A stretch of 64,000 nt of DNA, from assembly GCF_025628885.1 (NCBI RefSeq), contig NZ_JAOTIF010000018.1, forward strand, positions 1 through 64,000. Direction: 5' to 3'. Shown piece after piece: positions 1 through 64,000 of this stretch. This DNA is from Paraflavisolibacter caeni (lineage in GTDB: Bacteria; Bacteroidota; Bacteroidia; Chitinophagales; Chitinophagaceae). The notes under the pieces were generated by a model. That model worked only from the letters and a program-made list of their open reading frames with translations, was not told where the DNA came from and did no database searches. How positions within the stretch are numbered: position 1 is the stretch's first letter; every line of letters begins with the position of its first letter. The position numbers and the translations under genes were made by a program.

Positions 1-1935
<1,935 letters not shown>

Positions 1936-2074
1936 AGCATATCAATTTATATATGTCATGGTAAGCATCGATAGCAGGAAAGCCAGATGGAAAACAATCA
2001 GGAACGCTGTGTCGAACACGTTCAAAGCTATCAATATCCAATATGAAATAAACTGACACACATCATTGTGAAAA

Positions 2075-3235
2075 TTATTTAATATCTTCTATTACTTGTT
2101 GCATTCTTGGTAATCGGCAATAGTGAAGTACTAAACCGTACATTAAACCAATTCCATATCCAAAAGGAAGAAAGGCGCAGATCAGGCCTACCGCCAATGC
2201 CGTAAACAGGTCGTTTTTTTGCGTTGCGACATCTTTGATCAGGGAAATCAATGTAAGGCTTTCGAAAAACAGGATCACTCCCAATACCGGCAGCGGGAAT
2301 AATTTGACGATAATTTGAAAATTATCCGAAAAGAACAGGCCCGTGATCAGAAAAAAACTGCCATAGATCACTATAGAGCCCGCCGTGCGTGCCCCAAATA
2401 TGTAATGACCGGCCATACCGCCGGAACCATGACAAGTAGGAATACCACAAAAAAATGGATTGATGATATTCATCAGTGAATAAGTCATGCTGATCTTACT
2501 GGCCGTTAGTTTCTTTTCCGGAAACAAGTCACGCACAATTTGCCTGGTTGCTAAAATGGAATTTCCCAGTGAAAGGGGAATCTGTGGCAGTGCGAGAAGG
2601 AAAAACCCGGTAAGCATGTCTGCCATTTTAAAATGATAATGCAATTGAGGCCAATGAAGTTTGATCCCAGATATGATCTTTCCGGACTGAACATCAGTCC
2701 GGAAAATAGCATATACAACACCCAATAGAATGATAAAGATAGCAGGCGGATACTTTCGGTTCCCTAACAACAGAAGTCCGACAATAAAGGCAACGCCTGA
2801 AAGAACATACGCTTCTAAAGAACCAAGGCCAATGTAATTCTTAATCGCCAGCATGCTCAACTGGATACCCAGCCCAAACTGAATACCACGAACAACAGGT
2901 TTTGGAACCAGTACAGCCAACTTCTCGATCAGCCCCGAAATTGTCAGCAGGAACATGATGATGCCTATAACCAGTCCGCCAGCGAAAATGACATCACCAG
3001 TAAGTTTCTGTGCTATGACAATGGTAGCGAATGCTTTTAGAGGCTGTACAGACATTGGTATACTATACTTAACAGCAGTCAACACCTGCATCAGGCCAAA
3101 CATGATCAAAGCACTTGCCGTATCAATACCAGAGGCCAGGATAATCCCTATCAACAAGGGCAAATCTGTGCCTATATCACCGAATGATCCTGAGAGTTCA
3201 TTACGGTCAAATTTTATTTTTCCTATACGCATCAT
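2075..3235 (-). CDS. MOT1-type molybdate (sulfate-like) transporter
   Basis: This 386-residue protein is almost entirely hydrophobic, with roughly ten membrane segments. It shows the family features of the SulP-related MOT1 transporters: an N-terminal NELSGSFGDIGTDLPLL motif, SVQPLKAFATIVIAQ, and PTCHGSGGMAGHY in the second half. MOT1 proteins import molybdate at low concentration. Its position between nifV and the NifA-like gene suggests it supplies Mo for FeMo-cofactor, in place of an ABC-type modABC system, which is not visible in the window. Two adjacent ATG codons (3235 and 3232) are possible starts. Sulfate as substrate cannot be excluded from sequence alone. Confidence 0.88.
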   Translation of the reverse strand: MMRIGKIKFDRNELSGSFGDIGTDLPLLIGIILASGIDTASALIMFGLMQVLTAVKYSIPMSVQPLKAFATIVIAQKLTGDVIFAGGLVIGIIMFLLTISGLIEKLAVLVPKPVVRGIQFGLGIQLSMLAIKNYIGLGSLEAYVLSGVAFIVGLLLLGNRKYPPAIFIILLGVVYAIFRTDVQSGKIISGIKLHWPQLHYHFKMADMLTGFFLLALPQIPLSLGNSILATRQIVRDLFPEKKLTASKISMTYSLMNIINPFFCGIPTCHGSGGMAGHYIFGARTAGSIVIYGSFFLITGLFFSDNFQIIVKLFPLPVLGVILFFESLTLISLIKDVATQKNDLFTALAVGLICAFLPFGYGIGLMYGLVLHYCRLPRMQQVIEDIK

Positions 3236-3341
3236 TTTCTTGCTTTATGAATTTCTTTCTTACTCATTTTTTAAAACCTGGTTGTGCTCTGGCTTCATCT
3301 CCCTCCCGTTACTTCCAATCGCTAAACCCGGTTCGGCTTCA

Positions 3342-3731
3342 TCAATTCAGGTTCTTATCCACCAATTCCTTTACTGCTCCAAGCACTGAGATCATTTCAT
3401 TGATATCATGATCTGAAATTGTTTTTCTATGGTAATCGATGAGGGAACAGATCTGCTGCACGTCATCGAAATAGTACATTTTCTGCACGATACTTTCATT
3501 GACCTCGACCAGGGACTTCATTTCATTGATCATGTTTTTCAGCGTATGACATTGAGGTAGTTGGTTCCTAGATGTAAGAAAGCCCATAAAGTATTTCTCC
3601 ATAGAAATGGAAATCAGATTGTATAAGATTTCGTTGGTGAAGACCTTTTTCTTCTTCACTCCACCTACGGCCACTTTATAAAATTCATTGGCTTCTTTGA
3701 TAAAACTGTTTGGAGTAGCATCACTGATCAT
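3342..3731 (-). CDS. Small HEPN-like helical protein in the nif cluster
   Basis: This 129-residue protein is predicted to be all helical. Its layout (N-terminal helix FIKEANEFYKVA, a helix ending in SISMEKYFMG, a CHTLKNMINEM segment, then two helices) recalls HEPN domains, which are often partners of nucleotidyltransferases or RNases. An R-x5-H stretch (Arg102, His108) resembles the HEPN RNase motif but could be chance. There is no signal peptide or membrane segment. It lies 194 nt after nifV and 106 nt before the molybdate transporter on the same strand, so it is likely expressed with the nif genes. I cannot name a function; the HEPN assignment is tentative. Confidence 0.65.
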   Translation of the reverse strand: MISDATPNSFIKEANEFYKVAVGGVKKKKVFTNEILYNLISISMEKYFMGFLTSRNQLPQCHTLKNMINEMKSLVEVNESIVQKMYYFDDVQQICSLIDYHRKTISDHDINEMISVLGAVKELVDKNLN

Positions 3732-3823
3732 AAACAGGAGTTTGTATGATGAAATAATATAGATTGAATTTCATGATGGCAAGCCAATCTTATACAACAA
3801 TCAGGAATAGATGCTTGGATATA

Positions 3824-3888
3824 ATAAAGACAGGAACCATTTAAAATTCGAAGCGTTCCTTTATGTAGGATTTGGTCCCTGTCTTTAT
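3824..3888 (-). terminator. Long stem-loop between nifV and the HEPN-like gene
   Basis: Bases 3824-3839 and 3873-3888 are inverted copies of each other, matching at 15 of 16 positions. In the minus-strand transcript the odd pair becomes a G-U wobble, so the 16-bp stem is fully paired, with a 33-nt loop. No U-run follows it on the transcript side, so it may act as an mRNA-processing or stability element (or partial terminator) after nifV rather than as a classical terminator. Confidence 0.5.
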
Positions 3889-3925
3889 CATAACGAACTG
3901 TCACCAATAGTCCTTCAAGCCCCCC

Positions 3926-5047
3926 TTACATATTCATATACAGGTATTCCACTTCATCGGGAGAAAGTGCCCTCTTCCACTGTGCAGAGATCTCCTTGAT
4001 TTCATTAAGGATCTCGTTTGATTCTTCCCTGGTAAGGAATATTGATTTGCTTTGTAAGAACGAGATCAGGGCATGCCTGCCGGAATGTTTCCCAAATACG
4101 AACTCTCCCTCCTCACTCCCTATAGAAGCAGCATCAATGATCTGGTAAGTGCGCCGGTCTTTCAATAAGCTGTTGGTATGAACACCCGACTCATGACTTA
4201 ATACTTTCCCGCCTGTTATCGGCTTGTCTTCTGCCAGCATTCTTCCTGAGGCTTCGCTCACCAATTTAGAAAGCCGGCTTAGCACAGTTGTTTTAATATT
4301 GTGTTGAATAACAGAGCTTAACTCAAGCGCCATCACGACTTCTTCCAATGCAGCATTACCAGCACGTTCGCCCAGACCATTCACGGTAACACTGGCAGCA
4401 TCAGCACCGGAGCTTAATGCCATAAAAGTATTAGCGGTAGCCATACCCAGATCATTGTGCCCATGGAACTCTATAGAGATTTCCGGGAAATGACTCCTGA
4501 TCTTTTGAAAGAGCGTTGCTGTTGAAACAGGGTTAAGTATACCTACTGTATCCGCTATACGTATCCTGCAGGCACCTTGTTGCATGGCCTCACTCATATA
4601 GTCGTACAGAAAAGAATATTCTGTGCGCGAAGCATCCTGTGCACCAATAGCAATGTATTCAAAATGGTCACGGGCATACTGCATCAACTTCGGCATTGTT
4701 TTCATGATCCACTGCCGGTCCTTGCCCATAGCTTTCAGATGAATATCTGAAACGGGAAATGAAATATTCACACCATTGGTTGCGCATTTGCCAGCTGCCT
4801 CCAGGTCTTTCATGGTAGCACGGCACCAGGCCACTGTTTTGAAGTGGAATCCTTCTTTGCCAATCACCCTGATATCTTCCACTTCCTGAGCACCAATGGC
4901 CGGCGCTCCAACTTCCACTTCTGGTATACCGGCTTCATCAAGTAATTGAGCGATCTGTAACTTTTCCTTTTGACTGAACACAACGCCAGGAGCCTGTTCT
5001 CCGTCCCTCAGTGTCGAGTCAATCAGATGAATTGCTTTTGTGAGCAT
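3926..5047 (-). CDS. nifV: Homocitrate synthase
   Basis: The 373-residue protein condenses acetyl-CoA and 2-oxoglutarate to homocitrate, the organic ligand of FeMo-cofactor. It carries the DRE-TIM metallolyase signatures: HLIDSTLRDGEQAPGV near the N-terminus, EFHGHNDLGMATANT, and a GLGERAGNAALEEV segment. The reading frame is open 18 codons further upstream (to 5101). The ATG at 5045-5047 is chosen because a strong AGGAGG (5056-5061) sits 8 nt before it, which is unusual in this genome where most genes lack such a site. The related enzymes 2-isopropylmalate and citramalate synthase are similar, but the position inside the nif cluster supports NifV. Confidence 0.92.
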   Translation of the reverse strand: MLTKAIHLIDSTLRDGEQAPGVVFSQKEKLQIAQLLDEAGIPEVEVGAPAIGAQEVEDIRVIGKEGFHFKTVAWCRATMKDLEAAGKCATNGVNISFPVSDIHLKAMGKDRQWIMKTMPKLMQYARDHFEYIAIGAQDASRTEYSFLYDYMSEAMQQGACRIRIADTVGILNPVSTATLFQKIRSHFPEISIEFHGHNDLGMATANTFMALSSGADAASVTVNGLGERAGNAALEEVVMALELSSVIQHNIKTTVLSRLSKLVSEASGRMLAEDKPITGGKVLSHESGVHTNSLLKDRRTYQIIDAASIGSEEGEFVFGKHSGRHALISFLQSKSIFLTREESNEILNEIKEISAQWKRALSPDEVEYLYMNM

Positions 5048-5065
5048 TGAAAGTTCCTCCTTTTC
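5048..5065 (-). promoter_or_regulatory. Strong Shine-Dalgarno site of nifV
   Basis: The minus strand reads AGGAGG at 5061-5056, with an 8-nt spacer to the ATG at 5047. It decides the nifV start. Canonical SD sites are uncommon in front of the other genes here, so nifV may be translated at a set high level or may have come with its own leader. Confidence 0.7.
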
Positions 5066-5137
5066 TTTTAGGTTATTGAATTCTTTACCGGGGGATGGCA
5101 ACCGTGTTCTTGCCTACAGATTGAATAACATTTATCC

Positions 5138-5443
5138 TTAATCAGAAATTAAATACTTATCTACAGCTTTGCCTTCTTCCAATGCATCCAATATTTCATC
5201 AACAGCATCTTCATCAACAGCTCCATACCAATAGTTATTGGGATGAATCACCATTACAGGACCTTGTGCACAAACATTCAGGCAACCCGTGCTGGAAACG
5301 GTTACATCCATACCACGATCTGCCGCTTCTTCTATCATGTATTGAATAATAGCGGGTGCATTCTTTTTGTTGCAGGCACCTTTTGCATCACCTGCTATGC
5401 GGTAAGAGTTGCACAACAGAATATGGAACTCAGGCTTTTTCAT
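5138..5443 (-). CDS. Thioredoxin-like [2Fe-2S] ferredoxin
   Basis: This 101-residue protein has the four cysteines of the thioredoxin-fold [2Fe-2S] ferredoxins: Cys11 and Cys24 in the first half, Cys54 and Cys58 in STGCLNVCAQGP. Such ferredoxins occur in nif clusters of Azotobacter, Clostridium and green sulfur bacteria, where they are thought to serve FeMo-cofactor assembly or electron transfer. The gene lies 39 nt after nifB and 90 nt before nifV on the same strand, which fits a role near NifB. The exact partner is not shown by the sequence. Confidence 0.88.
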   Translation of the reverse strand: MKKPEFHILLCNSYRIAGDAKGACNKKNAPAIIQYMIEEAADRGMDVTVSSTGCLNVCAQGPVMVIHPNNYWYGAVDEDAVDEILDALEEGKAVDKYLISD

Positions 5444-5482
5444 GTCTGAAATTTTATAGTTTGTTATTGATGATTGATTGTT

Positions 5483-6751
5483 TTATGCACACCCTGTCGC
5501 TGTGCCCCTGCAGGTAGCGCCACATTTAAAGGCATCAGCCTTTTGTACCGTCTTGATGGCTTTCCCATTGTATACGCCATCAAGACCGGCATCGATGATA
5601 CCTGTCATTTGAATGACCCTGATACCCGAGGCTTGTAAAATTTTCAACGGCTTCTCACCTACGCCTTCAACTAAGATCGCGCGGCAGTCTTTCAATGTCT
5701 CAGCCAGCTCTTTCCAGCGGCCGTCACCCGTACCGGATGCCGGGGTATCCCGCTCTTCGACAAACTGGAAACCATTTGCTGTCTGTTTGAAAATGTATAG
5801 AGAATCGGCTTCTCCGAGGTGCATGTTGACAAGGGCACCTTCACGGGTAGCAACGGCAGCATTAGGACGGTCTTCTGTAGGAACTACAGGTCTGAGTGCA
5901 AACTCCTGCAACATGTCGTACGCGCCTTGGTAATCCTGGCCAAGCAGGCCTGCAGCATCAGCCCTGCAACGGGCGCAGTGGGTCATAAGGTTCAAATGCG
6001 CTTTTGCCTGGCTGCGCACGGATGACATCACAGCACTGGAGGGCTTCTCAATGCCTTCAAAGACAGTATCCTTTGTAGGCACTACCGGGATACAGTTCAT
6101 GATGTCTGCACCAAGTGCTGACACAGTTTTGGCTACTTCTTCTATATGGTGATCATTGATACCAGGCAGAATAACAGAATTGATTTTTACCGTGATACCC
6201 TTCTTCTTGAGCAGCGGAATGCATTCGAGTTGGTTTTTCAGGATCAACTGGGCGGCGGCAATACCCCGGTAAATCTTCTTTTCATAGCGAACCCAGGAAT
6301 AGATTTGACTGGTGATGGTTGGATCAACAGCGTTGATGGTGATGGTTACATGTGTAACACCTAATGCTGCTATTTCATCAATGTATGTCTTCAGGTTCAA
6401 TCCATTGGTAGACAAACAGAATATCTTTTCCGGAAAAGCCTGCTTGGCCAGCCGCATCGTTTGAAGGGTTTCTTCCGGGTTGGCAAATGGGTCGCCCGGA
6501 CCAGCAATACCAATCACAGAAAGGTTCTCAATATGCTTATTTAGTTCTTTTAAGTATTCAGCAGCTTGCCAGGGACTTAGCACTGCAGAAGTAACGCCTG
6601 GCCGGCTTTCGTTTACACAGTCAAACTTGCGGTTGCAATAATTACATGAGATATTGCATTTAGGAGCTACAGGCAAGTGAACCCTTGCATGGGTATGCCG
6701 GGCCTTCACATCAAAGCAAGGATGAGCGGCAATTGTGTTTATCTCTGTCAT
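5483..6751 (-). CDS. nifB: NifB, FeMo-cofactor core synthase with C-terminal NifX-like domain
   Basis: This 422-residue protein is a radical-SAM enzyme that fuses two [4Fe-4S] units and inserts the central carbide to make the NifB cofactor, precursor of FeMoco. The radical-SAM CxxxCxxC is CNISCNYC (Cys32, 36, 39), followed by IGIAGPGDPFANPEET and an NAVDP segment. From about residue 300 the sequence changes to a NifX/NafY-type dinitrogenase-iron-binding domain, which carries the NifB product. It is the last biosynthetic gene after nifEN, 27 nt downstream of nifN. The C-terminus is unusually Cys-rich, ending near KCGATCRGTATGC. Confidence 0.96.
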   Translation of the reverse strand: MTEINTIAAHPCFDVKARHTHARVHLPVAPKCNISCNYCNRKFDCVNESRPGVTSAVLSPWQAAEYLKELNKHIENLSVIGIAGPGDPFANPEETLQTMRLAKQAFPEKIFCLSTNGLNLKTYIDEIAALGVTHVTITINAVDPTITSQIYSWVRYEKKIYRGIAAAQLILKNQLECIPLLKKKGITVKINSVILPGINDHHIEEVAKTVSALGADIMNCIPVVPTKDTVFEGIEKPSSAVMSSVRSQAKAHLNLMTHCARCRADAAGLLGQDYQGAYDMLQEFALRPVVPTEDRPNAAVATREGALVNMHLGEADSLYIFKQTANGFQFVEERDTPASGTGDGRWKELAETLKDCRAILVEGVGEKPLKILQASGIRVIQMTGIIDAGLDGVYNGKAIKTVQKADAFKCGATCRGTATGCA

Positions 6752-6778
6752 AAGCAGTTTTTTTAATTAGTTAATTCC

Positions 6779-8179
6779 CTATATATACTTATACCCTACG
6801 CTTGAATGTTCCTGTTTGTATTCAATCAGTGCATTGGTGATGCGGTCAAATAATTGTTGCGTGCCTTTGTATCCTATGTGCTGTACCCTTTGGCCCCCAA
6901 AGCGGTCGTGAATGGGAAAACCAACACGGACCAGTGGCTTACCCATTCGGCGACTGATATAGTATCCTTTACTGTTGCCTATGAAAATGTCAGGCTTCAA
7001 CTCGTCGGTGATCTCATTGATCCCTTCAAAGTCCATTTCATTCATCACCAGCATGTGCTTCCTTTTGCCCCCTGTTACGGTGTCTATGGCAGCTTTCAAC
7101 TTTCCACTTGCCCCACCAGACGCCACCAGCACAGTTTCAATCCCGATTTCTTCCAGGAAGGAAACAATACCAATCACAAGATCTTCTTCTCCGAACACTA
7201 CAGCACGTTTTCCAAAGTGATATTTGTGGCCATCCACATAAGCATCAATCAGCCGGCCTCTTTCACGCAGGTGTCTTTCAGGTGTTGGCTTTCCAGAGAT
7301 ATCTTCCAACACTTTGAAAAAGCGGTCAGTTTCTTTTAATCCAATAGGTAAACCGCCTTTGTAAAAAGGAATGTCGTAAGCCTGCCGCAGCCATTCAGCT
7401 GCCGTTTGAAATTTCTGGTTACCCTTGAGGCTATCTTTATACCTCCCCTGTTGAAAGACGTATCCCAATTCAATGGAAACTTTAGCTGACCCGGTAAGTT
7501 TGAGCTCACCAACAGAAGTACCTCCTTCGGGGATCAATTGATATTCCTTCCAGTGAGGATTATCAAGCGTATCAGAATAATCCGGAAACAATACATATGG
7601 AATGCCAAAATCACTCAAAATATCTTTCAGATGACGGATATCTTCCGGAGATATAAAACCCGGGAATATATTGATATGACCTCCGGTTTTCCCCTTCCTT
7701 GCCAAAGCAGAAACAGTAGCTGTAACAGCATGGTGAAAACCATCCATATGCGAACCTTGATAACTGGGGGTGGAAGCATGCACAAATTCCGGCAACGGTT
7801 TATTTCTGTTTGCGGCACGGTATTCGCGTATAAATCCATGAATATCCTCCCCGATGGTTTCACTCAAACAAGCAGAAGCAATACCAATGACTTCCGGTTG
7901 GTATTGGGCGACCAGGTTGTCAACGCCAGTACTAAAGTTGGCACGTCCGCCAAAGATGGTAGTCTCTTCACTGAAGTTGGAAGAAGCAATGTCCACAGGT
8001 TCTTTGTAATGACTGATCATGTACCTGCGGATGTAAGTTGCACATCCCTGCGAACCATGGATCATGGGAACACAACCTTTAATACCCTTGAACACAATGC
8101 TCGCACCTAGCGGAGCACACAACTTGCACGCATTGCGTGTAGAAGCCCATGTGCCTGTATTTTTGATTGCACCAGTCAT
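6779..8179 (-). CDS. nifN: FeMo-cofactor scaffold subunit NifN
   Basis: The 466-residue protein is a paralogue of the nitrogenase beta subunit. It starts with an NACKLCAPLGAS segment, keeps GCVPMIHGSQGCATYIRR and has SACLSETIGEDIHGF, as NifN does. With NifE it forms the alpha2-beta2 scaffold on which the NifB cofactor is matured to FeMoco before transfer to NifDK. It lies 35 nt after nifE and 27 nt before nifB in the same operon. The order E-N-B after HDK, and sequence traits closer to NifN than to NifK (the upstream gene has the better NifK match), support the call. Confidence 0.94.
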   Translation of the reverse strand: MTGAIKNTGTWASTRNACKLCAPLGASIVFKGIKGCVPMIHGSQGCATYIRRYMISHYKEPVDIASSNFSEETTIFGGRANFSTGVDNLVAQYQPEVIGIASACLSETIGEDIHGFIREYRAANRNKPLPEFVHASTPSYQGSHMDGFHHAVTATVSALARKGKTGGHINIFPGFISPEDIRHLKDILSDFGIPYVLFPDYSDTLDNPHWKEYQLIPEGGTSVGELKLTGSAKVSIELGYVFQQGRYKDSLKGNQKFQTAAEWLRQAYDIPFYKGGLPIGLKETDRFFKVLEDISGKPTPERHLRERGRLIDAYVDGHKYHFGKRAVVFGEEDLVIGIVSFLEEIGIETVLVASGGASGKLKAAIDTVTGGKRKHMLVMNEMDFEGINEITDELKPDIFIGNSKGYYISRRMGKPLVRVGFPIHDRFGGQRVQHIGYKGTQQLFDRITNALIEYKQEHSSVGYKYI

Positions 8180-8214
8180 TGACGAACGATTTTAATATTC
8201 GATTGTATACTTCC

Positions 8215-9540
8215 TTACCTTGTAAATTGCCATACCGGACTCATAGCAGTAGCATATATTTCTTTTGCGAAATTGATCATGCCCTCATAACCGGCGAGCG
8301 CCTCTTTACGTTCGTGATTGTGATCACAAAAACCAAGTCCCAGCTTATAGGCAATAGGACGTTCTTTTACTCCCCCGATAAAAATGTCGGCACCTGTTTC
8401 CTTTACGAATGCGGACAACTCTATGGGATTAGAATCATCAACGATGATCGTACCTTCATCACACAAGTTTTGAATGAGTTCGTAGTCTTCTGTTGTACCG
8501 GTTTGTGAACCCACCACTACAGTTTGCACACCGATTAAACGTAATGCTTTGATCAGTGAAATTGCTTTGAAGGAACCACCTACATAAACAGCGGCTTTCT
8601 TTCCTTCCAGTTTTTCGCGATACTCTTTGAGCACAGGCATGAGGCGACCAAATTCTTCTCTTACGATTTCCTTTGCTTTGGACATCAATGCAGCGCTTTT
8701 AAAAAACTTAGCTACTTCATACAAAGCATCTGACATATCTTCCAGGCCGAAATAAGACACCTTCATAAAAGGAACCCCATACTCCTCCTTCATGATCTTA
8801 GCCAAATACATCATCGAACCGGAGCACTGTACTACATTCAATGAAGCCTTGTGCGCGCTGCGTACATCATCTACCCTGCCATCGCCAGTAATAGTAGCAT
8901 TTACATATATACCCATGCGCTTATAATAATCCAGCAACAGCCATAACTCACCGGCAATGTTAAAGTCGCCAAGGATGTTAATGCTGATCTCCGGCACCTC
9001 TCGATCTCCTGTTCCCACCAATGTTGCCAATGCCTCACATGCTACTTTATAACCGTCCTTTTTAGTGCCCTGGAATCCGGGCGCCTGCACCGGAATCACA
9101 GAAAGGCCTTTTTCTTTACTTACCCTTTTGCAAACAGCTTCCAGGTCATCGCCAATCACACCAACAATGCAAGTGGAATAAACAAAAGCGGCTTTCGGCT
9201 GGTAACGAACAATCAGTTCGACCAAAGACAGGTACAACTTGCTTTCACCACCAAAAACAATGTCTTTCTCTCTTAAATCGGTTGAAAAGCTTAGGCGATG
9301 GATTTCTGGCCCGGAAGACAATGCACCCCGGATGTCCCAGGTGTAAGCAGCACACCCTATAGGCCCATGAATGAGATGCAAGGCATCTGCAATAGGATAC
9401 AATACTACGCGGGAACCACAAAATACACAAGCCCGCTGACTTACCGAACCTGCTACGCTGGGACGGGAACAAAGCATTTCATGTTGATCTGCTCCACTGC
9501 GAAAGATTTGCCTTTTACGTTCTATCAGAAACGAGCTCAT
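8215..9540 (-). CDS. nifE: FeMo-cofactor scaffold subunit NifE
   Basis: The 441-residue protein belongs to the nitrogenase alpha-subunit family. Visible features are QRACVFCGSRVVLYPI, LIHGPIGCAAYTWDIRG with an alpha-type cluster Cys, FSTDLREKDIVFGGE and YSTCIVGVIGDD. It lacks the alpha-subunit His ligand context QLHSYDY found in the NifD of this window, as expected for a scaffold. NifE pairs with NifN. Spacing to nifK is 22 nt and to nifN 35 nt, so it belongs to the nif operon. Confidence 0.95.
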   Translation of the reverse strand: MSSFLIERKRQIFRSGADQHEMLCSRPSVAGSVSQRACVFCGSRVVLYPIADALHLIHGPIGCAAYTWDIRGALSSGPEIHRLSFSTDLREKDIVFGGESKLYLSLVELIVRYQPKAAFVYSTCIVGVIGDDLEAVCKRVSKEKGLSVIPVQAPGFQGTKKDGYKVACEALATLVGTGDREVPEISINILGDFNIAGELWLLLDYYKRMGIYVNATITGDGRVDDVRSAHKASLNVVQCSGSMMYLAKIMKEEYGVPFMKVSYFGLEDMSDALYEVAKFFKSAALMSKAKEIVREEFGRLMPVLKEYREKLEGKKAAVYVGGSFKAISLIKALRLIGVQTVVVGSQTGTTEDYELIQNLCDEGTIIVDDSNPIELSAFVKETGADIFIGGVKERPIAYKLGLGFCDHNHERKEALAGYEGMINFAKEIYATAMSPVWQFTR

Positions 9541-9562
9541 GCCTTTGTGTTTTATGTGGGGG

Positions 9563-10945
9563 TTACATTGTCAACTCAACTTTTTCTTCTCTACATTCAC
9601 GATCTTCTTTATCGAGGATGGCATTCAGGATACTTGTGAGTAAACGCATCGCTCCAGTATAACCAACCGCAGGGAAATAGCTATGCCCAACGCGGTCCAG
9701 AATAGGAAAGCCCATGCGTATAAACGGAATGTTTTCATCGCGGGCGATATACTTGCCATAAGTATTTCCGATCAACAGGTCCACCGGCTCTTGTTTGATC
9801 CATTGGTGGAGCAGGAACATATCGGCCCTCTCACCGTTTTTGTATTTTGCTTCCGGAACTTTTTCAGTAAGCAGGGATTTCATAGACTCCTCGAACTTCT
9901 TGCCTGGTGTACCACTGACAATGTATACAGGTTTCATATCCATAGTGAGCAAGAATTCCGTAAGCGGAACCAGCGTATCAGGATCGCCCCATAAAGCAAC
10001 ACGTTTGCCGTAGAGGTATTTGTGCATATCGGCGATCATATCGATCAGGCGTCCGCGTTCTTCTGTGATCGAATCAGGGACTTTTACTCCGGCTGCACGG
10101 CTCAAGGCTACAAGGAATCTATCTGTAGCTTTTAAACCGATTGGTAAATCTTGTATGCTGAATTTTACTTTGCACTTGTTTTCCAACAGGGTAGCTGCTT
10201 CTTCACTGCAAAAGGATCCAAGACCAATGGTGTACTTGCTGTCACCTGTGCTGATCAACTCGGGTATAGTGACACCTCCTTTTGGATAGAACTCATGCTT
10301 TCCTGTCATAGGTGTATCCAAAACATCGGATGTATCCGGAAACAAAACAATCTTAGCGCCCATAGTTGCTGCGATTCGCTTGATCTCTCGCATATCACTG
10401 GGTTCTACCCATCCGCAAATGAGGTTTACCTGGTCTTTTTTAGTAGCGCTCTTCGCAGAGAAATATTTCACCATGGATGTGACCATGTTGGCATAACCAG
10501 TAACATGGGAACCTACATAACTTGGCGTATTGCAATGGATCACATACTTACCGGCAGGAACATAATTTTCATCTCTTGCTTTCTGCAGAATTTGGTTCAC
10601 ATCATCACCAATGGTTTCAGAAAGACAGGTAGTATGTACTGCAATCACATCGGGATTGTAAACGGTAAAGATGGTTTCAACTGCCTGTAACAAGTTTGCC
10701 TGTCCCCCAAAAACCGATGAACCTTCTGTAAATGAGCTGGTAGCAGCCATTACGGGTTCTTTATAATGGCGCGTAAGTGCACTTCGGTGATAGGAACAGC
10801 AGCCTTGTGAACCATGACTATGAGGCAGGCATCCATGGATACCTAGTGCCGCATACATGGCCCCTATGGGCTGGCAGGTCTTAGCAGGATTCACCGTGAG
10901 CGCTTCCCTTTCGATGATCGTGTCTGATGTATGACGTAAAAGCAT
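9563..10945 (-). CDS. nifK: Nitrogenase MoFe protein beta subunit
   Basis: This 460-residue protein has the three beta-side P-cluster cysteines: Cys24 in NPAKTCQPIGAM, Cys49 in HGSQGCCSYHRS and Cys107 in HTTCLSETIGDD. It lacks the roughly 50-residue N-terminal extension of Azotobacter-type NifK, so it is of the short type seen in Clostridium and green sulfur bacteria. With NifD it forms the dinitrogenase that reduces N2 to ammonia. The gene is 23 nt after nifD. No irregularity is seen. Confidence 0.97.
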   Translation of the reverse strand: MLLRHTSDTIIEREALTVNPAKTCQPIGAMYAALGIHGCLPHSHGSQGCCSYHRSALTRHYKEPVMAATSSFTEGSSVFGGQANLLQAVETIFTVYNPDVIAVHTTCLSETIGDDVNQILQKARDENYVPAGKYVIHCNTPSYVGSHVTGYANMVTSMVKYFSAKSATKKDQVNLICGWVEPSDMREIKRIAATMGAKIVLFPDTSDVLDTPMTGKHEFYPKGGVTIPELISTGDSKYTIGLGSFCSEEAATLLENKCKVKFSIQDLPIGLKATDRFLVALSRAAGVKVPDSITEERGRLIDMIADMHKYLYGKRVALWGDPDTLVPLTEFLLTMDMKPVYIVSGTPGKKFEESMKSLLTEKVPEAKYKNGERADMFLLHQWIKQEPVDLLIGNTYGKYIARDENIPFIRMGFPILDRVGHSYFPAVGYTGAMRLLTSILNAILDKEDRECREEKVELTM

Positions 10946-10968
10946 AAAATTTTCTTCTTTTTGATGAT

Positions 10969-12585
10969 TTAAACTGCGAATTCTGCTTCAATAACTGGTT
11001 CTGCTTCCCAGGGAGCTTTGATCATTTTCCAGATGCTGGTATTGACGATCATATCAATATCCTTGTAGAAATTAACGGCGCCTCCAAAGCCTGCATAAGG
11101 GCCACCATAGTCATAGCTATGAAGCTGCTTAAGTGGGATACCCATTTTCTGAACACAGTATTTTTCTTTGATACCTGCACAGAATACATCCGGGTGATAG
11201 GCTTCTATGAGCTTCTCCATTTCATAATGACTCAGGTCATCGATAACCAATGCACCTTTTGCCATATCAACCATCATACCTTCGTAATCGTTGAAACCAC
11301 AGCCTTTGCTTTCGAGCTCAGCTTTCCTTTCTTCTGTGATACGGGGGTTGAAGCGGGTTTCATCAGCCTCAATAGTTAATTCCTCAATATTGCGGCTATC
11401 GGCATCTATTTGAATGGTGGGAATGACGCGGCGACCTTCATAGTCATCGCGATGGCCGAATTCATAACCGGCAGCAATAGTGCTCATGCCTAACTCAGTA
11501 AACAACTCCTGGTAATGGTGTGCGCGTGAACCGCCCACAAACATCATTGCCAGTTTACCCTGTGTATGCGGATAGATCACTTCCAGTTCTTTCTTCACAA
11601 TTACCATTTCTTCAGCGATCACTTCTTCTACACGATCGATCAACTCCTGGTCGCCAAAATATTCGGCAATCTTACGAAGTGATTTGGCAGTAGCTTCAGC
11701 ACCAATGAAGTTGACTTTGAACCAGGGAATACCGAATTTCTTTTCCATCATTTCAGCCACGTAGTTGATAGAACGGTGACACATCACTACGTTCAGGTCG
11801 GCCATGTGGGCACGCTCAAATTGTTCGATCGTTGAGTTACCACTAAAGGAGGAAATTAGCGTCAAACCACATTTTTCGAAAATGCGCTCCAACTCAAATG
11901 CATCTCCACCAATGTTATATTCACCCAGCATGTTTACTTTATACTTGCCTTTAGGCGCTTCATCACGCAAACCAATTACGTGTTTCATGAGAGCGTTGTT
12001 AGCGATGTGGTGACCGGCACTTTGGCTGACACCTTTATAACCTTCACAACTGAACCCGAAGATGTTGATACCGAGTTCTTCTTTCATTTCACGCGCAACA
12101 GCATGCACGTCGTCACCGATCAAACCTACAGGGCAGGTAGAAAAGATGCCAATGCTTTTAGGTTTGAAGATTTCAAACACTTCGCGTACAGCCTGCTTTA
12201 ATTTGATCTCACCACCGAAAACGATATTGGAATCCTGCATATCTGTAGAGAAGCAGTAGTTCATAAAGTTTTCTGATTCCGGAGTTGGCGGCAGTGTTTG
12301 GTTGCGACGCGTTAGCCAGGCATAAAAACTACAGCCTATAGGTCCGTGTACAAGGTTTACAATGTCACGGGTTGGCCCTAACACCACACCCTTACAGCCA
12401 GCGTATGTACATCCACGTTGGGTAATGATGCCCGGAATCGTACGCACATTTGCCTGGATCTTTTGAAGTACTTCTGCACCGTCATGGACAACGATCGATT
12501 TTTCTCTTTTCTTGGCAACTTTCTTTGGATATTTTTTCAATACCTCCTGTTTCCACCTTTGTGGATCCATCTCTATATGAGCCAT
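10969..12585 (-). CDS. nifD: Nitrogenase MoFe protein alpha subunit
   Basis: This 538-residue protein binds the P-cluster through Cys59 (RGCTYAGCKG), Cys85 (GPIGCSFYAW) and Cys151 (STCPVGLIGDD). It binds FeMoco through Cys269 (NVVMCHRSINY) and His489 (KQLHSYDYGGPY). The proton-relay His is kept in GHHIANN (around 192). A segment of about 50-60 residues (roughly 386-445, charged, ending near GCGFNDYEGMM) is inserted compared with the Azotobacter protein. Such an insertion is known from the Clostridium pasteurianum subunit. All ligands present argue for a Mo enzyme, not Vnf or Anf. Confidence 0.98.
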   Translation of the reverse strand: MAHIEMDPQRWKQEVLKKYPKKVAKKREKSIVVHDGAEVLQKIQANVRTIPGIITQRGCTYAGCKGVVLGPTRDIVNLVHGPIGCSFYAWLTRRNQTLPPTPESENFMNYCFSTDMQDSNIVFGGEIKLKQAVREVFEIFKPKSIGIFSTCPVGLIGDDVHAVAREMKEELGINIFGFSCEGYKGVSQSAGHHIANNALMKHVIGLRDEAPKGKYKVNMLGEYNIGGDAFELERIFEKCGLTLISSFSGNSTIEQFERAHMADLNVVMCHRSINYVAEMMEKKFGIPWFKVNFIGAEATAKSLRKIAEYFGDQELIDRVEEVIAEEMVIVKKELEVIYPHTQGKLAMMFVGGSRAHHYQELFTELGMSTIAAGYEFGHRDDYEGRRVIPTIQIDADSRNIEELTIEADETRFNPRITEERKAELESKGCGFNDYEGMMVDMAKGALVIDDLSHYEMEKLIEAYHPDVFCAGIKEKYCVQKMGIPLKQLHSYDYGGPYAGFGGAVNFYKDIDMIVNTSIWKMIKAPWEAEPVIEAEFAV

Positions 12586-12601
12586 AAATAGTTAGTTTAA
12601 A

Positions 12602-12967
12602 TTAATCTAATGTTTTGTCGCCCTTTTCAGCAGTACGAACGCTTACTGAATCCAGCGCTTCCAGGATGAAGATTTTTCCGTCGCCGCTTTTTTTAGTTTG
12701 ATTCGTATTGATGATGGTCTTTACTGCTAAATCTTTTTTATCATCGGAAACCACTAGGGTGATCATCCGCTTGGCTTTTAACCGGGATTTTACCAACACC
12801 TCTTCACCCTCAGCATCTGCAACGGGCAATTCTTCTGGTTGGCTGTTGATTGTATTGCCCCGTCCCAAAACGCCCATAGCGGTAAAAGAAGGGAGGCCAG
12901 CATCGGACAATGCCTTTTTGGTCTCATTCATTTTGCTGATGCGAATAATCGCCAGGATTAATTTCAT
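12602..12967 (-). CDS. nifI2: Nitrogen regulatory PII-like protein NifI2
   Basis: This 121-residue protein is a GlnB/PII-family member of the NifI2 type. Its T-loop region (about 35-60) is longer and different from GlnB and lacks the uridylylated Tyr context. The C-loop ends in SGDGKIFILEALDSV. In methanogens NifI1 and NifI2 form a complex that inhibits dinitrogenase in response to ammonium and is released by 2-oxoglutarate. The placement between nifI1 and nifD is the classic arrangement and predicts post-translational ammonia switch-off here. Spacing to nifD is 16 nt. Confidence 0.95.
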   Translation of the reverse strand: MKLILAIIRISKMNETKKALSDAGLPSFTAMGVLGRGNTINSQPEELPVADAEGEEVLVKSRLKAKRMITLVVSDDKKDLAVKTIINTNQTKKSGDGKIFILEALDSVSVRTAEKGDKTLD

Positions 12968-13001
12968 GCGCTTTTTGTTTTATTCAATGAATGATTACCT
13001 G

Positions 13002-13364
13002 TTAGTTCTTAGAAACAGCTTCAACTTGTACACTAGCTTCTGTTTCTTTTGCACCGCTTGAAATAGTATAGCTTTCTATCACAGGTGTGATAAAGATCTT
13101 TCCATCTCCAAAAGCGCCTTTTTCAGAAGTACGGGCTGCCTGAATGATGGTATTTACGACAAAGTCTTTATCAGCATCTTTGATGACGATCAACAATAAC
13201 TCTTTAGGAAGCTCGTCATAAGTGATGTTTCCTACCTTTAAACCACGTTGTTTACCGCGGCCGAATACTGACATTTTGGTTGCTCCAGGAAAACCTGCAT
13301 CAATGAGTGCTTTTAATACTGCACCTGACTTTTCCGGACGAACGATTGCTCTTATAAGTAACAT
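13002..13364 (-). CDS. nifI1: Nitrogen regulatory PII-like protein NifI1
   Basis: This 120-residue PII-family protein starts MLLIRAIVRPEKSG and has the short NifI1 T-loop after KMSVFGRGKQRG. The GDGKIFITPV motif marks the C-terminal ligand site. The frame is open 14 codons further up (to 13406), but that extension runs into the end of nifH and does not look like protein. The ATG at 13362-13364 aligns with the family start. It is 45 nt after nifH, and partner NifI2 follows. It would act with NifI2 on NifDK, binding ATP and 2-oxoglutarate. Confidence 0.95.
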   Translation of the reverse strand: MLLIRAIVRPEKSGAVLKALIDAGFPGATKMSVFGRGKQRGLKVGNITYDELPKELLLIVIKDADKDFVVNTIIQAARTSEKGAFGDGKIFITPVIESYTISSGAKETEASVQVEAVSKN

Positions 13365-13409
13365 GATATTATTTCTGTTTGTATTTAGTAATGGGGTTGA
13401 TATCATTCA

Positions 13410-14303
<894 letters not shown>

Positions 14304-14423
14304 CTACTTTAATATCTTATTTTTTATAGCATTGATTTACACAGCATTGCATCTTTTATATTTTTTTACATATTATTTTATCTAATACCTTGATCATTAA
14401 AAAACTACATTTTTGTAGGAACT

Positions 14424-14440
14424 TGTTGAAATTGCATACA
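14424..14440. promoter_or_regulatory. Possible NifA upstream activator site
   Basis: A TGT-N11-ACA palindrome lies about 145-160 bp upstream of the nifH -24/-12 element. The NifA consensus is TGT-N10-ACA, so the spacer is one base too long. It is the best candidate in the 14285-14559 intergenic region and is reported as weak. The rest of this interval is AT-rich and holds no gene. Confidence 0.3.
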
Positions 14441-14490
14441 ATTTCGTAACCACAAATAACTGACACACAAACACTTATGATTACAATCAG

Positions 14491-14521
14491 TTTTTAGGAC
14501 CTGCCCCTGTAAGTACATTTG
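14491..14521 (+). promoter_or_regulatory. Bacteroidota-type promoter before the divergent ferredoxin
   Basis: TACATTTG at 14514-14521 is a full match to the Bacteroidota -7 box TAnnTTTG. A TTTT at 14491-14494 lies 19 nt before it, in the place of the -33 TTTG. Transcription would start about 14527, some 33 nt before the ferredoxin ATG. This implies that the ferredoxin may be read by the housekeeping sigma factor rather than sigma54. Confidence 0.5.
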
Positions 14522-14559
14522 TACAGTCAGACATTTTCAAATATTCAAAACCAATACTT

Positions 14560-14907
14560 ATGGCATTTAAAATATTAGATAAATGCATCAACTGCGGAGC
14601 TTGTGAATCGGAATGCCCCAATCATGCTATTTATGAAGGCGGAAGGAAGTGGACCATTGGAAAGGGTACTAATATCAGTGGATTCTTTGTACTAATGGAC
14701 GGAACAGATGTTGCCGCTGAACAAAAGATGGCACCTTATTCATCAGACGTATATTATGTTGTACCTAGCAAATGCACCGAATGTCAAGGATTCTTTGACG
14801 AACCTCAATGTGCTTCGGTTTGCCCGGTAGATAGTTGTGTTCCGGATCTGCTATACCCGGAAACAGTCGATGAATTATTAAGCAAGAAAGTAAGACTGCA
14901 CGGTTAA
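14560..14907 (+). CDS. 2[4Fe-4S] ferredoxin, divergent from nifH
   Basis: The 115-residue protein has two cluster motifs. The first is C-x2-C-x2-C-x3-CP (Cys9, 12, 15, 19). The second is C-x2-C-x8-C-x3-CP (Cys72, 75, 84, 88), the spacing of the Allochromatium-type ferredoxins. About 50 residues separate the motifs, longer than in clostridial ferredoxins. It is probably the electron carrier between NifJ and NifH. It reads away from nifH across a 322-bp shared control region and ends in a terminator that begins at its stop codon. Confidence 0.92.
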   Translation: MAFKILDKCINCGACESECPNHAIYEGGRKWTIGKGTNISGFFVLMDGTDVAAEQKMAPYSSDVYYVVPSKCTECQGFFDEPQCASVCPVDSCVPDLLYPETVDELLSKKVRLHG

Positions 14908-14940
14908 CCAAAACCAACTACCGGTTTTGGTTATCTTTTT
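14906..14940 (+). terminator. Rho-independent terminator of the ferredoxin gene
   Basis: A perfect 10-bp stem (14906-14915 with 14923-14932) encloses a 7-nt loop and is followed by ATCTTTTT. The stem overlaps the stop codon of the ferredoxin gene. Confidence 0.85.
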
Positions 14941-14964
14941 GCATGTATTGCAGGAAACAGCTAC

Positions 14965-15894
14965 ATGCAAAAACCAACACTCAAAGGCATTTGGGAAGTT
15001 TTAAAGGATTCGTATAAAGGGTTTACAGACGATAAAGTCCCAAAGCTGGGTGGTTCATTAGCATATTTCACCCTTTTTTCATTAGGGCCTATGCTGCTGG
15101 TCATTATTTACCTGGTAGGTATATTTTTAGGGAAACAAGCAGTTGAAGGCTCACTCACTAGCCAGATCCAGGAAGTAGTAGGTGAGGGCGCAGCACTTCA
15201 ACTTCAGGAGATCATCAAAAATATATCTATAAGCAAGCAGGGTAAGGTAGCTGCCATTATTGGTATCATCACATTATTCATTGGTGCCACTTCTGTTTTC
15301 GCAGAAATACAGGACTCCATCAATGGCATCTGGCATTTAAAGTTAAAACCAAACCAGGGCTTGATGAGAACGTTCCTCAAACGCCTGGTTTCATTTGGCG
15401 TTATTGCAAGCCTCGGCTTTCTGTTCCTGGTATCATTGGTCGCTACAGCGCTTGCAGAAGCACTGGGAAAAACCCTGAAGGAAATGATTCCAGGGGCCGG
15501 AGTGGTCATTTTTTATATCATTAGTCTTGCGCTCACATTAGGCATGGCCACCTTATTGTTTGCCATCATTTTCAAAATACTGCCAGACGCCAGGCTAAAA
15601 TGGAAAGATGTGTGGCCAGGTGCTATCGTGACAGCCATTTTATTTATGATTGGCCGTTTCGCCATATCGTTCTACATAGGCAAAAGCGATATTGGAAGCG
15701 CTTATGGCGCAGCAGGCTCATTGGTTGTATTGTTGGTGTGGGTATACTACTCCTCTCTGATCCTGTATTTTGGAGCTGAGTTTTCAAAAGCATATGCCAT
15801 TAGATTTGGATCCGGCATCCGTCCCCGGGACTATGCTTTTTCTGATTTGCAACCCAATCAACAGGTAAAAAATTTCCATAACCCCAACTCATAA
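14965..15894 (+). CDS. YihY/BrkB family inner-membrane protein
   Basis: The 309-residue protein has about six membrane segments and the family's conserved stretches: SLAYFTLFSLGPMLLV, SINGIWHLK and GSAYGAAGSLVVLLVWVYYSS. The YihY family was once called ribonuclease BN, which is now considered wrong. Its true role is unknown, possibly transport or envelope function. A separate small promoter region follows the ferredoxin terminator, so it is not part of the nif unit. Confidence 0.9.
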   Translation: MQKPTLKGIWEVLKDSYKGFTDDKVPKLGGSLAYFTLFSLGPMLLVIIYLVGIFLGKQAVEGSLTSQIQEVVGEGAALQLQEIIKNISISKQGKVAAIIGIITLFIGATSVFAEIQDSINGIWHLKLKPNQGLMRTFLKRLVSFGVIASLGFLFLVSLVATALAEALGKTLKEMIPGAGVVIFYIISLALTLGMATLLFAIIFKILPDARLKWKDVWPGAIVTAILFMIGRFAISFYIGKSDIGSAYGAAGSLVVLLVWVYYSSLILYFGAEFSKAYAIRFGSGIRPRDYAFSDLQPNQQVKNFHNPNS

Positions 15895-15976
15895 AATCCC
15901 AAGATTTCGAAATCTCCAAATCAGCAACTCCTTAATGTCCCATTAATCTTCTATACTTGTATCTTTAATAAACCGC

Positions 15977-16756
15977 ATGAAACTGCTGATCAAGCCACTG
16001 CAAATATTATACACCCTATATGCCCTGCTGCTTTTCGTAGTCATCATGCTGCTGGTTTTTCCGTTCGTTATCATAGCTTCATTTTTCGGCCGTATAAAGG
16101 GAGGAAATGCTATTTACCGCATTTGCGTGTTGTGGGCCGATATCTGGTTTCCGTTGGTCTTCATCCGGCATAAAAATATTTTTGAGCAAAAGCCCCGTCA
16201 ACACCAGTCTTACATTTTTGTTGCCAACCATATCTCCTACCTTGATGCGGCCCTGATTGTCAAAACTTTTCGACATCCTCTGCGGGCGCTGGGAAAAGTG
16301 GAACTAAGCAAAGTGCCCATATTTGGCTATATCTATAAGAAAGCTATTGTCACCGTCGACAGAAGTTCTGCTGCGAACCGCTCGCGCAGTGTTCATATAT
16401 TAAAGTCTGTTTTAAGAAAAGAAATTTCAATCCTTGTTTTCCCGGAAGGCACATTTAATGAGACAGAACATCCGCTGAAACACTTTTATGATGGCGCTTT
16501 TCGCATTGCTATTGAAACAGGTACGCCCATCAAACCAGTCCTGCTCCTCGACTCTTACGACAGGATGCACTACAAAAGCCTGTTTACATTCAACCCAGGC
16601 CGGAGCCGTTCTGTTTTCCTCGAGGAAGTTCCCACAAAAGGACTGCACATCAAAGACACTAAGCACCTGAAAGAAAAAGTATTCAGTTTGATGGAAGCCA
16701 AACTGATTGAATACAAGGCCTCATGGATCAAAACGGGAAAGATACCAAGTGAATAA
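15977..16756 (+). CDS. 1-acyl-sn-glycerol-3-phosphate acyltransferase (PlsC family)
   Basis: The 259-residue protein has an N-terminal membrane anchor (about 8-35), the catalytic NHxxxxD motif (Asn84, His85, Asp90) and the substrate motif FPEGTF (155-160). It transfers an acyl group to lysophosphatidate or a related lipid in membrane-lipid synthesis. Acyltransferases of this family also act on other lysolipids, so the substrate is not certain. It stands 82 nt after the YihY-like gene on the same strand. Confidence 0.9.
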   Translation: MKLLIKPLQILYTLYALLLFVVIMLLVFPFVIIASFFGRIKGGNAIYRICVLWADIWFPLVFIRHKNIFEQKPRQHQSYIFVANHISYLDAALIVKTFRHPLRALGKVELSKVPIFGYIYKKAIVTVDRSSAANRSRSVHILKSVLRKEISILVFPEGTFNETEHPLKHFYDGAFRIAIETGTPIKPVLLLDSYDRMHYKSLFTFNPGRSRSVFLEEVPTKGLHIKDTKHLKEKVFSLMEAKLIEYKASWIKTGKIPSE

Positions 16757-17000
16757 ACAGCAGCCAAACCCCTGATTTCGCAATAAAGGTTCTTTCATTA
16801 TTTGCATTTATTTTCCAAATTTCATATATTACTCCCTGCATTCTCAAGGAATTATATATTACACTCTATAATCCACAGAAGCAACCTAAAGCACATACAA
16901 TATTTTGTGACTTTGATCGTCTTTAGAACTAATTCATTTAAATAAATTTACACATTGACCGTAGCTAACCAGGTCCGAAATATAGAAAACCCATAGTGAG

Positions 17001-17423
17001 ATGAAACCTAAATTTTCTAATGTCGTATTGGCTGATGATGACACCGACGATCAGATGTTTTTTGAAATGGCCCTTCGCGAAGTAAGCAAGGATGCTGAAC
17101 TGAAGGTCTTTAAGAATGGCGTGGAGCTCATGAAAGCACTGGACCAACCCAATGCGGAACACCCCGATATTATTTTCCTGGATCTGAACATGCCTAGGAA
17201 AAATGGCCTTCAGTGCCTGGAAGAAATACGCCAGCACGAAGATCTGAAGGCGGTCACGGTAGTGATGCTGACAACCTCTTTGAGTCAGATGGATATGTAT
17301 AAGGCCTATGATAAAGGGGCCTGCTTGTTTGCCAACAAACCCGCAGAATTATCAAAATGGACCGACCTCATCAATAAAGTTTTCACATCAGATCCAACGC
17401 AATTGGAAGCTGTTATTGATTAA
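17001..17423 (+). CDS. Single-domain response regulator
   Basis: The 140-residue protein is a receiver domain only. It has the acidic pair ADDDTDD (11-17), phospho-acceptor Asp61 in IIFLDLNMP, the Thr/Ser in MLTTS (about 91) and Lys113 in the NKP motif. No output domain follows. Such proteins (Rcp1-like) act as phosphorelay shuttles for hybrid histidine kinases, none of which is encoded next to it. The partner is therefore unknown. Confidence 0.92.
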   Translation: MKPKFSNVVLADDDTDDQMFFEMALREVSKDAELKVFKNGVELMKALDQPNAEHPDIIFLDLNMPRKNGLQCLEEIRQHEDLKAVTVVMLTTSLSQMDMYKAYDKGACLFANKPAELSKWTDLINKVFTSDPTQLEAVID

Positions 17424-17485
17424 TGTTATATCTGCCAAAGCTAATCTTCATTGAAATGGTGTGATACCTATCTTCGTGCCTCTTT

Positions 17486-19927
17486 ATGTACGCCGAAATC
17501 ATCATACCACTAGCACTGCCTAAAAATTACACCTGGGAAATCCCGGAAGAATTCCTGGATAAACTCCAGCCAGGCATCCGTGTGGAAGTAAATCTCGGTA
17601 AGAATAAACGATACGCAGGCATTGTGAAGCTCATTCACGATCGGGCACCTTCCACTTTTGAGCCTAAAGAGATATTGAATGTGCTGGATCCACAACCGGT
17701 TATTCAACCCTACCAGTTAAAGTTCTGGGAGTGGCTGGCCGAATATTACATGTGCTCTGAAGGTGAAGTAATGGCTGCCGCACTGCCCTCCCATTTTAAG
17801 TTATCAAGTGAGACCGTAATTGTCTTCAATGAAGAATATGGAGATGACTTTTCAGACCTTGATAATGAAGAATACCTGGTGGCTGAAGCCTTGCACATCA
17901 AACACGAACTGCGTCTCACTGAAGTACAGCAAATATTGGATGTATCGCATGTTTATCCAATCGTGAACCGACTGATTGGTAAAAAGGTTTGCTTTGTTTG
18001 GGAGTCCTTGAAACAGGCATACGCACCCAAAAAAGAAACCTTTGTCTTGCTGGAACAGGAATACAGCAATGAAGAAAAGCTGTCCGAACTGTTGAACAAC
18101 TGGAGCCGTGCTCCTAAACAAATGGAGCTGCTGCTTAGTTACCTCCACCTGATGAAAACACAAGGTGAGGTGTCTAAAGCAGAATTGCTGAAAAAATCTG
18201 GCGCCAGTGATGCGCAACTCAAAGCTTTAACCGATAAAGGAATTCTAAGGGCTGAGAAACGCAGCGTAGACCGCTTACATTACCTGCCCAAAGATGTGTC
18301 GATTGATTTTGATCTAACGCCTGCACAAGGTGAAGCCTACCAGAAAGTTACAGAATGCCTGGACAGCAGGCAGGTATGCCTGTTGCATGGCGTTACCTCC
18401 AGCGGGAAGACACATGTATACATCAAGTTGATGGAGCAATACATCCGCAAAGGATTGCAGGTATTATACCTGTTGCCGGAAATTGCGCTTACCTCGCAAA
18501 TCATCCGGCGCTTGCAAAAGCACTTTGGTGGCTACATTGGCATTTACCACTCCAAGTTTAGCCAGAATGAACGGGTGGAGATCTGGAACAAGGTAAAGTC
18601 TGGCGAAATGAAGATCGTATTGGGTGCACGTTCTTCCTTATTTCTCCCTTTCCTGGACCTTGGTCTGATCATCTGCGATGAAGAACACGATACCTCTTAC
18701 AAGCAGCAGGATCCTGCTCCGCGCTATAATGGCAGGGATGCGGCCATTTACCTAAGTTCCATAACAGGAGCGAAAGTATTATTAGGCAGTGCCACACCGT
18801 CGCTGGAAACCTATTGGAATGCAAAGAATGATAAATACGGGCTGGTAGAATTACTGGAACGCTTTGGCGAAGTAAGAATGCCCTGGATTGAAATGGTAGA
18901 CACCCGCAAAGTCCCCAAAAAGCAGGGCGAGAAAGTGATGCTTTCTCCTCCATTGCTGGATGGCATTAAAGCTACTATTGAAAAAGGCAGGCAGGTGATC
19001 CTGTTCCAGAATCGCCGTGGCTATACCCCTTACCAGGTTTGCTCTGTTTGCGGCTGGATCGCGCAATGTCGCAATTGTGATGTGTCACTGACCTATCATA
19101 AATACAGCAACAAGCTCAAATGTCATTACTGCGGCAATATCTATCCTCCTACCCATACCTGCCTGGCATGTGGAAGCGATAAACTGTTGCAAAAAAGCTT
19201 TGGTACAGAAAAGATTGAAGAATTGCTGGAAACAGACCTGCCCGACGCCAGGATCAGCCGCATGGACTTTGACTCTGTGCGCAACAAAAACGCTCATGAT
19301 GTATTAATCCAGCAATTTGAACAAAAGAAGATCGATGTATTGGTCGGAACACAAATGGTGGTAAAAGGCCTCGACTTTGACAATGTAGACCTGGTAGGAA
19401 TATTAGATGCAGACGGACTCCTGCATTTTGCCGACTTCCGTGTCAATGAAAGAGCCTTCCAATTGATGGAGCAGGTAAGCGGTCGTGCAGGCCGTAGGGA
19501 TGGCGCCGGCAGGGTGCTGATCCAATCCGGGAATCCCTCACATCCTGTGCTGCAATTCGTAGCCCAACACGACTACACCGGGATGTACAACGAAGAAATT
19601 GAAAAGCGGCGCATGTTTTTCTACCCGCCATTTTCCCGGGTTATCCACCTCACTTTCAAGCACAAGGAAAGAGACATTGTGATGGAAGCGGCCTACGCCT
19701 ATGCACAGGCTTTGGAAGTCCCCTATGGGAAGTATATTGTTGGCCCTGCTGAACCAGTGATTAACCGCGTACGTAATATGTTTTTAATGGAAATGCTGCT
19801 CAAGCTGCCCCGCGACAGCCAGACCATCGCCAAATGCAAAAGCGACCTATTGAAGCAGGCCGCCATCCTTCATGCCAATAAAAAATTCAGAACAGTGGTT
19901 GTCGTGCCGGACGTAGATGCAATTTAA
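17486..19927 (+). CDS. priA: Primosomal replication restart helicase PriA
   Basis: The 813-residue protein is a superfamily 2 3'-5' DNA helicase that reloads the replisome at stalled forks. An N-terminal DNA-binding region is followed by Walker A GVTSSGKTH (about 302-310), the DEEH box in IICDEEHDTSY (about 396) and a Zn-binding module. The module holds paired cysteines CSVCGW, CRNCD, CHYCG and CLACG (about 517-561), inserted in the helicase lobe as in all PriA. The length is typical for Bacteroidota. It ends 9 nt before the stop of the convergent murB. Confidence 0.97.
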   Translation: MYAEIIIPLALPKNYTWEIPEEFLDKLQPGIRVEVNLGKNKRYAGIVKLIHDRAPSTFEPKEILNVLDPQPVIQPYQLKFWEWLAEYYMCSEGEVMAAALPSHFKLSSETVIVFNEEYGDDFSDLDNEEYLVAEALHIKHELRLTEVQQILDVSHVYPIVNRLIGKKVCFVWESLKQAYAPKKETFVLLEQEYSNEEKLSELLNNWSRAPKQMELLLSYLHLMKTQGEVSKAELLKKSGASDAQLKALTDKGILRAEKRSVDRLHYLPKDVSIDFDLTPAQGEAYQKVTECLDSRQVCLLHGVTSSGKTHVYIKLMEQYIRKGLQVLYLLPEIALTSQIIRRLQKHFGGYIGIYHSKFSQNERVEIWNKVKSGEMKIVLGARSSLFLPFLDLGLIICDEEHDTSYKQQDPAPRYNGRDAAIYLSSITGAKVLLGSATPSLETYWNAKNDKYGLVELLERFGEVRMPWIEMVDTRKVPKKQGEKVMLSPPLLDGIKATIEKGRQVILFQNRRGYTPYQVCSVCGWIAQCRNCDVSLTYHKYSNKLKCHYCGNIYPPTHTCLACGSDKLLQKSFGTEKIEELLETDLPDARISRMDFDSVRNKNAHDVLIQQFEQKKIDVLVGTQMVVKGLDFDNVDLVGILDADGLLHFADFRVNERAFQLMEQVSGRAGRRDGAGRVLIQSGNPSHPVLQFVAQHDYTGMYNEEIEKRRMFFYPPFSRVIHLTFKHKERDIVMEAAYAYAQALEVPYGKYIVGPAEPVINRVRNMFLMEMLLKLPRDSQTIAKCKSDLLKQAAILHANKKFRTVVVVPDVDAI

Positions 19928-19936
19928 GGGAGGGTG

Positions 19937-20959
19937 TTAGATAATATTCACCTCTCTCTCCAGTTCTACTCCAAACTTGTTCTTTACAGATTGAACAATC
20001 TGTTCACTGAGTTCGAATATTTCTTCTCCTTTGGCGTTGCCATAATTTACCAGTACCAGTGCCTGCTTGGGATAGCAGCCCGCATCACCTTTGCGATACC
20101 CCTTCCAGCCGCACTGCTCGATCAGCCAGCCTGCGGCGAGTTTGGTGTGTTGCGTATCAACAGGAAAAGCTACTATTTTGGGGAATTGTTCTTTCAGTGA
20201 TTGGAATTGCTCGTTGGGGATTTGCGGGTTTTTAAAGAAGCTTCCTGCATTGCCCTCAATTTTCCAATCTGGCAGTTTCGAACTCCGGATGTTGATGACG
20301 GCCTGAGAGATCACCTGTATGCTCAATTCCTTTACCCCCATTTTATCCAGTTCATGCCGAATGGCACCATAACTGGTATTGAAGACAGGCTGCTTCCGTA
20401 GACGGTAGGTAACAGAGGTAATGACAAACTGGTTTTTGTACTCCCTCTTGAACACACTTTCGCGGTAACCAAATGCGCAGTCTGAAAGGGAAAACTTCCG
20501 GAAGGCCTTATCACCTAAATGAAAGGCTTCCAGTTCATAAAAGACATCCTTGATCTCCACACCGTAGGCTCCAATATTTTGCATGGGAGAAGCTCCTACG
20601 TTACCAGGAATAAGGGACAGGTTTTCTACTCCAGCGTATTGATGTTGCAGGCAGTAAAGTACAAACTGGTGCCAGTTCTCCCCCGCACCTGCTTTCACAT
20701 AAATAAAATCTTCATCTTCTTTGATTACCTCAATGCCTGAAACTTCATTTTTCAAAACCAACCCGTCGAAGTTTCGTGTGAAAAGCAGGTTGCTGCCTCC
20801 GCCAAGAATGAGGAGTGATGATTTTAAATTATGGAGTTGGGGGTCAGAAATGATTTCTTCCAGCTGCTCAGCGGATTGAAATGCTGTAAAGTATTTTGCC
20901 TTTGCCTCAATGCCGAAAGTATTATAGGGTTTGAGCGAGATATTTTCCTGCAGGTTCAT
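19937..20959 (-). CDS. murB: UDP-N-acetylenolpyruvoylglucosamine reductase
   Basis: The 340-residue flavoprotein reduces the enolpyruvyl group to make UDP-MurNAc for peptidoglycan. It has the FAD-binding GGGSNLLFT motif, IPGNVGASPMQNIGAYGVE, and the catalytic-Ser region GNAGSFFKNP near residue 240. Length and the YGFRESVFK-like segment (FGYRESVFKREYK) fit the E. coli-type MurB. It is convergent with priA and expressed alone. Confidence 0.96.
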   Translation of the reverse strand: MNLQENISLKPYNTFGIEAKAKYFTAFQSAEQLEEIISDPQLHNLKSSLLILGGGSNLLFTRNFDGLVLKNEVSGIEVIKEDEDFIYVKAGAGENWHQFVLYCLQHQYAGVENLSLIPGNVGASPMQNIGAYGVEIKDVFYELEAFHLGDKAFRKFSLSDCAFGYRESVFKREYKNQFVITSVTYRLRKQPVFNTSYGAIRHELDKMGVKELSIQVISQAVINIRSSKLPDWKIEGNAGSFFKNPQIPNEQFQSLKEQFPKIVAFPVDTQHTKLAAGWLIEQCGWKGYRKGDAGCYPKQALVLVNYGNAKGEEIFELSEQIVQSVKNKFGVELEREVNII

Positions 20960-21064
20960 AAAACAAAGCTATACTTCTCGAGTTATCAAAATCAGAAGCT
21001 TCCAAAAAAGTTTTTATGCTTCAGCAACAAAAGAAGATTTGAATGACGAATGGGAAAAAGGCAT

Positions 21065-21107
21065 AATGCAAAGCCCTCAACTTTCATACAGTTGAGGGCT
21101 TTGCATT
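21065..21107. terminator. Strong bidirectional stem-loop
   Basis: A perfect 17-bp inverted repeat (21065-21081 with 21091-21107) encloses a 9-nt loop. A-rich sequence flanks it on the plus side and a T-run follows a few bases after it on the minus side. It lies after the MoxR/VWA pair, which is read on the minus strand, and before murB, so it probably terminates the former. A second small palindrome, TCCGCCTTAGGCGGA, lies at 21145-21159. Confidence 0.75.
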
Positions 21108-21186
21108 AAAAAATATTTAGCCAAGGCACCGCCGCGCTGCCCTCTCCGCCTTAGGCGGACCGGGGTGAGGCTGGATGTGCGGGGAA

Positions 21187-22767
21187 TTACCTATAATCAT
21201 CCTCCTCGTCCTCATCAAATGAAGAAGAGGTCTGGATATTGAGCATACTGCCCATGAGATCTTTAAATTCTACTGAAGTTTCGAGTATCTTCTTACTGAT
21301 CAACGAATAGGAAGCGAGACCGTGGAGGACAAACTCCATGAGCAGTGCTGCTTCTCTTTCATTGGCATGCGGGAAAACTTTCTTCACCAATGCATGCAGC
21401 CCGTCCACCTGGTAAAGCTGGTTGATCTTTTCCCTGTCTTTGGTACCGAAGAAGATATTCAGGTGATGTCCCTTGTCAAACCAACTGATGACAGATTTGT
21501 AAGGATTTTCATCGCCGGGGGATGATTCGCCCTTTTGCCTTGCCCTCTTTTTCAGCAATTCAGGATTGGGAAAATATTGGATAAATTGTGACCGGATGGC
21601 TTTATCCAGCAGGTTCATGGCTACCTGATATGGTCCTTCCTGCTCCCCTTCATAAACCAGCTCTATTTTACCTGTAATGGCGGGAATAATACCTACCAGG
21701 TCACTGACCCATATTTGAGTTGATGATTCGTTATTGATGATCAACCGGCGCTCGGCGGAACTGAATGCATTTTCATACGCCGAAATGGTAAGCCGGGCAC
21801 TCACCCCGCTCTTCTTATCCACAAACTCACTGCTTCTCGCCTCAAATGCCACCTGTTCTATCAGGCGCTTCAACAGGTCGCTAACGGCAATCTTCTCCTT
21901 TTGTTCGGGTTGCACTTCAGCCTCTTGCTCCGTTATTTCCAATGCATGTTCCAGCGATTTAGGATAGTGGGTCAATATCTGGCTTTCGATCCGGTCCTTT
22001 AGTGGTGTCACGATAGAACCCCGGTTGGTATAGTCTTCAGGATTGGCTGTAAATACAAACAAAATATCAAGCGGCAGCCGCAGCTTGAAACCGCGTATTT
22101 GTACATCGCCTTCTTCCAGTATATTGAACAGGGCCACCTGTATCCTTGCCTGGAGGTCGGGTAATTCGTTGATGACAAAGATGCTGCGGTTGCTTTTGGG
22201 AATAATGCCATAGTGGATCACTCGTTCATCAGCAAAACTTAAGCGAAGGTTGGCGGCCTTGATGGGGTCAACGTCACCTATCAGGTCGGCTACACTTACA
22301 TCAGGTGTGGCCAGTTTTTCGCCATAGCGGCTGCTGCGGTGTATCCATTCAATTGGAGTATCCTCACCTTTTTCCAGAATAAGGTCTTTGGCATATTTGG
22401 AAATAGGATGCAGCGGGTCATCGTTGATCTCTGAACCGGTAATAACCGGGATATATTCATCCAGAAGGTCAACCATTTGCCTGGCCATGCGCGTTTTAGC
22501 CTGCCCGCGCAAACCAAGGAATAGAATATTGTGCTTGCTCAGCAATGCTCTTTCCACGTCGGGTATTACAGAGTCATCGTAACCAATGATCTTTGGAAAA
22601 GTCACATCTTTTGCCTGCAATTTTTGTATCAGATTTTGCCTGAGCTCTTCTTTTATGCTCTTAGGCTTGTAGCCTGCCTCTTTTAATTCGCGTATTGTAT
22701 TAATTCTTTTAATATCCATCATAGCTGTCTGGTTATTGTATAGTCTCTGATCGTTTAATTGATTCAC
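21187..22767 (-). CDS. MoxR/Mg-chelatase-like AAA+ ATPase
   Basis: The 526-residue protein has an AAA+ core with Walker A GLRGQAKT (85-92), Walker B region IFVINELPDL and sensor-1 FVFTANPEDYTNRG. This is typical of MoxR and magnesium-chelatase subunit I relatives. It is longer than ordinary MoxR (about 320-350), with a C-terminal extension ending in an acidic tail. A second start at Met16 or Met17 is possible. It lies 9 nt after the VWA gene; such pairs act as chaperones that remodel or insert metals into a target. No obvious target is nearby. Confidence 0.85.
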   Translation of the reverse strand: MNQLNDQRLYNNQTAMMDIKRINTIRELKEAGYKPKSIKEELRQNLIQKLQAKDVTFPKIIGYDDSVIPDVERALLSKHNILFLGLRGQAKTRMARQMVDLLDEYIPVITGSEINDDPLHPISKYAKDLILEKGEDTPIEWIHRSSRYGEKLATPDVSVADLIGDVDPIKAANLRLSFADERVIHYGIIPKSNRSIFVINELPDLQARIQVALFNILEEGDVQIRGFKLRLPLDILFVFTANPEDYTNRGSIVTPLKDRIESQILTHYPKSLEHALEITEQEAEVQPEQKEKIAVSDLLKRLIEQVAFEARSSEFVDKKSGVSARLTISAYENAFSSAERRLIINNESSTQIWVSDLVGIIPAITGKIELVYEGEQEGPYQVAMNLLDKAIRSQFIQYFPNPELLKKRARQKGESSPGDENPYKSVISWFDKGHHLNIFFGTKDREKINQLYQVDGLHALVKKVFPHANEREAALLMEFVLHGLASYSLISKKILETSVEFKDLMGSMLNIQTSSSFDEDEEDDYR

Positions 22768-22776
22768 AAGGACGGG

Positions 22777-23877
22777 TCAGTAAACAGTTTTCCTCTTGCC
22801 ACTTTCGAAGTCTCTGAAAATAAAGGCGCCGAGGCGATCCAGGGTGGCAAAGAATGCTTTGCCGTTATTAGTTTCGGTGAACTCCTGTACAAAACGTTGC
22901 AGGTAAGGATCTGTTGCGATCATAAAGGTAGTAATCGGAATTTTCAGCTTCTTGCATTGAGCAGCTAAATTCAAACAGCGGCTAGTGATCTTCCTGTCCA
23001 GGCCAAAACTGTTTTTATAATACCGCCTGCCTACTTTCAGACAGGTGGGCTTACCATCGGTGATCATGAAGATCTGCTTATTTGGATTTTTACGCCTGCG
23101 TAGTATATCCATTGCCAATTCTATGCCCGCTACCGTATTCGTGTGATAGGGCCCTACCTGCAGGTAGGGGATGTCCTTGATCTCTACCGGCCAGGCATCA
23201 TTGCCAAATACTACAATGTCCAGCGTATCCTTGGGGTACTTGGTAGTAATGAGTTCACTTAAAGCCATGGCCACCTTTTTAGCCGGTGTAATACGATCCT
23301 CACCATACAAGATCATCGAGTGCGAAATATCGATCATCAATACGGTTGAAGTCTGGGATTTAAAATCAGTTTCACGGATCTGCAGATCGTCCTCCTGCAT
23401 CGTAAACTCATCAAGACCATGATTGATCTGTGCATTGCGGATGGACTCAGTAAAGTCGATCTGTTCCAGCATGTCGCCAAAGATGAAGGGGCGGGTTTCA
23501 GGGCTTTCCTCATCACCCAAACCGGGTTTAAACGTAGTATGGTCGCCCTGCTTGGTCTTTTTCAGTTTACCAAAGATCTCTTCAAGGCTCCTTTTCCTGA
23601 TACCTTGTTCTGTTTTAGGTGTTATGATGATCTCGCCTCTTTCCTGGTCTTCTGTAATATAGCCTTTATCTTTCAGTTCATCCACAAAGTCACCCATGCC
23701 ATATTGGTCATCAGTAAGTCCGTATTCCCTGTCCAACTGGTTCATCCACTGCAGTGCCTCTGCCACATCACCATTAGTATAAGTTAGCAACTGGAAAAAC
23801 AAATCCAGCAACTGGTCAAATTTGCTTTTCCCTTCCGCATCAGGATCAAATTTTGAAAAATGAAAACCTTTCATCAC
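22777..23877 (-). CDS. VWA-domain partner of the MoxR-like ATPase
   Basis: The 366-residue protein is soluble. Its C-terminal half is a von Willebrand factor A domain with the metal site DISHS (Asp183, Ser185, Ser187), a Thr in PYHTNTVAG and MITDGKPT. The N-terminal half (about 1-170) is acidic and helical, without a recognised domain. Genes of this type come with MoxR ATPases, and the next gene (9 nt) is one. A direct homologue appears widespread in Bacteroidota, but its substrate is unknown to me. Confidence 0.85.
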   Translation of the reverse strand: MMKGFHFSKFDPDAEGKSKFDQLLDLFFQLLTYTNGDVAEALQWMNQLDREYGLTDDQYGMGDFVDELKDKGYITEDQERGEIIITPKTEQGIRKRSLEEIFGKLKKTKQGDHTTFKPGLGDEESPETRPFIFGDMLEQIDFTESIRNAQINHGLDEFTMQEDDLQIRETDFKSQTSTVLMIDISHSMILYGEDRITPAKKVAMALSELITTKYPKDTLDIVVFGNDAWPVEIKDIPYLQVGPYHTNTVAGIELAMDILRRRKNPNKQIFMITDGKPTCLKVGRRYYKNSFGLDRKITSRCLNLAAQCKKLKIPITTFMIATDPYLQRFVQEFTETNNGKAFFATLDRLGAFIFRDFESGKRKTVY

Positions 23878-23939
23878 ACAAACTTTTACACTTCAATCTA
23901 CAACAAATCTTGGTTGTTTGCGTGTTAAAAGGGATTTTA

Positions 23940-24075
23940 TGTTTGGGATATTACTGATGAGAAAGGAGGAGAATGGCGGTGAACGGGACGAGAAGGAGGT
24001 GAAGGGATGAAAAGGTGGTGGGGGGATGAAGGGGAGGATAGATGACAGATGGTAAGTGGAAGAAGATGGTGGACG
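23940..24075. repeat. Purine-rich (GGA/GAA) low-complexity tract
   Basis: The plus strand is almost entirely G and A here, with irregular GGAGG and GGTG steps. The 76-codon reading frame on the other strand is Pro/Ser-rich noise. The 295-bp gap between the GH105 and VWA genes holds nothing else but a terminator at 24109-24148. Confidence 0.5.
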
Positions 24076-24108
24076 ATAAGAAGGGCCGTTAGCTGAAATG
24101 GATGAAAT

Positions 24109-24148
24109 AAGAAGAGGCTGCATCAGACTTTTGATACAGCCTCTTCTT
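24109..24148 (-). terminator. Terminator after the GH105 gene
   Basis: Inverted repeats 24109-24120 and 24137-24148 form a 12-bp stem. The pairing can be extended inward by G-U pairs on the minus-strand RNA. ATTTC follows on the transcript side. It lies 25 nt after the stop of the minus-strand GH105 gene. Confidence 0.75.
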
Positions 24149-24172
24149 CATTAATATTTAGATGGAGATCTC

Positions 24173-25315
24173 TTACTTCAGTTTATACACTTCGCTGCCT
24201 GCCAGGAGAAAGCATCCCAAACCATAATCTTCGAAGTCAGGCTTGCTGGTATAAGTTACAGGCTGTCCATCCTTGGGCTCTTTACCGGTGCCTTGTACAA
24301 AGCCCAGGAAGCCATCTTTGTGCACAGATTCTTTAACCATAGCATTCCATGCTTTCGTAATAATTGGCATATAGGTGTGTTTATCTAAGATGCCGTGGTT
24401 GATACCCCAGGCGAAAGCATAAGTGAACAGGGCCGTACCGGAGGTTTCTTTTCCGCCAAAGTTGGTAGGATCGTGCAGGCTCGCATTCCAGAAGCCATCT
24501 TCCCTTTGAATAGGAATCAAAACAGTTGCCATGTCTTTAAAATCCTGCAAGTATTCGTTGTAATGAGGATCAGACTTCGGCAGCATTTGCAGTGTACGTG
24601 CCAGGGCTGCGATCACCCAACCATTTCCACGGCTCCAGTAACAATCTTCTCCGTTAGGTTCTTTATAGGGTGGAACGAAATCTTTGTCTCTCCACCACAG
24701 ACGATCAGCATGATTATACAATCCATTGCCCCCATGCTTGTATTTGGCAAATGCGTACAAATCGTACATTTTGTGGAAATAATTTGTGTCGTTGTACACA
24801 ACACCCAGGCGAACAAATACCGGCATTGCCATTTGAATGGCATCGATCCAGTTCCAGTCATCACTCTTATCGCTTTGCACCATCAGGTCGATGCTGGCTT
24901 TGGCGTCCTTGATCCTTTCGGGTTGTTTGTCTATCAGGTACAGGTCAATGTAAGTTTGGCCGGCACATTGGTCGTCGGCGTTACGGGTGGTGATACCGTT
25001 GCGAAAGCTCCAATTGTGTTTTTGACCCCACGATAATGCATAATCGTAATACTCTTTTTTCTTGTCAATAGCATACAATGCCATCAGTCCTTCGTAATAC
25101 ACGCCACGGGTCCAGATGTTGCTAGGGCGCTCACGGTTGGTGACAATGGATTTGCCCGGGTCAGGCCACTTCTTCATAAAATAGGCATTAGTAAGCCTGA
25201 GCGGCTTCAATATCTTCTTTTTGGAAGGCAGCTTGGAAGTCAGCTCTTGGGCATCGGCATTCACAATCGAAAGAACAAAAAGGCCCAAAAGCAGGAGCAT
25301 GTTTTTACAATTCAT
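24173..25315 (-). CDS. GH105 unsaturated rhamnogalacturonyl hydrolase-type enzyme
   Basis: The 380-residue protein has a signal peptide (about 1-22) and the alpha/alpha-barrel motifs of GH88/GH105. These include NADDQCAGQTYIDLY, with an Asp like Asp88 of YteR, and WNWIDAIQMAMPVF, with an Asp like Asp143. Further motifs are CYWSRGNGWV and EDYGLGCFLLAGSE. The family removes the unsaturated uronic acid left by pectate or rhamnogalacturonan lyases. It is alone here, away from the glycosidase operon at 43968-63700, and no lyase lies nearby. Substrate among GH88/GH105 types is inferred. Confidence 0.88.
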   Translation of the reverse strand: MNCKNMLLLLGLFVLSIVNADAQELTSKLPSKKKILKPLRLTNAYFMKKWPDPGKSIVTNRERPSNIWTRGVYYEGLMALYAIDKKKEYYDYALSWGQKHNWSFRNGITTRNADDQCAGQTYIDLYLIDKQPERIKDAKASIDLMVQSDKSDDWNWIDAIQMAMPVFVRLGVVYNDTNYFHKMYDLYAFAKYKHGGNGLYNHADRLWWRDKDFVPPYKEPNGEDCYWSRGNGWVIAALARTLQMLPKSDPHYNEYLQDFKDMATVLIPIQREDGFWNASLHDPTNFGGKETSGTALFTYAFAWGINHGILDKHTYMPIITKAWNAMVKESVHKDGFLGFVQGTGKEPKDGQPVTYTSKPDFEDYGLGCFLLAGSEVYKLK

Positions 25316-25496
25316 AAGGAAACCTCGTTATAAAAGGTGCATAAAATTAAGACTCGAAGAAAGACGAAAAGTTGATTATAGGCATCCTGTGGTGTCCTGT
25401 GAACGACAAATAATTCGTAACTTAATATTAATTCCTTCCCTTCCAATTCTACATCCCCTTATTAAGACTGCCATTTGTTCACCCAAAAACATTAAA

Positions 25497-26216
25497 ATGA
25501 AAAAGCTATTGCTGCTTGGCCTACTCATACCTCTATTGAGCATGAGCCAGACAAGAACTGTCGTGTCCGCACTTCGTGTTTTTCCTAAACAGGACAAGAT
25601 TGCGGAATTTGAAAAGGCATTAACAAACCATGCGCAAAAGTATCATACGGGCACATGGAAATGGAGGGTATTTACCATTGAATCTGGCCCTGATGCCGGA
25701 GGTTACCATATTGTAGAAGGACCAAGCACTTGGGATGAGATAGACAAAAGAGGCAATCTCGGCGCCGAACACATGAACGATTGGCTGAAGAATGTTGCAG
25801 CCCTTACAACAGAAAGAGGTTCTTCAAATTACTCTGTTTACCGGGAAGACTTGAGTTCAATCCCATTGACCGATTATACAGATAAGATCGCCATTACACA
25901 TGTTTTTCCAAAACCGGGACGTTTTCCTAGCGTGGAAGAAAATTTAAAAATGGCGAAAAAAGCATGGGAAGCCGGCAATCAGACCGTAGCCGTCTATGAA
26001 GCCAGTGCCTCCGGACCGGCACAGTTTGCGCTTGTTTTTCGATACAAGCAAGGACTAAAGGAACGGGAACAGAATTTTAGAAAGCCATTTAAGGAAAGGT
26101 TTATTAGTGCATTTAGTGAAGATGCCTATAATAAGTACCTGGAAAACATTACAAATGATACCAACAGCAGTTGGAGTGAATTGTTGTTTTACCATGCTGA
26201 ATTTAGCTCTAAGTGA
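25497..26216 (+). CDS. Secreted protein with two ABM-like halves
   Basis: The 239-residue protein begins with a signal peptide (about 1-18, MKKLLLLGLLIPLLSMSQ). The reading frame is open upstream to 25221, but that part overlaps the divergent GH105 gene, so the ATG at 25497 is chosen. Two halves, beginning RTVVSALRVFPKQDKIAEF and KIAITHVFPKPGRFPSVEE, look like repeats of a dimeric alpha/beta barrel (ABM) fold. The function is unknown. It is divergent from the GH105 gene and has a weak terminator after it. Confidence 0.75.
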   Translation: MKKLLLLGLLIPLLSMSQTRTVVSALRVFPKQDKIAEFEKALTNHAQKYHTGTWKWRVFTIESGPDAGGYHIVEGPSTWDEIDKRGNLGAEHMNDWLKNVAALTTERGSSNYSVYREDLSSIPLTDYTDKIAITHVFPKPGRFPSVEENLKMAKKAWEAGNQTVAVYEASASGPAQFALVFRYKQGLKEREQNFRKPFKERFISAFSEDAYNKYLENITNDTNSSWSELLFYHAEFSSK

Positions 26217-26252
26217 AAATTAAAGCGTCACTTAGATTTATAAAATTGGAAA

Positions 26253-26278
26253 GGCTGGAGCAGAAAGCGCTTCCAGCC
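26253..26278 (+). terminator. Probable terminator of the secreted ABM-like gene
   Basis: GGCTGGA (26253-26259) pairs with TCCAGCC (26272-26278), and AGC/GCT can add to the stem with a bulge. The tail TATTTCC is only moderately T-rich. Confidence 0.5.
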
Positions 26279-26559
26279 TATTTCCGAGTTGCAATACAAC
26301 GCTTCTAGTCAACAAATAGCTTTGTTATTCCTGCACTATTTGCCGCCCACTCTTTTGTATATACTTCATCTGCATCTACAACGTTTACTACTTCCAAATT
26401 CTGGGCTTCAGCTTTCATCATTAACAACTGTCCAACGCTTAATTTGGGATCAATTTAAATACCCAGGGGATGAAGGATTGGGAATTTGACAATCAGATAA
26501 TTTGAAAATGGGGTAAGGGGAATGATATTAGGAGATTGGTGGGGTAAAAGTGGTTTTCT

Positions 26560-26614
26560 AGGCTTTTCCTAGGCTTAGCTATGGCTTTAGTACGGCTCAG
26601 GTAGGGCTGAGCAA
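26560..26614. repeat. 11-bp degenerate tandem repeat, array A (5 units)
   Basis: Five consecutive 11-bp units share a GGCT core at the same phase: aggcttttcct, aggcttagcta, tggctttagta, cggctcaggta and gggctgagcaa. The rest of each unit varies. The spacing is exactly 11 bp throughout, one helical turn, so the cores face one side of the DNA. The surrounding 26217-26937 has no credible gene. Confidence 0.75.
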
Positions 26615-26744
26615 CGAAAGATGAACCGCGGATTTGCACGATTAAAAAGGGAGGAATAGGATTTTTTGGTGGAGGAGTCCGGGTTTTATTGGAGATTGAG
26701 AAAGGGGAAGAAAAGATGCTTTTTTGAGGTTTAGGAACGAAGGG

Positions 26745-26810
26745 GGCATACTGTAGGTATACTCTAGGTATACTGATGGTATGCTTCAGGTATACTTGAG
26801 GTACGAAGGA
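26745..26810. repeat. 11-bp degenerate tandem repeat, array B (6 units)
   Basis: Six consecutive 11-bp units run ggcatactgta, ggtatactcta, ggtatactgat, ggtatgcttca, ggtatacttga and ggtacgaagga. The core GGTATAC is kept in most and the last three bases vary. The period equals that of array A, 130 bp upstream, but the core differs. Two direct copies of catttcctgc follow at 26851-26870. The arrays precede the hypothetical gene at 26938. Confidence 0.8.
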
Positions 26811-26937
26811 TCCCTGCTGGAAAGCTGGAGTTGAAAAGGACAAAAGCGGTCATTTCCTGCCATTTCCTGCCAAAGCGGCCACAAGGATTGGAGGAGTGAA
26901 TGGGGAGGAGTAGCTTTAGGGGGTAAATGGAGGAGCA

Positions 26938-27537
26938 ATGAATCATGTCTATATCAATAGTAAAGAAAGGGTGGTGATCAAGGATGGCAAGAAGGTACCT
27001 AGACTCTTGTTGGGCATGATCCGGGGCTCGATTGGGAAGTGCTTTGTGGTGAAGCATTATAGGGGGAACAAGAAAAAGAAGTGGAAGAAAAGGATTGTGA
27101 TCACCAAGTACCCGGACATGAGTGGAGTGGTGGCTTCTGAAAAGCAAAGAGAGCGGAGGGATTTGTTTAAGGAGGCGGTGGTCTATGCCCAGTGGATCCT
27201 CTCGGATCCGGAACGGAAGGAGGCATTTCGAAAGACCCTGCCCCGAAAGAAGCGGAAGCATGTCTACCAGGCAGCCATCCGGTTGTACATGAGCAGGCAG
27301 GGGGATAAGCAGTGGCTGAGGAAGCAGCTGGCAGTGAGAGGAATGATGAGCACAGGAAGAAGGGAGATGGCGGAGTTGGTGAATGGGCAATGGTCAATGG
27401 TGAATATGAGAGGGAGGAATGTGTTGGAGCAGATGGGGCCTTGGCAGGTGGTATGGCAGAAAGAAGAGGCTGTGGGGCTTGGGGTGGCAGCTGTTTGTGG
27501 AAAGGAGTCGGCAGGTGTAGAAGTATTGCAGATTTAG
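26938..27537 (+). CDS. Basic hypothetical protein (IGK-FVVKHY family)
   Basis: The 199-residue product is very basic in its first 140 residues. These contain RGSIGKCFVVKHY, ITKYPDMSGV, EAVVYAQWILSDPERKEA and HVYQAAIRLYMSRQ. This pattern resembles a family of small hypothetical proteins I associate with Bacteroidota; no function is known to me. The last 55 residues are Gly/Val-rich and look like read-through into low-complexity DNA; an ATGGTCAATGGT repeat lies near 27390-27400. The base composition is strongly G- and A-biased, unlike neighbours. It lies just after the two 11-bp repeat arrays. Confidence 0.55.
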   Translation: MNHVYINSKERVVIKDGKKVPRLLLGMIRGSIGKCFVVKHYRGNKKKKWKKRIVITKYPDMSGVVASEKQRERRDLFKEAVVYAQWILSDPERKEAFRKTLPRKKRKHVYQAAIRLYMSRQGDKQWLRKQLAVRGMMSTGRREMAELVNGQWSMVNMRGRNVLEQMGPWQVVWQKEEAVGLGVAAVCGKESAGVEVLQI

Positions 27538-27620
27538 GAGATGGTGTTGGAGGAAGTATTGCGGTTTTTTGAAATTTTAAGGCTTAATCCTTGGATATCA
27601 TAATATTTTAGGATTCAAAT

Positions 27621-27644
27621 CCAAGAATATTATAATAATCTTGG
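27621..27644. promoter_or_regulatory. 24-bp palindrome before the DUF4143 pseudogene
   Basis: Positions 27621-27644 pair in 11 of 12 positions, with arms CCAAGA and TCTTGG and an AT-rich centre. It ends 13 bp before the ATG at 27658. Further GGATT and TTGGA motifs lie at 27593-27615. It looks like an operator, perhaps for autoregulation. Confidence 0.5.
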
Positions 27645-27657
27645 AATACAATCCCAA

Positions 27658-28699
<1,042 letters not shown>

Positions 28700-29340
28700 G
28701 TTGCATATGGTTGTTGCATATTCTTACTGACCTTATGCGCTGCTGTATCAATAACCCGGACCGGGAGCATAGGCTTCACCTATTTCGTATATCATTTGGC
28801 GCAATTGCAATTATATCCATCAATTCTATACCTGTAGGGAACAGAACAGGATCACAGAAGCCGCTACTGTATTGAGTTTCAGCGAATCAATTCATCAAGG
28901 TAACCGAAAAGGAAACCGAATAAATTGCTGGATTTTGATGGAATTTCGAAGAGCTTAACTGCACTTTAAATTTACAAAATAACAGGCTCAAATGATAGTA
29001 ATTTGATTCAAATCTTATGTAGGCAAAATTATTATCAGGAGCAACCAAGGAACATTTTGAGTCTTATAGCAAATATAATTAATTGAATCTTTTCGCCTAT
29101 TGGTTTGCAGTTCGGAAGGGACCGTATATTTTTATTTTTATGTAGGCTACTAAAGAGTTTCAGAGGAAGTGAATTTTGAGAACACCGAATAGGGCACTTT
29201 TAGTTTGATTTCTTTTAGGCTGAATGGTTATGCTTCATACGTTATTCTACACCATCATCGATGCGCTCAGCAGAACTGGATAATACTCCTCCCATAATAT
29301 CAAATAAATTAAAAAAGCAAATACAATAAAACTTTGGGCC
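28700..29340. other. Non-coding, AT-rich stretch
   Basis: No credible reading frame, RNA gene or repeat was found. Short direct repeats of TTGCATAT lie at the start. The composition and lack of frames suggest eroded accessory DNA after the DUF4143 pseudogene. Confidence 0.5.
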
Positions 29341-29399
29341 AAGTTAGCGCAGGTAACAAATGTCACTTAATTGGTGATTAAGATTGCAACGAGATGAAG

Positions 29400-29890
29400 C
29401 CTCCTATCAAAGCCACCCGAAAATCCAAGATTTCAGATGTGTCTTAGGACTAGTTGGTGTCAATACTGATACGGAAATGGACACCACCACACTCAACCGA
29501 ATTCTGGACATCAACAAACTACTCAAAAATAACTAAGAACTTGTATTCGAGTTCCTGAATAGCTATATCGCAAATAAGGAAATTACAAATGTAATGCAGT
29601 AAAAAAGCAATTTAAGAAGAGAAAAACTGGAAAAAGGGTGGGCACTTCTGTCCCCATCATAGGAAACCATGAGCTGGCGAGATCACCCTCTTCATTGAGA
29701 TGGCTAGTTTAATAGCCGGTGAACTTGGCGTGCGGAGGATTGCTAGGGGCTCCGTCGTGGAGATCAATATAAAGCTGTTCAAACGAAGAGACCAAGGCCC
29801 TGCCCCAGGAAGAAAAAGTTAAGGTCTATTACTTCCTCGACAAGGCCATCACCTCCAACAAAACCCAAAAAGCTTTCCCCGGTAAACGAT
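29400..29890 (+). pseudogene. Remnants of a small regulator gene (possibly HTH-XRE type)
   Basis: Two broken frames read like the C-terminal parts of small Bacteroidota HTH regulators. One is TLNRILDINKLLKNN followed by a stop and ELVFEFLNSYIANKEI (about 29490-29595). The other is ALPQEEKVKVYYFLDKAI (about 29801-29854), ending at a stop just before a terminator-like hairpin. Several stops interrupt both. The assignment is weak. Confidence 0.3.
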
Positions 29891-29919
29891 AAAGCCACTC
29901 AAAAAAAAAGAGTGGCTTT
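29891..29919 (+). terminator. Stem-loop with poly-A loop
   Basis: AAAGCCACTC pairs perfectly with GAGTGGCTTT around a loop of nine A residues. It follows the stop of the second regulator remnant. On the minus strand the loop becomes poly-T. It is a terminator candidate for either direction, with no strong T-tail. Confidence 0.6.
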
Positions 29920-30074
29920 GCTAATCTTATTAAAGTAAATCTTCAGGTAAAGAATTGCTATTACCACGCAGGCTTTCTCTTTACAACCCGTAGGCATAGG
30001 ACGCCAATCCCACAGTATCCCGCCTCATTATTGCACCTGAGCCATAATAGTTAAGCCAGCGAAGTTGAAAAACT

Positions 30075-30506
30075 CTAAGGATTAGTTTGCATTTGACGAA
30101 GCATAATTTTGTAATTTTTTTTACCAATTGAATAACCTAAATCTGCTGATTTTTTATATAGAGCTAATGCTTTTTTTAAATTTTTTTTACACCCATTACC
30201 AGTTTCATAAAAAGATGCCAGATTATTGCAAGCCTCTGCATGATTTTGCATACAAGCTTTCGTATACCAATAAATACACTTTTTAGGATTATACTTTGGA
30301 TTTTGAATATTTAAATAATTCATGTTTTCGTATTGTTGTCCTAAATCGTACTGTGCCTCGGGATGACCTAAATATGCAGCCTTCTTAATTAAGTCAAAAT
30401 ATTGATTATACATTTCCTTTCTATTATTTTCGTCAACATAATTAGGGTATTCATACATTCTTTCATGCAGCATCTTTGCTTTCAAATAAAACTTTTCTCC
30501 TTTCAT
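30075..30506 (-). CDS. Sel1-repeat protein, probable immunity partner of the RHS tip
   Basis: This 143-residue protein carries Sel1-type TPR units: AAYLGHPEAQYDLGQQYEN, ACMQNHAEACNNLASFYE with GNGCKKNLKKALALY, and SADLGYSIGKKNYK. It has no signal peptide, so it is cytoplasmic. It begins 3 nt after the stop of the giant RHS gene and is more AT-rich than that gene, as expected for an exchangeable tip/immunity cassette. Sel1 proteins are known as immunity proteins of some effector systems. Here the role is inferred from position. Confidence 0.75.
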   Translation of the reverse strand: MKGEKFYLKAKMLHERMYEYPNYVDENNRKEMYNQYFDLIKKAAYLGHPEAQYDLGQQYENMNYLNIQNPKYNPKKCIYWYTKACMQNHAEACNNLASFYETGNGCKKNLKKALALYKKSADLGYSIGKKNYKIMLRQMQTNP

Positions 30507-30509
30507 AGC

Positions 30510-33500
30510 TTAACGTTTTTTATTATTCCACCATTCGAAAAAGCCAGGTGGTGCAGGCTTAGAAACTTCTTTACCTGTATGACTGTTTTTTTCTAGTACA
30601 TTACCTGGTTTTTTCGGATCTGGCTTTAGTTTTTTAAATGGATTGTTTGTTCCATCTGCTCTTCCAGTTTGGTTCCTTTCACCTTTTATATCAAATACCC
30701 TTGGCGGAACATAATTCGTATTATCTCTTAATGAAAACCAATTCGGCTGGTAAGTAGGATGTGTTTCACTTTGACTGTAATTATATAGACTATAACCAAC
30801 AAGAACTGCTCCACCTGTTGCCGCAGCAGGAATCAGAAATGGATATGTTTCCGGCTGAGTTAAACTCACTGCGATAGCTCCTTTTATAATATCTTCATTA
30901 CTATTGTTTGTATTTTTAACACCACTGTTTGCCGGCACCACCTCGGGCCGGGGCGAGGGGCTTGGAGTAGGCAGAATAACAGCAGGCTGATTACTTGGCT
31001 TAGGCCTAGTCCCAACCACAACGACTGCAGGTAACTCTTTAGGCTTTTCTGGTGTAGATGTTTCCGGCGGCTTTGTTGGATCTGTTGAGAATAATCCCAG
31101 CGGATCATTATAAGATATGGGATTATCGTATGCAAACACATAAGGCGACCAATCCTCGTAATCATCTGCCAGTTCATCCATCTGATGGAACCTGCCGATT
31201 TGCGGATCATAGCTCCTAAATTCTGTTGCATATAATTCCAATCCTGTGCCATCGGAAAACTCCTTACTTTCTAATTCTGTACCATCATTGAACTTGCGTC
31301 TATTCTCCAACATCCCCATTGCCTTACTGCTGATTCCAGCCATGGTGAGTCCGAAAGGATAGTAGTGGGTTTCTTCCAGCACAGGGCCTCGGGTGTGGAT
31401 CACCTGCAGGTTGTCAAAGAACACATCGACATTGCTCTCATTGCTCACGTAAACATACAAATATCCATTCTTCTCAACAGCAATATTTTGCAAGGCTGCA
31501 TCTGAAAACCAGTGGTTCTTTACCGCCCCGCTACCACCTACCCTGCTGAAACCACCTCCCATATAGCGAAACTGCTCATCCAAGAGTATGTAGTTAATAT
31601 AGGCCTTGGGTGTATTGCTGTTCTCTCCATTATTACCCCTAATAAAGGAAGAAGGAATAAGACCGGTGTTTACCCCCTCCAATTGAGGAGCCGTAACACC
31701 CTTGCCTACTGCGACATTTCCAGGAGTATTCAGAAAAGCATCTAGTATATCTCTTAATGCAAGGGTGGTAGAATTACTGTTGTTAAAATTATCTGTGGCG
31801 TTGTAATAAGATTTCCCATGAATGTTGAGCACATCTCCTGCCATTACCTTCACCGCCATAGCCAGTCCTGTCTTGTTGGTACTGCCATTTACCCTATACA
31901 GCCGATCACTTACAGCCCCATCACTCACCGTGTAATTAGAGGGATAGGAGCCAGAAGCAATACTATTGTAAGGCGGGTTGCCATTGTTATTGCTGTAGTC
32001 AAGGCTACCGCTCCATGAAGATATCTGAGAACGGGTTCTGATTTGGTTATCATCAATGCTGAAAAATTCTTTTTCCCAGCCTATCATGGATTTATCCCCC
32101 AAGGTCATGCTGCCCTCCAAAGTAGCGGCAGGATAAAAGTTGGTCTGCTGTTCTTCGGTCAACACCATGCGGACATTGCCCAAATGATCTTTGATAAAAT
32201 AATCATAAACGAAAGAACCATTGTCTGCCTTATAGCGGATTCGTCCTTCCTCCTGGGGTAAAAACTGCAGCACATCATCTTCATAAGTCCCCAATAAATA
32301 GAGGGTCGTTTTTGCAGGCTTGCCGGTTTCTGCAACCACTTTTTTCAGTTTATTGCCCCCCGCATCATAAGTATAAGTAATAGTACCTTTTGCCGTTGTT
32401 ATGAGGGAAGGGAGGTTGAGGTGATTGTAGGTAATGGAATTGATGCTTTTGTTGGCATCAAGGGTCAGGTTGCCATTTTGGTCATAATCGTAATCCGTAG
32501 TTCCTTTTGTAGCAGCATCATACTTAAAATCACCCAGTTTGCTGTCTTTATCGTTAAAAGCATCACTTACGCCATAGAGCTTATTTCTAAGTTCATGTCC
32601 ATCAAAAGTATAATTATAGGTAAGGTCATCTATCTGAGCCTTTGATACACCTTTTAAGCCCCACTGCTGCATGCGTTTAATATTGCCATTGGCATCATAA
32701 GCAGAGACAGGATCTGAACCATTGCCCATCTTAACTGAAAAATCAATGGTGGCATTGGAGACAAAGTCTGTTCCGTTGTGCTGGGTAAAATCAGCTTTGA
32801 GCAGGCGATTAGCAGCATCGTAGTCATAGTCATACTTTCTGCGCTCTCCATCTCCAATGCTTCTCCACACTGAGCCTGCAATATTGCCATTGAAGGCATC
32901 TTTTGCATAATTACCTACCACTTGGGCAGAGGCTGTTGCAATTGCTTTTTTGTCATAGCCAAGGTCAAAACCAAAATAGCGGTCATTTTGGTTTGCATTT
33001 TTGGCAAACTCTCTGTTTACCCCTAAGAGCCAGCCCCTGATGTTATAGGCATAATCCAGGGTTTCCAGTCCGTTATTGCCATTATAAGCAGGTGCAAGCT
33101 TTTTACTTTTCAGCTGTCCCAGGGCATCATACTCCATGGAGGTGATCTGCTTCCAGCCGCTTGCATTTACGTTCTTTTCAATGGTTGTTATTCTTCCCAA
33201 ATCATCATAGTTATTTTTGGTAGCCACCTCAAAGTTTTGGACCGCGGCACCTCCTTTTTGATGCTTGATATGGCTGCGCAATACCTTGCCAGCAAAGTCA
33301 TAGCGGGTGGTTACGATATCTATACCATCGCTTATATTGGTGGCCTGCACCTGGATCACCCTTCCCTTTTCATCATAGATGTTCACGGAGTAGAGGTATT
33401 TACTTTCGCCCAATACTTTGACTTTGGTCCAACTCACCAGTCCCTTTGTTCTTGATGATTGTACCAAGGGTTCAGCATAGTCTGATGGAACTAAAGAATA

Positions 33501-36500
33501 GTCCAGGTAAGATCCATAGACATTTTGTAAGGATCCATTGAGGCCTGCAGGCAGGCCACTGTAATCCCCATCATAGTGGGTTTCGGTGAGCAGTTCCCAA
33601 CCTGAGGTGGGCTCCGCAGAAAAAGGATAAGGAGTAAAACTGCTGGTGTTGGCCATGGCCTGCCCCCTGTGGTAATCCCCATCTTGGGCGTTTTGCCACA
33701 ACCCTGTTTTTACAGGCCGGTTCAGTTCGTCATAAAAGGTCACCATCCATTTTTCCTGACCTGACTTCCTCATATTGCCGTCCTGGCTCATCACTAACCG
33801 GTCCCGGACGTCATAGACCATTTGAACAGCCGCTGCCCCCGGCACCTTTTTTAGGATCATCCTTCCTCTTGCATCATACTCATAGCGGAAGGTAAGTTCC
33901 TCTAACATAGTGGTCTTTGTTGCCAAGGAGGACCAGCTGTTTTCTTCATTTAATTTCTCCACAGCCTTGGGTTGGAGTACAGCCCTAAGCTGCCCCAAAT
34001 CATCGTAGATATAATAGGTAGAAAGCCAGCCCCCATAGCCCCTGCCGGAGCCATCATCTTTGACAGCTGCGGAGTTGAAGGTTTCCAATAGCTGCACTTT
34101 CTTTAGAATCACCCGCCCTTCCTTATCCTTGAACTCAATGACCTGTTTTCCGTGTTCATCTTCCGTTACAGTTTTATACAGTTCCCCTGCAGGATAAGGA
34201 CTGAGGGAACAGGTGTAGGTACCAAAATCACCCACCACATCCGTGACGCTCCACATCCTTACCTCATCGGCCAGGGTATTGGTCCAGTGTTGGGTTGCTA
34301 TACCCCGGTTGCTGCCAGTCCAACTGTCTCCCGGTGTAGTAATCTTATTCACCCTGTTTAAAGGAGAGGCTTCAAATTCCGTCTGGCCATAATAAAAAGA
34401 TTCCTCTGGAGTTTGTACTTTGTAAAAGTTATTTAATTCACCCAAGGGATTGACCTTAAACTTGCCATCCCCCGTAGTGGAAACAAAAGGCAAGTATTGA
34501 ACCGCCTCCCGTCCAAAGGGATCATACACAGTTGGCTTCACCACGTCTTTTCCGCCATTGCTGCCTTGTTTGGTTACCGTTTGCACCAGCCTCCCCAATC
34601 CGTCAAGGTACTGGGTTGCTTGCTTTACTTCCCGTACATCACTAATCCCATCTGCTGTTTGTGCGTCTGTTATGCCGCCTCGCATGAATTCTCTTACCTT
34701 GATGTAGTTCAGGTTTTCTGCTTCCACAGTCCCAATGATAATCTTACAAGCATTGGTATAAGCGGTCTCCACTCCGCAAACCGCTTTTCTCCGGTACCAG
34801 GTGGTATTAGACAAATTGCCCACTTCATAGCTAAGGCCAGTTGCACCAGTTATACTGGTGAAAATAATTCCATTCGAAGATTGTTCCCATTGATAGGCAT
34901 AAGCTCCTGCGCAACCTCCCTGGCTTGCTCCATTGGCGGCCAGATGGCCAGGACTGGTATTGGGTACAATGGTATACTCATTCGGCACAATACTTCCTGG
35001 CTGAAGAGGTGGGCTAACCGTAACCACTGCCGAAAGGCTGTTGGCACTCAACCCATTGCTAGACACCACTACCCGGTAATAGGTAGTCCCAACCACATTT
35101 GCCGGTGGCGTATAGCTTGATCCTGTTGCACCTTCAATGTTAACTGGACTGGTAAAAGAGCTAGTGGAAGACTGTTGCCATTGGTATGTATATGTACCAC
35201 TGCCACCAGTCACACCGCCTGATACCAGTGTAACTGTAGTACCGTTGTAATGCACATTTTGACTTGCAGGGCTCACACTACCGCCTTGCAAAGCAGCGTA
35301 CACAGTTACTGACGCTATACTGCTATAAGCAGTAACCCCATTGCTACTCACCGCTACCCGGTAAAACAAAGTCCCGGACATATCTGATGGTGGTGTATAG
35401 GTTGTAGTGTTAGCCCCTGTAATATTGGTAGGACTTGTAAAGGAACTGCTGGATGATTGCTGCCATTGGTAGGTGTAGCTGCCATTGCCGCCTGTAACTC
35501 CACTGAGAGTAAGCGGTGTGGCAGGGCTGTTAAGGTTAAGATTTTGAGATATTGGACTTACACTTCCCGGCTGCAAATCAGGATATACGGTGACTACAGC
35601 GGTACTGCTATAGGCAGAAGCACCGTTACTGCTCACCATAACCCTGTAATACAATGTGCCGGAAACACTAGTAGGTGGCGTGTAGGTGGCAACAGTAGCT
35701 CCTGCGATATTGCTTACATCAGTAAAAGAACTGTTGGAAGCTTTCTGCCATTGGTAAGTATAAGTGCCACTGCCGCCTGTGACGCCACTTATGGAAAGGG
35801 TTGTTGGGGTGTTGTTTAGGTTCAGAGTCTGTGATGCCGGACTAATGCTTCCTCCCACAACAGCAGGATACACTGTAACGGAAGCGATGCTACTGTAAGC
35901 AGATACCGCATTACTGGTGACGAATACGCGATAATAGGTGTTCGATGTTAGACTGCCAGGCATATAAGTAGAAGCAGTGGCCCCGCTAATGTTGGTGAAG
36001 TTAGCGCCATCAGAAGAACTCTGCCACTGGTAAGCATAACTGCCGTTGCCACCTGTAACACCAGTAGAACTCAGGGTTCCGGGACTGGTACCATAGTTAA
36101 TGGCGGTGGAGGCCGGACTTATACTACCCGCCTGCAATGGCGGATATACGTTTACTACAGCAGATGAACTATAAGCGGTAGTGCCCAGGCTAGTGACAGC
36201 AAGCCTGTAATATTTAGTGGCTGTAAGAAGCCCCGGATCATAGGCAGTGCTGTTAGCGCCGCTGATATTGGTGTAGTTAACGCCATCCGCAGAACTCTGC
36301 CACTGGTAAGTGTAAGAGCCATTTCCCCCCGCTACCCCGGTTGAGGATAGGGTGGATGCCGTAGTATTGTAATTAATGTATTGGGGCGAGGGAATCACAC
36401 CACCCGGCTGAAGGGCAGGATATACATTTACAACTGCCGTATTGGTATAAGCCACTTCCGGGCCGCAGGTCACTTTTCTACGGTAATAGCGGGTTGCCGA

Positions 36501-37316
36501 TATAGGCCCTGGTGGAGAATAATAGAAACCATTTGCCCCACTGATGTCGTAAAAAGTGGTTCCATTGTCGGAATATTGCCACTGGTAATTATAGCTTCCA
36601 CCGCATCCTCCGCCTGAAGCCCCATATCCGCCATAGCCTCCGGGTGTGCCACCGGAGTAAATGGATTGCGACTCCGGGGAAATGCTTCCGCCGGTTAACT
36701 GGGGATTGACATACACCGTGGCCACATTGGAATAGCCGACCGTGCCAGTGCTTGTTTCTGTAACCATTCTACGGTAATAGGTGGTTTGGGTAAGTCCAGA
36801 AGAAAATGATAGATTTTCCGCTGTTTTACCCGACAGACTCGACCAGTTGGTACCATTGGTTGACTGCTCCCACTGATATGCATAAGAAGGATAACAGCCC
36901 CCCCCTGAGGCTGCAGAACAGCTTATGGTGCCGGGCGTGTAGTTGTAAGTGATAGTTTGTGAACCATTGGAACTAATTGAGCCTGAGTTTAGGGCGTCTG
37001 TTACCGTTACATTCAAAAAAGCAGCGCCATTAGGGGTATAAACAGTAATTTGACCACTTGTGGTAAACTTGATCATTAAGTAATTTAATCCATATCCGCT
37101 TTCACATTGATTCCCATTAGCCGATGTCCCGCCATAGACACACCACTGGATGTAGTCACTATAACTATAGTTACCGGTAAGATAGTAAAGGTTCTCCACG
37201 CCGGCCTGTACACAAGTGGGACCACCCATATACACCTGGGAAAAGCCAGATTTGCTAAAGGCAAGTAAAAAAGAAAGGCTGATCAATAATCTTTTTATTG
37301 CGGTCTTATGCTGCAT
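30510..37316 (-). CDS. Giant secreted Ig-like/RHS-repeat protein with polymorphic C-terminal tip
   Basis: This 2268-residue protein starts with a signal peptide (about 1-26). Residues 110-880 are eight Ig-like modules, each with a YQWxxS core and an AYSSxAxVTVYP-type end. Next comes a DUF6443-like segment (about 885-1000, GLGRLVQTVTKQGS), then YD/RHS repeats. The RHS core follows (YDPQIGRFHQMDELADDYEDW to NDPLGLF, near 2072). After the core come a Pro-rich linker, one membrane-like segment (about 2155-2175) and a basic tip with TGRADGTNNPFKKLK and GNVLEKNSHTGKE. The tip is likely the toxic part. The Sel1 gene follows at once. No T6SS genes lie nearby, so the export route is unknown. Confidence 0.88.
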   Translation of the reverse strand: MQHKTAIKRLLISLSFLLAFSKSGFSQVYMGGPTCVQAGVENLYYLTGNYSYSDYIQWCVYGGTSANGNQCESGYGLNYLMIKFTTSGQITVYTPNGAAFLNVTVTDALNSGSISSNGSQTITYNYTPGTISCSAASGGGCYPSYAYQWEQSTNGTNWSSLSGKTAENLSFSSGLTQTTYYRRMVTETSTGTVGYSNVATVYVNPQLTGGSISPESQSIYSGGTPGGYGGYGASGGGCGGSYNYQWQYSDNGTTFYDISGANGFYYSPPGPISATRYYRRKVTCGPEVAYTNTAVVNVYPALQPGGVIPSPQYINYNTTASTLSSTGVAGGNGSYTYQWQSSADGVNYTNISGANSTAYDPGLLTATKYYRLAVTSLGTTAYSSSAVVNVYPPLQAGSISPASTAINYGTSPGTLSSTGVTGGNGSYAYQWQSSSDGANFTNISGATASTYMPGSLTSNTYYRVFVTSNAVSAYSSIASVTVYPAVVGGSISPASQTLNLNNTPTTLSISGVTGGSGTYTYQWQKASNSSFTDVSNIAGATVATYTPPTSVSGTLYYRVMVSSNGASAYSSTAVVTVYPDLQPGSVSPISQNLNLNSPATPLTLSGVTGGNGSYTYQWQQSSSSSFTSPTNITGANTTTYTPPSDMSGTLFYRVAVSSNGVTAYSSIASVTVYAALQGGSVSPASQNVHYNGTTVTLVSGGVTGGSGTYTYQWQQSSTSSFTSPVNIEGATGSSYTPPANVVGTTYYRVVVSSNGLSANSLSAVVTVSPPLQPGSIVPNEYTIVPNTSPGHLAANGASQGGCAGAYAYQWEQSSNGIIFTSITGATGLSYEVGNLSNTTWYRRKAVCGVETAYTNACKIIIGTVEAENLNYIKVREFMRGGITDAQTADGISDVREVKQATQYLDGLGRLVQTVTKQGSNGGKDVVKPTVYDPFGREAVQYLPFVSTTGDGKFKVNPLGELNNFYKVQTPEESFYYGQTEFEASPLNRVNKITTPGDSWTGSNRGIATQHWTNTLADEVRMWSVTDVVGDFGTYTCSLSPYPAGELYKTVTEDEHGKQVIEFKDKEGRVILKKVQLLETFNSAAVKDDGSGRGYGGWLSTYYIYDDLGQLRAVLQPKAVEKLNEENSWSSLATKTTMLEELTFRYEYDARGRMILKKVPGAAAVQMVYDVRDRLVMSQDGNMRKSGQEKWMVTFYDELNRPVKTGLWQNAQDGDYHRGQAMANTSSFTPYPFSAEPTSGWELLTETHYDGDYSGLPAGLNGSLQNVYGSYLDYSLVPSDYAEPLVQSSRTKGLVSWTKVKVLGESKYLYSVNIYDEKGRVIQVQATNISDGIDIVTTRYDFAGKVLRSHIKHQKGGAAVQNFEVATKNNYDDLGRITTIEKNVNASGWKQITSMEYDALGQLKSKKLAPAYNGNNGLETLDYAYNIRGWLLGVNREFAKNANQNDRYFGFDLGYDKKAIATASAQVVGNYAKDAFNGNIAGSVWRSIGDGERRKYDYDYDAANRLLKADFTQHNGTDFVSNATIDFSVKMGNGSDPVSAYDANGNIKRMQQWGLKGVSKAQIDDLTYNYTFDGHELRNKLYGVSDAFNDKDSKLGDFKYDAATKGTTDYDYDQNGNLTLDANKSINSITYNHLNLPSLITTAKGTITYTYDAGGNKLKKVVAETGKPAKTTLYLLGTYEDDVLQFLPQEEGRIRYKADNGSFVYDYFIKDHLGNVRMVLTEEQQTNFYPAATLEGSMTLGDKSMIGWEKEFFSIDDNQIRTRSQISSWSGSLDYSNNNGNPPYNSIASGSYPSNYTVSDGAVSDRLYRVNGSTNKTGLAMAVKVMAGDVLNIHGKSYYNATDNFNNSNSTTLALRDILDAFLNTPGNVAVGKGVTAPQLEGVNTGLIPSSFIRGNNGENSNTPKAYINYILLDEQFRYMGGGFSRVGGSGAVKNHWFSDAALQNIAVEKNGYLYVYVSNESNVDVFFDNLQVIHTRGPVLEETHYYPFGLTMAGISSKAMGMLENRRKFNDGTELESKEFSDGTGLELYATEFRSYDPQIGRFHQMDELADDYEDWSPYVFAYDNPISYNDPLGLFSTDPTKPPETSTPEKPKELPAVVVVGTRPKPSNQPAVILPTPSPSPRPEVVPANSGVKNTNNSNEDIIKGAIAVSLTQPETYPFLIPAAATGGAVLVGYSLYNYSQSETHPTYQPNWFSLRDNTNYVPPRVFDIKGERNQTGRADGTNNPFKKLKPDPKKPGNVLEKNSHTGKEVSKPAPPGFFEWWNNKKR
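34720..37000 (-). repeat. Internal repeats encoding eight Ig-like modules
   Basis: Units of about 270-290 bp recur, each encoding YQWxxS and YYRxxV-type strands. The middle units (about 35000-36400) are the most alike and include near-identical stretches for GVTGGNGSYTYQWQ. They may recombine and change copy number. Confidence 0.75.
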
Positions 37317-37362
37317 AAGTAGTAGTTATGGTTTATAGTTGTGGGGGTTTAGGAGGTGGACT

Positions 37363-38010
37363 TTATTTCTTTTCTGTTACAGGCATTACAAATACTGTGA
37401 TTTCATTGGTATATCCTATCGTTTGAGACTTGCTTTCAACTACTTTTCTTCTAAAAAAAGTAGTTTGTTTAAGTGGCGCAGCAAAAGAGAGGTTAGGTTC
37501 TGTAGCACCGATGATTTCTTTCCAATGCACCTTATTCAAAGACTCTTCCCATTGATAAGAAAAAGAAGGTGAACAGTTTCCACCGCTTGCCTGCGTGCAG
37601 GATAATGAAGCAGGTATTTTTCTAACAGTTAGAATTTGCTTATCGGCAGTTTCAATAAAACCAGGTTTAAAACCAGGCGCAATATTTACACCTAAATCGG
37701 CTGTGCCAGCCTGTGAACTTACGGTAACCTTGCCTGTGTTTCGGCCTGCACTCCACTGCAGGCGAATGGAAGAGACAGTTTGTTTCTCCACGCAAGTAGT
37801 GTTGGTTTCCACCAGCACGCCTCCTTCCACACAAATATTGATTTTATCGTTTTCTTTCCAGTCCCCTTTAATATCATATTGGTATACCATTCCAGTAAGT
37901 ACACATTCTGCACCCGAGATAGTAACCTGCGCAAAACTTATTGAACAGGAGAAAAGACCAAGCAAAACCAGCAACACCTTTTGAGCGCCGGACGATAAAT
38001 AATGAAACAT
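37363..38010 (-). CDS. Small secreted Ig-like protein of the RHS operon
   Basis: The 215-residue protein has a signal peptide (about 1-28) and then resembles the first 200 residues of the giant RHS protein. It shares the start after cleavage (VTISGAECV versus VYMGGPTCV), the SCTQASGGNCSPSFSYQWEES unit and the FFRRKVVESKS strand. It looks like a detached N-terminal module. It lies 20 nt after the YD-repeat gene and 46 nt before the RHS gene, so all are co-transcribed. It may serve as an adaptor or a binding partner; the function is unknown. Confidence 0.75.
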   Translation of the reverse strand: MFHYLSSGAQKVLLVLLGLFSCSISFAQVTISGAECVLTGMVYQYDIKGDWKENDKINICVEGGVLVETNTTCVEKQTVSSIRLQWSAGRNTGKVTVSSQAGTADLGVNIAPGFKPGFIETADKQILTVRKIPASLSCTQASGGNCSPSFSYQWEESLNKVHWKEIIGATEPNLSFAAPLKQTTFFRRKVVESKSQTIGYTNEITVFVMPVTEKK

Positions 38011-38030
38011 AGTTTATAGCTTATAAGGGG

Positions 38031-41000
38031 TTATTGTTTGTATTTGTATTCAAATGTTTTAATGACATTACCGTCCATATCTTTGATCAACAGTAATCGT
38101 CCGAAACTATCATACTCATAATAGCTGGTACGACCATTGACATCCGTCTGCGAGGTCATACCAATGAGCGGATCATAGGTATAAGTAGTCATGAACGCAT
38201 CGGCGGGATAGAGCCTCACTTCATCTATGCTGCCAGTGCCGGAAATAGACAATGAAGTGCCTGTAGCTGTAATCTTGTGCTCGAAATAGGTCCATCCGTT
38301 AACTGTTGATCCTGTAGTTACTGTGCCAGTACCGCCGGTTACTGTATACGGTGTAGTTGCATTGCGCCAATAAGAAATAATATAGGTCTTACCATTAGTA
38401 ACAGCTTTATCCAAACCAGTAGTAGAAGTAAGGTTATAATAGCTCCTTCCTGTTGGAACAAAGGTTCCAGCAGTAGGTATAGTAACTGTTCCGGTGTAGT
38501 TCCAGTTGCCTTTTGAATTATCTTCAAAAGAGGAATAGGCTATCTCGCTAGCAGAAGTATTTTTCGCTTCGGCAACCATGTACCTGTCGTCATACCCCCA
38601 TAAGTAAGCGGAGCGAATGCCGTCTTTAGAAACAAATTCGAGTGGATTGCCATTGGGGGAATAGTCGATTACTTCATCCCTTTGTACATATTGTGAACCT
38701 GAAGGTTTAATCTCTAATTCATAACTCTTGGCTGGCTTTATAATCTGGTTCGCACCGAATTTGGCATAGTCGATTTTACTTGCTGACACTGTAATATCAC
38801 CAGGAGAAATTGTTGTCGAAGTTCCGATTACAGGAGAGATGATATTTTTGGAAACCATGTCCGCAATTATAGGGGGAGTACCTGATATACTGATTGCGGG
38901 ATATGCAAACGAATTAGAAATGTATTTCCCATCGCTGGTTTTTATTGTTTTACCTATGAGTTGATTCCTTTCATTATAACTATAGCCCTCATCGGTAATT
39001 ATTAAGTTGCCCTGTTGATCGTATACTGTGGTTGTTTTGCCAGTTAAAGAGGAAACGCCTTGGTAACAGGGCTGGCCAGCAAAAGTGCCGGACACATCAA
39101 AAGTTGGAGCTCCAAAATAAAAGTCCCACCCTTCTGGGTGGCTGGAGAGATTATAGACTTCTGGCAAATAATTATTGCCAAATACATAATCCAAATAGTT
39201 GTTAATCGCCATAGGAGCCCATATATTTTTTTCTTTTTTCACTAGTTTAAACTGATGGGCCTGTCCGTCAAATTTGTAGTCTGCTTTTTCCATCAGTCTG
39301 TCGTAATAATAGGGCTTTGCTACATATCCAATTGTATTTCCGTAGTATGTGTTTGGCTCAATTGATGACCATGGGAAATCTCCACTTAAATCATATTTAT
39401 AAACGGTCTTACCTTTCGGGAATATTTGATTATCCTCATCGATCTGTCCTTCATAAACGGTCACTTCGGAATACACAATCGGCCGTCGGCCATTTAATAG
39501 CCTTCGAAAATTGCCTGCGCTTAAAGTCACGGCAGATCCCCATTGTTGTGGTAGTCCCTTCAATATATTGTAGGGGTTGGCAAAAACTTCGCGCTGTCCC
39601 ATCGCATTCAAACCGACAATCATATTTTTTGCAGGGTAACCTGCCGTCTCCCAGTCGGCATAGCTCAAATATGTCCGCACATTAGGATCTGCAACAACTT
39701 CACCAAGTCCCGTATGATTAAAGGGAGACAAATCATTTGGCCCATAAACCTCTCCACGGGTTTTACCATAGCGATAGTTCAATTTACTTGTCAAAACTCC
39801 ACTGCTTGAGTAAGCTGTTATGGTCTTTATTCTAATACCAGGCGCATATTTTATAGAACGATTTTGTGGATCATATGCATAATCACCATTGTAATCAGTT
39901 AAACTTAAAAACTGATGACTTTCCCACTCAAAATCTGTGTATCCTCCTGTTGGGTATTTAATACGGTTGATGGCAAACGCGTAATTAGAACTGCGGCAGT
40001 CATAAGACGAATAAGAAGGTAGCGAAATTTTGTATTTGTCAAAAGGGGAAGGATCATTATTATCTTTTGTAACCGAGGTTACACCATTTGGATAGGGGCC
40101 TAAGTCCCAGCCGACATAAATATTGAAATTGGGCATATCTCTACCCGAGGTATTGGTAAGATAACCCCAGTGGTCAACTGCATTAAACGATACAATACTT
40201 GGATTGGTGAATTCGTATTTAAGAGGAGTAGCATTTGCATCGGACCCTTTTATAGAAACATAGTCCAGAGTAGCAAGGGGAAAATTAAAACCAGGATCAT
40301 AAACTCCACCACTGCGAAGTGTAGTTCCAAAGCTAATCTCCTTTATAACGGACTGATCTTCTAATATTTGAATTTTGTTAGCTTGATAACTATTACCAAC
40401 ACTCACAGAATTATAAAATACCCTGATTTGATTTTTACCGTTTGTGCCATAAGTGACCGAGGTTAAAAGGCGCATTTTATATGCATTGGGTGTGATTTCA
40501 TTGAATCGTTGAGAACTAGACTCAAGTACCCATATCGAAGAACCGCTGCCATTTTCTTTCAATTTATAACGACCAGAGAACCTTAGACTTCCCTCCTCAA
40601 GTGTATAGCCCGTAGGAGTCATTACTATATCATAAGCGAAAAGAATCGGCTCAGATGAATTCGGGAGATCGATGCGGGTTAATTGCCAGGATACATAACT
40701 GCCACCATAAAGAACCTGTGTCCAGTCTGAGCGAGGATAATCCGCTGCATCAAAAGTGTATTTCACTCCATCTTCGTCTATAATTATAAACGATTCTATC
40801 TGTGAGTTCAATACGTTACAAGTAATTTTAACCTGCCTACCATCGGAAACTAGGTAGACTCTACTATCATTTTGATTGTCAATAATAAAATCAAAGCCGC
40901 TGCCATTGGGCAATACTACATTGAATTTGTCATGAGCATAGTTATATTCAGTCAAGCAACTTCCACAGTGATTAAAATTGATGGGAGCCAGAGTAGGGTC

Positions 41001-41375
41001 ACCTGGCGTTTCGATTTTGAAGTTCCTCCATTCATCAGGTACATATTCAATGGTACGAGAGACACAGCCATTTAATGATAATGCCCAACCCAGACCAAAT
41101 ACATCATAATTGTAGCCGGGCCTGATGGGTTTGGGAACAAATTTCAATGAAAGAGGTAATTTATAGCCCCGGTGGTTGATTTCGTATAGCGGTATAGAAA
41201 TATCCGGAGTTCCGGTTGAGTAATTAACCGAATATTTTCCATACATTTTAAATGCCTCTGCCTGAGGTGAGGTAGGCACAGAAGGAACTAGTGATTGAAC
41301 AGACTGGCCTTTTACTAAGGTTAGGCCACTCACCATCATCATGAACAGCAGCGAAAGAATTTTTTGCTTTTTCAT
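38031..41375 (-). CDS. YD-repeat/RHS-like secreted protein
   Basis: This 1114-residue protein has a signal peptide (about 1-24) and a family-typical start: PTSPQAEAFKMYGKYSVNY, TGTPDISIPLYEI and GLGWALSLNGCVSRTI. It goes on with a large beta-rich body and a C-terminus with YD repeats (YDPLIGMTSQTDVNGR, YYEYDSFGRLLLIKD). It lacks the RHS core and a toxin tip, ending at FEYKYKQ. Such proteins often stand before RHS genes in Bacteroidota. It could be a shell or surface partner of the giant RHS protein. Confidence 0.8.
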   Translation of the reverse strand: MKKQKILSLLFMMMVSGLTLVKGQSVQSLVPSVPTSPQAEAFKMYGKYSVNYSTGTPDISIPLYEINHRGYKLPLSLKFVPKPIRPGYNYDVFGLGWALSLNGCVSRTIEYVPDEWRNFKIETPGDPTLAPINFNHCGSCLTEYNYAHDKFNVVLPNGSGFDFIIDNQNDSRVYLVSDGRQVKITCNVLNSQIESFIIIDEDGVKYTFDAADYPRSDWTQVLYGGSYVSWQLTRIDLPNSSEPILFAYDIVMTPTGYTLEEGSLRFSGRYKLKENGSGSSIWVLESSSQRFNEITPNAYKMRLLTSVTYGTNGKNQIRVFYNSVSVGNSYQANKIQILEDQSVIKEISFGTTLRSGGVYDPGFNFPLATLDYVSIKGSDANATPLKYEFTNPSIVSFNAVDHWGYLTNTSGRDMPNFNIYVGWDLGPYPNGVTSVTKDNNDPSPFDKYKISLPSYSSYDCRSSNYAFAINRIKYPTGGYTDFEWESHQFLSLTDYNGDYAYDPQNRSIKYAPGIRIKTITAYSSSGVLTSKLNYRYGKTRGEVYGPNDLSPFNHTGLGEVVADPNVRTYLSYADWETAGYPAKNMIVGLNAMGQREVFANPYNILKGLPQQWGSAVTLSAGNFRRLLNGRRPIVYSEVTVYEGQIDEDNQIFPKGKTVYKYDLSGDFPWSSIEPNTYYGNTIGYVAKPYYYDRLMEKADYKFDGQAHQFKLVKKEKNIWAPMAINNYLDYVFGNNYLPEVYNLSSHPEGWDFYFGAPTFDVSGTFAGQPCYQGVSSLTGKTTTVYDQQGNLIITDEGYSYNERNQLIGKTIKTSDGKYISNSFAYPAISISGTPPIIADMVSKNIISPVIGTSTTISPGDITVSASKIDYAKFGANQIIKPAKSYELEIKPSGSQYVQRDEVIDYSPNGNPLEFVSKDGIRSAYLWGYDDRYMVAEAKNTSASEIAYSSFEDNSKGNWNYTGTVTIPTAGTFVPTGRSYYNLTSTTGLDKAVTNGKTYIISYWRNATTPYTVTGGTGTVTTGSTVNGWTYFEHKITATGTSLSISGTGSIDEVRLYPADAFMTTYTYDPLIGMTSQTDVNGRTSYYEYDSFGRLLLIKDMDGNVIKTFEYKYKQ

Positions 41376-41556
41376 CTAACTTGTATTTACAATCCAATAT
41401 TTTAAATGCGCCAAGGACATATTTTCAAACCTGACACCTCTTTTTATAGAAGTAATCATTTGATAATTTGAACATCAGGTTGACTGGCCCGCAAACATAA
41501 AAGCCGCATTAGAGTTCATTCAGCAATCACATCGTTTTTACTCTATATACTAATCA

Positions 41557-42993
41557 TTACTTCAAACAATATCCGATTCTAAACAGTACGGCCTGTGTTT
41601 TGGGTACCTGCTGGTTGGAAAGAAAATCCCACAACAGTTGCATGTTCCCTTTGATCTTCTTACTTACCTTATACTTCTTAGTGAGCCCCACCAGTCCACT
41701 CTTCTGCCAGGCTGAGTTGTTTTTAAGCTGCTCCACCGATTTGAATATAGATAAGTAGTTGAGCTCATACCCTCCACTGACATAAAAACTACCTTTCAGC
41801 TTTAGGTCCACATAACTCCTTAACCCCAACCCCTGGTGCGTCACCCGGATGTGCTGAATGCCACTGCCCCAGCCTATTTTATAAGCTGCTCCTATGCCAA
41901 TAGCGCTTTTGTCACTAAGCTTATAGCCCAACGTAGCAGCCACATCTGAATTAACAGGAAAGTAACTCCTGGCCTTCTGTGATTGGATATTGCCACCATA
42001 CTCAAGCCTTTTTAGAAAAGTCTTTGTCTTTTGTTGGTTGGGTTTAAAGTCTGGCTGCTCGATCTCACTGCTTGTATTTCCATAAGAACCACTGGTGTAT
42101 TGATTCACCTTATTTTTCAGCTCACTCAATTGGCTTTGTGCCCCTTGTACATTTTGCTGCAACATTTTAGTCACATCAACACCTGATCCAAACCTTTGCG
42201 CCAATTGCTCATTGAGCATGGCCCTGGTCTGCAGACCTTTCAGAGAAGCCGAAGAACCACCATTGGAAGTAGGCAATGCAAACAGACTTCCCAATTGAGA
42301 GTTGCGGGCAAAGAAATCCTTGAACTGGGGCACCTTCATGGCCACCTCCATCAGCTTAGCCTCCAGTTTGTTGGGATCTTCAAACAACTGTTTATACTCC
42401 TTTAGCTGTGCCTGGTAGTAATACACCTGCTTTTGATACTTCTTTAATTCCTTTAACATACCCAGCTTCTGAAGCTGTTCTTTCAATAATTGTTGTCTTT
42501 GTTGCAGGTATTTTTTGACCTGGTCTGTCTGGTTGAATCTTGCCTGCAGCCCCTCAAGGTTTTGCAGGGTCTTTTCCAGCTGTCGATTGTTTTTAACATC
42601 GGAGAGATTAGAGTTCTTTAGAAAGCTAAGGGCTGTGGAAAGAGAGTCCAAGTGACCGGAATAAACAGAGGAATACTTGCTTCCACTCTGTGGCAGGGAT
42701 TGCAAGGATCTGTAATTGCCTTCTGCATCTGAGAAGAGTTGACCTGCCAGCAGGGAATCTTTTTTAGAAAGTTTCTTTTTAAGTCTGCGTTCTTGTTTTT
42801 GCAGCTTTGATAGATACTTATCGGTTTGCTTGTCAAGCTTCCCTTCCAGGGCGGTTGCTTTTTTGTTGATGGAGATAAAGAGTTTATCGGGAAGTGTAAT
42901 GACTTTATGGAAAGTAGAATCCTGTGAGTAACCTTTGAACACAAAGGCAAGGCAAAGCATAAAGAGTACATAGGTATACTTACGGTTACTCAT
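41557..42993 (-). CDS. Coiled-coil protein with C-terminal outer-membrane barrel-like domain
   Basis: The 478-residue protein has a signal peptide (about 1-24) and a long Lys/Gln/Leu-rich coiled coil (about 40-240). After a middle segment, a C-terminal part (about 330-478) carries alternating beta strands such as GIGAAYKIGWGSGIQH and SFYVSGGYELNYLS, ending in RIGYCLK. This looks like an outer-membrane beta-barrel with periplasmic helical arm. It is the first gene of the RHS operon, 181 nt before the YD-repeat gene. It may be the outer-membrane anchor or exporter of the RHS proteins; this is inference. Confidence 0.7.
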   Translation of the reverse strand: MSNRKYTYVLFMLCLAFVFKGYSQDSTFHKVITLPDKLFISINKKATALEGKLDKQTDKYLSKLQKQERRLKKKLSKKDSLLAGQLFSDAEGNYRSLQSLPQSGSKYSSVYSGHLDSLSTALSFLKNSNLSDVKNNRQLEKTLQNLEGLQARFNQTDQVKKYLQQRQQLLKEQLQKLGMLKELKKYQKQVYYYQAQLKEYKQLFEDPNKLEAKLMEVAMKVPQFKDFFARNSQLGSLFALPTSNGGSSASLKGLQTRAMLNEQLAQRFGSGVDVTKMLQQNVQGAQSQLSELKNKVNQYTSGSYGNTSSEIEQPDFKPNQQKTKTFLKRLEYGGNIQSQKARSYFPVNSDVAATLGYKLSDKSAIGIGAAYKIGWGSGIQHIRVTHQGLGLRSYVDLKLKGSFYVSGGYELNYLSIFKSVEQLKNNSAWQKSGLVGLTKKYKVSKKIKGNMQLLWDFLSNQQVPKTQAVLFRIGYCLK

Positions 42994-43226
42994 AGCAGTT
43001 AGTTAATTTCGAACAATTTAAATCACTTTTGACAGATCAATACTCCGGTTAGTATTCAGCTCTGAATCTGCCGAAGTTCAGACACAGGATATAAACATGT
43101 TTTAATTTTATATCACTTAGGTCCAAATTCACGTTGATAAATATGGTATTGGTCATTAGTTGGTTCATGTAAAATCTTGATGTCTGCCATTGAAAATCTG
43201 ACACTCTTTTCTTTAGACAGACTGAG

Positions 43227-43600
43227 CTAGTAAGCTGCTCTATCCAGAGATACAGCAGTCAGGGCCATATTGAAATGGGTATGCAGCTTTTGCTCGCTTC
43301 TGGCCTGACAGTCCTCCATGCCTGCATATTGCTTGGCATCGCGAATCAAGAACTCCAAATGAAAACGCAATCCATAATAGCGACACATTAACAAAGCATC
43401 CCCCTGGATATCTGTGGAGATCATAATCTCTGGCAGCTCTCTACCTGTGTAATAAACAAAGGCAGCCAATACCTTCCTCTTCAACTGCACCGCATAGACC
43501 ACACTGCATGAATCTTGACCTCACTGTCCCTGTAGCAGCATTTAATTCTGCGCCAGCAGCACTTTGATTCGCTGATATCTTTTACCAACTACAAAGTATC
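43227..43600 (-). pseudogene. Transposase remnant (DDE, IS4-like C-terminal part)
   Basis: A 91-codon frame (43227-43502) contains GLRFHLEFLIRDAKQYAG and DCQARSEQKLHTHFNMALTA, which match the end of DDE transposases with an FRDAKQ box. The frame is broken upstream: KIHAV continues in another phase near 43510, and further stops follow. It is thus a decayed insertion sequence at the border between the RHS operon and the glycosidase operon. No terminal repeats were recognised. The gap to 43967 holds nothing else. Confidence 0.75.
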
Positions 43601-43967
43601 TTAATCCCTGGCTACAGCATATTTTTCATTGGAAACAGCTTGAGTAGTTTTCAACTTTAATAATTGCCCCCTGTAGACACAGAGCGCATAAACTATTGCT
43701 TGCCATATGAGAATCTTTAAATATTTCTATAAATATTTCTCCACAATTCAAACTGCTATAGACATTTTTAAATGAGTCCATTACAGAGCAGTTAACCGTT
43801 CATAGATCAATTTTTGGATGTTACAATTATATTCATAAAATTCAGGCTAAGAATGCAGAATAAATAGCACATTTAGAGAAATTACTGTAACAAATGTTTT
43901 AAATTTTAAGAAGGATTGATCAAGAATTGAAGAAGAACCAACTTTCCCGGCGCATACACTTGCTGTT

Positions 43968-45821
43968 CTAATTTTTCCTCTGAGGAGAAATCCTGTATAG
44001 ACCGGCGCCATGGCGTCTGATGTAAGGGGCAAATTCATTGCTGAATACACCTATTTTTTTTCCGGTCCAGAGATCTTTTACTGTGCATGCTGAGTTGAAG
44101 CCCAGTTCTTTTAACTGCACGGCTATTTGAGCAGAGTCGGCAGGCATAGGACCGGAGGGATTTTGGGTAAAGACCATGAATTGTAAGGTTGCACCTGCAT
44201 TTTGTACAGCACCTGCCTTGTCCAATCCTGCCATGGCTTTAAAACGGGTATATCCTTCCGGGATATCGAATTCGATTACTGAGTTGGAGTGCGTACCGAT
44301 GCCGCTTTCATATTTCTGGTCATTCACGACCAGGTCACTGCCGGATACACCTTTGTTCATCCTGGCTCTTCCCCATCCTGCTGTGGCTTTGGTCCACTTG
44401 AGGGATGTCAGGGCAAGAGAGTCACTGCCCTTATACAATGTAGGTGTGATCCAGTCGGCATGGTCCCAATCGATATTGTCACCTGCGTCACTTACAGCCA
44501 GGTACAATTTCTTTGCCCCAGTGATATCCACATCCACCATCTTACTACCACCTGGTGTTTCCCTGTTGATCAGACCACTGGACCATACGGCTTTATCTGC
44601 TACCATTTCCTGTTGATCCTGTGCATTGAACAATGCCAGGTATTTATCGCCGGTTTTGGGATCATCAGCTACCCATGCTACCAGGTCATTGTTGTTGAAT
44701 AATTCTTTGTTATTGCGGCTATACTTCAATACATCTAAAACATCTTTATTAGTGAGCAGTGATAAGGTAAAAGGATCGTTATCAGGTAAATGACCGCCAA
44801 ACATTAAGGGCGAACGGAAGATAGACCATAGCGTCATGAGGGTGTATTGCTCGTCTTTTGAGAAAGCGCTCATGCGGTCATTGCCCCTTTCTGCGCGGAT
44901 ACCAATGTGTCCCAGCGGCAACATATCGCCATCAGGCCATGCTCCTTCCATTCTGTACGAATTCCAGCGTTTGAATACTGCAAAGTGCTCTTTGAGCTGC
45001 TGCCAGCTGTCCCAGAAGTCACCTACCGTGCGCCACATGTTAGCGTTTTGCTGTACATGATCGGCATGGTCTATGGGCGTTTCACCAGGCGAAGTGCTCA
45101 ATAGGATTTTGCGGCCTGTGCGGTCAATAGCTTTGCGGATCATCTCCACTTCGCCCTGGTGGTAAATGGGAGAGGAAAGGTCGTCCACTTTCACAAAGTC
45201 CAAGCCCCAGGAAGCATAGAGTTCAAATAAAGAATTGTAATATTCCTGTGCCCCTTCCATGCCCGCAACGACGGTGTACATATCATGCAACCAGCGGCAC
45301 TGGTCTTTTTCGGAGTACACGTCTTTTGCTGTGGCCTTGCTGCCTTTGATGGGCAGGTTGCGTTTAACGGCCTCTACAGGTATACCCCGCATGATGTGAA
45401 TTCCAAACTTTAGCCCTTTACTATGGATGTAATCAGCCAGTGGTTTAAAGCCTTTGCCACCTGCAGCCGATGGGAAGCGATTTTCAGCTGGTGTAAACCT
45501 GCCATATTCGTCGATAGCATATTGCGGATCTTTCTCATTATAACCATGCGCCTTGTCATTGGCAACATACCAGCGAATGTCTACGATTATATAGTTCCAA
45601 CCATAAGGCTTGAGGTATTTCGACATGTAGTCGGCATTGGCTTTTACTTCACTTTCTACGACAGTCGGCCCGAAGCAGTCCCAGCTATTCCAACCCAATG
45701 GAGGCGTGGCTGCCCACTGGTGAAAATTAGATTTAGAAACAGATGTTTGGGCATGAACAGATCCCACAAAACTTCCGAGGAATAATGAAGCAATGAACAA
45801 TCGTTTTGATAAAAAATTCAT
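43968..45821 (-). CDS. GH27 alpha-galactosidase-type enzyme with NPCBM domain
   Basis: The 617-residue protein has a signal peptide (about 1-25), a GH27 (beta/alpha)8 domain with TPPLGWNSWDCFG (39-51), the nucleophile region DFVKVDDLSS (Asp213) and WRTVGDFWDSW. A C-terminal NPCBM/CBM51-like module spans about 465-600 (KYESGIGTHSNSVIEF). GH27 enzymes remove terminal alpha-galactose and, in some, alpha-GalNAc or beta-arabinopyranose. It is the last gene of the operon, 153 nt after the GH28/GH92 fusion. Substrate specificity is not certain. Confidence 0.9.
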   Translation of the reverse strand: MNFLSKRLFIASLFLGSFVGSVHAQTSVSKSNFHQWAATPPLGWNSWDCFGPTVVESEVKANADYMSKYLKPYGWNYIIVDIRWYVANDKAHGYNEKDPQYAIDEYGRFTPAENRFPSAAGGKGFKPLADYIHSKGLKFGIHIMRGIPVEAVKRNLPIKGSKATAKDVYSEKDQCRWLHDMYTVVAGMEGAQEYYNSLFELYASWGLDFVKVDDLSSPIYHQGEVEMIRKAIDRTGRKILLSTSPGETPIDHADHVQQNANMWRTVGDFWDSWQQLKEHFAVFKRWNSYRMEGAWPDGDMLPLGHIGIRAERGNDRMSAFSKDEQYTLMTLWSIFRSPLMFGGHLPDNDPFTLSLLTNKDVLDVLKYSRNNKELFNNNDLVAWVADDPKTGDKYLALFNAQDQQEMVADKAVWSSGLINRETPGGSKMVDVDITGAKKLYLAVSDAGDNIDWDHADWITPTLYKGSDSLALTSLKWTKATAGWGRARMNKGVSGSDLVVNDQKYESGIGTHSNSVIEFDIPEGYTRFKAMAGLDKAGAVQNAGATLQFMVFTQNPSGPMPADSAQIAVQLKELGFNSACTVKDLWTGKKIGVFSNEFAPYIRRHGAGLYRISPQRKN

Positions 45822-45974
45822 TTTCTATCGTAATTAATTTAATGAATGGTGCGTTGATTTTATACTAGTTGAATCCCTGCTATAAACAGTTCACAACCAA
45901 TAAATGTACAAATTACAATTTATTTTTTATCAACAACGCTACAAGTGCTACAAAACCATGCTGGCAATATTCAG

Positions 45975-48900
45975 TTATGGCCGACCCCAGGAAGAAGAAG
46001 GCGTCGATTGTAAATAGATCTCAAGCTTACCACCTTTCATGATGTCCTTATACTGGAAAAAACTTTTCGTATATGGTTTCCCATTCCAGTTCACCTTTTC
46101 TATATAAATAGCATCCGGGGATTTTTTATTACATACGATCTCCAATTTTTTATTACCGACTAAGGCTAAGGTAATTTTATCAAAGACCGGTGAACAAATT
46201 GCAAAAGCCCCGCTAACAGGATCTACAGGATAAAAGCCTAATGCTGCAAAAACATACCAAGCACTCATTTGTCCTGCATCATCATTTCCACTCAAGCCAC
46301 CTGGTCCATCACTGTATTCTTCAGCCAATATATTTCGAACTGCCTTTTGTGTTTTCCATGGCGAGGCGGTATAATTATACATGAATGGGATTTGATGCCC
46401 CGGTTCATTTCCATGCCAGTATTCATTCTTTTGAAATAAGCTGTCCAAAGCATTTTCCAATGCCTTTGGTCCGCCCATTAAATCAGAGAGCCCCTTAACA
46501 TCATGGGGAACATAAAAAGTATACTGCCTTGGAGTACCTTCTGTTATATAAGGTTCGCGGTGATCGGGCAAATAGGGATCATACCATTTACCTGTGGCAT
46601 ACCTTCCTCTGACCATACCAACAGAACGGTCAAAAACATTACGGTAATTAGTTGCTCTTTTTTGCAATGCTTTATAATCATTCAATTTTCCCAGGCCTTT
46701 TGCTACAATAGACAAAGCATAATCATCATAAGCATATTCCAGGGTCCGGCTTACCTGTTCTTTTTTATGAAATGCTTCCTGCACACTATCTTCCATGGGA
46801 ATGTAACCATACTTCAAATAAGAAGTCAAGGCCCTGCGTCCCTTGCCATTGATATAATCTTCCTTTGGAGCTATATTAAATGCGTTCTGGCGCATTAACC
46901 TGTAAGCTTCTTCAACATCATAATTACGAATACCTTTAGCATAAGCGGATGCAATAAATGCAGTAACATGATCTCCAATCATCGCAGCAGTATAACTATT
47001 CCAACATGGGAATATAGGTAGCCATCCACCTTGCTGCCCTTTTAAGACCATCGATTGAACAAAGTTGTTCACTAAGGATGGTTGTAGCATTTCAAGCAAT
47101 GGTAATTGAGCCCGGTAGGTATCCCACATGGAAAAATCATCATAATAATTCCCATTGGTCGCTCTCTTTAATTCATAATTGCCGGAAAACTTTGGATACA
47201 CACCATCCACATCACTAAAAAGCCTGGGGTGCTGCATGGCATGATACATTGCAGTGTAGAAGATGCGTTTGTCTTTGTCATTGCTCGTTTCTACGCTGAT
47301 TTGTCCTAGAGCTTTTTCCCATTTGTCTTTTGCCGAAGCAAGTACCGATTCAAAATCCCATACCGGTATTTCCTGCTGTAAATTTCTTTTGGCTCCTTCA
47401 AGACTACTGAATGATGTACCAATTCGTATTCTCAGTTGTTCTCCCTTATTCAATTGAAAGCCAACAAATGCGCCAATGTCTTTTTGCTTGCTGATGCTGT
47501 CAGCATTGATCATACCAGAAGCATTGAAGACACCACTTGAACCTATCCTTTTCTCAAATTGGATGAAAAAGTATCCACTAAAACCGGCAGGTTCTCCCCA
47601 TCCCTGGTAGATACGATGAACAGGATTATATCCCCAGACTTCACCCTTCTCTTTATCAAACTTTACAAAGCCGACCTGTTCATCACTATTCGGCCTTATC
47701 AGCAGGAATAGGCTATCGCTTTCCTGCATGGTAAACTGCATCAAACCACACCTTTCAGTTGCTGTCATCTCTACTGCAAGATGAGGAAGATCTAACTTAT
47801 AGTAGGCAGGTGTAGTGATCTCATTCTTATGGGAGAAAGGAACAGCATATTCGGCAGCATTTGTTTTTAGTTTACCGGTAACAGGCATGATGGTAAAGCT
47901 TCCATAATCCTGGGTACAAGAGCCGCTCAGCCAGTGTGTACCACGAAAGCCAGTGAGCATGCTATCTTTAAAGAAATAAGGAGGAATACACTTTGTTTCT
48001 GTCAACCGTGTTTCAGGTGCCCATTGCGTCATGGCAAAAGGTAGCCCCACTGCAGGGATGGTATTCGCATTGTGTTCTGTTCCTTCACCATGTTTCAATG
48101 CAGCAGGAGTCGTACTTGCAGCAGTACCAGATAGAGGTTGCACATATTGTAAATTTTGCTGCTTCTGATCAACAGGTAACCTTAACTTTTGAAGCGAATG
48201 ATCTGAAACTTTATTGAGCACAATAACCGGGATCTTTGATGAAGGAATCTCCAGGTCTACCAACGCCAGTTTTTTCACATCATCAAAAATCATAGCGGCA
48301 CGGTAGTCATCTTCTTTACTTGTGAGTTTAATGTTTTTCATTTTAAGACCTTCAACATGCCGAATAAAAAATCCCCAGGCTGGCAACTCTCCAAACATAG
48401 AGAATTCCGGATAATCTTTTTCTGCTTCAGTTACCATATGAAGTGAATCAAGAGGAATATAATTTACCTCTTTTTTACCTCCACCTACATAAGTGATATT
48501 GATATTCTCTAACAATATATTTTGTACAGGGTGACCGGGTAAACCACTGATAGAGGAAGGAAATACATTGTGCTTATAGATGATTGCATTAGGATCTTTA
48601 TAAGAATGGTTCCAGGGAGAAACGCTGATCAGCTTATTTTGGTCAGGTACAATACCCGGAGGGTATCTCAGCAGAGGCCCTTCCATTTCATAGCCAGCAT
48701 CTGGTTTACCTGCAGGCACTTCTACAGTTACATCTTTTATGACTATATTTTGAATTCCAGAATATGTTGTATCCTTATTCCGGTGCGCTGACCTTATAAA
48801 TATAGCATTACCTGTATTCTTAGCCTTTACGCCCTGGATGTCTATGTTTTCAAGAAACCCGCCGTCAACAGCTTCCAGTGCAATGGCAGAACGATAAGTG

Positions 48901-49742
48901 TCATATATTTCAAGATTTCTAACCTTGATGTTTTTAAAGCCGCCCTTTGAACTAGTGCCTAATTTAAAAGCGTTGGCACTTGAACGCAGCTTACAGTTTT
49001 CAACATAAATGCTTTCACAAAAATCATTTGCGTTTACTGACTTTAAACAAATTGCATCATCTGCAGAATTGATGGAAGAATTGGTAATCTTTACATTTTT
49101 ACAATCAACAATATCAAGCCCATCATTGTTCCAGTAGGCCATACTTTCCAATTTAATGCCATCGATCAATATATTTCGGCAACGCTCAAAATGTGTCACC
49201 CAGTTTGTAGCATCTTTAAAGAAAACGCCAACAATTTTCACATTCGTACATTCTTCCAAATAAAGAAGATTCGTCCGGGTGCCTTCACCTGGCCGCTTTA
49301 CTTTCCATTCCTTGTCAACCAGTGTCCCTTCCTCCAAACGTTTAAAAATATCCTTCATCAGTTCACGACCCTTGCCATCAATGATACCATTACCTGTTAT
49401 AGAAATATCATGTTGCTTTACTGCGATGATCAATGACGGATGTTTCACCTTTTCATAATCAATACGTTTATCGCTTCCCTGAATAACCGCGCCATCTTGC
49501 AAATGAAGACGAACACCGGATTTCAATTCTATGGAACCAGTTACAAATACTCCTTTTGGTACAACAACCATCCCGCCACCACTTTTTGAAGCGTCATCAA
49601 TGGCTTTCTGTATGGCTTGTGCATTGTTTGTTTTACCATCAGCTTTAGCGCCATAACTGACAATATTGAACTGCTTCTGTTGCGCGCATACAGATGCACT
49701 AAAGAAAAATAAGAAGGTTAGAGAGGTCAATAAAGATTGCAT
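45975..49742 (-). CDS. GH28-GH92 fusion glycosidase
   Basis: The 1255-residue protein has a signal peptide (about 1-20). The first half is a GH28 beta-helix (about 22-530) with NNDGLDIVD, NSADDAICLK and AFKLGTSSK motifs. The second half is a GH92 domain (about 535-1255), starting at YVQPLSGTAASTTP and ending with GGLSGNDDAGQMSAWYVF, where the Asp pair is the catalytic base of GH92. GH28 enzymes hydrolyse alpha-galacturonosyl links, GH92 alpha-mannosyl links. There is no stop or frame change at the join, so the fusion is real. It lies 22 nt after the separate GH92 gene. Confidence 0.9.
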   Translation of the reverse strand: MQSLLTSLTFLFFFSASVCAQQKQFNIVSYGAKADGKTNNAQAIQKAIDDASKSGGGMVVVPKGVFVTGSIELKSGVRLHLQDGAVIQGSDKRIDYEKVKHPSLIIAVKQHDISITGNGIIDGKGRELMKDIFKRLEEGTLVDKEWKVKRPGEGTRTNLLYLEECTNVKIVGVFFKDATNWVTHFERCRNILIDGIKLESMAYWNNDGLDIVDCKNVKITNSSINSADDAICLKSVNANDFCESIYVENCKLRSSANAFKLGTSSKGGFKNIKVRNLEIYDTYRSAIALEAVDGGFLENIDIQGVKAKNTGNAIFIRSAHRNKDTTYSGIQNIVIKDVTVEVPAGKPDAGYEMEGPLLRYPPGIVPDQNKLISVSPWNHSYKDPNAIIYKHNVFPSSISGLPGHPVQNILLENINITYVGGGKKEVNYIPLDSLHMVTEAEKDYPEFSMFGELPAWGFFIRHVEGLKMKNIKLTSKEDDYRAAMIFDDVKKLALVDLEIPSSKIPVIVLNKVSDHSLQKLRLPVDQKQQNLQYVQPLSGTAASTTPAALKHGEGTEHNANTIPAVGLPFAMTQWAPETRLTETKCIPPYFFKDSMLTGFRGTHWLSGSCTQDYGSFTIMPVTGKLKTNAAEYAVPFSHKNEITTPAYYKLDLPHLAVEMTATERCGLMQFTMQESDSLFLLIRPNSDEQVGFVKFDKEKGEVWGYNPVHRIYQGWGEPAGFSGYFFIQFEKRIGSSGVFNASGMINADSISKQKDIGAFVGFQLNKGEQLRIRIGTSFSSLEGAKRNLQQEIPVWDFESVLASAKDKWEKALGQISVETSNDKDKRIFYTAMYHAMQHPRLFSDVDGVYPKFSGNYELKRATNGNYYDDFSMWDTYRAQLPLLEMLQPSLVNNFVQSMVLKGQQGGWLPIFPCWNSYTAAMIGDHVTAFIASAYAKGIRNYDVEEAYRLMRQNAFNIAPKEDYINGKGRRALTSYLKYGYIPMEDSVQEAFHKKEQVSRTLEYAYDDYALSIVAKGLGKLNDYKALQKRATNYRNVFDRSVGMVRGRYATGKWYDPYLPDHREPYITEGTPRQYTFYVPHDVKGLSDLMGGPKALENALDSLFQKNEYWHGNEPGHQIPFMYNYTASPWKTQKAVRNILAEEYSDGPGGLSGNDDAGQMSAWYVFAALGFYPVDPVSGAFAICSPVFDKITLALVGNKKLEIVCNKKSPDAIYIEKVNWNGKPYTKSFFQYKDIMKGGKLEIYLQSTPSSSWGRP

Positions 49743-49764
49743 GTGCCTTGATTAAATATAATCC

Positions 49765-52062
49765 CTATTTGCTAGTTGATAATGATGGAGGCAACATCGT
49801 TCTTCCCCATGATGAAGGTTTATCACCCATTTCTAAAACCAATTCTCCGCCCGCAGTTATGTCTTCATGTTCAATCCAGGATTGCTGAAAGGGTTTTCCA
49901 TTCAGCGTTGCTGATTGAATGTACATATTTTTAGCTGACAACCGGGGCGCCTTAATAACAAAGTCCTTTCCATGCTCCTGGTGGATCACGGTTCTTTTAA
50001 AAGCAGGTGCGTTGATAAGGTAATAAGATTGGCCGGCATTTGGATAAATGCCTATTGAATGAAAGAGCAACCAGGAAGACATAGCGCCACTATCATCATT
50101 TCCAGGTATGCCGCTTCGTGAAGCATTGTAATGCTTGTTAATGATTTGCCAGATCCTTTCACTACTCAAATCAGGCCTTCCAATCCAGTGATATAAATTG
50201 GGCGTAAGAAAAGAAGGTTCGTTGCCCACATTATAATAACCATTATTAAATAAGGTATTCAGGCGTTTTTCAAAAGCAGCTTTCCCTCCGCATTTCTCTA
50301 TCAGGGTTGCCACATCATGGGGTACATAAAAAGAATATTCCCAACTGCTTGCCTCATAAAAAAAGCCACACCACCAGCAAACACAGATGGGCCAGTCCTG
50401 CGCCAGGGGCGTATATTTTACATATGTGGCACGGCCATTACTTACATCGCATTGAATGCTGTCGATCCATTTGCCTGAAGCATCTTTTGGCATGATAAAG
50501 CCAGAGCTTCCATTGTCTTCAATAGGACGCCATAGATTTTGCCAGTTATTTGATTGTTTGATGAACCGGAAGTATTCACCATTTCTTCCCAGCCCTTTAG
50601 CGACCATGGCCAGGCAATAATCGTTATAGGCATATTCCAAGGTGCGGTTGCCAGCACGCACAAAGTTGTTGCTGACATAACCCAGCGTATTATAATCTGT
50701 TAAACCACCCCTGCCCTCCTGCTCTTCATTGCCGCCAGGAGGTACGGTGGCATCTTTCAACATAGCTTCCAATCCCAGATAATAGTTTATACCCTTCAAT
50801 TTCTTCACATAAGCATCGGCAATCAATACCTCGGCATTAGAACCTCCTTGTGTTCTGCCATTCGAGTTACCGCTCCTGGCATCAGGCATATATCCTGCAC
50901 GCTGGTAAATTTGCAAAAGGGCGTTCACAATATCAACCTCGCGGGATGTATTGATCAACGTAATCAGGGGATTTGAAGAACGGAAGGTATCCCAGATCGC
51001 ATAAAAATCGTCGTAGTAGGGGCCATTGTTTTCCCAGAGCGGATTTTCACCAGTTCTATCAACCGGCATGAGCATCGTATGGTAAAGGGCCGTATAAAAC
51101 ATTTTCTTTTGGTCGCTGGAAGCATCCTCGTCTATTTCTATTCTCGACAATAAATTCTCCCATAAGGCTTGTGATGCTGCCAATGTTTTTTCAAACTGCC
51201 AGTGTGGAATTTCAGTTGAGATATTTTTCTTTGCTTTTAATGGACTGATGTAGGAAATACCAATTTTCATTTCTACCTGCTTCCCTTGCATAGAATGGAA
51301 AAACAGAAGTGCACCTGTCTTTTTCCCTTCATCCATCTGCACCTTTTCACCGCTCACCAGTTGGTCATCCTTCCAGGTTTTAAAATGTGAAAATGGCTGG
51401 CTAAAAATGGCATGAAAATAAACCGTATATGTTGCGCCGTTGTTCCATCCTCCACGTATTTTGCTATACCCCTTTACTTCGGTTTCTGAAACGATTTCAA
51501 TTTCCGAACCCACAAACTGTTGCGCCTCCCTTGCATTAGGTACAGGGTTTTCGCCGAGGAAGTGGCCCGCATCAATCTTTATCCCATTGTTATCGTTATT
51601 GGCAAATGAGAAACGGTAATAGGCAACTTTGGGTGAGGTCGTAATTTCTGTTTTGATATTCCATTTACTCAGCAGCACACTATAGTAAGCAGCCTTTGCC
51701 ACTTCATTACTTCTTAATGATTCATGCTTTATATTTCCCGTATCTCCGGAAAAAGGCATCACAGAAATATTCCCATATTTTGGCCCTCCTCCTGTTCCGC
51801 TTACGTGCACCTGGCTAAAGCCATATATTGCTTTGTCTTTGTCAGCAGAATAACCACTATTAGACGCTTTGTTATTATCAGGTCCGGGTTTTACCATTCC
51901 GAACGGGCAAGAAGGCCCGATAAATACATTACCTTCTCCTTCAGAACCAATGAAAGGATCAACATACTGGTGATGTTGGGCTTGCAAAACAGCACTGAAA
52001 AACACACAACACAGAATGAATATTGCCTTGATATTATTTTCTCGCTTTTGTATTTGTATCAT
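49765..52062 (-). CDS. GH92 alpha-mannosidase
   Basis: The 765-residue protein has a signal peptide (about 1-28). It shows the GH92 marks YVDPFIGSEGEGNVFIGPS, WDTFRSSNPL, EYSFYVPHDVATLI and IPGNDDSGAMSSWLLFHSIG. The GNDD Asp pair supplies the base. GH92 enzymes are calcium-dependent exo-alpha-mannosidases, with alpha-1,2 most common. It belongs to the operon, with 24 and 22 nt spacing on either side. It is only distantly similar to the GH92 half of the fusion, so the two probably act on different links. Confidence 0.94.
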   Translation of the reverse strand: MIQIQKRENNIKAIFILCCVFFSAVLQAQHHQYVDPFIGSEGEGNVFIGPSCPFGMVKPGPDNNKASNSGYSADKDKAIYGFSQVHVSGTGGGPKYGNISVMPFSGDTGNIKHESLRSNEVAKAAYYSVLLSKWNIKTEITTSPKVAYYRFSFANNDNNGIKIDAGHFLGENPVPNAREAQQFVGSEIEIVSETEVKGYSKIRGGWNNGATYTVYFHAIFSQPFSHFKTWKDDQLVSGEKVQMDEGKKTGALLFFHSMQGKQVEMKIGISYISPLKAKKNISTEIPHWQFEKTLAASQALWENLLSRIEIDEDASSDQKKMFYTALYHTMLMPVDRTGENPLWENNGPYYDDFYAIWDTFRSSNPLITLINTSREVDIVNALLQIYQRAGYMPDARSGNSNGRTQGGSNAEVLIADAYVKKLKGINYYLGLEAMLKDATVPPGGNEEQEGRGGLTDYNTLGYVSNNFVRAGNRTLEYAYNDYCLAMVAKGLGRNGEYFRFIKQSNNWQNLWRPIEDNGSSGFIMPKDASGKWIDSIQCDVSNGRATYVKYTPLAQDWPICVCWWCGFFYEASSWEYSFYVPHDVATLIEKCGGKAAFEKRLNTLFNNGYYNVGNEPSFLTPNLYHWIGRPDLSSERIWQIINKHYNASRSGIPGNDDSGAMSSWLLFHSIGIYPNAGQSYYLINAPAFKRTVIHQEHGKDFVIKAPRLSAKNMYIQSATLNGKPFQQSWIEHEDITAGGELVLEMGDKPSSWGRTMLPPSLSTSK

Positions 52063-52086
52063 TATTTCGATCTATAGCTTATGGAA

Positions 52087-53571
52087 TCAATATTTCCTAG
52101 TGGGTAGATAATCCTGTTGTGATTTCAGCTTGCCGGGATAAGCAGATTGGCCTTCAAAACCTGAGACTTTCAGTGATGCTACTTCGTGTGTCTCAATGGC
52201 ATGTGCAAAGTAGGCCGGACGATTGGCGCCCCATTGAACAGAACTGTTTCGAATCGTAATGCCACTTGCCTTATCAAGGTAAAATCCGGACGTGCGACCT
52301 TTGACCATACCCTCCACTTCGCTCGGCCTGCGGTCGTAAACTCCACCTTCGTGCCTGGTAGTTTTATTGATCCGTACATCAACGGCATCAAAGAATATGT
52401 TATTGATTTTATCTGCAGATTCAGCACTTACATAAATACCATTCTCGCTATCACATTTGATGTTGGTAAAGTAGATATTTTCCACCTTACCCACTTTCCC
52501 AACAGTTTGTCCTTTAGCAAAACGCCAGTTGGCATCTTTATGATTGCCTGGAGCGCGACGATATGCAGTTACATAAATTGGTTCTGCTTTACCCCACCAT
52601 ACATCGGAAAACAGGTGGCTATGAATGAGCATGTTGGAGAAGATGACATCCGAAACTACACCCTCATCCCTATTTTGAATCCCCACTCCACGATTGCTTT
52701 TTTTGATGATGCAATTATCAAAAACAACATGACGGATGGTATCCATGTTTTCGCTGCCTATTTTAATAGCGCATGACCTGGAGGTCATGGTACAATTGGA
52801 AACTGTAATGTTTTCACAAACGCCGAACTCTTCATATTCCCTCCGGTTTTTCAGGCAAATACAATCATCGCCGGACTCAATGTAGCAATTGGTAATGCGT
52901 ACGTTTTTGCTGTGATCCAGGTCAATGCCATCACTGTTTCTTACTTTCAGGTTATTTAAAAGGGTGATGTCTGAAATGGCCACATCATCACAGCCAACCA
53001 AATGGACAGTCCAGTAGGCAGAGTTGCGAATGGTCAGATCTTTGATCCTGATATTCTTGCCTCCGACAATTGTGAGTACGTGCGGACGAGGATCGACTAT
53101 GTTAAATGGCTTCAGCTCATAACTATCCTCCAGCTCTGCTCCCATGAAAGAAATACCATTGCCATCAACAATACCGCTACCACTGATGGTAACATTTTCC
53201 AGGGACTCACCACCAATCCATACAGTGCCCTCTCCTTTATTTGCCCTGAAAGCACTTTTGGTATACACTTTTTCATCCGGGTTTGCCAATACTTTTGCAT
53301 TCGTCTCTACATGAAAGTCAATGAAAGACTTTAATTGAAAAGGTCCGGCAAGAAAGGTATGACCTGATGGGATTAATACAGTTCCACCACCTGCTGCATT
53401 GCAGGCATCAATTGCTTTCTGTATGGCATTGGCATCATCCGTTTTGCCATCGCCCACAGCACCATAGTCTTTAATATTGAAAACCCGTTGTTGCTGTATC
53501 GCACTCAGATCGGGCATTGCACGAAAAGAAAACAAAAACACACAGAGTAAATACATTAAAGGTTTGAACAT
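52087..53571 (-). CDS. GH28 polygalacturonase-type glycosidase
   Basis: The 494-residue protein has a signal peptide (about 1-25) and a right-handed beta-helix with the GH28 catalytic motifs NSDGIDLD, SGDDCICLK and SCAIKIGSE. The pectate_lyase_3-like start is NIKDYGAVGDGKTDD. The usual substrates are galacturonans or exo-type GalA links. Together with the fusion it gives the operon two GH28 units. Spacing to GH89 is 26 nt and to GH92 24 nt. Confidence 0.92.
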   Translation of the reverse strand: MFKPLMYLLCVFLFSFRAMPDLSAIQQQRVFNIKDYGAVGDGKTDDANAIQKAIDACNAAGGGTVLIPSGHTFLAGPFQLKSFIDFHVETNAKVLANPDEKVYTKSAFRANKGEGTVWIGGESLENVTISGSGIVDGNGISFMGAELEDSYELKPFNIVDPRPHVLTIVGGKNIRIKDLTIRNSAYWTVHLVGCDDVAISDITLLNNLKVRNSDGIDLDHSKNVRITNCYIESGDDCICLKNRREYEEFGVCENITVSNCTMTSRSCAIKIGSENMDTIRHVVFDNCIIKKSNRGVGIQNRDEGVVSDVIFSNMLIHSHLFSDVWWGKAEPIYVTAYRRAPGNHKDANWRFAKGQTVGKVGKVENIYFTNIKCDSENGIYVSAESADKINNIFFDAVDVRINKTTRHEGGVYDRRPSEVEGMVKGRTSGFYLDKASGITIRNSSVQWGANRPAYFAHAIETHEVASLKVSGFEGQSAYPGKLKSQQDYLPTRKY

Positions 53572-53597
53572 TTTTCTTCTGCTGATTTATAAGATGA

Positions 53598-55826
53598 TCA
53601 ATATTTTTTGGTAGCCGTAAATGAAGACCCATAAGCAGCTGTTATGACACTCTTGTATTTTTGAAAAAGCTTCTTTGCAACAACTACGGGATCGCCGGAA
53701 GGCTGAACAGGAAAAGTTTTTTGGCTGTTCACCCATTGCCATTCCCATTGGCTGATGTCTTTCTGAAATGCTTCCACATTCATTGTATTTCCTTGCTGCA
53801 AAGCGTCGATCGTCTTTGCAAAAAACTGCTGCCAGCGAGGCTTGTAAAAATCATTGAGAAGGCCACTCCACTGACGGCACGCATATTCATTCAACGGGCT
53901 GTTGGCATCGCCCCAGAGGGTAATTAAGTTCCGCGCATTGCGCTCGTACAAAGCTTTTTCCTGCGGCGTTGAACCCCAGCGACGTGCATCGCTGATCCAG
54001 GGTCCCAATAAAAAGTCCTTACGAGTGGCTAGCAATTGGTCCATATCGTCGATCAACATGATAAATGCTGCACCCTGCTTTTTAAAATCATTGAGATCTT
54101 TCCGCTCGTAAGCAGCCACTATCTTCCGCTGAAGCGGCAATGCATAATTAGCCAATACCTGGCGGGTGACGTCTACCAGGTCATATTGAAAGCCATCGGA
54201 AGTCTTACAATTGGGAACAGCTTTGATCAGTGCCTCCCAGGCAGGCAATAACTCTTCAGCCTTATAGTTCAAAACAGTTTTTGCCCATCTTGTCATGGAG
54301 TCAAATGTTGGGCGGGCGGCGATGATCGATTCTGCACCATCGCGAATGCGTTGTCCATTGTACACGGTGCGGCGCAGTATATCCCAGGCCTTCAAGGCCT
54401 GTGCATCTGCAACACCGTAACGGTTCAGGACATATTGTGGCAGCCATTTGTCCAAATCAATGGCGGCATCCTGCCAGGTGTGGTGCATCATCAACTCATA
54501 CAAAACCGGGTTCTGCTCAATACCTTCCATGGTAAGGCCTATACCTTTCATTTGTCCTGATGCAGGATTGTGCAACGCTTTTGCAGGTTCATTTGCCACG
54601 GTTTCCATCCTTCCGAAGAGGCTGATATTGCCGCCAAAGTTGTGCAGCATGTTCCATATCCATGGTTTGCCATAAAAGGCATTCGTTCTTTTCCAAACAG
54701 GCTCTATTTCGGCAGCCAGGTCCAGCAAAAGCATTTTATCATTAGGCACTGCCTTGAGTAAGGCCTCGATCTGAGGTGCTTTCCAGAATTTCCGATCACT
54801 GTAGAACAACCAGCCTTGCATGACCCAAACAGCTTCAGGATCGGCCTGTTTCATACCTTCATAAACCCGGGCACTTAATTTCGATAGAAAGGCCGGTTCA
54901 TCAGAAGGAGGCTCATTTTCATTGAAAGTATCTGCAGAATACAGGTGGTCGGTACCGTATAGCTTTGTTTGGGTTTCCAGGAAGACTTTGCCAATCTGGG
55001 CAAACATCGGATCTTCTGAATCAAGAATATAGGTATCAGCAAAACCGTTGGTCCAATTGGTGGCTTTGAGTTTTGCATTCGGATATTTCTTTTTAAAAGC
55101 AGCTGGCACATGGCCTGTAAAAGCAGGCAACACCGGCTTTATGCCAAGAGCCCTCTGCCGCTGCACTATTTTTTGCTGCAATTCACTGTGGCTCTTCATC
55201 CAGCTTAAAGGCAACGGGCCACCCCAACCATCCAAATTACCCATCCAGAACCAGGCGAAATAAGAAGGGCCGCAGAAAAAATCCTTTAATTCTTCATCGG
55301 TAAAGCCCATGTCTTTATAAACAAGGTACCAAGTGTATTCTTCGCCAGTAATAGACAGTGGCAGGTTAATGCCATGCAGCGCCATCCAGTCAATTTCTTT
55401 TTCCCAACGAGACCAGTCCCACCAGCTCATGCTGTAATTGAATGTGCAATAATTGAGATAATAGCGATATTGATAGGGTGTTTGTTTGCGCACCTTGGTA
55501 GCTACAACCGGCAATTCTTTTGGTAGCCGCATGTTCACGCCGTTCCAGGTGACCTGGCAATGACAGTATTCGTCCAGGTATTGATATAAAGCCGATGCAA
55601 TGGCCACGCCATTGTTTCCACGTAAAATGATTTGACCGCCTTTGCTTTCTATTTCAAAAACATCATTGCCCTCCATGGCCGGGATCTCTTCTACTTCAAA
55701 CTTTGAGGCAATAGTAGGAACAACCCTTCCAATCAAAGCTTTCGAAGCATTGACGTTCAATTGAGCAACAGATGTTTTTACTTGCAACATCAATATGAGT
55801 AAACAACAAAATTGAAACGTCCTCAT
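53598..55826 (-). CDS. GH89 alpha-N-acetylglucosaminidase
   Basis: The 742-residue protein is a NAGLU family enzyme that removes terminal alpha-linked GlcNAc. A signal peptide (MRTFQFCCLLILMLQ) is followed by TIM-barrel marks WWDWSRWEKEIDWMALHG, WMGNLDGWGGPLP and TFNENEPPSD, with the catalytic Glu region. The frame is open to 55916, but the ATG at 55824-55826 is chosen since it gives the signal peptide. Its ATGA overlap with the stop of the preceding gene (4 nt) implies translational coupling to the HGSNAT-like gene. Confidence 0.93.
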   Translation of the reverse strand: MRTFQFCCLLILMLQVKTSVAQLNVNASKALIGRVVPTIASKFEVEEIPAMEGNDVFEIESKGGQIILRGNNGVAIASALYQYLDEYCHCQVTWNGVNMRLPKELPVVATKVRKQTPYQYRYYLNYCTFNYSMSWWDWSRWEKEIDWMALHGINLPLSITGEEYTWYLVYKDMGFTDEELKDFFCGPSYFAWFWMGNLDGWGGPLPLSWMKSHSELQQKIVQRQRALGIKPVLPAFTGHVPAAFKKKYPNAKLKATNWTNGFADTYILDSEDPMFAQIGKVFLETQTKLYGTDHLYSADTFNENEPPSDEPAFLSKLSARVYEGMKQADPEAVWVMQGWLFYSDRKFWKAPQIEALLKAVPNDKMLLLDLAAEIEPVWKRTNAFYGKPWIWNMLHNFGGNISLFGRMETVANEPAKALHNPASGQMKGIGLTMEGIEQNPVLYELMMHHTWQDAAIDLDKWLPQYVLNRYGVADAQALKAWDILRRTVYNGQRIRDGAESIIAARPTFDSMTRWAKTVLNYKAEELLPAWEALIKAVPNCKTSDGFQYDLVDVTRQVLANYALPLQRKIVAAYERKDLNDFKKQGAAFIMLIDDMDQLLATRKDFLLGPWISDARRWGSTPQEKALYERNARNLITLWGDANSPLNEYACRQWSGLLNDFYKPRWQQFFAKTIDALQQGNTMNVEAFQKDISQWEWQWVNSQKTFPVQPSGDPVVVAKKLFQKYKSVITAAYGSSFTATKKY

Positions 55827-56989
55827 ACCTTCAAAAACCATTTTTTTCGATACAAAAAATATAAGAGTGCCATTTGCACCAGTACGATGCCGATGGCCAG
55901 CCAGAAGGGTTGCCATTTTACATCAGTAAATTTAATCAAACCACCAAACAGGTAGCTGGCCGTAGCTTCAAAATTGATAAGGCCATGCGCTGCCACATAG
56001 ATGAGGATTGAGTTCATTCCTATCCATACCAGCGGCATGCTCCATTTTTTCCAACCGGCTACGTCAATAACAAAATAAAAAAGCGATAAAAACAATGCAC
56101 TCCACCCACCGGCGCATAAAACAAACGAGCTCGTCCACATTGTTTTATTGATCGGGAAAACAATGTTCCAAACCCAACCCGCAGCCAGCAATATCAACCC
56201 GGCTATAGCCAGTACGGCTGCTTTTTTTGCTTCGTTCCACTGGGTTTGACGCCAGCGCAAAAACTCTCCGGCAAACACGCCCAGCATGGCCGATCCTATG
56301 GCAGGAATAGTAGAGAGCAATCCTTCCGGGTCGTACACTTTGCGGTGCAGCTTGCCCGGCAGCAGTAAGCGGTCTATATAAGCTGCAAGGTTCCCTTCAG
56401 GCGTTAAATTCCCGGCTCCAAACTGCGGTACCGGAATCAGCATCATGGCTGCCCAATAACCAAGGAGCAAACCGGCAAACCAGAGTACCTGTTGCTTCAG
56501 GTTGCTATTCAAATAAATCACGGCTGCGAAAAAACAAGACAGAGCAATGCGCCCCAGCACGGATGCAATCCTTGTGTTTTCATAACCCTGCCATTTGAAA
56601 AGACCATTCACTACCATGCCTAAAAAAATCAAAATAAGAGTGCGTTTGATCAACGCCCCATATATTTTTTTCTTACTGCTACCTTTCTCTAATTGACTGC
56701 TGAAAGAAAATGGCATGGAAACGCCGGCAATGAAAATAAAGAGCGGGAAAATCAGGTCGTAAAAGGTAAACCCATTCCAGGGAGAGTGTGAGAGTTGGTG
56801 CGACATCCAGTTGGCTGCTGGTGCATGAGTGGCGTCAGCAAGGCTGTGCACCACTATTTCGCCACTCATGATCCAGAACATATCAAAGCCCCGTAAAGCA
56901 TCCAGCGATTGCAGACGTACAGGCCTTTTGCCCGGGCTTGCTGTAACAGTTTCGCTGCTAACTACCTTTTTGTTTGCTGTTATTTGCAT
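55823..56989 (-). CDS. HGSNAT-like (heparan-alpha-glucosaminide N-acetyltransferase) membrane protein
   Basis: The 388-residue protein has about ten membrane segments. It starts LQSLDALRGFDMFWIMSGE, then a loop with HQLSHSPWNGFTFYDLIFP and a second-half WIGMNSILIYVAAHG segment, as in DUF5009/HGSNAT proteins. In animal lysosomes HGSNAT uses acetyl-CoA from the cytosol to acetylate terminal alpha-glucosamine, which NAGLU then removes. Here the NAGLU homologue is the very next gene, in a 4-nt overlap. The start at 56989 overlaps the phosphatase by 32 nt. Confidence 0.85.
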   Translation of the reverse strand: MQITANKKVVSSETVTASPGKRPVRLQSLDALRGFDMFWIMSGEIVVHSLADATHAPAANWMSHQLSHSPWNGFTFYDLIFPLFIFIAGVSMPFSFSSQLEKGSSKKKIYGALIKRTLILIFLGMVVNGLFKWQGYENTRIASVLGRIALSCFFAAVIYLNSNLKQQVLWFAGLLLGYWAAMMLIPVPQFGAGNLTPEGNLAAYIDRLLLPGKLHRKVYDPEGLLSTIPAIGSAMLGVFAGEFLRWRQTQWNEAKKAAVLAIAGLILLAAGWVWNIVFPINKTMWTSSFVLCAGGWSALFLSLFYFVIDVAGWKKWSMPLVWIGMNSILIYVAAHGLINFEATASYLFGGLIKFTDVKWQPFWLAIGIVLVQMALLYFLYRKKWFLKV

Positions 56990-57986
56990 TTGTAGCTATA
57001 CTATTTGGTTGTTTATCAATAGTTGTTTTATAGAAAACCTTCCCTGTTTCATCTATCACTTGCATCAATAATTGACTTCCGGTAACAGAAAACAACATGA
57101 ATCCATATGTTGATGCTGCTAACTTACTTTCGGGCAATAATACAGATGGTGTTTTCTCGGATGCCGCTCCTGAAATAAAATGATGAGTTTTTCCTGCGGG
57201 CACGATGTGTTGCAAACTATGTTCGTGTCCTGCAAGGTACACATCTACACCGTATTTATCCAAGACAGGCTTTAAAGTGTTGCGGATCGCTTTCGTATCA
57301 TAAGCATCTGTCCTGCTGCCACCGGTGAACATCGGATGATGCCCCACCACAATCTTCCAACGGATATTTTTTGATGGATTACCCAAGACGCTCTCTAACC
57401 ATTTCTTTTGTGCAGTAGAATCCTGGTTACGCACGTTTGGACCATATTCCGCATTTTTATAAAACTCAGGAATAAATGGATTGGTATCGATAAATGCGAT
57501 CAATACCTGTTGTGTTGTATCGCCGTTGATCGCAAAGGTTTTGGAATAGTAGCGTGCAGGCATCTTCCAGCGACGGCTGATTTTTGAATAGGCTACCTGT
57601 GCATCAGGATTTGATTTGTAATCGTGATTACCTAAGACAGGGTACCAATCCCATTGCAGAGAAAAAGCTGTATAAACATCTTCAAATGAATATTTAAACA
57701 AAGGGTCCTGTTCACTGATCACACCACTGGGATAAAAATTATCTCCAGCAGCAATAATGAAATTGGCATTCACTTCGGCTGCTGTTTTTCCCATTTGTGC
57801 AGCCACTTCTTTTTGATGGTCGGCACCATTTCTTCCCCAATCTCCCATGGCAAGAAAGTTCAGGGCCCCACCCTTCCTTACCAACACCGTATCACCCGGC
57901 TTATTTTGAGCACTTTCACTAATACGCACTTGTGCCTGCACGGGGATGAATCTCACTAAGAACAAAAAAACCAGGATCTTTTTCAT
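56958..57986 (-). CDS. Secreted purple acid phosphatase-type metallophosphoesterase
   Basis: The 342-residue protein has a signal peptide (about 1-18). It shows the metal-site motifs of purple (tartrate-resistant type) acid phosphatases: MGDWG, AAGDNFYPSG, LGNHDYK, VVGHHP and AGHEHS. It would remove phosphate from phosphomonoesters outside the cytoplasm. It lies after SusD across a hairpin and overlaps the next gene by 32 nt, so it is part of the operon. Confidence 0.9.
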   Translation of the reverse strand: MKKILVFLFLVRFIPVQAQVRISESAQNKPGDTVLVRKGGALNFLAMGDWGRNGADHQKEVAAQMGKTAAEVNANFIIAAGDNFYPSGVISEQDPLFKYSFEDVYTAFSLQWDWYPVLGNHDYKSNPDAQVAYSKISRRWKMPARYYSKTFAINGDTTQQVLIAFIDTNPFIPEFYKNAEYGPNVRNQDSTAQKKWLESVLGNPSKNIRWKIVVGHHPMFTGGSRTDAYDTKAIRNTLKPVLDKYGVDVYLAGHEHSLQHIVPAGKTHHFISGAASEKTPSVLLPESKLAASTYGFMLFSVTGSQLLMQVIDETGKVFYKTTIDKQPNSIATNANNSKQKGS

Positions 57987-58020
57987 TTTAATAACTGTGT
58001 TTAAAAGTATTTTTCTCTTA

Positions 58021-58054
58021 AATAAATATCAGGGCTTTAGCCCTGATATTTATT
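58021..58054. terminator. Perfect 16-bp hairpin between SusD and the phosphatase
   Basis: Bases 58021-58036 and 58039-58054 are perfect inverted repeats with only TT between. It lies 33 nt before the phosphatase ATG and 23 nt after the SusD stop. No T-run follows on the minus strand, so it may stabilise the SusCD mRNA or cause partial termination, lowering enzyme expression relative to SusCD. Confidence 0.65.
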
Positions 58055-58077
58055 ACCAAACTTATGAGCGCTTCTCT

Positions 58078-59694
58078 TTATTCATAGCCCGGATTTTGCA
58101 CCAGAGCAGGGTTAACTGCCATAGCACCTGTCGGGATCGGGAAGATGCGCCTATGGGGACTTGCATCTGTTTTATAGCCCCAAGAGCCTTCGTATTTGCC
58201 AAAGCGAATCATGTCGTTGCGATGCCATGCTTCCCAGGCAAATTCACGGTTTCTTTCCGCATAAAGATCATCCAATGTAACAGCTGATAAAGCTGGAGAG
58301 GTAGTACGGTTTGACCTTACCATATTCACCAGTGAAACAGGAGTGTGTCCATTGGTTGCTGTTCCGCCGCGAAGAATCGCTTCCGCCTTCATTAAAATAA
58401 TATCAGAATAACGCAGGAAAGGAACATCATTGCTCTGGTTCCTGGACGTAGAGAGACTGTCAGGATAAAACTTAACGTTGCGATAGCCCTGGTTCCAGGC
58501 TAGTTCATCATTCCCCAGGTCAAAAGCAGACACGCTTTGACGCAATTGAATATTAGGCGTTAAAGTTACCTGGTAAGTATAAGAAGCACTACCGTCGGAA
58601 CCAGTATAAAACTGATCGTAGCCTTTCTTGGTAGTAGTTACGTTCACCGGTGTTCCATTGTAATTGACCTGAGCTCCAGTCAGCCATTGCTGATTCCTGA
58701 TGTCATTGGGATCATTGAAATTAGCATAGAACTCTGGCAGGGTGCTACGAGCGGCGCTAGGCGTAAACGGTAAAGTAAAGCGGTTGCGCATAGATCTTGG
58801 TACATCGTAGCGTGCATGATACATAAACCCATTGGTTCCTGGCAATGCTGTAAAAGCCGGGTCATAAGGAATAGCAAAAATGAACTCCTTCATTTGAGGC
58901 CCATTGTTGGGATAGAACATCTTCAGGTAACTGCTTCTTGGCTCAACAGCATACAGTCCAGACTTCATTACACTATCACAAGCTGCAATACAATCATTGT
59001 AGCGCTGCGTACCGGTGTACACTTCCGCATTCAGATACATCTTAGCTAAAAGAGCAAATGCTGTGTATTTATTTGCGCGGCCATAAGTAGCGGAGCCGGA
59101 AGCAGCACTTAACTGAGGAAGACTAGCTTTTACTTCGCTTTCTATGAAGTTGAAAACTTCTTTCCGTGGTGAATTGGCTTTGGGCTCGAAATCACCATAG
59201 GTAGTTACAATGGGAACATTGCCATACAGATCCATCATCATAAAGTAAGCAATGGCACGCACCATTTTTAACTCAGACAGGGTTGTTTGCTTACTGGCAT
59301 CTGCAGGCATGGTTTTGTCTAAAATGGACATAGCCTGGTTCGTAGTCCCGATCACAACCGAAAGCCAGTTCCAGGTGCCGTTCGTATTACCGTTGTCCCT
59401 GGTCCAATTGTGATAATGCAGGTTGATGTAGTTCTGGTTATCATACCAGTTTCCACCCCTGGCAGGCAAAATGGCTTCATCGGTGCTTAGCGATTGCAAG
59501 AACCAGTAGTCTAATGAATAGTTGCCTCTTAAAGCGGCATATGCCGGTCCAGTGGCCTGGGTAAACTGCGATGGATTTTGAGGAAATACCTCAGGAGTCA
59601 ATTCCGTTTTGATCGGAACTTCAGTCTTGTGACAGGATGCCAACAAACAAATGAGCATCGCCGGTAAGCATAAGTTGTTCAATATCTTTTTCAT
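58078..59694 (-). CDS. SusD/RagB-family surface glycan-binding lipoprotein
   Basis: The 538-residue protein has a lipoprotein signal with lipobox LLASC (Cys at about 21). It shows typical SusD features: helical TPR-like scaffold (LKMVRAIAYFMMMDLYGNVP), DVPFLRYSDIILMKAEAIL and YAERNREFAWEAWHRNDMIRF. It binds the glycan and forms the lid on the SusC channel. It follows SusC by 23 nt. The sugar specificity cannot be read from sequence. Confidence 0.95.
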   Translation of the reverse strand: MKKILNNLCLPAMLICLLASCHKTEVPIKTELTPEVFPQNPSQFTQATGPAYAALRGNYSLDYWFLQSLSTDEAILPARGGNWYDNQNYINLHYHNWTRDNGNTNGTWNWLSVVIGTTNQAMSILDKTMPADASKQTTLSELKMVRAIAYFMMMDLYGNVPIVTTYGDFEPKANSPRKEVFNFIESEVKASLPQLSAASGSATYGRANKYTAFALLAKMYLNAEVYTGTQRYNDCIAACDSVMKSGLYAVEPRSSYLKMFYPNNGPQMKEFIFAIPYDPAFTALPGTNGFMYHARYDVPRSMRNRFTLPFTPSAARSTLPEFYANFNDPNDIRNQQWLTGAQVNYNGTPVNVTTTKKGYDQFYTGSDGSASYTYQVTLTPNIQLRQSVSAFDLGNDELAWNQGYRNVKFYPDSLSTSRNQSNDVPFLRYSDIILMKAEAILRGGTATNGHTPVSLVNMVRSNRTTSPALSAVTLDDLYAERNREFAWEAWHRNDMIRFGKYEGSWGYKTDASPHRRIFPIPTGAMAVNPALVQNPGYE

Positions 59695-59717
59695 TGAAAT
59701 ATTATTTTTTCCAGAGT

Positions 59718-62700
59718 TTAGAAAGAAGCGTTTACACCGAATAAAATGGTTCTTGTTTTGGGATAGAAGTTACCCGCATCAATACCAGGAGCAATACCAC
59801 CCTGATTTACTTCAGGATCGATGCCATTGTACTTGGTAATGATAAACGCATTGTTCACAGATGCATACACACGTAACGTTCTTACATACTGACTGAACTT
59901 CTTAAAGTTGTAGCCCAATGTAGCATTATCCAAACGAACATAACTACCATCTTCAATAAAGCGGCTCGAATAACGGTAAGAATTTACATCCGTAACAGAT
60001 TCGGCTGCGACATCTTTTAAGATATTTGTGAATTGTGCTGTGCTAGGCCTGAACAGATCTGCACGGGTAGCATTGAAGATCTTATTGCCAAACACGCCTC
60101 TGAAGAATATATTTAAATCAAAATTATTATAGCGGAATGTATTGGTAAAGCCCAGTAACAACTTCGGCTGCGGGCTGCCTACATAGAAATAGTCGCTTCC
60201 AATTGCTGGCGAAGTTGTCAGTTTACCATTCTTATCATAATATTGAGAAACACCCTGGTCGTTTTTGCCGGCATACTTCAAAGTAAAGAACTGACCCAAT
60301 GGACGTCCTGACTTTAAGATCTGCAAGGTGCTACCAGTTTGGCCACCACCTTCCGGTTGCGTCAAACGAACAGAGTCGCCACCAGAGAATAAAGGATTGG
60401 TTAAGCTGGTAATTTCGTTGTTGTTATTTGCCAGATTCAGCGTAGATGTCCAACTAAATGCCTTTGTCTTTACAGGCGTAGCACTTAACATCAATTCAAT
60501 CCCTTTATTGTTCATGCTACCGCCGTTGGCAGTGATATTGCCATTGGGAACCAACATAGGATCCACCTTGTAACCGTAGATCATACCGGTCGTGTTTTTA
60601 TCATATACATCGATCGATCCATTTAATTTTCCATTCAGGATGGCAAAGTCCAAACCGATGTTGGCAGTAGCTGTTTTCTCCCATTGCAAATTCGGGTTGT
60701 CAGCCTGCGTAGGTCCATAAGCATTCACTGTTGTACCTTGATAATAGAAGCTTCCTAAAGTACCCGAAATAATTTGAGCGGTATAAGCATTAAAGCCTGA
60801 AGAATTACCTGTAACCCCATAGCTGGCTCTCAGTTTCAGATCGCTAAACAGCTTCTGGTCCTGCATAAAATCCTCCTGGCTGATACGCCATGCTGCACCG
60901 GCAGAAGGAAAATAACCCCATTGCTTATTAGCACCAAAAACTGAGCTACCGTCTCTTCTACCAGAAAGTTGTACAAGGTATTTATCCTTGTAGTTGTAAT
61001 TCAAACGGGCAAAGTCTGAGATCAATCTTGTTTCCTGGTAAACACCAGGTGATCCAAAGTTGATGCGGTAAGTAGGAATCGCATATGGGTTACTTAATGA
61101 CAGGTTGTTATAGCCTACGTTATCAACAGGGAAGTTGGTAGCGGTAGTTTGAAAACCTTCACCGGTAACATTATCCTGATAAGAGTATCCCAACACTGCG
61201 TTTAGGGTGTGCCCACCAAACTTCTTATCCCAGGTAAGGAATGTTTCCATTATCTTATTGGTGTTCTGGTAGGTATTTCTCAATGCAGAACCATTGGTAC
61301 CAAAATTCAACAGGGAATGTACCAGTGGCGGATCGGGCTGATAATAAAAGTTGGCGCTGTTGTAATTAGAGTAATAACTACCGTAATACTCGCCATGCAG
61401 GCTATTACCTTGCTGATACGCCAGGTTGAAATCGTATGTCAGGCCAAACGGCAGTTTCACCTGCGTATTAAAGCTTCCGATCAGGTTATTGAACTTTGTA
61501 TTATCCTGTCCGTATTCAATGAGTGCAGCAGGATTGAAATAACCGGTTTTCGTAAAGTTTTCAAAAAACTTTCCGTCAGGATTTTTAACAGGAGAAACAG
61601 GCAGGTAACTAACCATTTGCTGCAATACAGAGTTGCGTTGAGGCATGTTGTCTGCATTGCTGCGCGCATTGCTCACATTCAAACTGAAACGCACCTTATC
61701 ATTAAAAGCAAATTGCTCAATAGCTAACCTGGCAATCACCCTTTCCAATTCGCTTTTTAAAAGAATACCTTCTTTTTGTGTATAGTTCAAGCTTGCACTG
61801 TAGGTAGTGTGTTCACCACCGCCATTGAAGCTTAAGTTGTGGTTGTGAGAGGTAGCTGAAGACCTACGTACCTCTTTCTGCCAGTTGGTGTTCGCTCCTT
61901 TATCATCATTAGGTGATAACGACTGACCGTTGGCAGATATAAAGGCGCGTAATTCATCGGAATTCATCATCTCCAATTCATTCGATACCTGCTCCATACC
62001 AACATAACCGCTATAGCTTACCACCGACTGTCCTTTTTTTCCTCTTTTGGTTGTGACCATGATCACACCGTTGGCAGCACGGTTACCGTAAATAGCTGTA
62101 GCAGCAGCATCTTTCAATACATCGATAGAAGCAATATCATCAGGCGCGATAGCAGAGATATCAGCACCGGGAACTCCATCGATCACATAGAAAGGAGATT
62201 GTGAACTGTTTAAGGTAGAAGCACCACGCAACACCACAGCAGAAGGCCTGTTAGGGTCGCCGCTGGCAGAGATATTCAAGCCGGGGACTTTACCTTGTAA
62301 TAATTGTCCCACATCGGTAATAGCGCCACGGTTCAAATCTTCAGGCTTTACACTGGTAACGGCGCTTGATAAGTTTTTACGAGAGCTACGGCCGTAACCC
62401 ACCATTACTACCTCATTCAATTGAGCCACTTTTTCATTCAACACTACGGCCAGAATCTTACCAGCTGCCGCCGTAGCTTCCCTGGATTCAAAGTTGATGG
62501 CCGAAAAAGTGAGGGTAGCAGTTGGTGACGCCTTGATGGTGAAAGAACCGGTCTGATCGGTCAACACCGCTTTGTTGGTTCCTTTTACAGTAACGGTTAT
62601 GCCAACAGCAGGTTGTCCCTTGCTGTCGGTTACGGTTCCCTTTACTTCCTGCGTTCCCTGGGCGATGGCAGAGGTGAAGCCCGCTAAGAAAATGAGCATC

Positions 62701-62762
62701 AACAGCAAGGAAGGGCCTTTCCGATTGCTGCGTTTCATTAAAAGAGTCTTCTTTTCATACAT
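59718..62762 (-). CDS. SusC/RagA-family TonB-dependent outer-membrane transporter
   Basis: The 1014-residue protein has a signal peptide, a CarboxypepD_reg-like domain (about 38-120, VKGTVTDSKGQPAVGITVTVKG), and a plug domain (about 125-240) with LLQGKVPGLNISASG and VLRGASTLNSSQSPFYVIDG. A C-terminal beta-barrel follows. It imports oligosaccharides together with SusD using TonB energy. Start alternatives are Met1 (62762) or Met9 (62738), the latter giving a more usual signal peptide MKRSNRKG. It lies 59 nt after the inositol oxygenase gene. Confidence 0.95.
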   Translation of the reverse strand: MYEKKTLLMKRSNRKGPSLLLMLIFLAGFTSAIAQGTQEVKGTVTDSKGQPAVGITVTVKGTNKAVLTDQTGSFTIKASPTATLTFSAINFESREATAAAGKILAVVLNEKVAQLNEVVMVGYGRSSRKNLSSAVTSVKPEDLNRGAITDVGQLLQGKVPGLNISASGDPNRPSAVVLRGASTLNSSQSPFYVIDGVPGADISAIAPDDIASIDVLKDAAATAIYGNRAANGVIMVTTKRGKKGQSVVSYSGYVGMEQVSNELEMMNSDELRAFISANGQSLSPNDDKGANTNWQKEVRRSSATSHNHNLSFNGGGEHTTYSASLNYTQKEGILLKSELERVIARLAIEQFAFNDKVRFSLNVSNARSNADNMPQRNSVLQQMVSYLPVSPVKNPDGKFFENFTKTGYFNPAALIEYGQDNTKFNNLIGSFNTQVKLPFGLTYDFNLAYQQGNSLHGEYYGSYYSNYNSANFYYQPDPPLVHSLLNFGTNGSALRNTYQNTNKIMETFLTWDKKFGGHTLNAVLGYSYQDNVTGEGFQTTATNFPVDNVGYNNLSLSNPYAIPTYRINFGSPGVYQETRLISDFARLNYNYKDKYLVQLSGRRDGSSVFGANKQWGYFPSAGAAWRISQEDFMQDQKLFSDLKLRASYGVTGNSSGFNAYTAQIISGTLGSFYYQGTTVNAYGPTQADNPNLQWEKTATANIGLDFAILNGKLNGSIDVYDKNTTGMIYGYKVDPMLVPNGNITANGGSMNNKGIELMLSATPVKTKAFSWTSTLNLANNNNEITSLTNPLFSGGDSVRLTQPEGGGQTGSTLQILKSGRPLGQFFTLKYAGKNDQGVSQYYDKNGKLTTSPAIGSDYFYVGSPQPKLLLGFTNTFRYNNFDLNIFFRGVFGNKIFNATRADLFRPSTAQFTNILKDVAAESVTDVNSYRYSSRFIEDGSYVRLDNATLGYNFKKFSQYVRTLRVYASVNNAFIITKYNGIDPEVNQGGIAPGIDAGNFYPKTRTILFGVNASF

Positions 62763-62821
62763 ATGGCTGCGTTTTAACAGTTAGATGTTCGTTTTTAAAG
62801 TGGATCTATCAAAAAATTGGT

Positions 62822-63700
62822 TTAGAACCTCAGTGTTTTAGGCAAATATTTATTCACCAGTTCTTCATAATAAGGCTGTAGTTTATTCCAATCAGGAGGT
62901 GTAGGACTTTTTGAGTATAAGTCATAAGAGTTAAAAAGCCTTACCCACGCAAACATTTTGTGGTCATGCTCGTCCATCAAATGGTCATAAGCTCCCTCTC
63001 TGTGCTGGGCATAAAAAGAATGATAGCGGAGCATATACAGAGCCGGCTCGGGAAGATAATCCTTCATCATGGCATAGATATACTCATCATGCCCCCACGA
63101 CATATGAACATTACGCAGGCCACAATTGGGTGCATAAATGCCAAACTTTGTATTGTATTTCTCGTTTTCGAAATCAGGATTGTTTTTAAAGAACTCATGA
63201 TATACAATTTTGTCTGAATAGGCACATCCCACAGGGAAGGTATCACCTACTACTGCCCACTGCGGTTCACCAAACAAACAGAGCACCTTGCCCATGTCGT
63301 GCATTAAACCAGCAAGCACCATCCAGTCGGGATGACCATCGGCACGTACGGCTTCTGAAGTTTGCAAGAGGTGTTGAAACTGGCTTAAATCAGTATCAGG
63401 ATCTGAGTCATCAACCAATTGATTGAGGAAATCAAATGCTTCCCAAACGGTCATTACTTTCCTATCAAAACTTAAGAACTCCTCCCGCTTCTGCATCACA
63501 AAATCAAATGTCTGATACTGGTGGTTCAACTTGTAAAATTCACGAACCGAATCACGGGCAGGCGCTTCATAATTTCTGAAGGCCTCTACACTCTTTTCTT
63601 TGGCTATGGTACCAGGCTCCGGATACCGTCTCAGCAAGTCATCCTCCCATTCATCAAGACTCTGTAATGGAGAGAATTGAGATAATTCTTGTACACTCAT
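62822..63700 (-). CDS. myo-Inositol oxygenase (MIOX family)
   Basis: The 292-residue protein has the diiron HD-type motifs of MIOX: GHPDWMVLAGLMHDMGKVL with the HD pair, CGLRNVHMSWGHDEYIY, and YMLRYHSFYAQHREGAY with a His/Arg set. It has no signal peptide, so it is cytoplasmic. MIOX splits myo-inositol with O2 to D-glucuronate. It is the first gene of the operon and directly precedes SusC, so its substrate may arise from the glycan taken up. MIOX is rare in bacteria and is mostly eukaryotic. Confidence 0.93.
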   Translation of the reverse strand: MSVQELSQFSPLQSLDEWEDDLLRRYPEPGTIAKEKSVEAFRNYEAPARDSVREFYKLNHQYQTFDFVMQKREEFLSFDRKVMTVWEAFDFLNQLVDDSDPDTDLSQFQHLLQTSEAVRADGHPDWMVLAGLMHDMGKVLCLFGEPQWAVVGDTFPVGCAYSDKIVYHEFFKNNPDFENEKYNTKFGIYAPNCGLRNVHMSWGHDEYIYAMMKDYLPEPALYMLRYHSFYAQHREGAYDHLMDEHDHKMFAWVRLFNSYDLYSKSPTPPDWNKLQPYYEELVNKYLPKTLRF

Positions 63701-63915
63701 TAGTGATGATTATTGATTTCCGTTTAATTGAAGTATGAAATAAATGAAGTGAAAGTGCAGCTATATTACCAGCAAACAGTATCCTGCATGTGAATTATGC
63801 AATGTCGCAAATAAGATTTCTTAATACATGAAAAATAATGGCAAGCAATCATAGCAAGTGTTGTTTTAATCATTAGGCTTTCGTCAATTCTGATGCGAAT
63901 ATGAGCGATTTAATA

Positions 63916-63932
63916 ATCGTAAAATCTACGAT
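63916..63932. promoter_or_regulatory. Inverted repeat upstream of the inositol oxygenase operon
   Basis: ATCGTA and TACGAT flank AAATC. It lies 215-232 bp before the inositol oxygenase start, next to the LacI-like site at 63945. It may be an operator for either this operon or a gene to the right outside the window. Confidence 0.4.
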
Positions 63933-63944
63933 AAACCAAATTTT

Positions 63945-63960
63945 ACGAAAACGATTTCGT
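63945..63960. promoter_or_regulatory. LacI-type operator-like palindrome
   Basis: ACGAAAACGATTTCGT is symmetric around a central CG with 7 of 8 pairs matching, the usual shape of LacI-family operators. It lies about 245 bp before the inositol oxygenase start. The 63701-64000 interval has no gene and is otherwise AT-rich. Confidence 0.45.
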
Positions 63961-64000
63961 ACCTTTCTGATTAAGCGATCGACTTTGATTGCCTTCTAAT

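Follow-up and report, generated by a model that had tools for sequence, protein, structure and literature searches.

A duplicated, probably LacI-controlled locus in Paraflavisolibacter caeni predicted to break down inositol-phosphate glycans

The window that we analyzed was a 64,000-nucleotide stretch of Paraflavisolibacter caeni DNA (contig NZ_JAOTIF010000018.1, positions 1 to 64,000). An initial annotation had described ten consecutive minus-strand genes at positions 43968 to 63700 as a tightly spaced operon, and the open reading frame list and Pfam/NCBIfam searches confirmed the genes and their families (Table 1). The spacing was indeed tight, with intergenic gaps of -94 to 153 bp. The largest overlap, 94 bp, was between the HGSNAT and GH89 genes and fell to 4 bp if GH89 started at Met31 (position 55826). 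This methionine lies directly before a signal-peptide-like stretch and is probably the true start.

Table 1. Features of the operon and its upstream region
Feature	Position	Strand	Support or remark
14-bp palindrome, likely LacI-family operator	63946..63959		About 246 bp upstream of MIOX
MIOX, myo-inositol oxygenase (copy B)	62822..63700	-	PF05153, 367 bits; first gene of the operon
SusC/RagA TonB-dependent transporter	59718..62762	-	TIGR04056, 747 bits
SusD surface glycan-binding lipoprotein	58078..59694	-	PF07980/PF14322; lipobox-like N-terminus in translation
Purple acid phosphatase (PAP), TRAP type, probably secreted	56958..57986	-	PF00149
NagX/HGSNAT-type transmembrane glucosamine N-acetyltransferase	55823..56989	-	NF046061, 356 bits (cut-off 480)
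GH89 alpha-N-acetylglucosaminidase (NAGLU)	53598..55916	-	PF05089/PF12972/PF12971, all three domains
GH28 glycosidase, predicted uronidase	52087..53571	-	PF00295
GH92 alpha-mannosidase	49765..52062	-	PF07971/PF17678
GH28-GH92 fusion protein	45975..49742	-	PF00295 at 59-341, PF07971 at 783-1245
GH27 alpha-galactosidase with NPCBM domain	43968..45821	-	PF16499, PF08305, PF17801

The operon's phosphatase matched the solved purple acid phosphatases 1QFC and 1QHW (1e-37, phmmer) and, judged by its sequence, is of the purple acid (TRAP) type. The expected ligand motifs, which we take to be metal ligands, were present in both the MIOX and PAP sequences. In the case of the HGSNAT/NagX protein, the Pfam Acyl_transf_3 match was also below its cut-off. 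The best NCBIfam match of GH28 was PglB, at 256 bits versus the 600 needed, and its solved relatives were pectinases, some of them exo-acting, and other right-handed beta-helix enzymes. The PF12708 matches in the operon overlapped the GH28 domains. The SusC and SusD genes were adjacent, as in a PUL, and the predicted CAZyme genes (GH27, GH28, GH92, and GH89) all lay on one strand.

The operon proved to be the second of two tandem copies; the first lay directly upstream, just outside the window. The upstream copy consisted of MIOX, SusC, SusD, a lyase-like protein (HEP), PAP, and an SSF symporter, with a divergent LacI gene; the two copies were 80% identical in MIOX, 85% in SusC, 87% in SusD, and 77% in PAP (over 313 residues). 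The 14-bp palindrome upstream of the window's MIOX gene recurred at contig position 74691, ahead of the second MIOX operon, and the exact 14-mer occurred only these two times in the 7,014,184 bases searched of this genome, once before each MIOX. Part of this identity may be left over from the duplication itself. Together, the divergent LacI gene and the shared palindrome would constitute the dedicated regulation of a PUL. A divergent LacI gene was found beside 37 of the 39 MIOX-SusC operons in the family Chitinophagaceae. A degenerate form of the palindrome was present in the LacI-MIOX intergenic regions of 3 of the 37 SusC operons with divergent LacI, in none of 15 other MIOX operons with LacI, and in 2 of 44 without LacI. 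Because the degenerate form was rare in relatives, our claim for the palindrome is confined to this genome. In L003, a looser LacI-type pattern did no better than chance (18 found versus 14.1 expected) and was rejected, although it pointed to the exact 14-mer.

The HEP protein of the upstream copy was compared with known enzymes by sequence and by structural model. The model had a helical domain and a beta domain, and its PDB matches at ranks 1 to 42, many of which were repeated entries of the same proteins, were all uronate polysaccharide lyases, with TMq values of 0.39 to 0.56 and sequence identities of 8 to 13%. HEP had no Pfam or NCBIfam match, and a search of PDB sequences yielded nothing by phmmer and five unrelated profile matches with E values of 0.18 or worse. 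It was therefore the fold alone, and no curated lyase family in Pfam, NCBIfam, or PDB sequences, that matched. HEP possibly points to a new lyase family.

The initial annotation had suggested checking whether the gene set co-occurs in other genomes. To assign operon membership around MIOX genes of the same bacterial family, we used a 400-bp gap rule. There were 116 MIOX places over the cut-off; 98 were fetched, the two in P. caeni were read separately, and 16, mostly partial matches or short contigs, were left out. Two further loci (L160 and L196) were left out when ORF calling missed MIOX, although L160 nonetheless showed SusC, GH89, and HGSNAT. GH28 and GH92 were counted with separate domain queries, since the whole fusion query mislabels the GH92 proteins of relatives as GH28-GH92.

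SusC was present in 39 of the 96 MIOX operons analyzed, in 18 genera. These 39 operons contained GH92 in 19 cases, SSF in 17, GH28 in 15, HEP in 14, HGSNAT/NagX in 13, PAP in 11, and GH89 in 6. In contrast, the 57 MIOX operons without SusC contained SSF in 17 cases and HGSNAT in one, and GH92, GH28, HEP, PAP, and GH89 in none. The association of the enzymes with SusC held in per-genus counts (18 versus 23 genera), and PAP, HGSNAT, GH89, GH92, and GH28 thus recurred with MIOX almost only where the operon had SusC. The exceptions without SusC were L175, with HGSNAT, and L194, with PAP, HGSNAT, and SSF just beyond the gap rule; the rule also cut off HEP and PAP in L132, which belongs to Cnuella takakiae. 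This species and Niastella populi (L146) are relatives with such an operon that can be cultivated. Ten of the 39 MIOX-SusC operons, some of them cut by contig ends, held none of the six enzymes. Among 18 control SusC operons, 17 were usable (the SusC frame of L250 was broken in ORF calling), and these contained a single GH92 and neither SSF nor any of the other five enzymes. The genes have not come together by chance, since most of the set is found again in other genomes. GH27, which the initial annotation had counted as a member, was present in the window's operon but was found in only 1 of the 39 MIOX-SusC operons, which places it outside the conserved core; it also occurred near MIOX in L124 and L092.

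Pfam annotation of 10 of the 54 unlabelled ORFs in the MIOX-SusC operons added UxaC, UxuA, GH29, GH43, GH51-type, GH97, GH35, and GH2 proteins. These accessory families included arabinosidase and fucosidase families, and the arabinosidase families were found only in relatives. By a crude pattern, a lipobox was present in 2 of 20 GH92 proteins, in the single DUF4861 protein, and in none of the other enzymes besides SusD.

Homologous operons lacking MIOX had been named as grounds for rejecting the inositol reading. Such relatives, sought via HEP and PAP, do exist, but five of the loci (L220, L221/L222, L223, L225, and L252) carried iol-type inositol genes, identified by Pfam in the L222 set and by BLAST to L222 in the others. 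Thus, inositol catabolism was kept at these five loci, with iol in place of MIOX as the enzyme route. The genomes of four of the five (G390, G084, G161, and G072) yielded no MIOX match anywhere, which strengthened the inositol reading. One of the five loci, in G072, carried PAP-GH89-GH28-GH92, and three iol-linked loci had a GH88-family protein beside HEP.

Of 18 PAP matches of at least 450 bits, 15 lay no more than 20 kb from MIOX, two (G390 and G072) were with iol-type genes, and the remaining one (G294) was with HEP on a short contig. The G255 PAP, matched in two pieces, sat with SusC-SusD-SSF-HEP. PAP matches in G114 (61%), G185 (62%), G127 (55%), and G190 (a fragment, 65%) had positions away from MIOX or lay outside the loci that were read. 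Among 24 HEP matches above 600 bits, 16 adjoined MIOX and four were with iol-type genes; no inositol gene was seen in the part of the G077 locus that was read, and distant HEP relatives were in loci without inositol genes. GH89 was rejected as a locus marker because most of its relatives were not beside MIOX: only 7 of 32 matches above 1030 bits were within 20 kb of MIOX, and four GH89 loci read in one genus were free of related genes out to about 1.5 kb.

The recurrence with MIOX or iol-type genes supported, at the genomic level only, the proposal that the operon dismantles inositol-phosphate glycans. According to PMC8099651, glycosyl-inositol-phospho-ceramides (GIPC) make up as much as 40% of all sphingolipids in plants, and their head groups are composed of inositol and phosphate together with a uronic acid, GlcN(Ac), Man, Gal, and Ara. 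Inositol phosphate glycans are also present in free form in extracts of plant walls (PMC11496612). We found a candidate family for each part of the head group, the arabinosidase families only in relatives, with predicted specificities for GH28 and HEP. No GH28 activity on alpha-GlcA-inositol is known. A PI-PLC-X domain (PF00388) was not found in the P. caeni genome, in a search in which the control likewise had no match, and PF04185 gave partial matches only. With no convincing phospholipase of these two families in the genome, release from ceramide was unexplained. We consider it fairly probable that the operon is half of a duplicated, probably LacI-controlled PUL for inositol-phosphate glycans, most likely soluble plant GIPC head groups.

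A plain alternative is mixed scavenging of the plant wall, in which GH28 would serve pectin, GH92 and GH89 would serve N-glycans or other glycans, and MIOX and PAP would independently serve free inositol and phosphate esters. Most GH28 members are pectinases, and exo-acting pectinases are among the solved relatives of the operon's GH28. The GH88 proteins are also compatible with pectin because the Pfam GH88 model covers GH105 pectin enzymes. In addition, MIOX often occurred with SSF alone (SSF in 17 of the 57 operons without SusC), so the enzyme may basically serve the use of free inositol. This reading nevertheless seemed unlikely. No pectate or pectin lyase family or pectin esterase was seen among the ten operon genes or the ten annotated accessory ORFs of relatives, and the enzymes recurred with MIOX or iol-type genes, whereas the control SusC operons held a lone GH92 and none of the rest.

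An inositol-phosphate glycan that lacks uronic acid, such as a GPI-anchor glycan or a fungal mannosyl-glucosaminyl-inositol phosphorylceramide, would be served by GH92 (mannose), HGSNAT and GH89 (GlcN), and PAP and MIOX (inositol phosphate), with GH28 doing something else. Some loci showed no uronate enzyme, among them L194 (MIOX, PAP, HGSNAT, and SSF, with HEP on another contig of that genome) and L151 (MIOX-SusC-SusD-HGSNAT-GH89-SSF). We judged this target quite unlikely, since it needs neither the GH28 found in 15 nor the HEP found in 14 of the 39 MIOX-SusC operons, nor the GH88-family protein beside HEP, nor the arabinosidase and fucosidase families of relatives. The initial annotation had left plant GIPC and GPI side by side; plant GIPC is favored because the uronate-lyase-like HEP and the GH88-family protein speak for a uronic acid adjoining the inositol. 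These same proteins, with HGSNAT and GH89, might instead act on the GlcNAc-alpha1,4-GlcA units of a glycosaminoglycan (GAG) of the heparosan or heparan type, with the inositol genes incidental. The top PDB match of the HEP model was a GAG lyase, and NAGLU acts after HGSNAT in heparan sulfate breakdown. HGSNAT itself acts on heparan sulfate, according to an excerpt of PMC9007349. A GAG target was very improbable, however: no sulfatase was seen among the annotated members of the operon, the sister copy, or the relatives; MIOX or iol-type genes, SSF, and PAP were constant partners; and GH92 and GH28 would be left unexplained.

For the preferred substrate, plant GIPC head groups, we infer the linkages, cell locations, and order of steps as follows. 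SusC/SusD would import the released oligosaccharide, and periplasmic GH27 and GH92 would strip alpha-Gal and alpha-Man. NagX/HGSNAT would acetylate the exposed GlcN using cytosolic acetyl-CoA, and GH89 would then take off alpha-GlcNAc. The uronic acid would be removed by GH28 or by the HEP of the sister cluster, to which some relatives add a GH88-family hydrolase. PAP would take off the phosphate, the SSF symporter would import inositol, and MIOX would oxidize it to glucuronate, which would feed UxaC and the uronate pathway. The palindrome would serve as the LacI-family operator.

More broadly, we lean toward the view that Chitinophagaceae and some relatives carry an as yet undescribed class of PUL devoted to the glycosyl-inositol-phosphate heads of plant sphingolipids. 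In such loci, the inositol would be handled by either of two exchangeable modules, MIOX or iol, and the uronic acid by one of two routes, namely GH28 or a new lyase family acting before a GH88-family hydrolase. Free glucosamine would be processed by a bacterial counterpart of the HGSNAT-NAGLU pair. A literature search found no bacterial catabolic pathway for GIPC. With a defined, recurrent locus, GIPC turnover in soil and on roots becomes testable, and the locus offers enzymes for analyzing the still poorly understood structures of GIPC head groups. The P. caeni genome also contained a nif gene set, so the host may, speculatively, live close to plants.

Several known systems resemble parts of this locus. 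The heparinase/alginate-lyase-like uronate lyases (8khv, 6ljl, 8r71, and 4ojz) share the helical and beta domains of HEP at a TMq of about 0.5, but HEP has no convincing match among PDB sequences and is genetically tied to inositol genes. A Botrytis GIPC phospholipase C acts on plant GIPC and releases inositol phosphate glycans, as described in part of PMC11496612. That enzyme frees the head group, whereas the P. caeni locus would consume it; no similar enzyme was found in the P. caeni genome in a search limited to PF00388 and PF04185. In the NagX pathway, an HGSNAT-like protein has been proposed to acetylate periplasmic glucosamine (excerpt of PMC9007349); here, in contrast, the operons have GH89 and an inositol module, and the protein scored below the NagX equivalog cut-off. 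The lysosomal HGSNAT and NAGLU pair of heparan sulfate breakdown likewise combines transmembrane acetylation of a terminal alpha-GlcN with a subsequent alpha-N-acetylglucosaminidase, but the bacterial protein is of NagX length, is accompanied by no sulfatases that we saw, and is coupled to inositol phosphate use. Finally, the operon shares with the Sus-like PULs of Bacteroidetes a SusC/SusD pair, contiguous secreted glycosidases, and a dedicated regulator gene. It differs from them in several respects. By a crude pattern, hardly any of the enzymes apart from SusD have a lipobox; a purple acid phosphatase is added, as are genes for oxidizing inositol (or iol-type genes); and the ligand is predicted to be a small phosphorylated inositol glycan of a membrane lipid rather than a polysaccharide.

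All ten genes that the initial annotation had claimed for the minus-strand operon were confirmed. The window is the first 64000 bases of contig C10 (148,902 bases), in a genome of 7.01 Mb. The sequence of the operon's phosphatase bore out its prediction as a purple acid phosphatase (PAP). The HGSNAT-like acetyltransferase did match NagX, but with a score under the NagX cut-off. PMC9007349 proposes that NagX, like human HGSNAT, acetylates glucosamine in the periplasm.

Directly upstream of the operon, outside the window, we found a second cluster in which all genes except a divergent LacI gene are on the minus strand. The 14-mer CGAAAACGATTTCG was located upstream of the myo-inositol oxygenase (MIOX) genes of both clusters, with zero further exact matches in the genome searched. 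This supported common control of the two MIOX operons but fell short of proof, since both promoters are themselves duplicates.

Coordinates of the sister cluster (locus L003) and of other features named in the text
Feature	Location	Positions	Strand	Remark
LacI gene	L003	12757-13767	divergent from cluster	sister cluster
MIOX, sister copy	L003	11610-12488	-	80% identity to window MIOX
SusC, sister copy	L003	8452-11496	-	85% identity to window SusC
SusD, sister copy	L003	6811-8427	-	87% identity to window SusD
HEP, 599 aa	L003	4900-6699	-	sister cluster
PAP, sister copy	L003	3876-4856	-	77% identity to window PAP
SSF sodium symporter	L003	2157-3782	-	sister cluster
Ten-gene operon	window	43968-63700	-	
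RHS-repeat-type proteins	window	30510-41375		just downstream of operon
GH88-family protein	window	24173-25315		~19 kb downstream of operon
Nitrogenase set	window	3926-14297		
SusC-SusD-HEP-DUF4861-GH88, iol-type genes, SSF	C45 (L221, L222)	L221 12568-19899; L222 1-11866		own genome
Distant HEP relative	L228	9333		
Distant HEP relative	L229	9248		

Elsewhere in the window, the large RHS-repeat-type proteins were one of 2268 aa, with DUF6443, and one of 1114 aa, whose RHS repeat match was borderline. The nitrogenase set encoded NifH, four proteins of the nitrogenase-component-1 type (assigned as D, K, E and N from gene order), a radical SAM protein similar to NifB and a protein resembling homocitrate synthase; genes for a molybdate transporter and a sigma-54 activator were close by. 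Nitrogen fixation appears unusual in this bacterial group.

Within the family, 111 of 394 genomes had a MIOX match above the cut-off. We fetched 98 of 116 MIOX places, and an operon (one strand, intergenic gaps of at most 400 bp) was definable at 96; genes in relatives were labeled by similarity to proteins of the window and its genome. SusC was present in 39 of the 96 operons, 37 of which had a divergent LacI gene. These 39 operons contained SusD (38), GH92 (19), SSF (17), GH28 (15), HEP (14), HGSNAT (13), PAP (11), GH89 (6) and GH27 (1), whereas the 57 operons without SusC contained SSF (17) and HGSNAT (1) and had no GH92, GH28, HEP, PAP or GH89. At one locus without SusC (L194, genome G172), PAP, HGSNAT and SSF were slightly past the 400-bp gap rule. 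By genus (18 with SusC operons versus 23 with operons lacking SusC, six being in both), the counts were 6 versus 0 for PAP, 9 versus 1 for HGSNAT, 5 versus 0 for GH89, 8 versus 0 for both GH92 and GH28, and 9 versus 0 for HEP. At least one of these six proteins was encoded in 29 of the 39 SusC operons, at least two in 21 and at least four in 10; 10 had none. As a control, we took 18 further SusC loci, drawn from two of these genomes; among the 17 that were usable, GH92 was found in one and PAP, HGSNAT, GH89, GH28, HEP and SSF in none. The co-occurrence check proposed in the initial annotation came out in favor of its reading, as among MIOX operons the six proteins were almost confined to those with SusC. 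Statistics on these counts are only descriptive because the genomes are related.

In 19 of 80 named loci, which were partly from the same genomes, the MIOX operon carried SusC or one of the enzymes. The gene set extended to Pontibacter, in which two loci (L054 and L056) had MIOX, SusC, PAP and HEP, with GH92 upstream in both and GH28 also upstream in L054. In the genus of Niastella/Longitalea, a constant four-gene run followed the MIOX-SusC operon (L145, L146, L147, L150, L158, L182, L200, L202 and L205); its products were, in order, 213-255 aa, 317-330 aa and two resembling ProB and ProA by eye. MIOX proteins 72-75% identical to that of the window were found in Nostoc and a Nostocales genome, among them a lichen cyanobiont (loci L047, L052, L058, L094, L103, L105, L106, L108, L109 and L113), and this identity suggests that MIOX moved between phyla.

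To avoid sampling only around MIOX, and to seek the same operon without MIOX, we used HEP and PAP as queries against the 394 genomes. HEP gave 24 matches above 600 bits, 16 of them within ~11 kb of MIOX. Of the other eight, the G294 match was cut by contig ends and seven were read. SusC-SusD-HEP followed by iol-type genes was found in G390 (L220, with PAP between SusD and HEP), G084 (L223), G161 (L225) and contig C45 of the own genome, the last being its third transporter copy of this type. The Pfam families in L222 of C45 were an FBP-type aldolase, KduI/IolB, a PfkB kinase, a TPP enzyme, an aldehyde dehydrogenase, a xylose-isomerase-like protein and a Gfo/Idh/MocA dehydrogenase; we assigned the Iol names and labeled other loci by BLAST to L222 proteins. 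The first five families were seen in the stretches read of L223 and L225. By gene content, the own genome is predicted to have both inositol routes, MIOX and iol-type. In G172, SusC-SusD-HEP was apart from MIOX-PAP-HGSNAT-SSF, and G255 had LacI, SusC, SusD, PAP (two frames), SSF and HEP. In G077, an inositol gene was not seen in the stretch read.

PAP gave 18 matches of at least 450 bits, 15 within 20 kb of MIOX; the other three were beside iol-type genes (G390 and G072) or with HEP (G294). In G072 (L252), PAP-GH89-GH28-GH92 adjoined IolJ, IolB and IolC. Matches below 450 bits, among them those in G114 (61%), G185 (62%) and G127 (55%), were mostly at other places. The MIOX search of the 394 genomes gave zero matches in G390, G084, G161 and G072, which indicated that at such loci a different inositol pathway replaces MIOX and the glycan genes are kept. 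GH89 was a weaker marker, with 7 of 32 matches above 1030 bits within 20 kb of MIOX. Others were in G072 with iol genes, in G023 with SusC-SusD-PAP-HGSNAT-SSF and in G004 as an HGSNAT-GH89 pair at another place; for four in one genus, a related gene was not found within ~1.5 kb. Lower-scoring GH89 matches were also near MIOX in G122 (partial), G361 and G127.

HEP had zero matches in Pfam and NCBIfam and nothing convincing in the PDB by sequence (one search was empty and another gave five unrelated matches, E 0.18 or worse). An AlphaFold2 model from 18 sequences (mean pLDDT 79, pTM 0.80, 93 residues under 50) consisted of a helical domain and, after it, a beta domain. With this model, Foldseek ranks 1-42 were without exception uronic-acid polysaccharide lyases (TMq 0.39-0.56, rmsd at least 7), with GAG, alginate, hyaluronate, xanthan and heparan as substrates and many redundant entries. 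From the model, we read HEP as a lyase-like protein and possibly a candidate new lyase family. Its distant relatives in L228 and L229 (35-39% identity) had GH28- or GH92-like and GH27-like neighbors, and inositol genes were not seen there; judged by these genes, the lyase-like family is predicted to extend beyond the inositol-phosphate glycan system.

A GH88-family protein and DUF4861 adjoined HEP in three iol-linked loci (C45, L223 and L225); the Pfam GH88 model spans both GH88 and GH105. The GH88-family protein of the window could serve the lyase route. Glucuronate, the product of MIOX, enters the UxaC/UxuA uronate pathway. UxaC was encoded in the MIOX operon of L143 and in the own genome, and UxuA in that of L116; identity over the first 60 residues suggests that L180 has UxuA as well. 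Further MIOX-operon members in relatives were GH29 (L190 and L192), GH97 with a GH51-type arabinofuranosidase (L192), GH43 (L118), GH35 (L123) and GH2 (L180).

At the genomic level, these observations support the initial reading of the operon as a system for inositol-phosphate glycans. Between the two targets named with it, plant glycosyl-inositol-phosphoryl-ceramides (GIPC) are favored and GPI anchors less so. If GPI or fungal inositol glycans were the target, GH28, HEP, GH88 and the arabinosidases would be superfluous. In a GIPC pathway, the uronic acid may be freed from inositol by GH28, by HEP with GH88, or by both, and GH27 would be a tentative member. PMC9113257 describes GlcA on IPC as plant specific and both head-group transferases as GT64, one with an extra exostosin domain. 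For a GIPC target, we infer that Man-GlcA heads suit operons with GH92 and GH28 and without GlcN enzymes, and that GlcN(Ac)-GlcA heads suit operons with HGSNAT/GH89. According to PMC11496612, inositol phosphate glycans occur free in extracts of plant walls, and a fungal phospholipase C acts on GIPC. Plant material therefore contains such glycans in soluble form, and the bacterium need not own a phospholipase. By a crude pattern, few of the enzymes in MIOX-SusC operons had a lipobox, as would fit enzymes that process a small imported glycan in the periplasm.

Among the matches listed for literature on GIPC, inositol phosphate glycans and MIOX/myo-inositol with polysaccharide utilization loci (titles and abstract starts, with subscription papers mostly and preprints wholly outside), a bacterial locus of this kind was not evident. 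Compared with known SusC/SusD-type polysaccharide utilization loci, the system is one of their number with an apparently undescribed substrate class.
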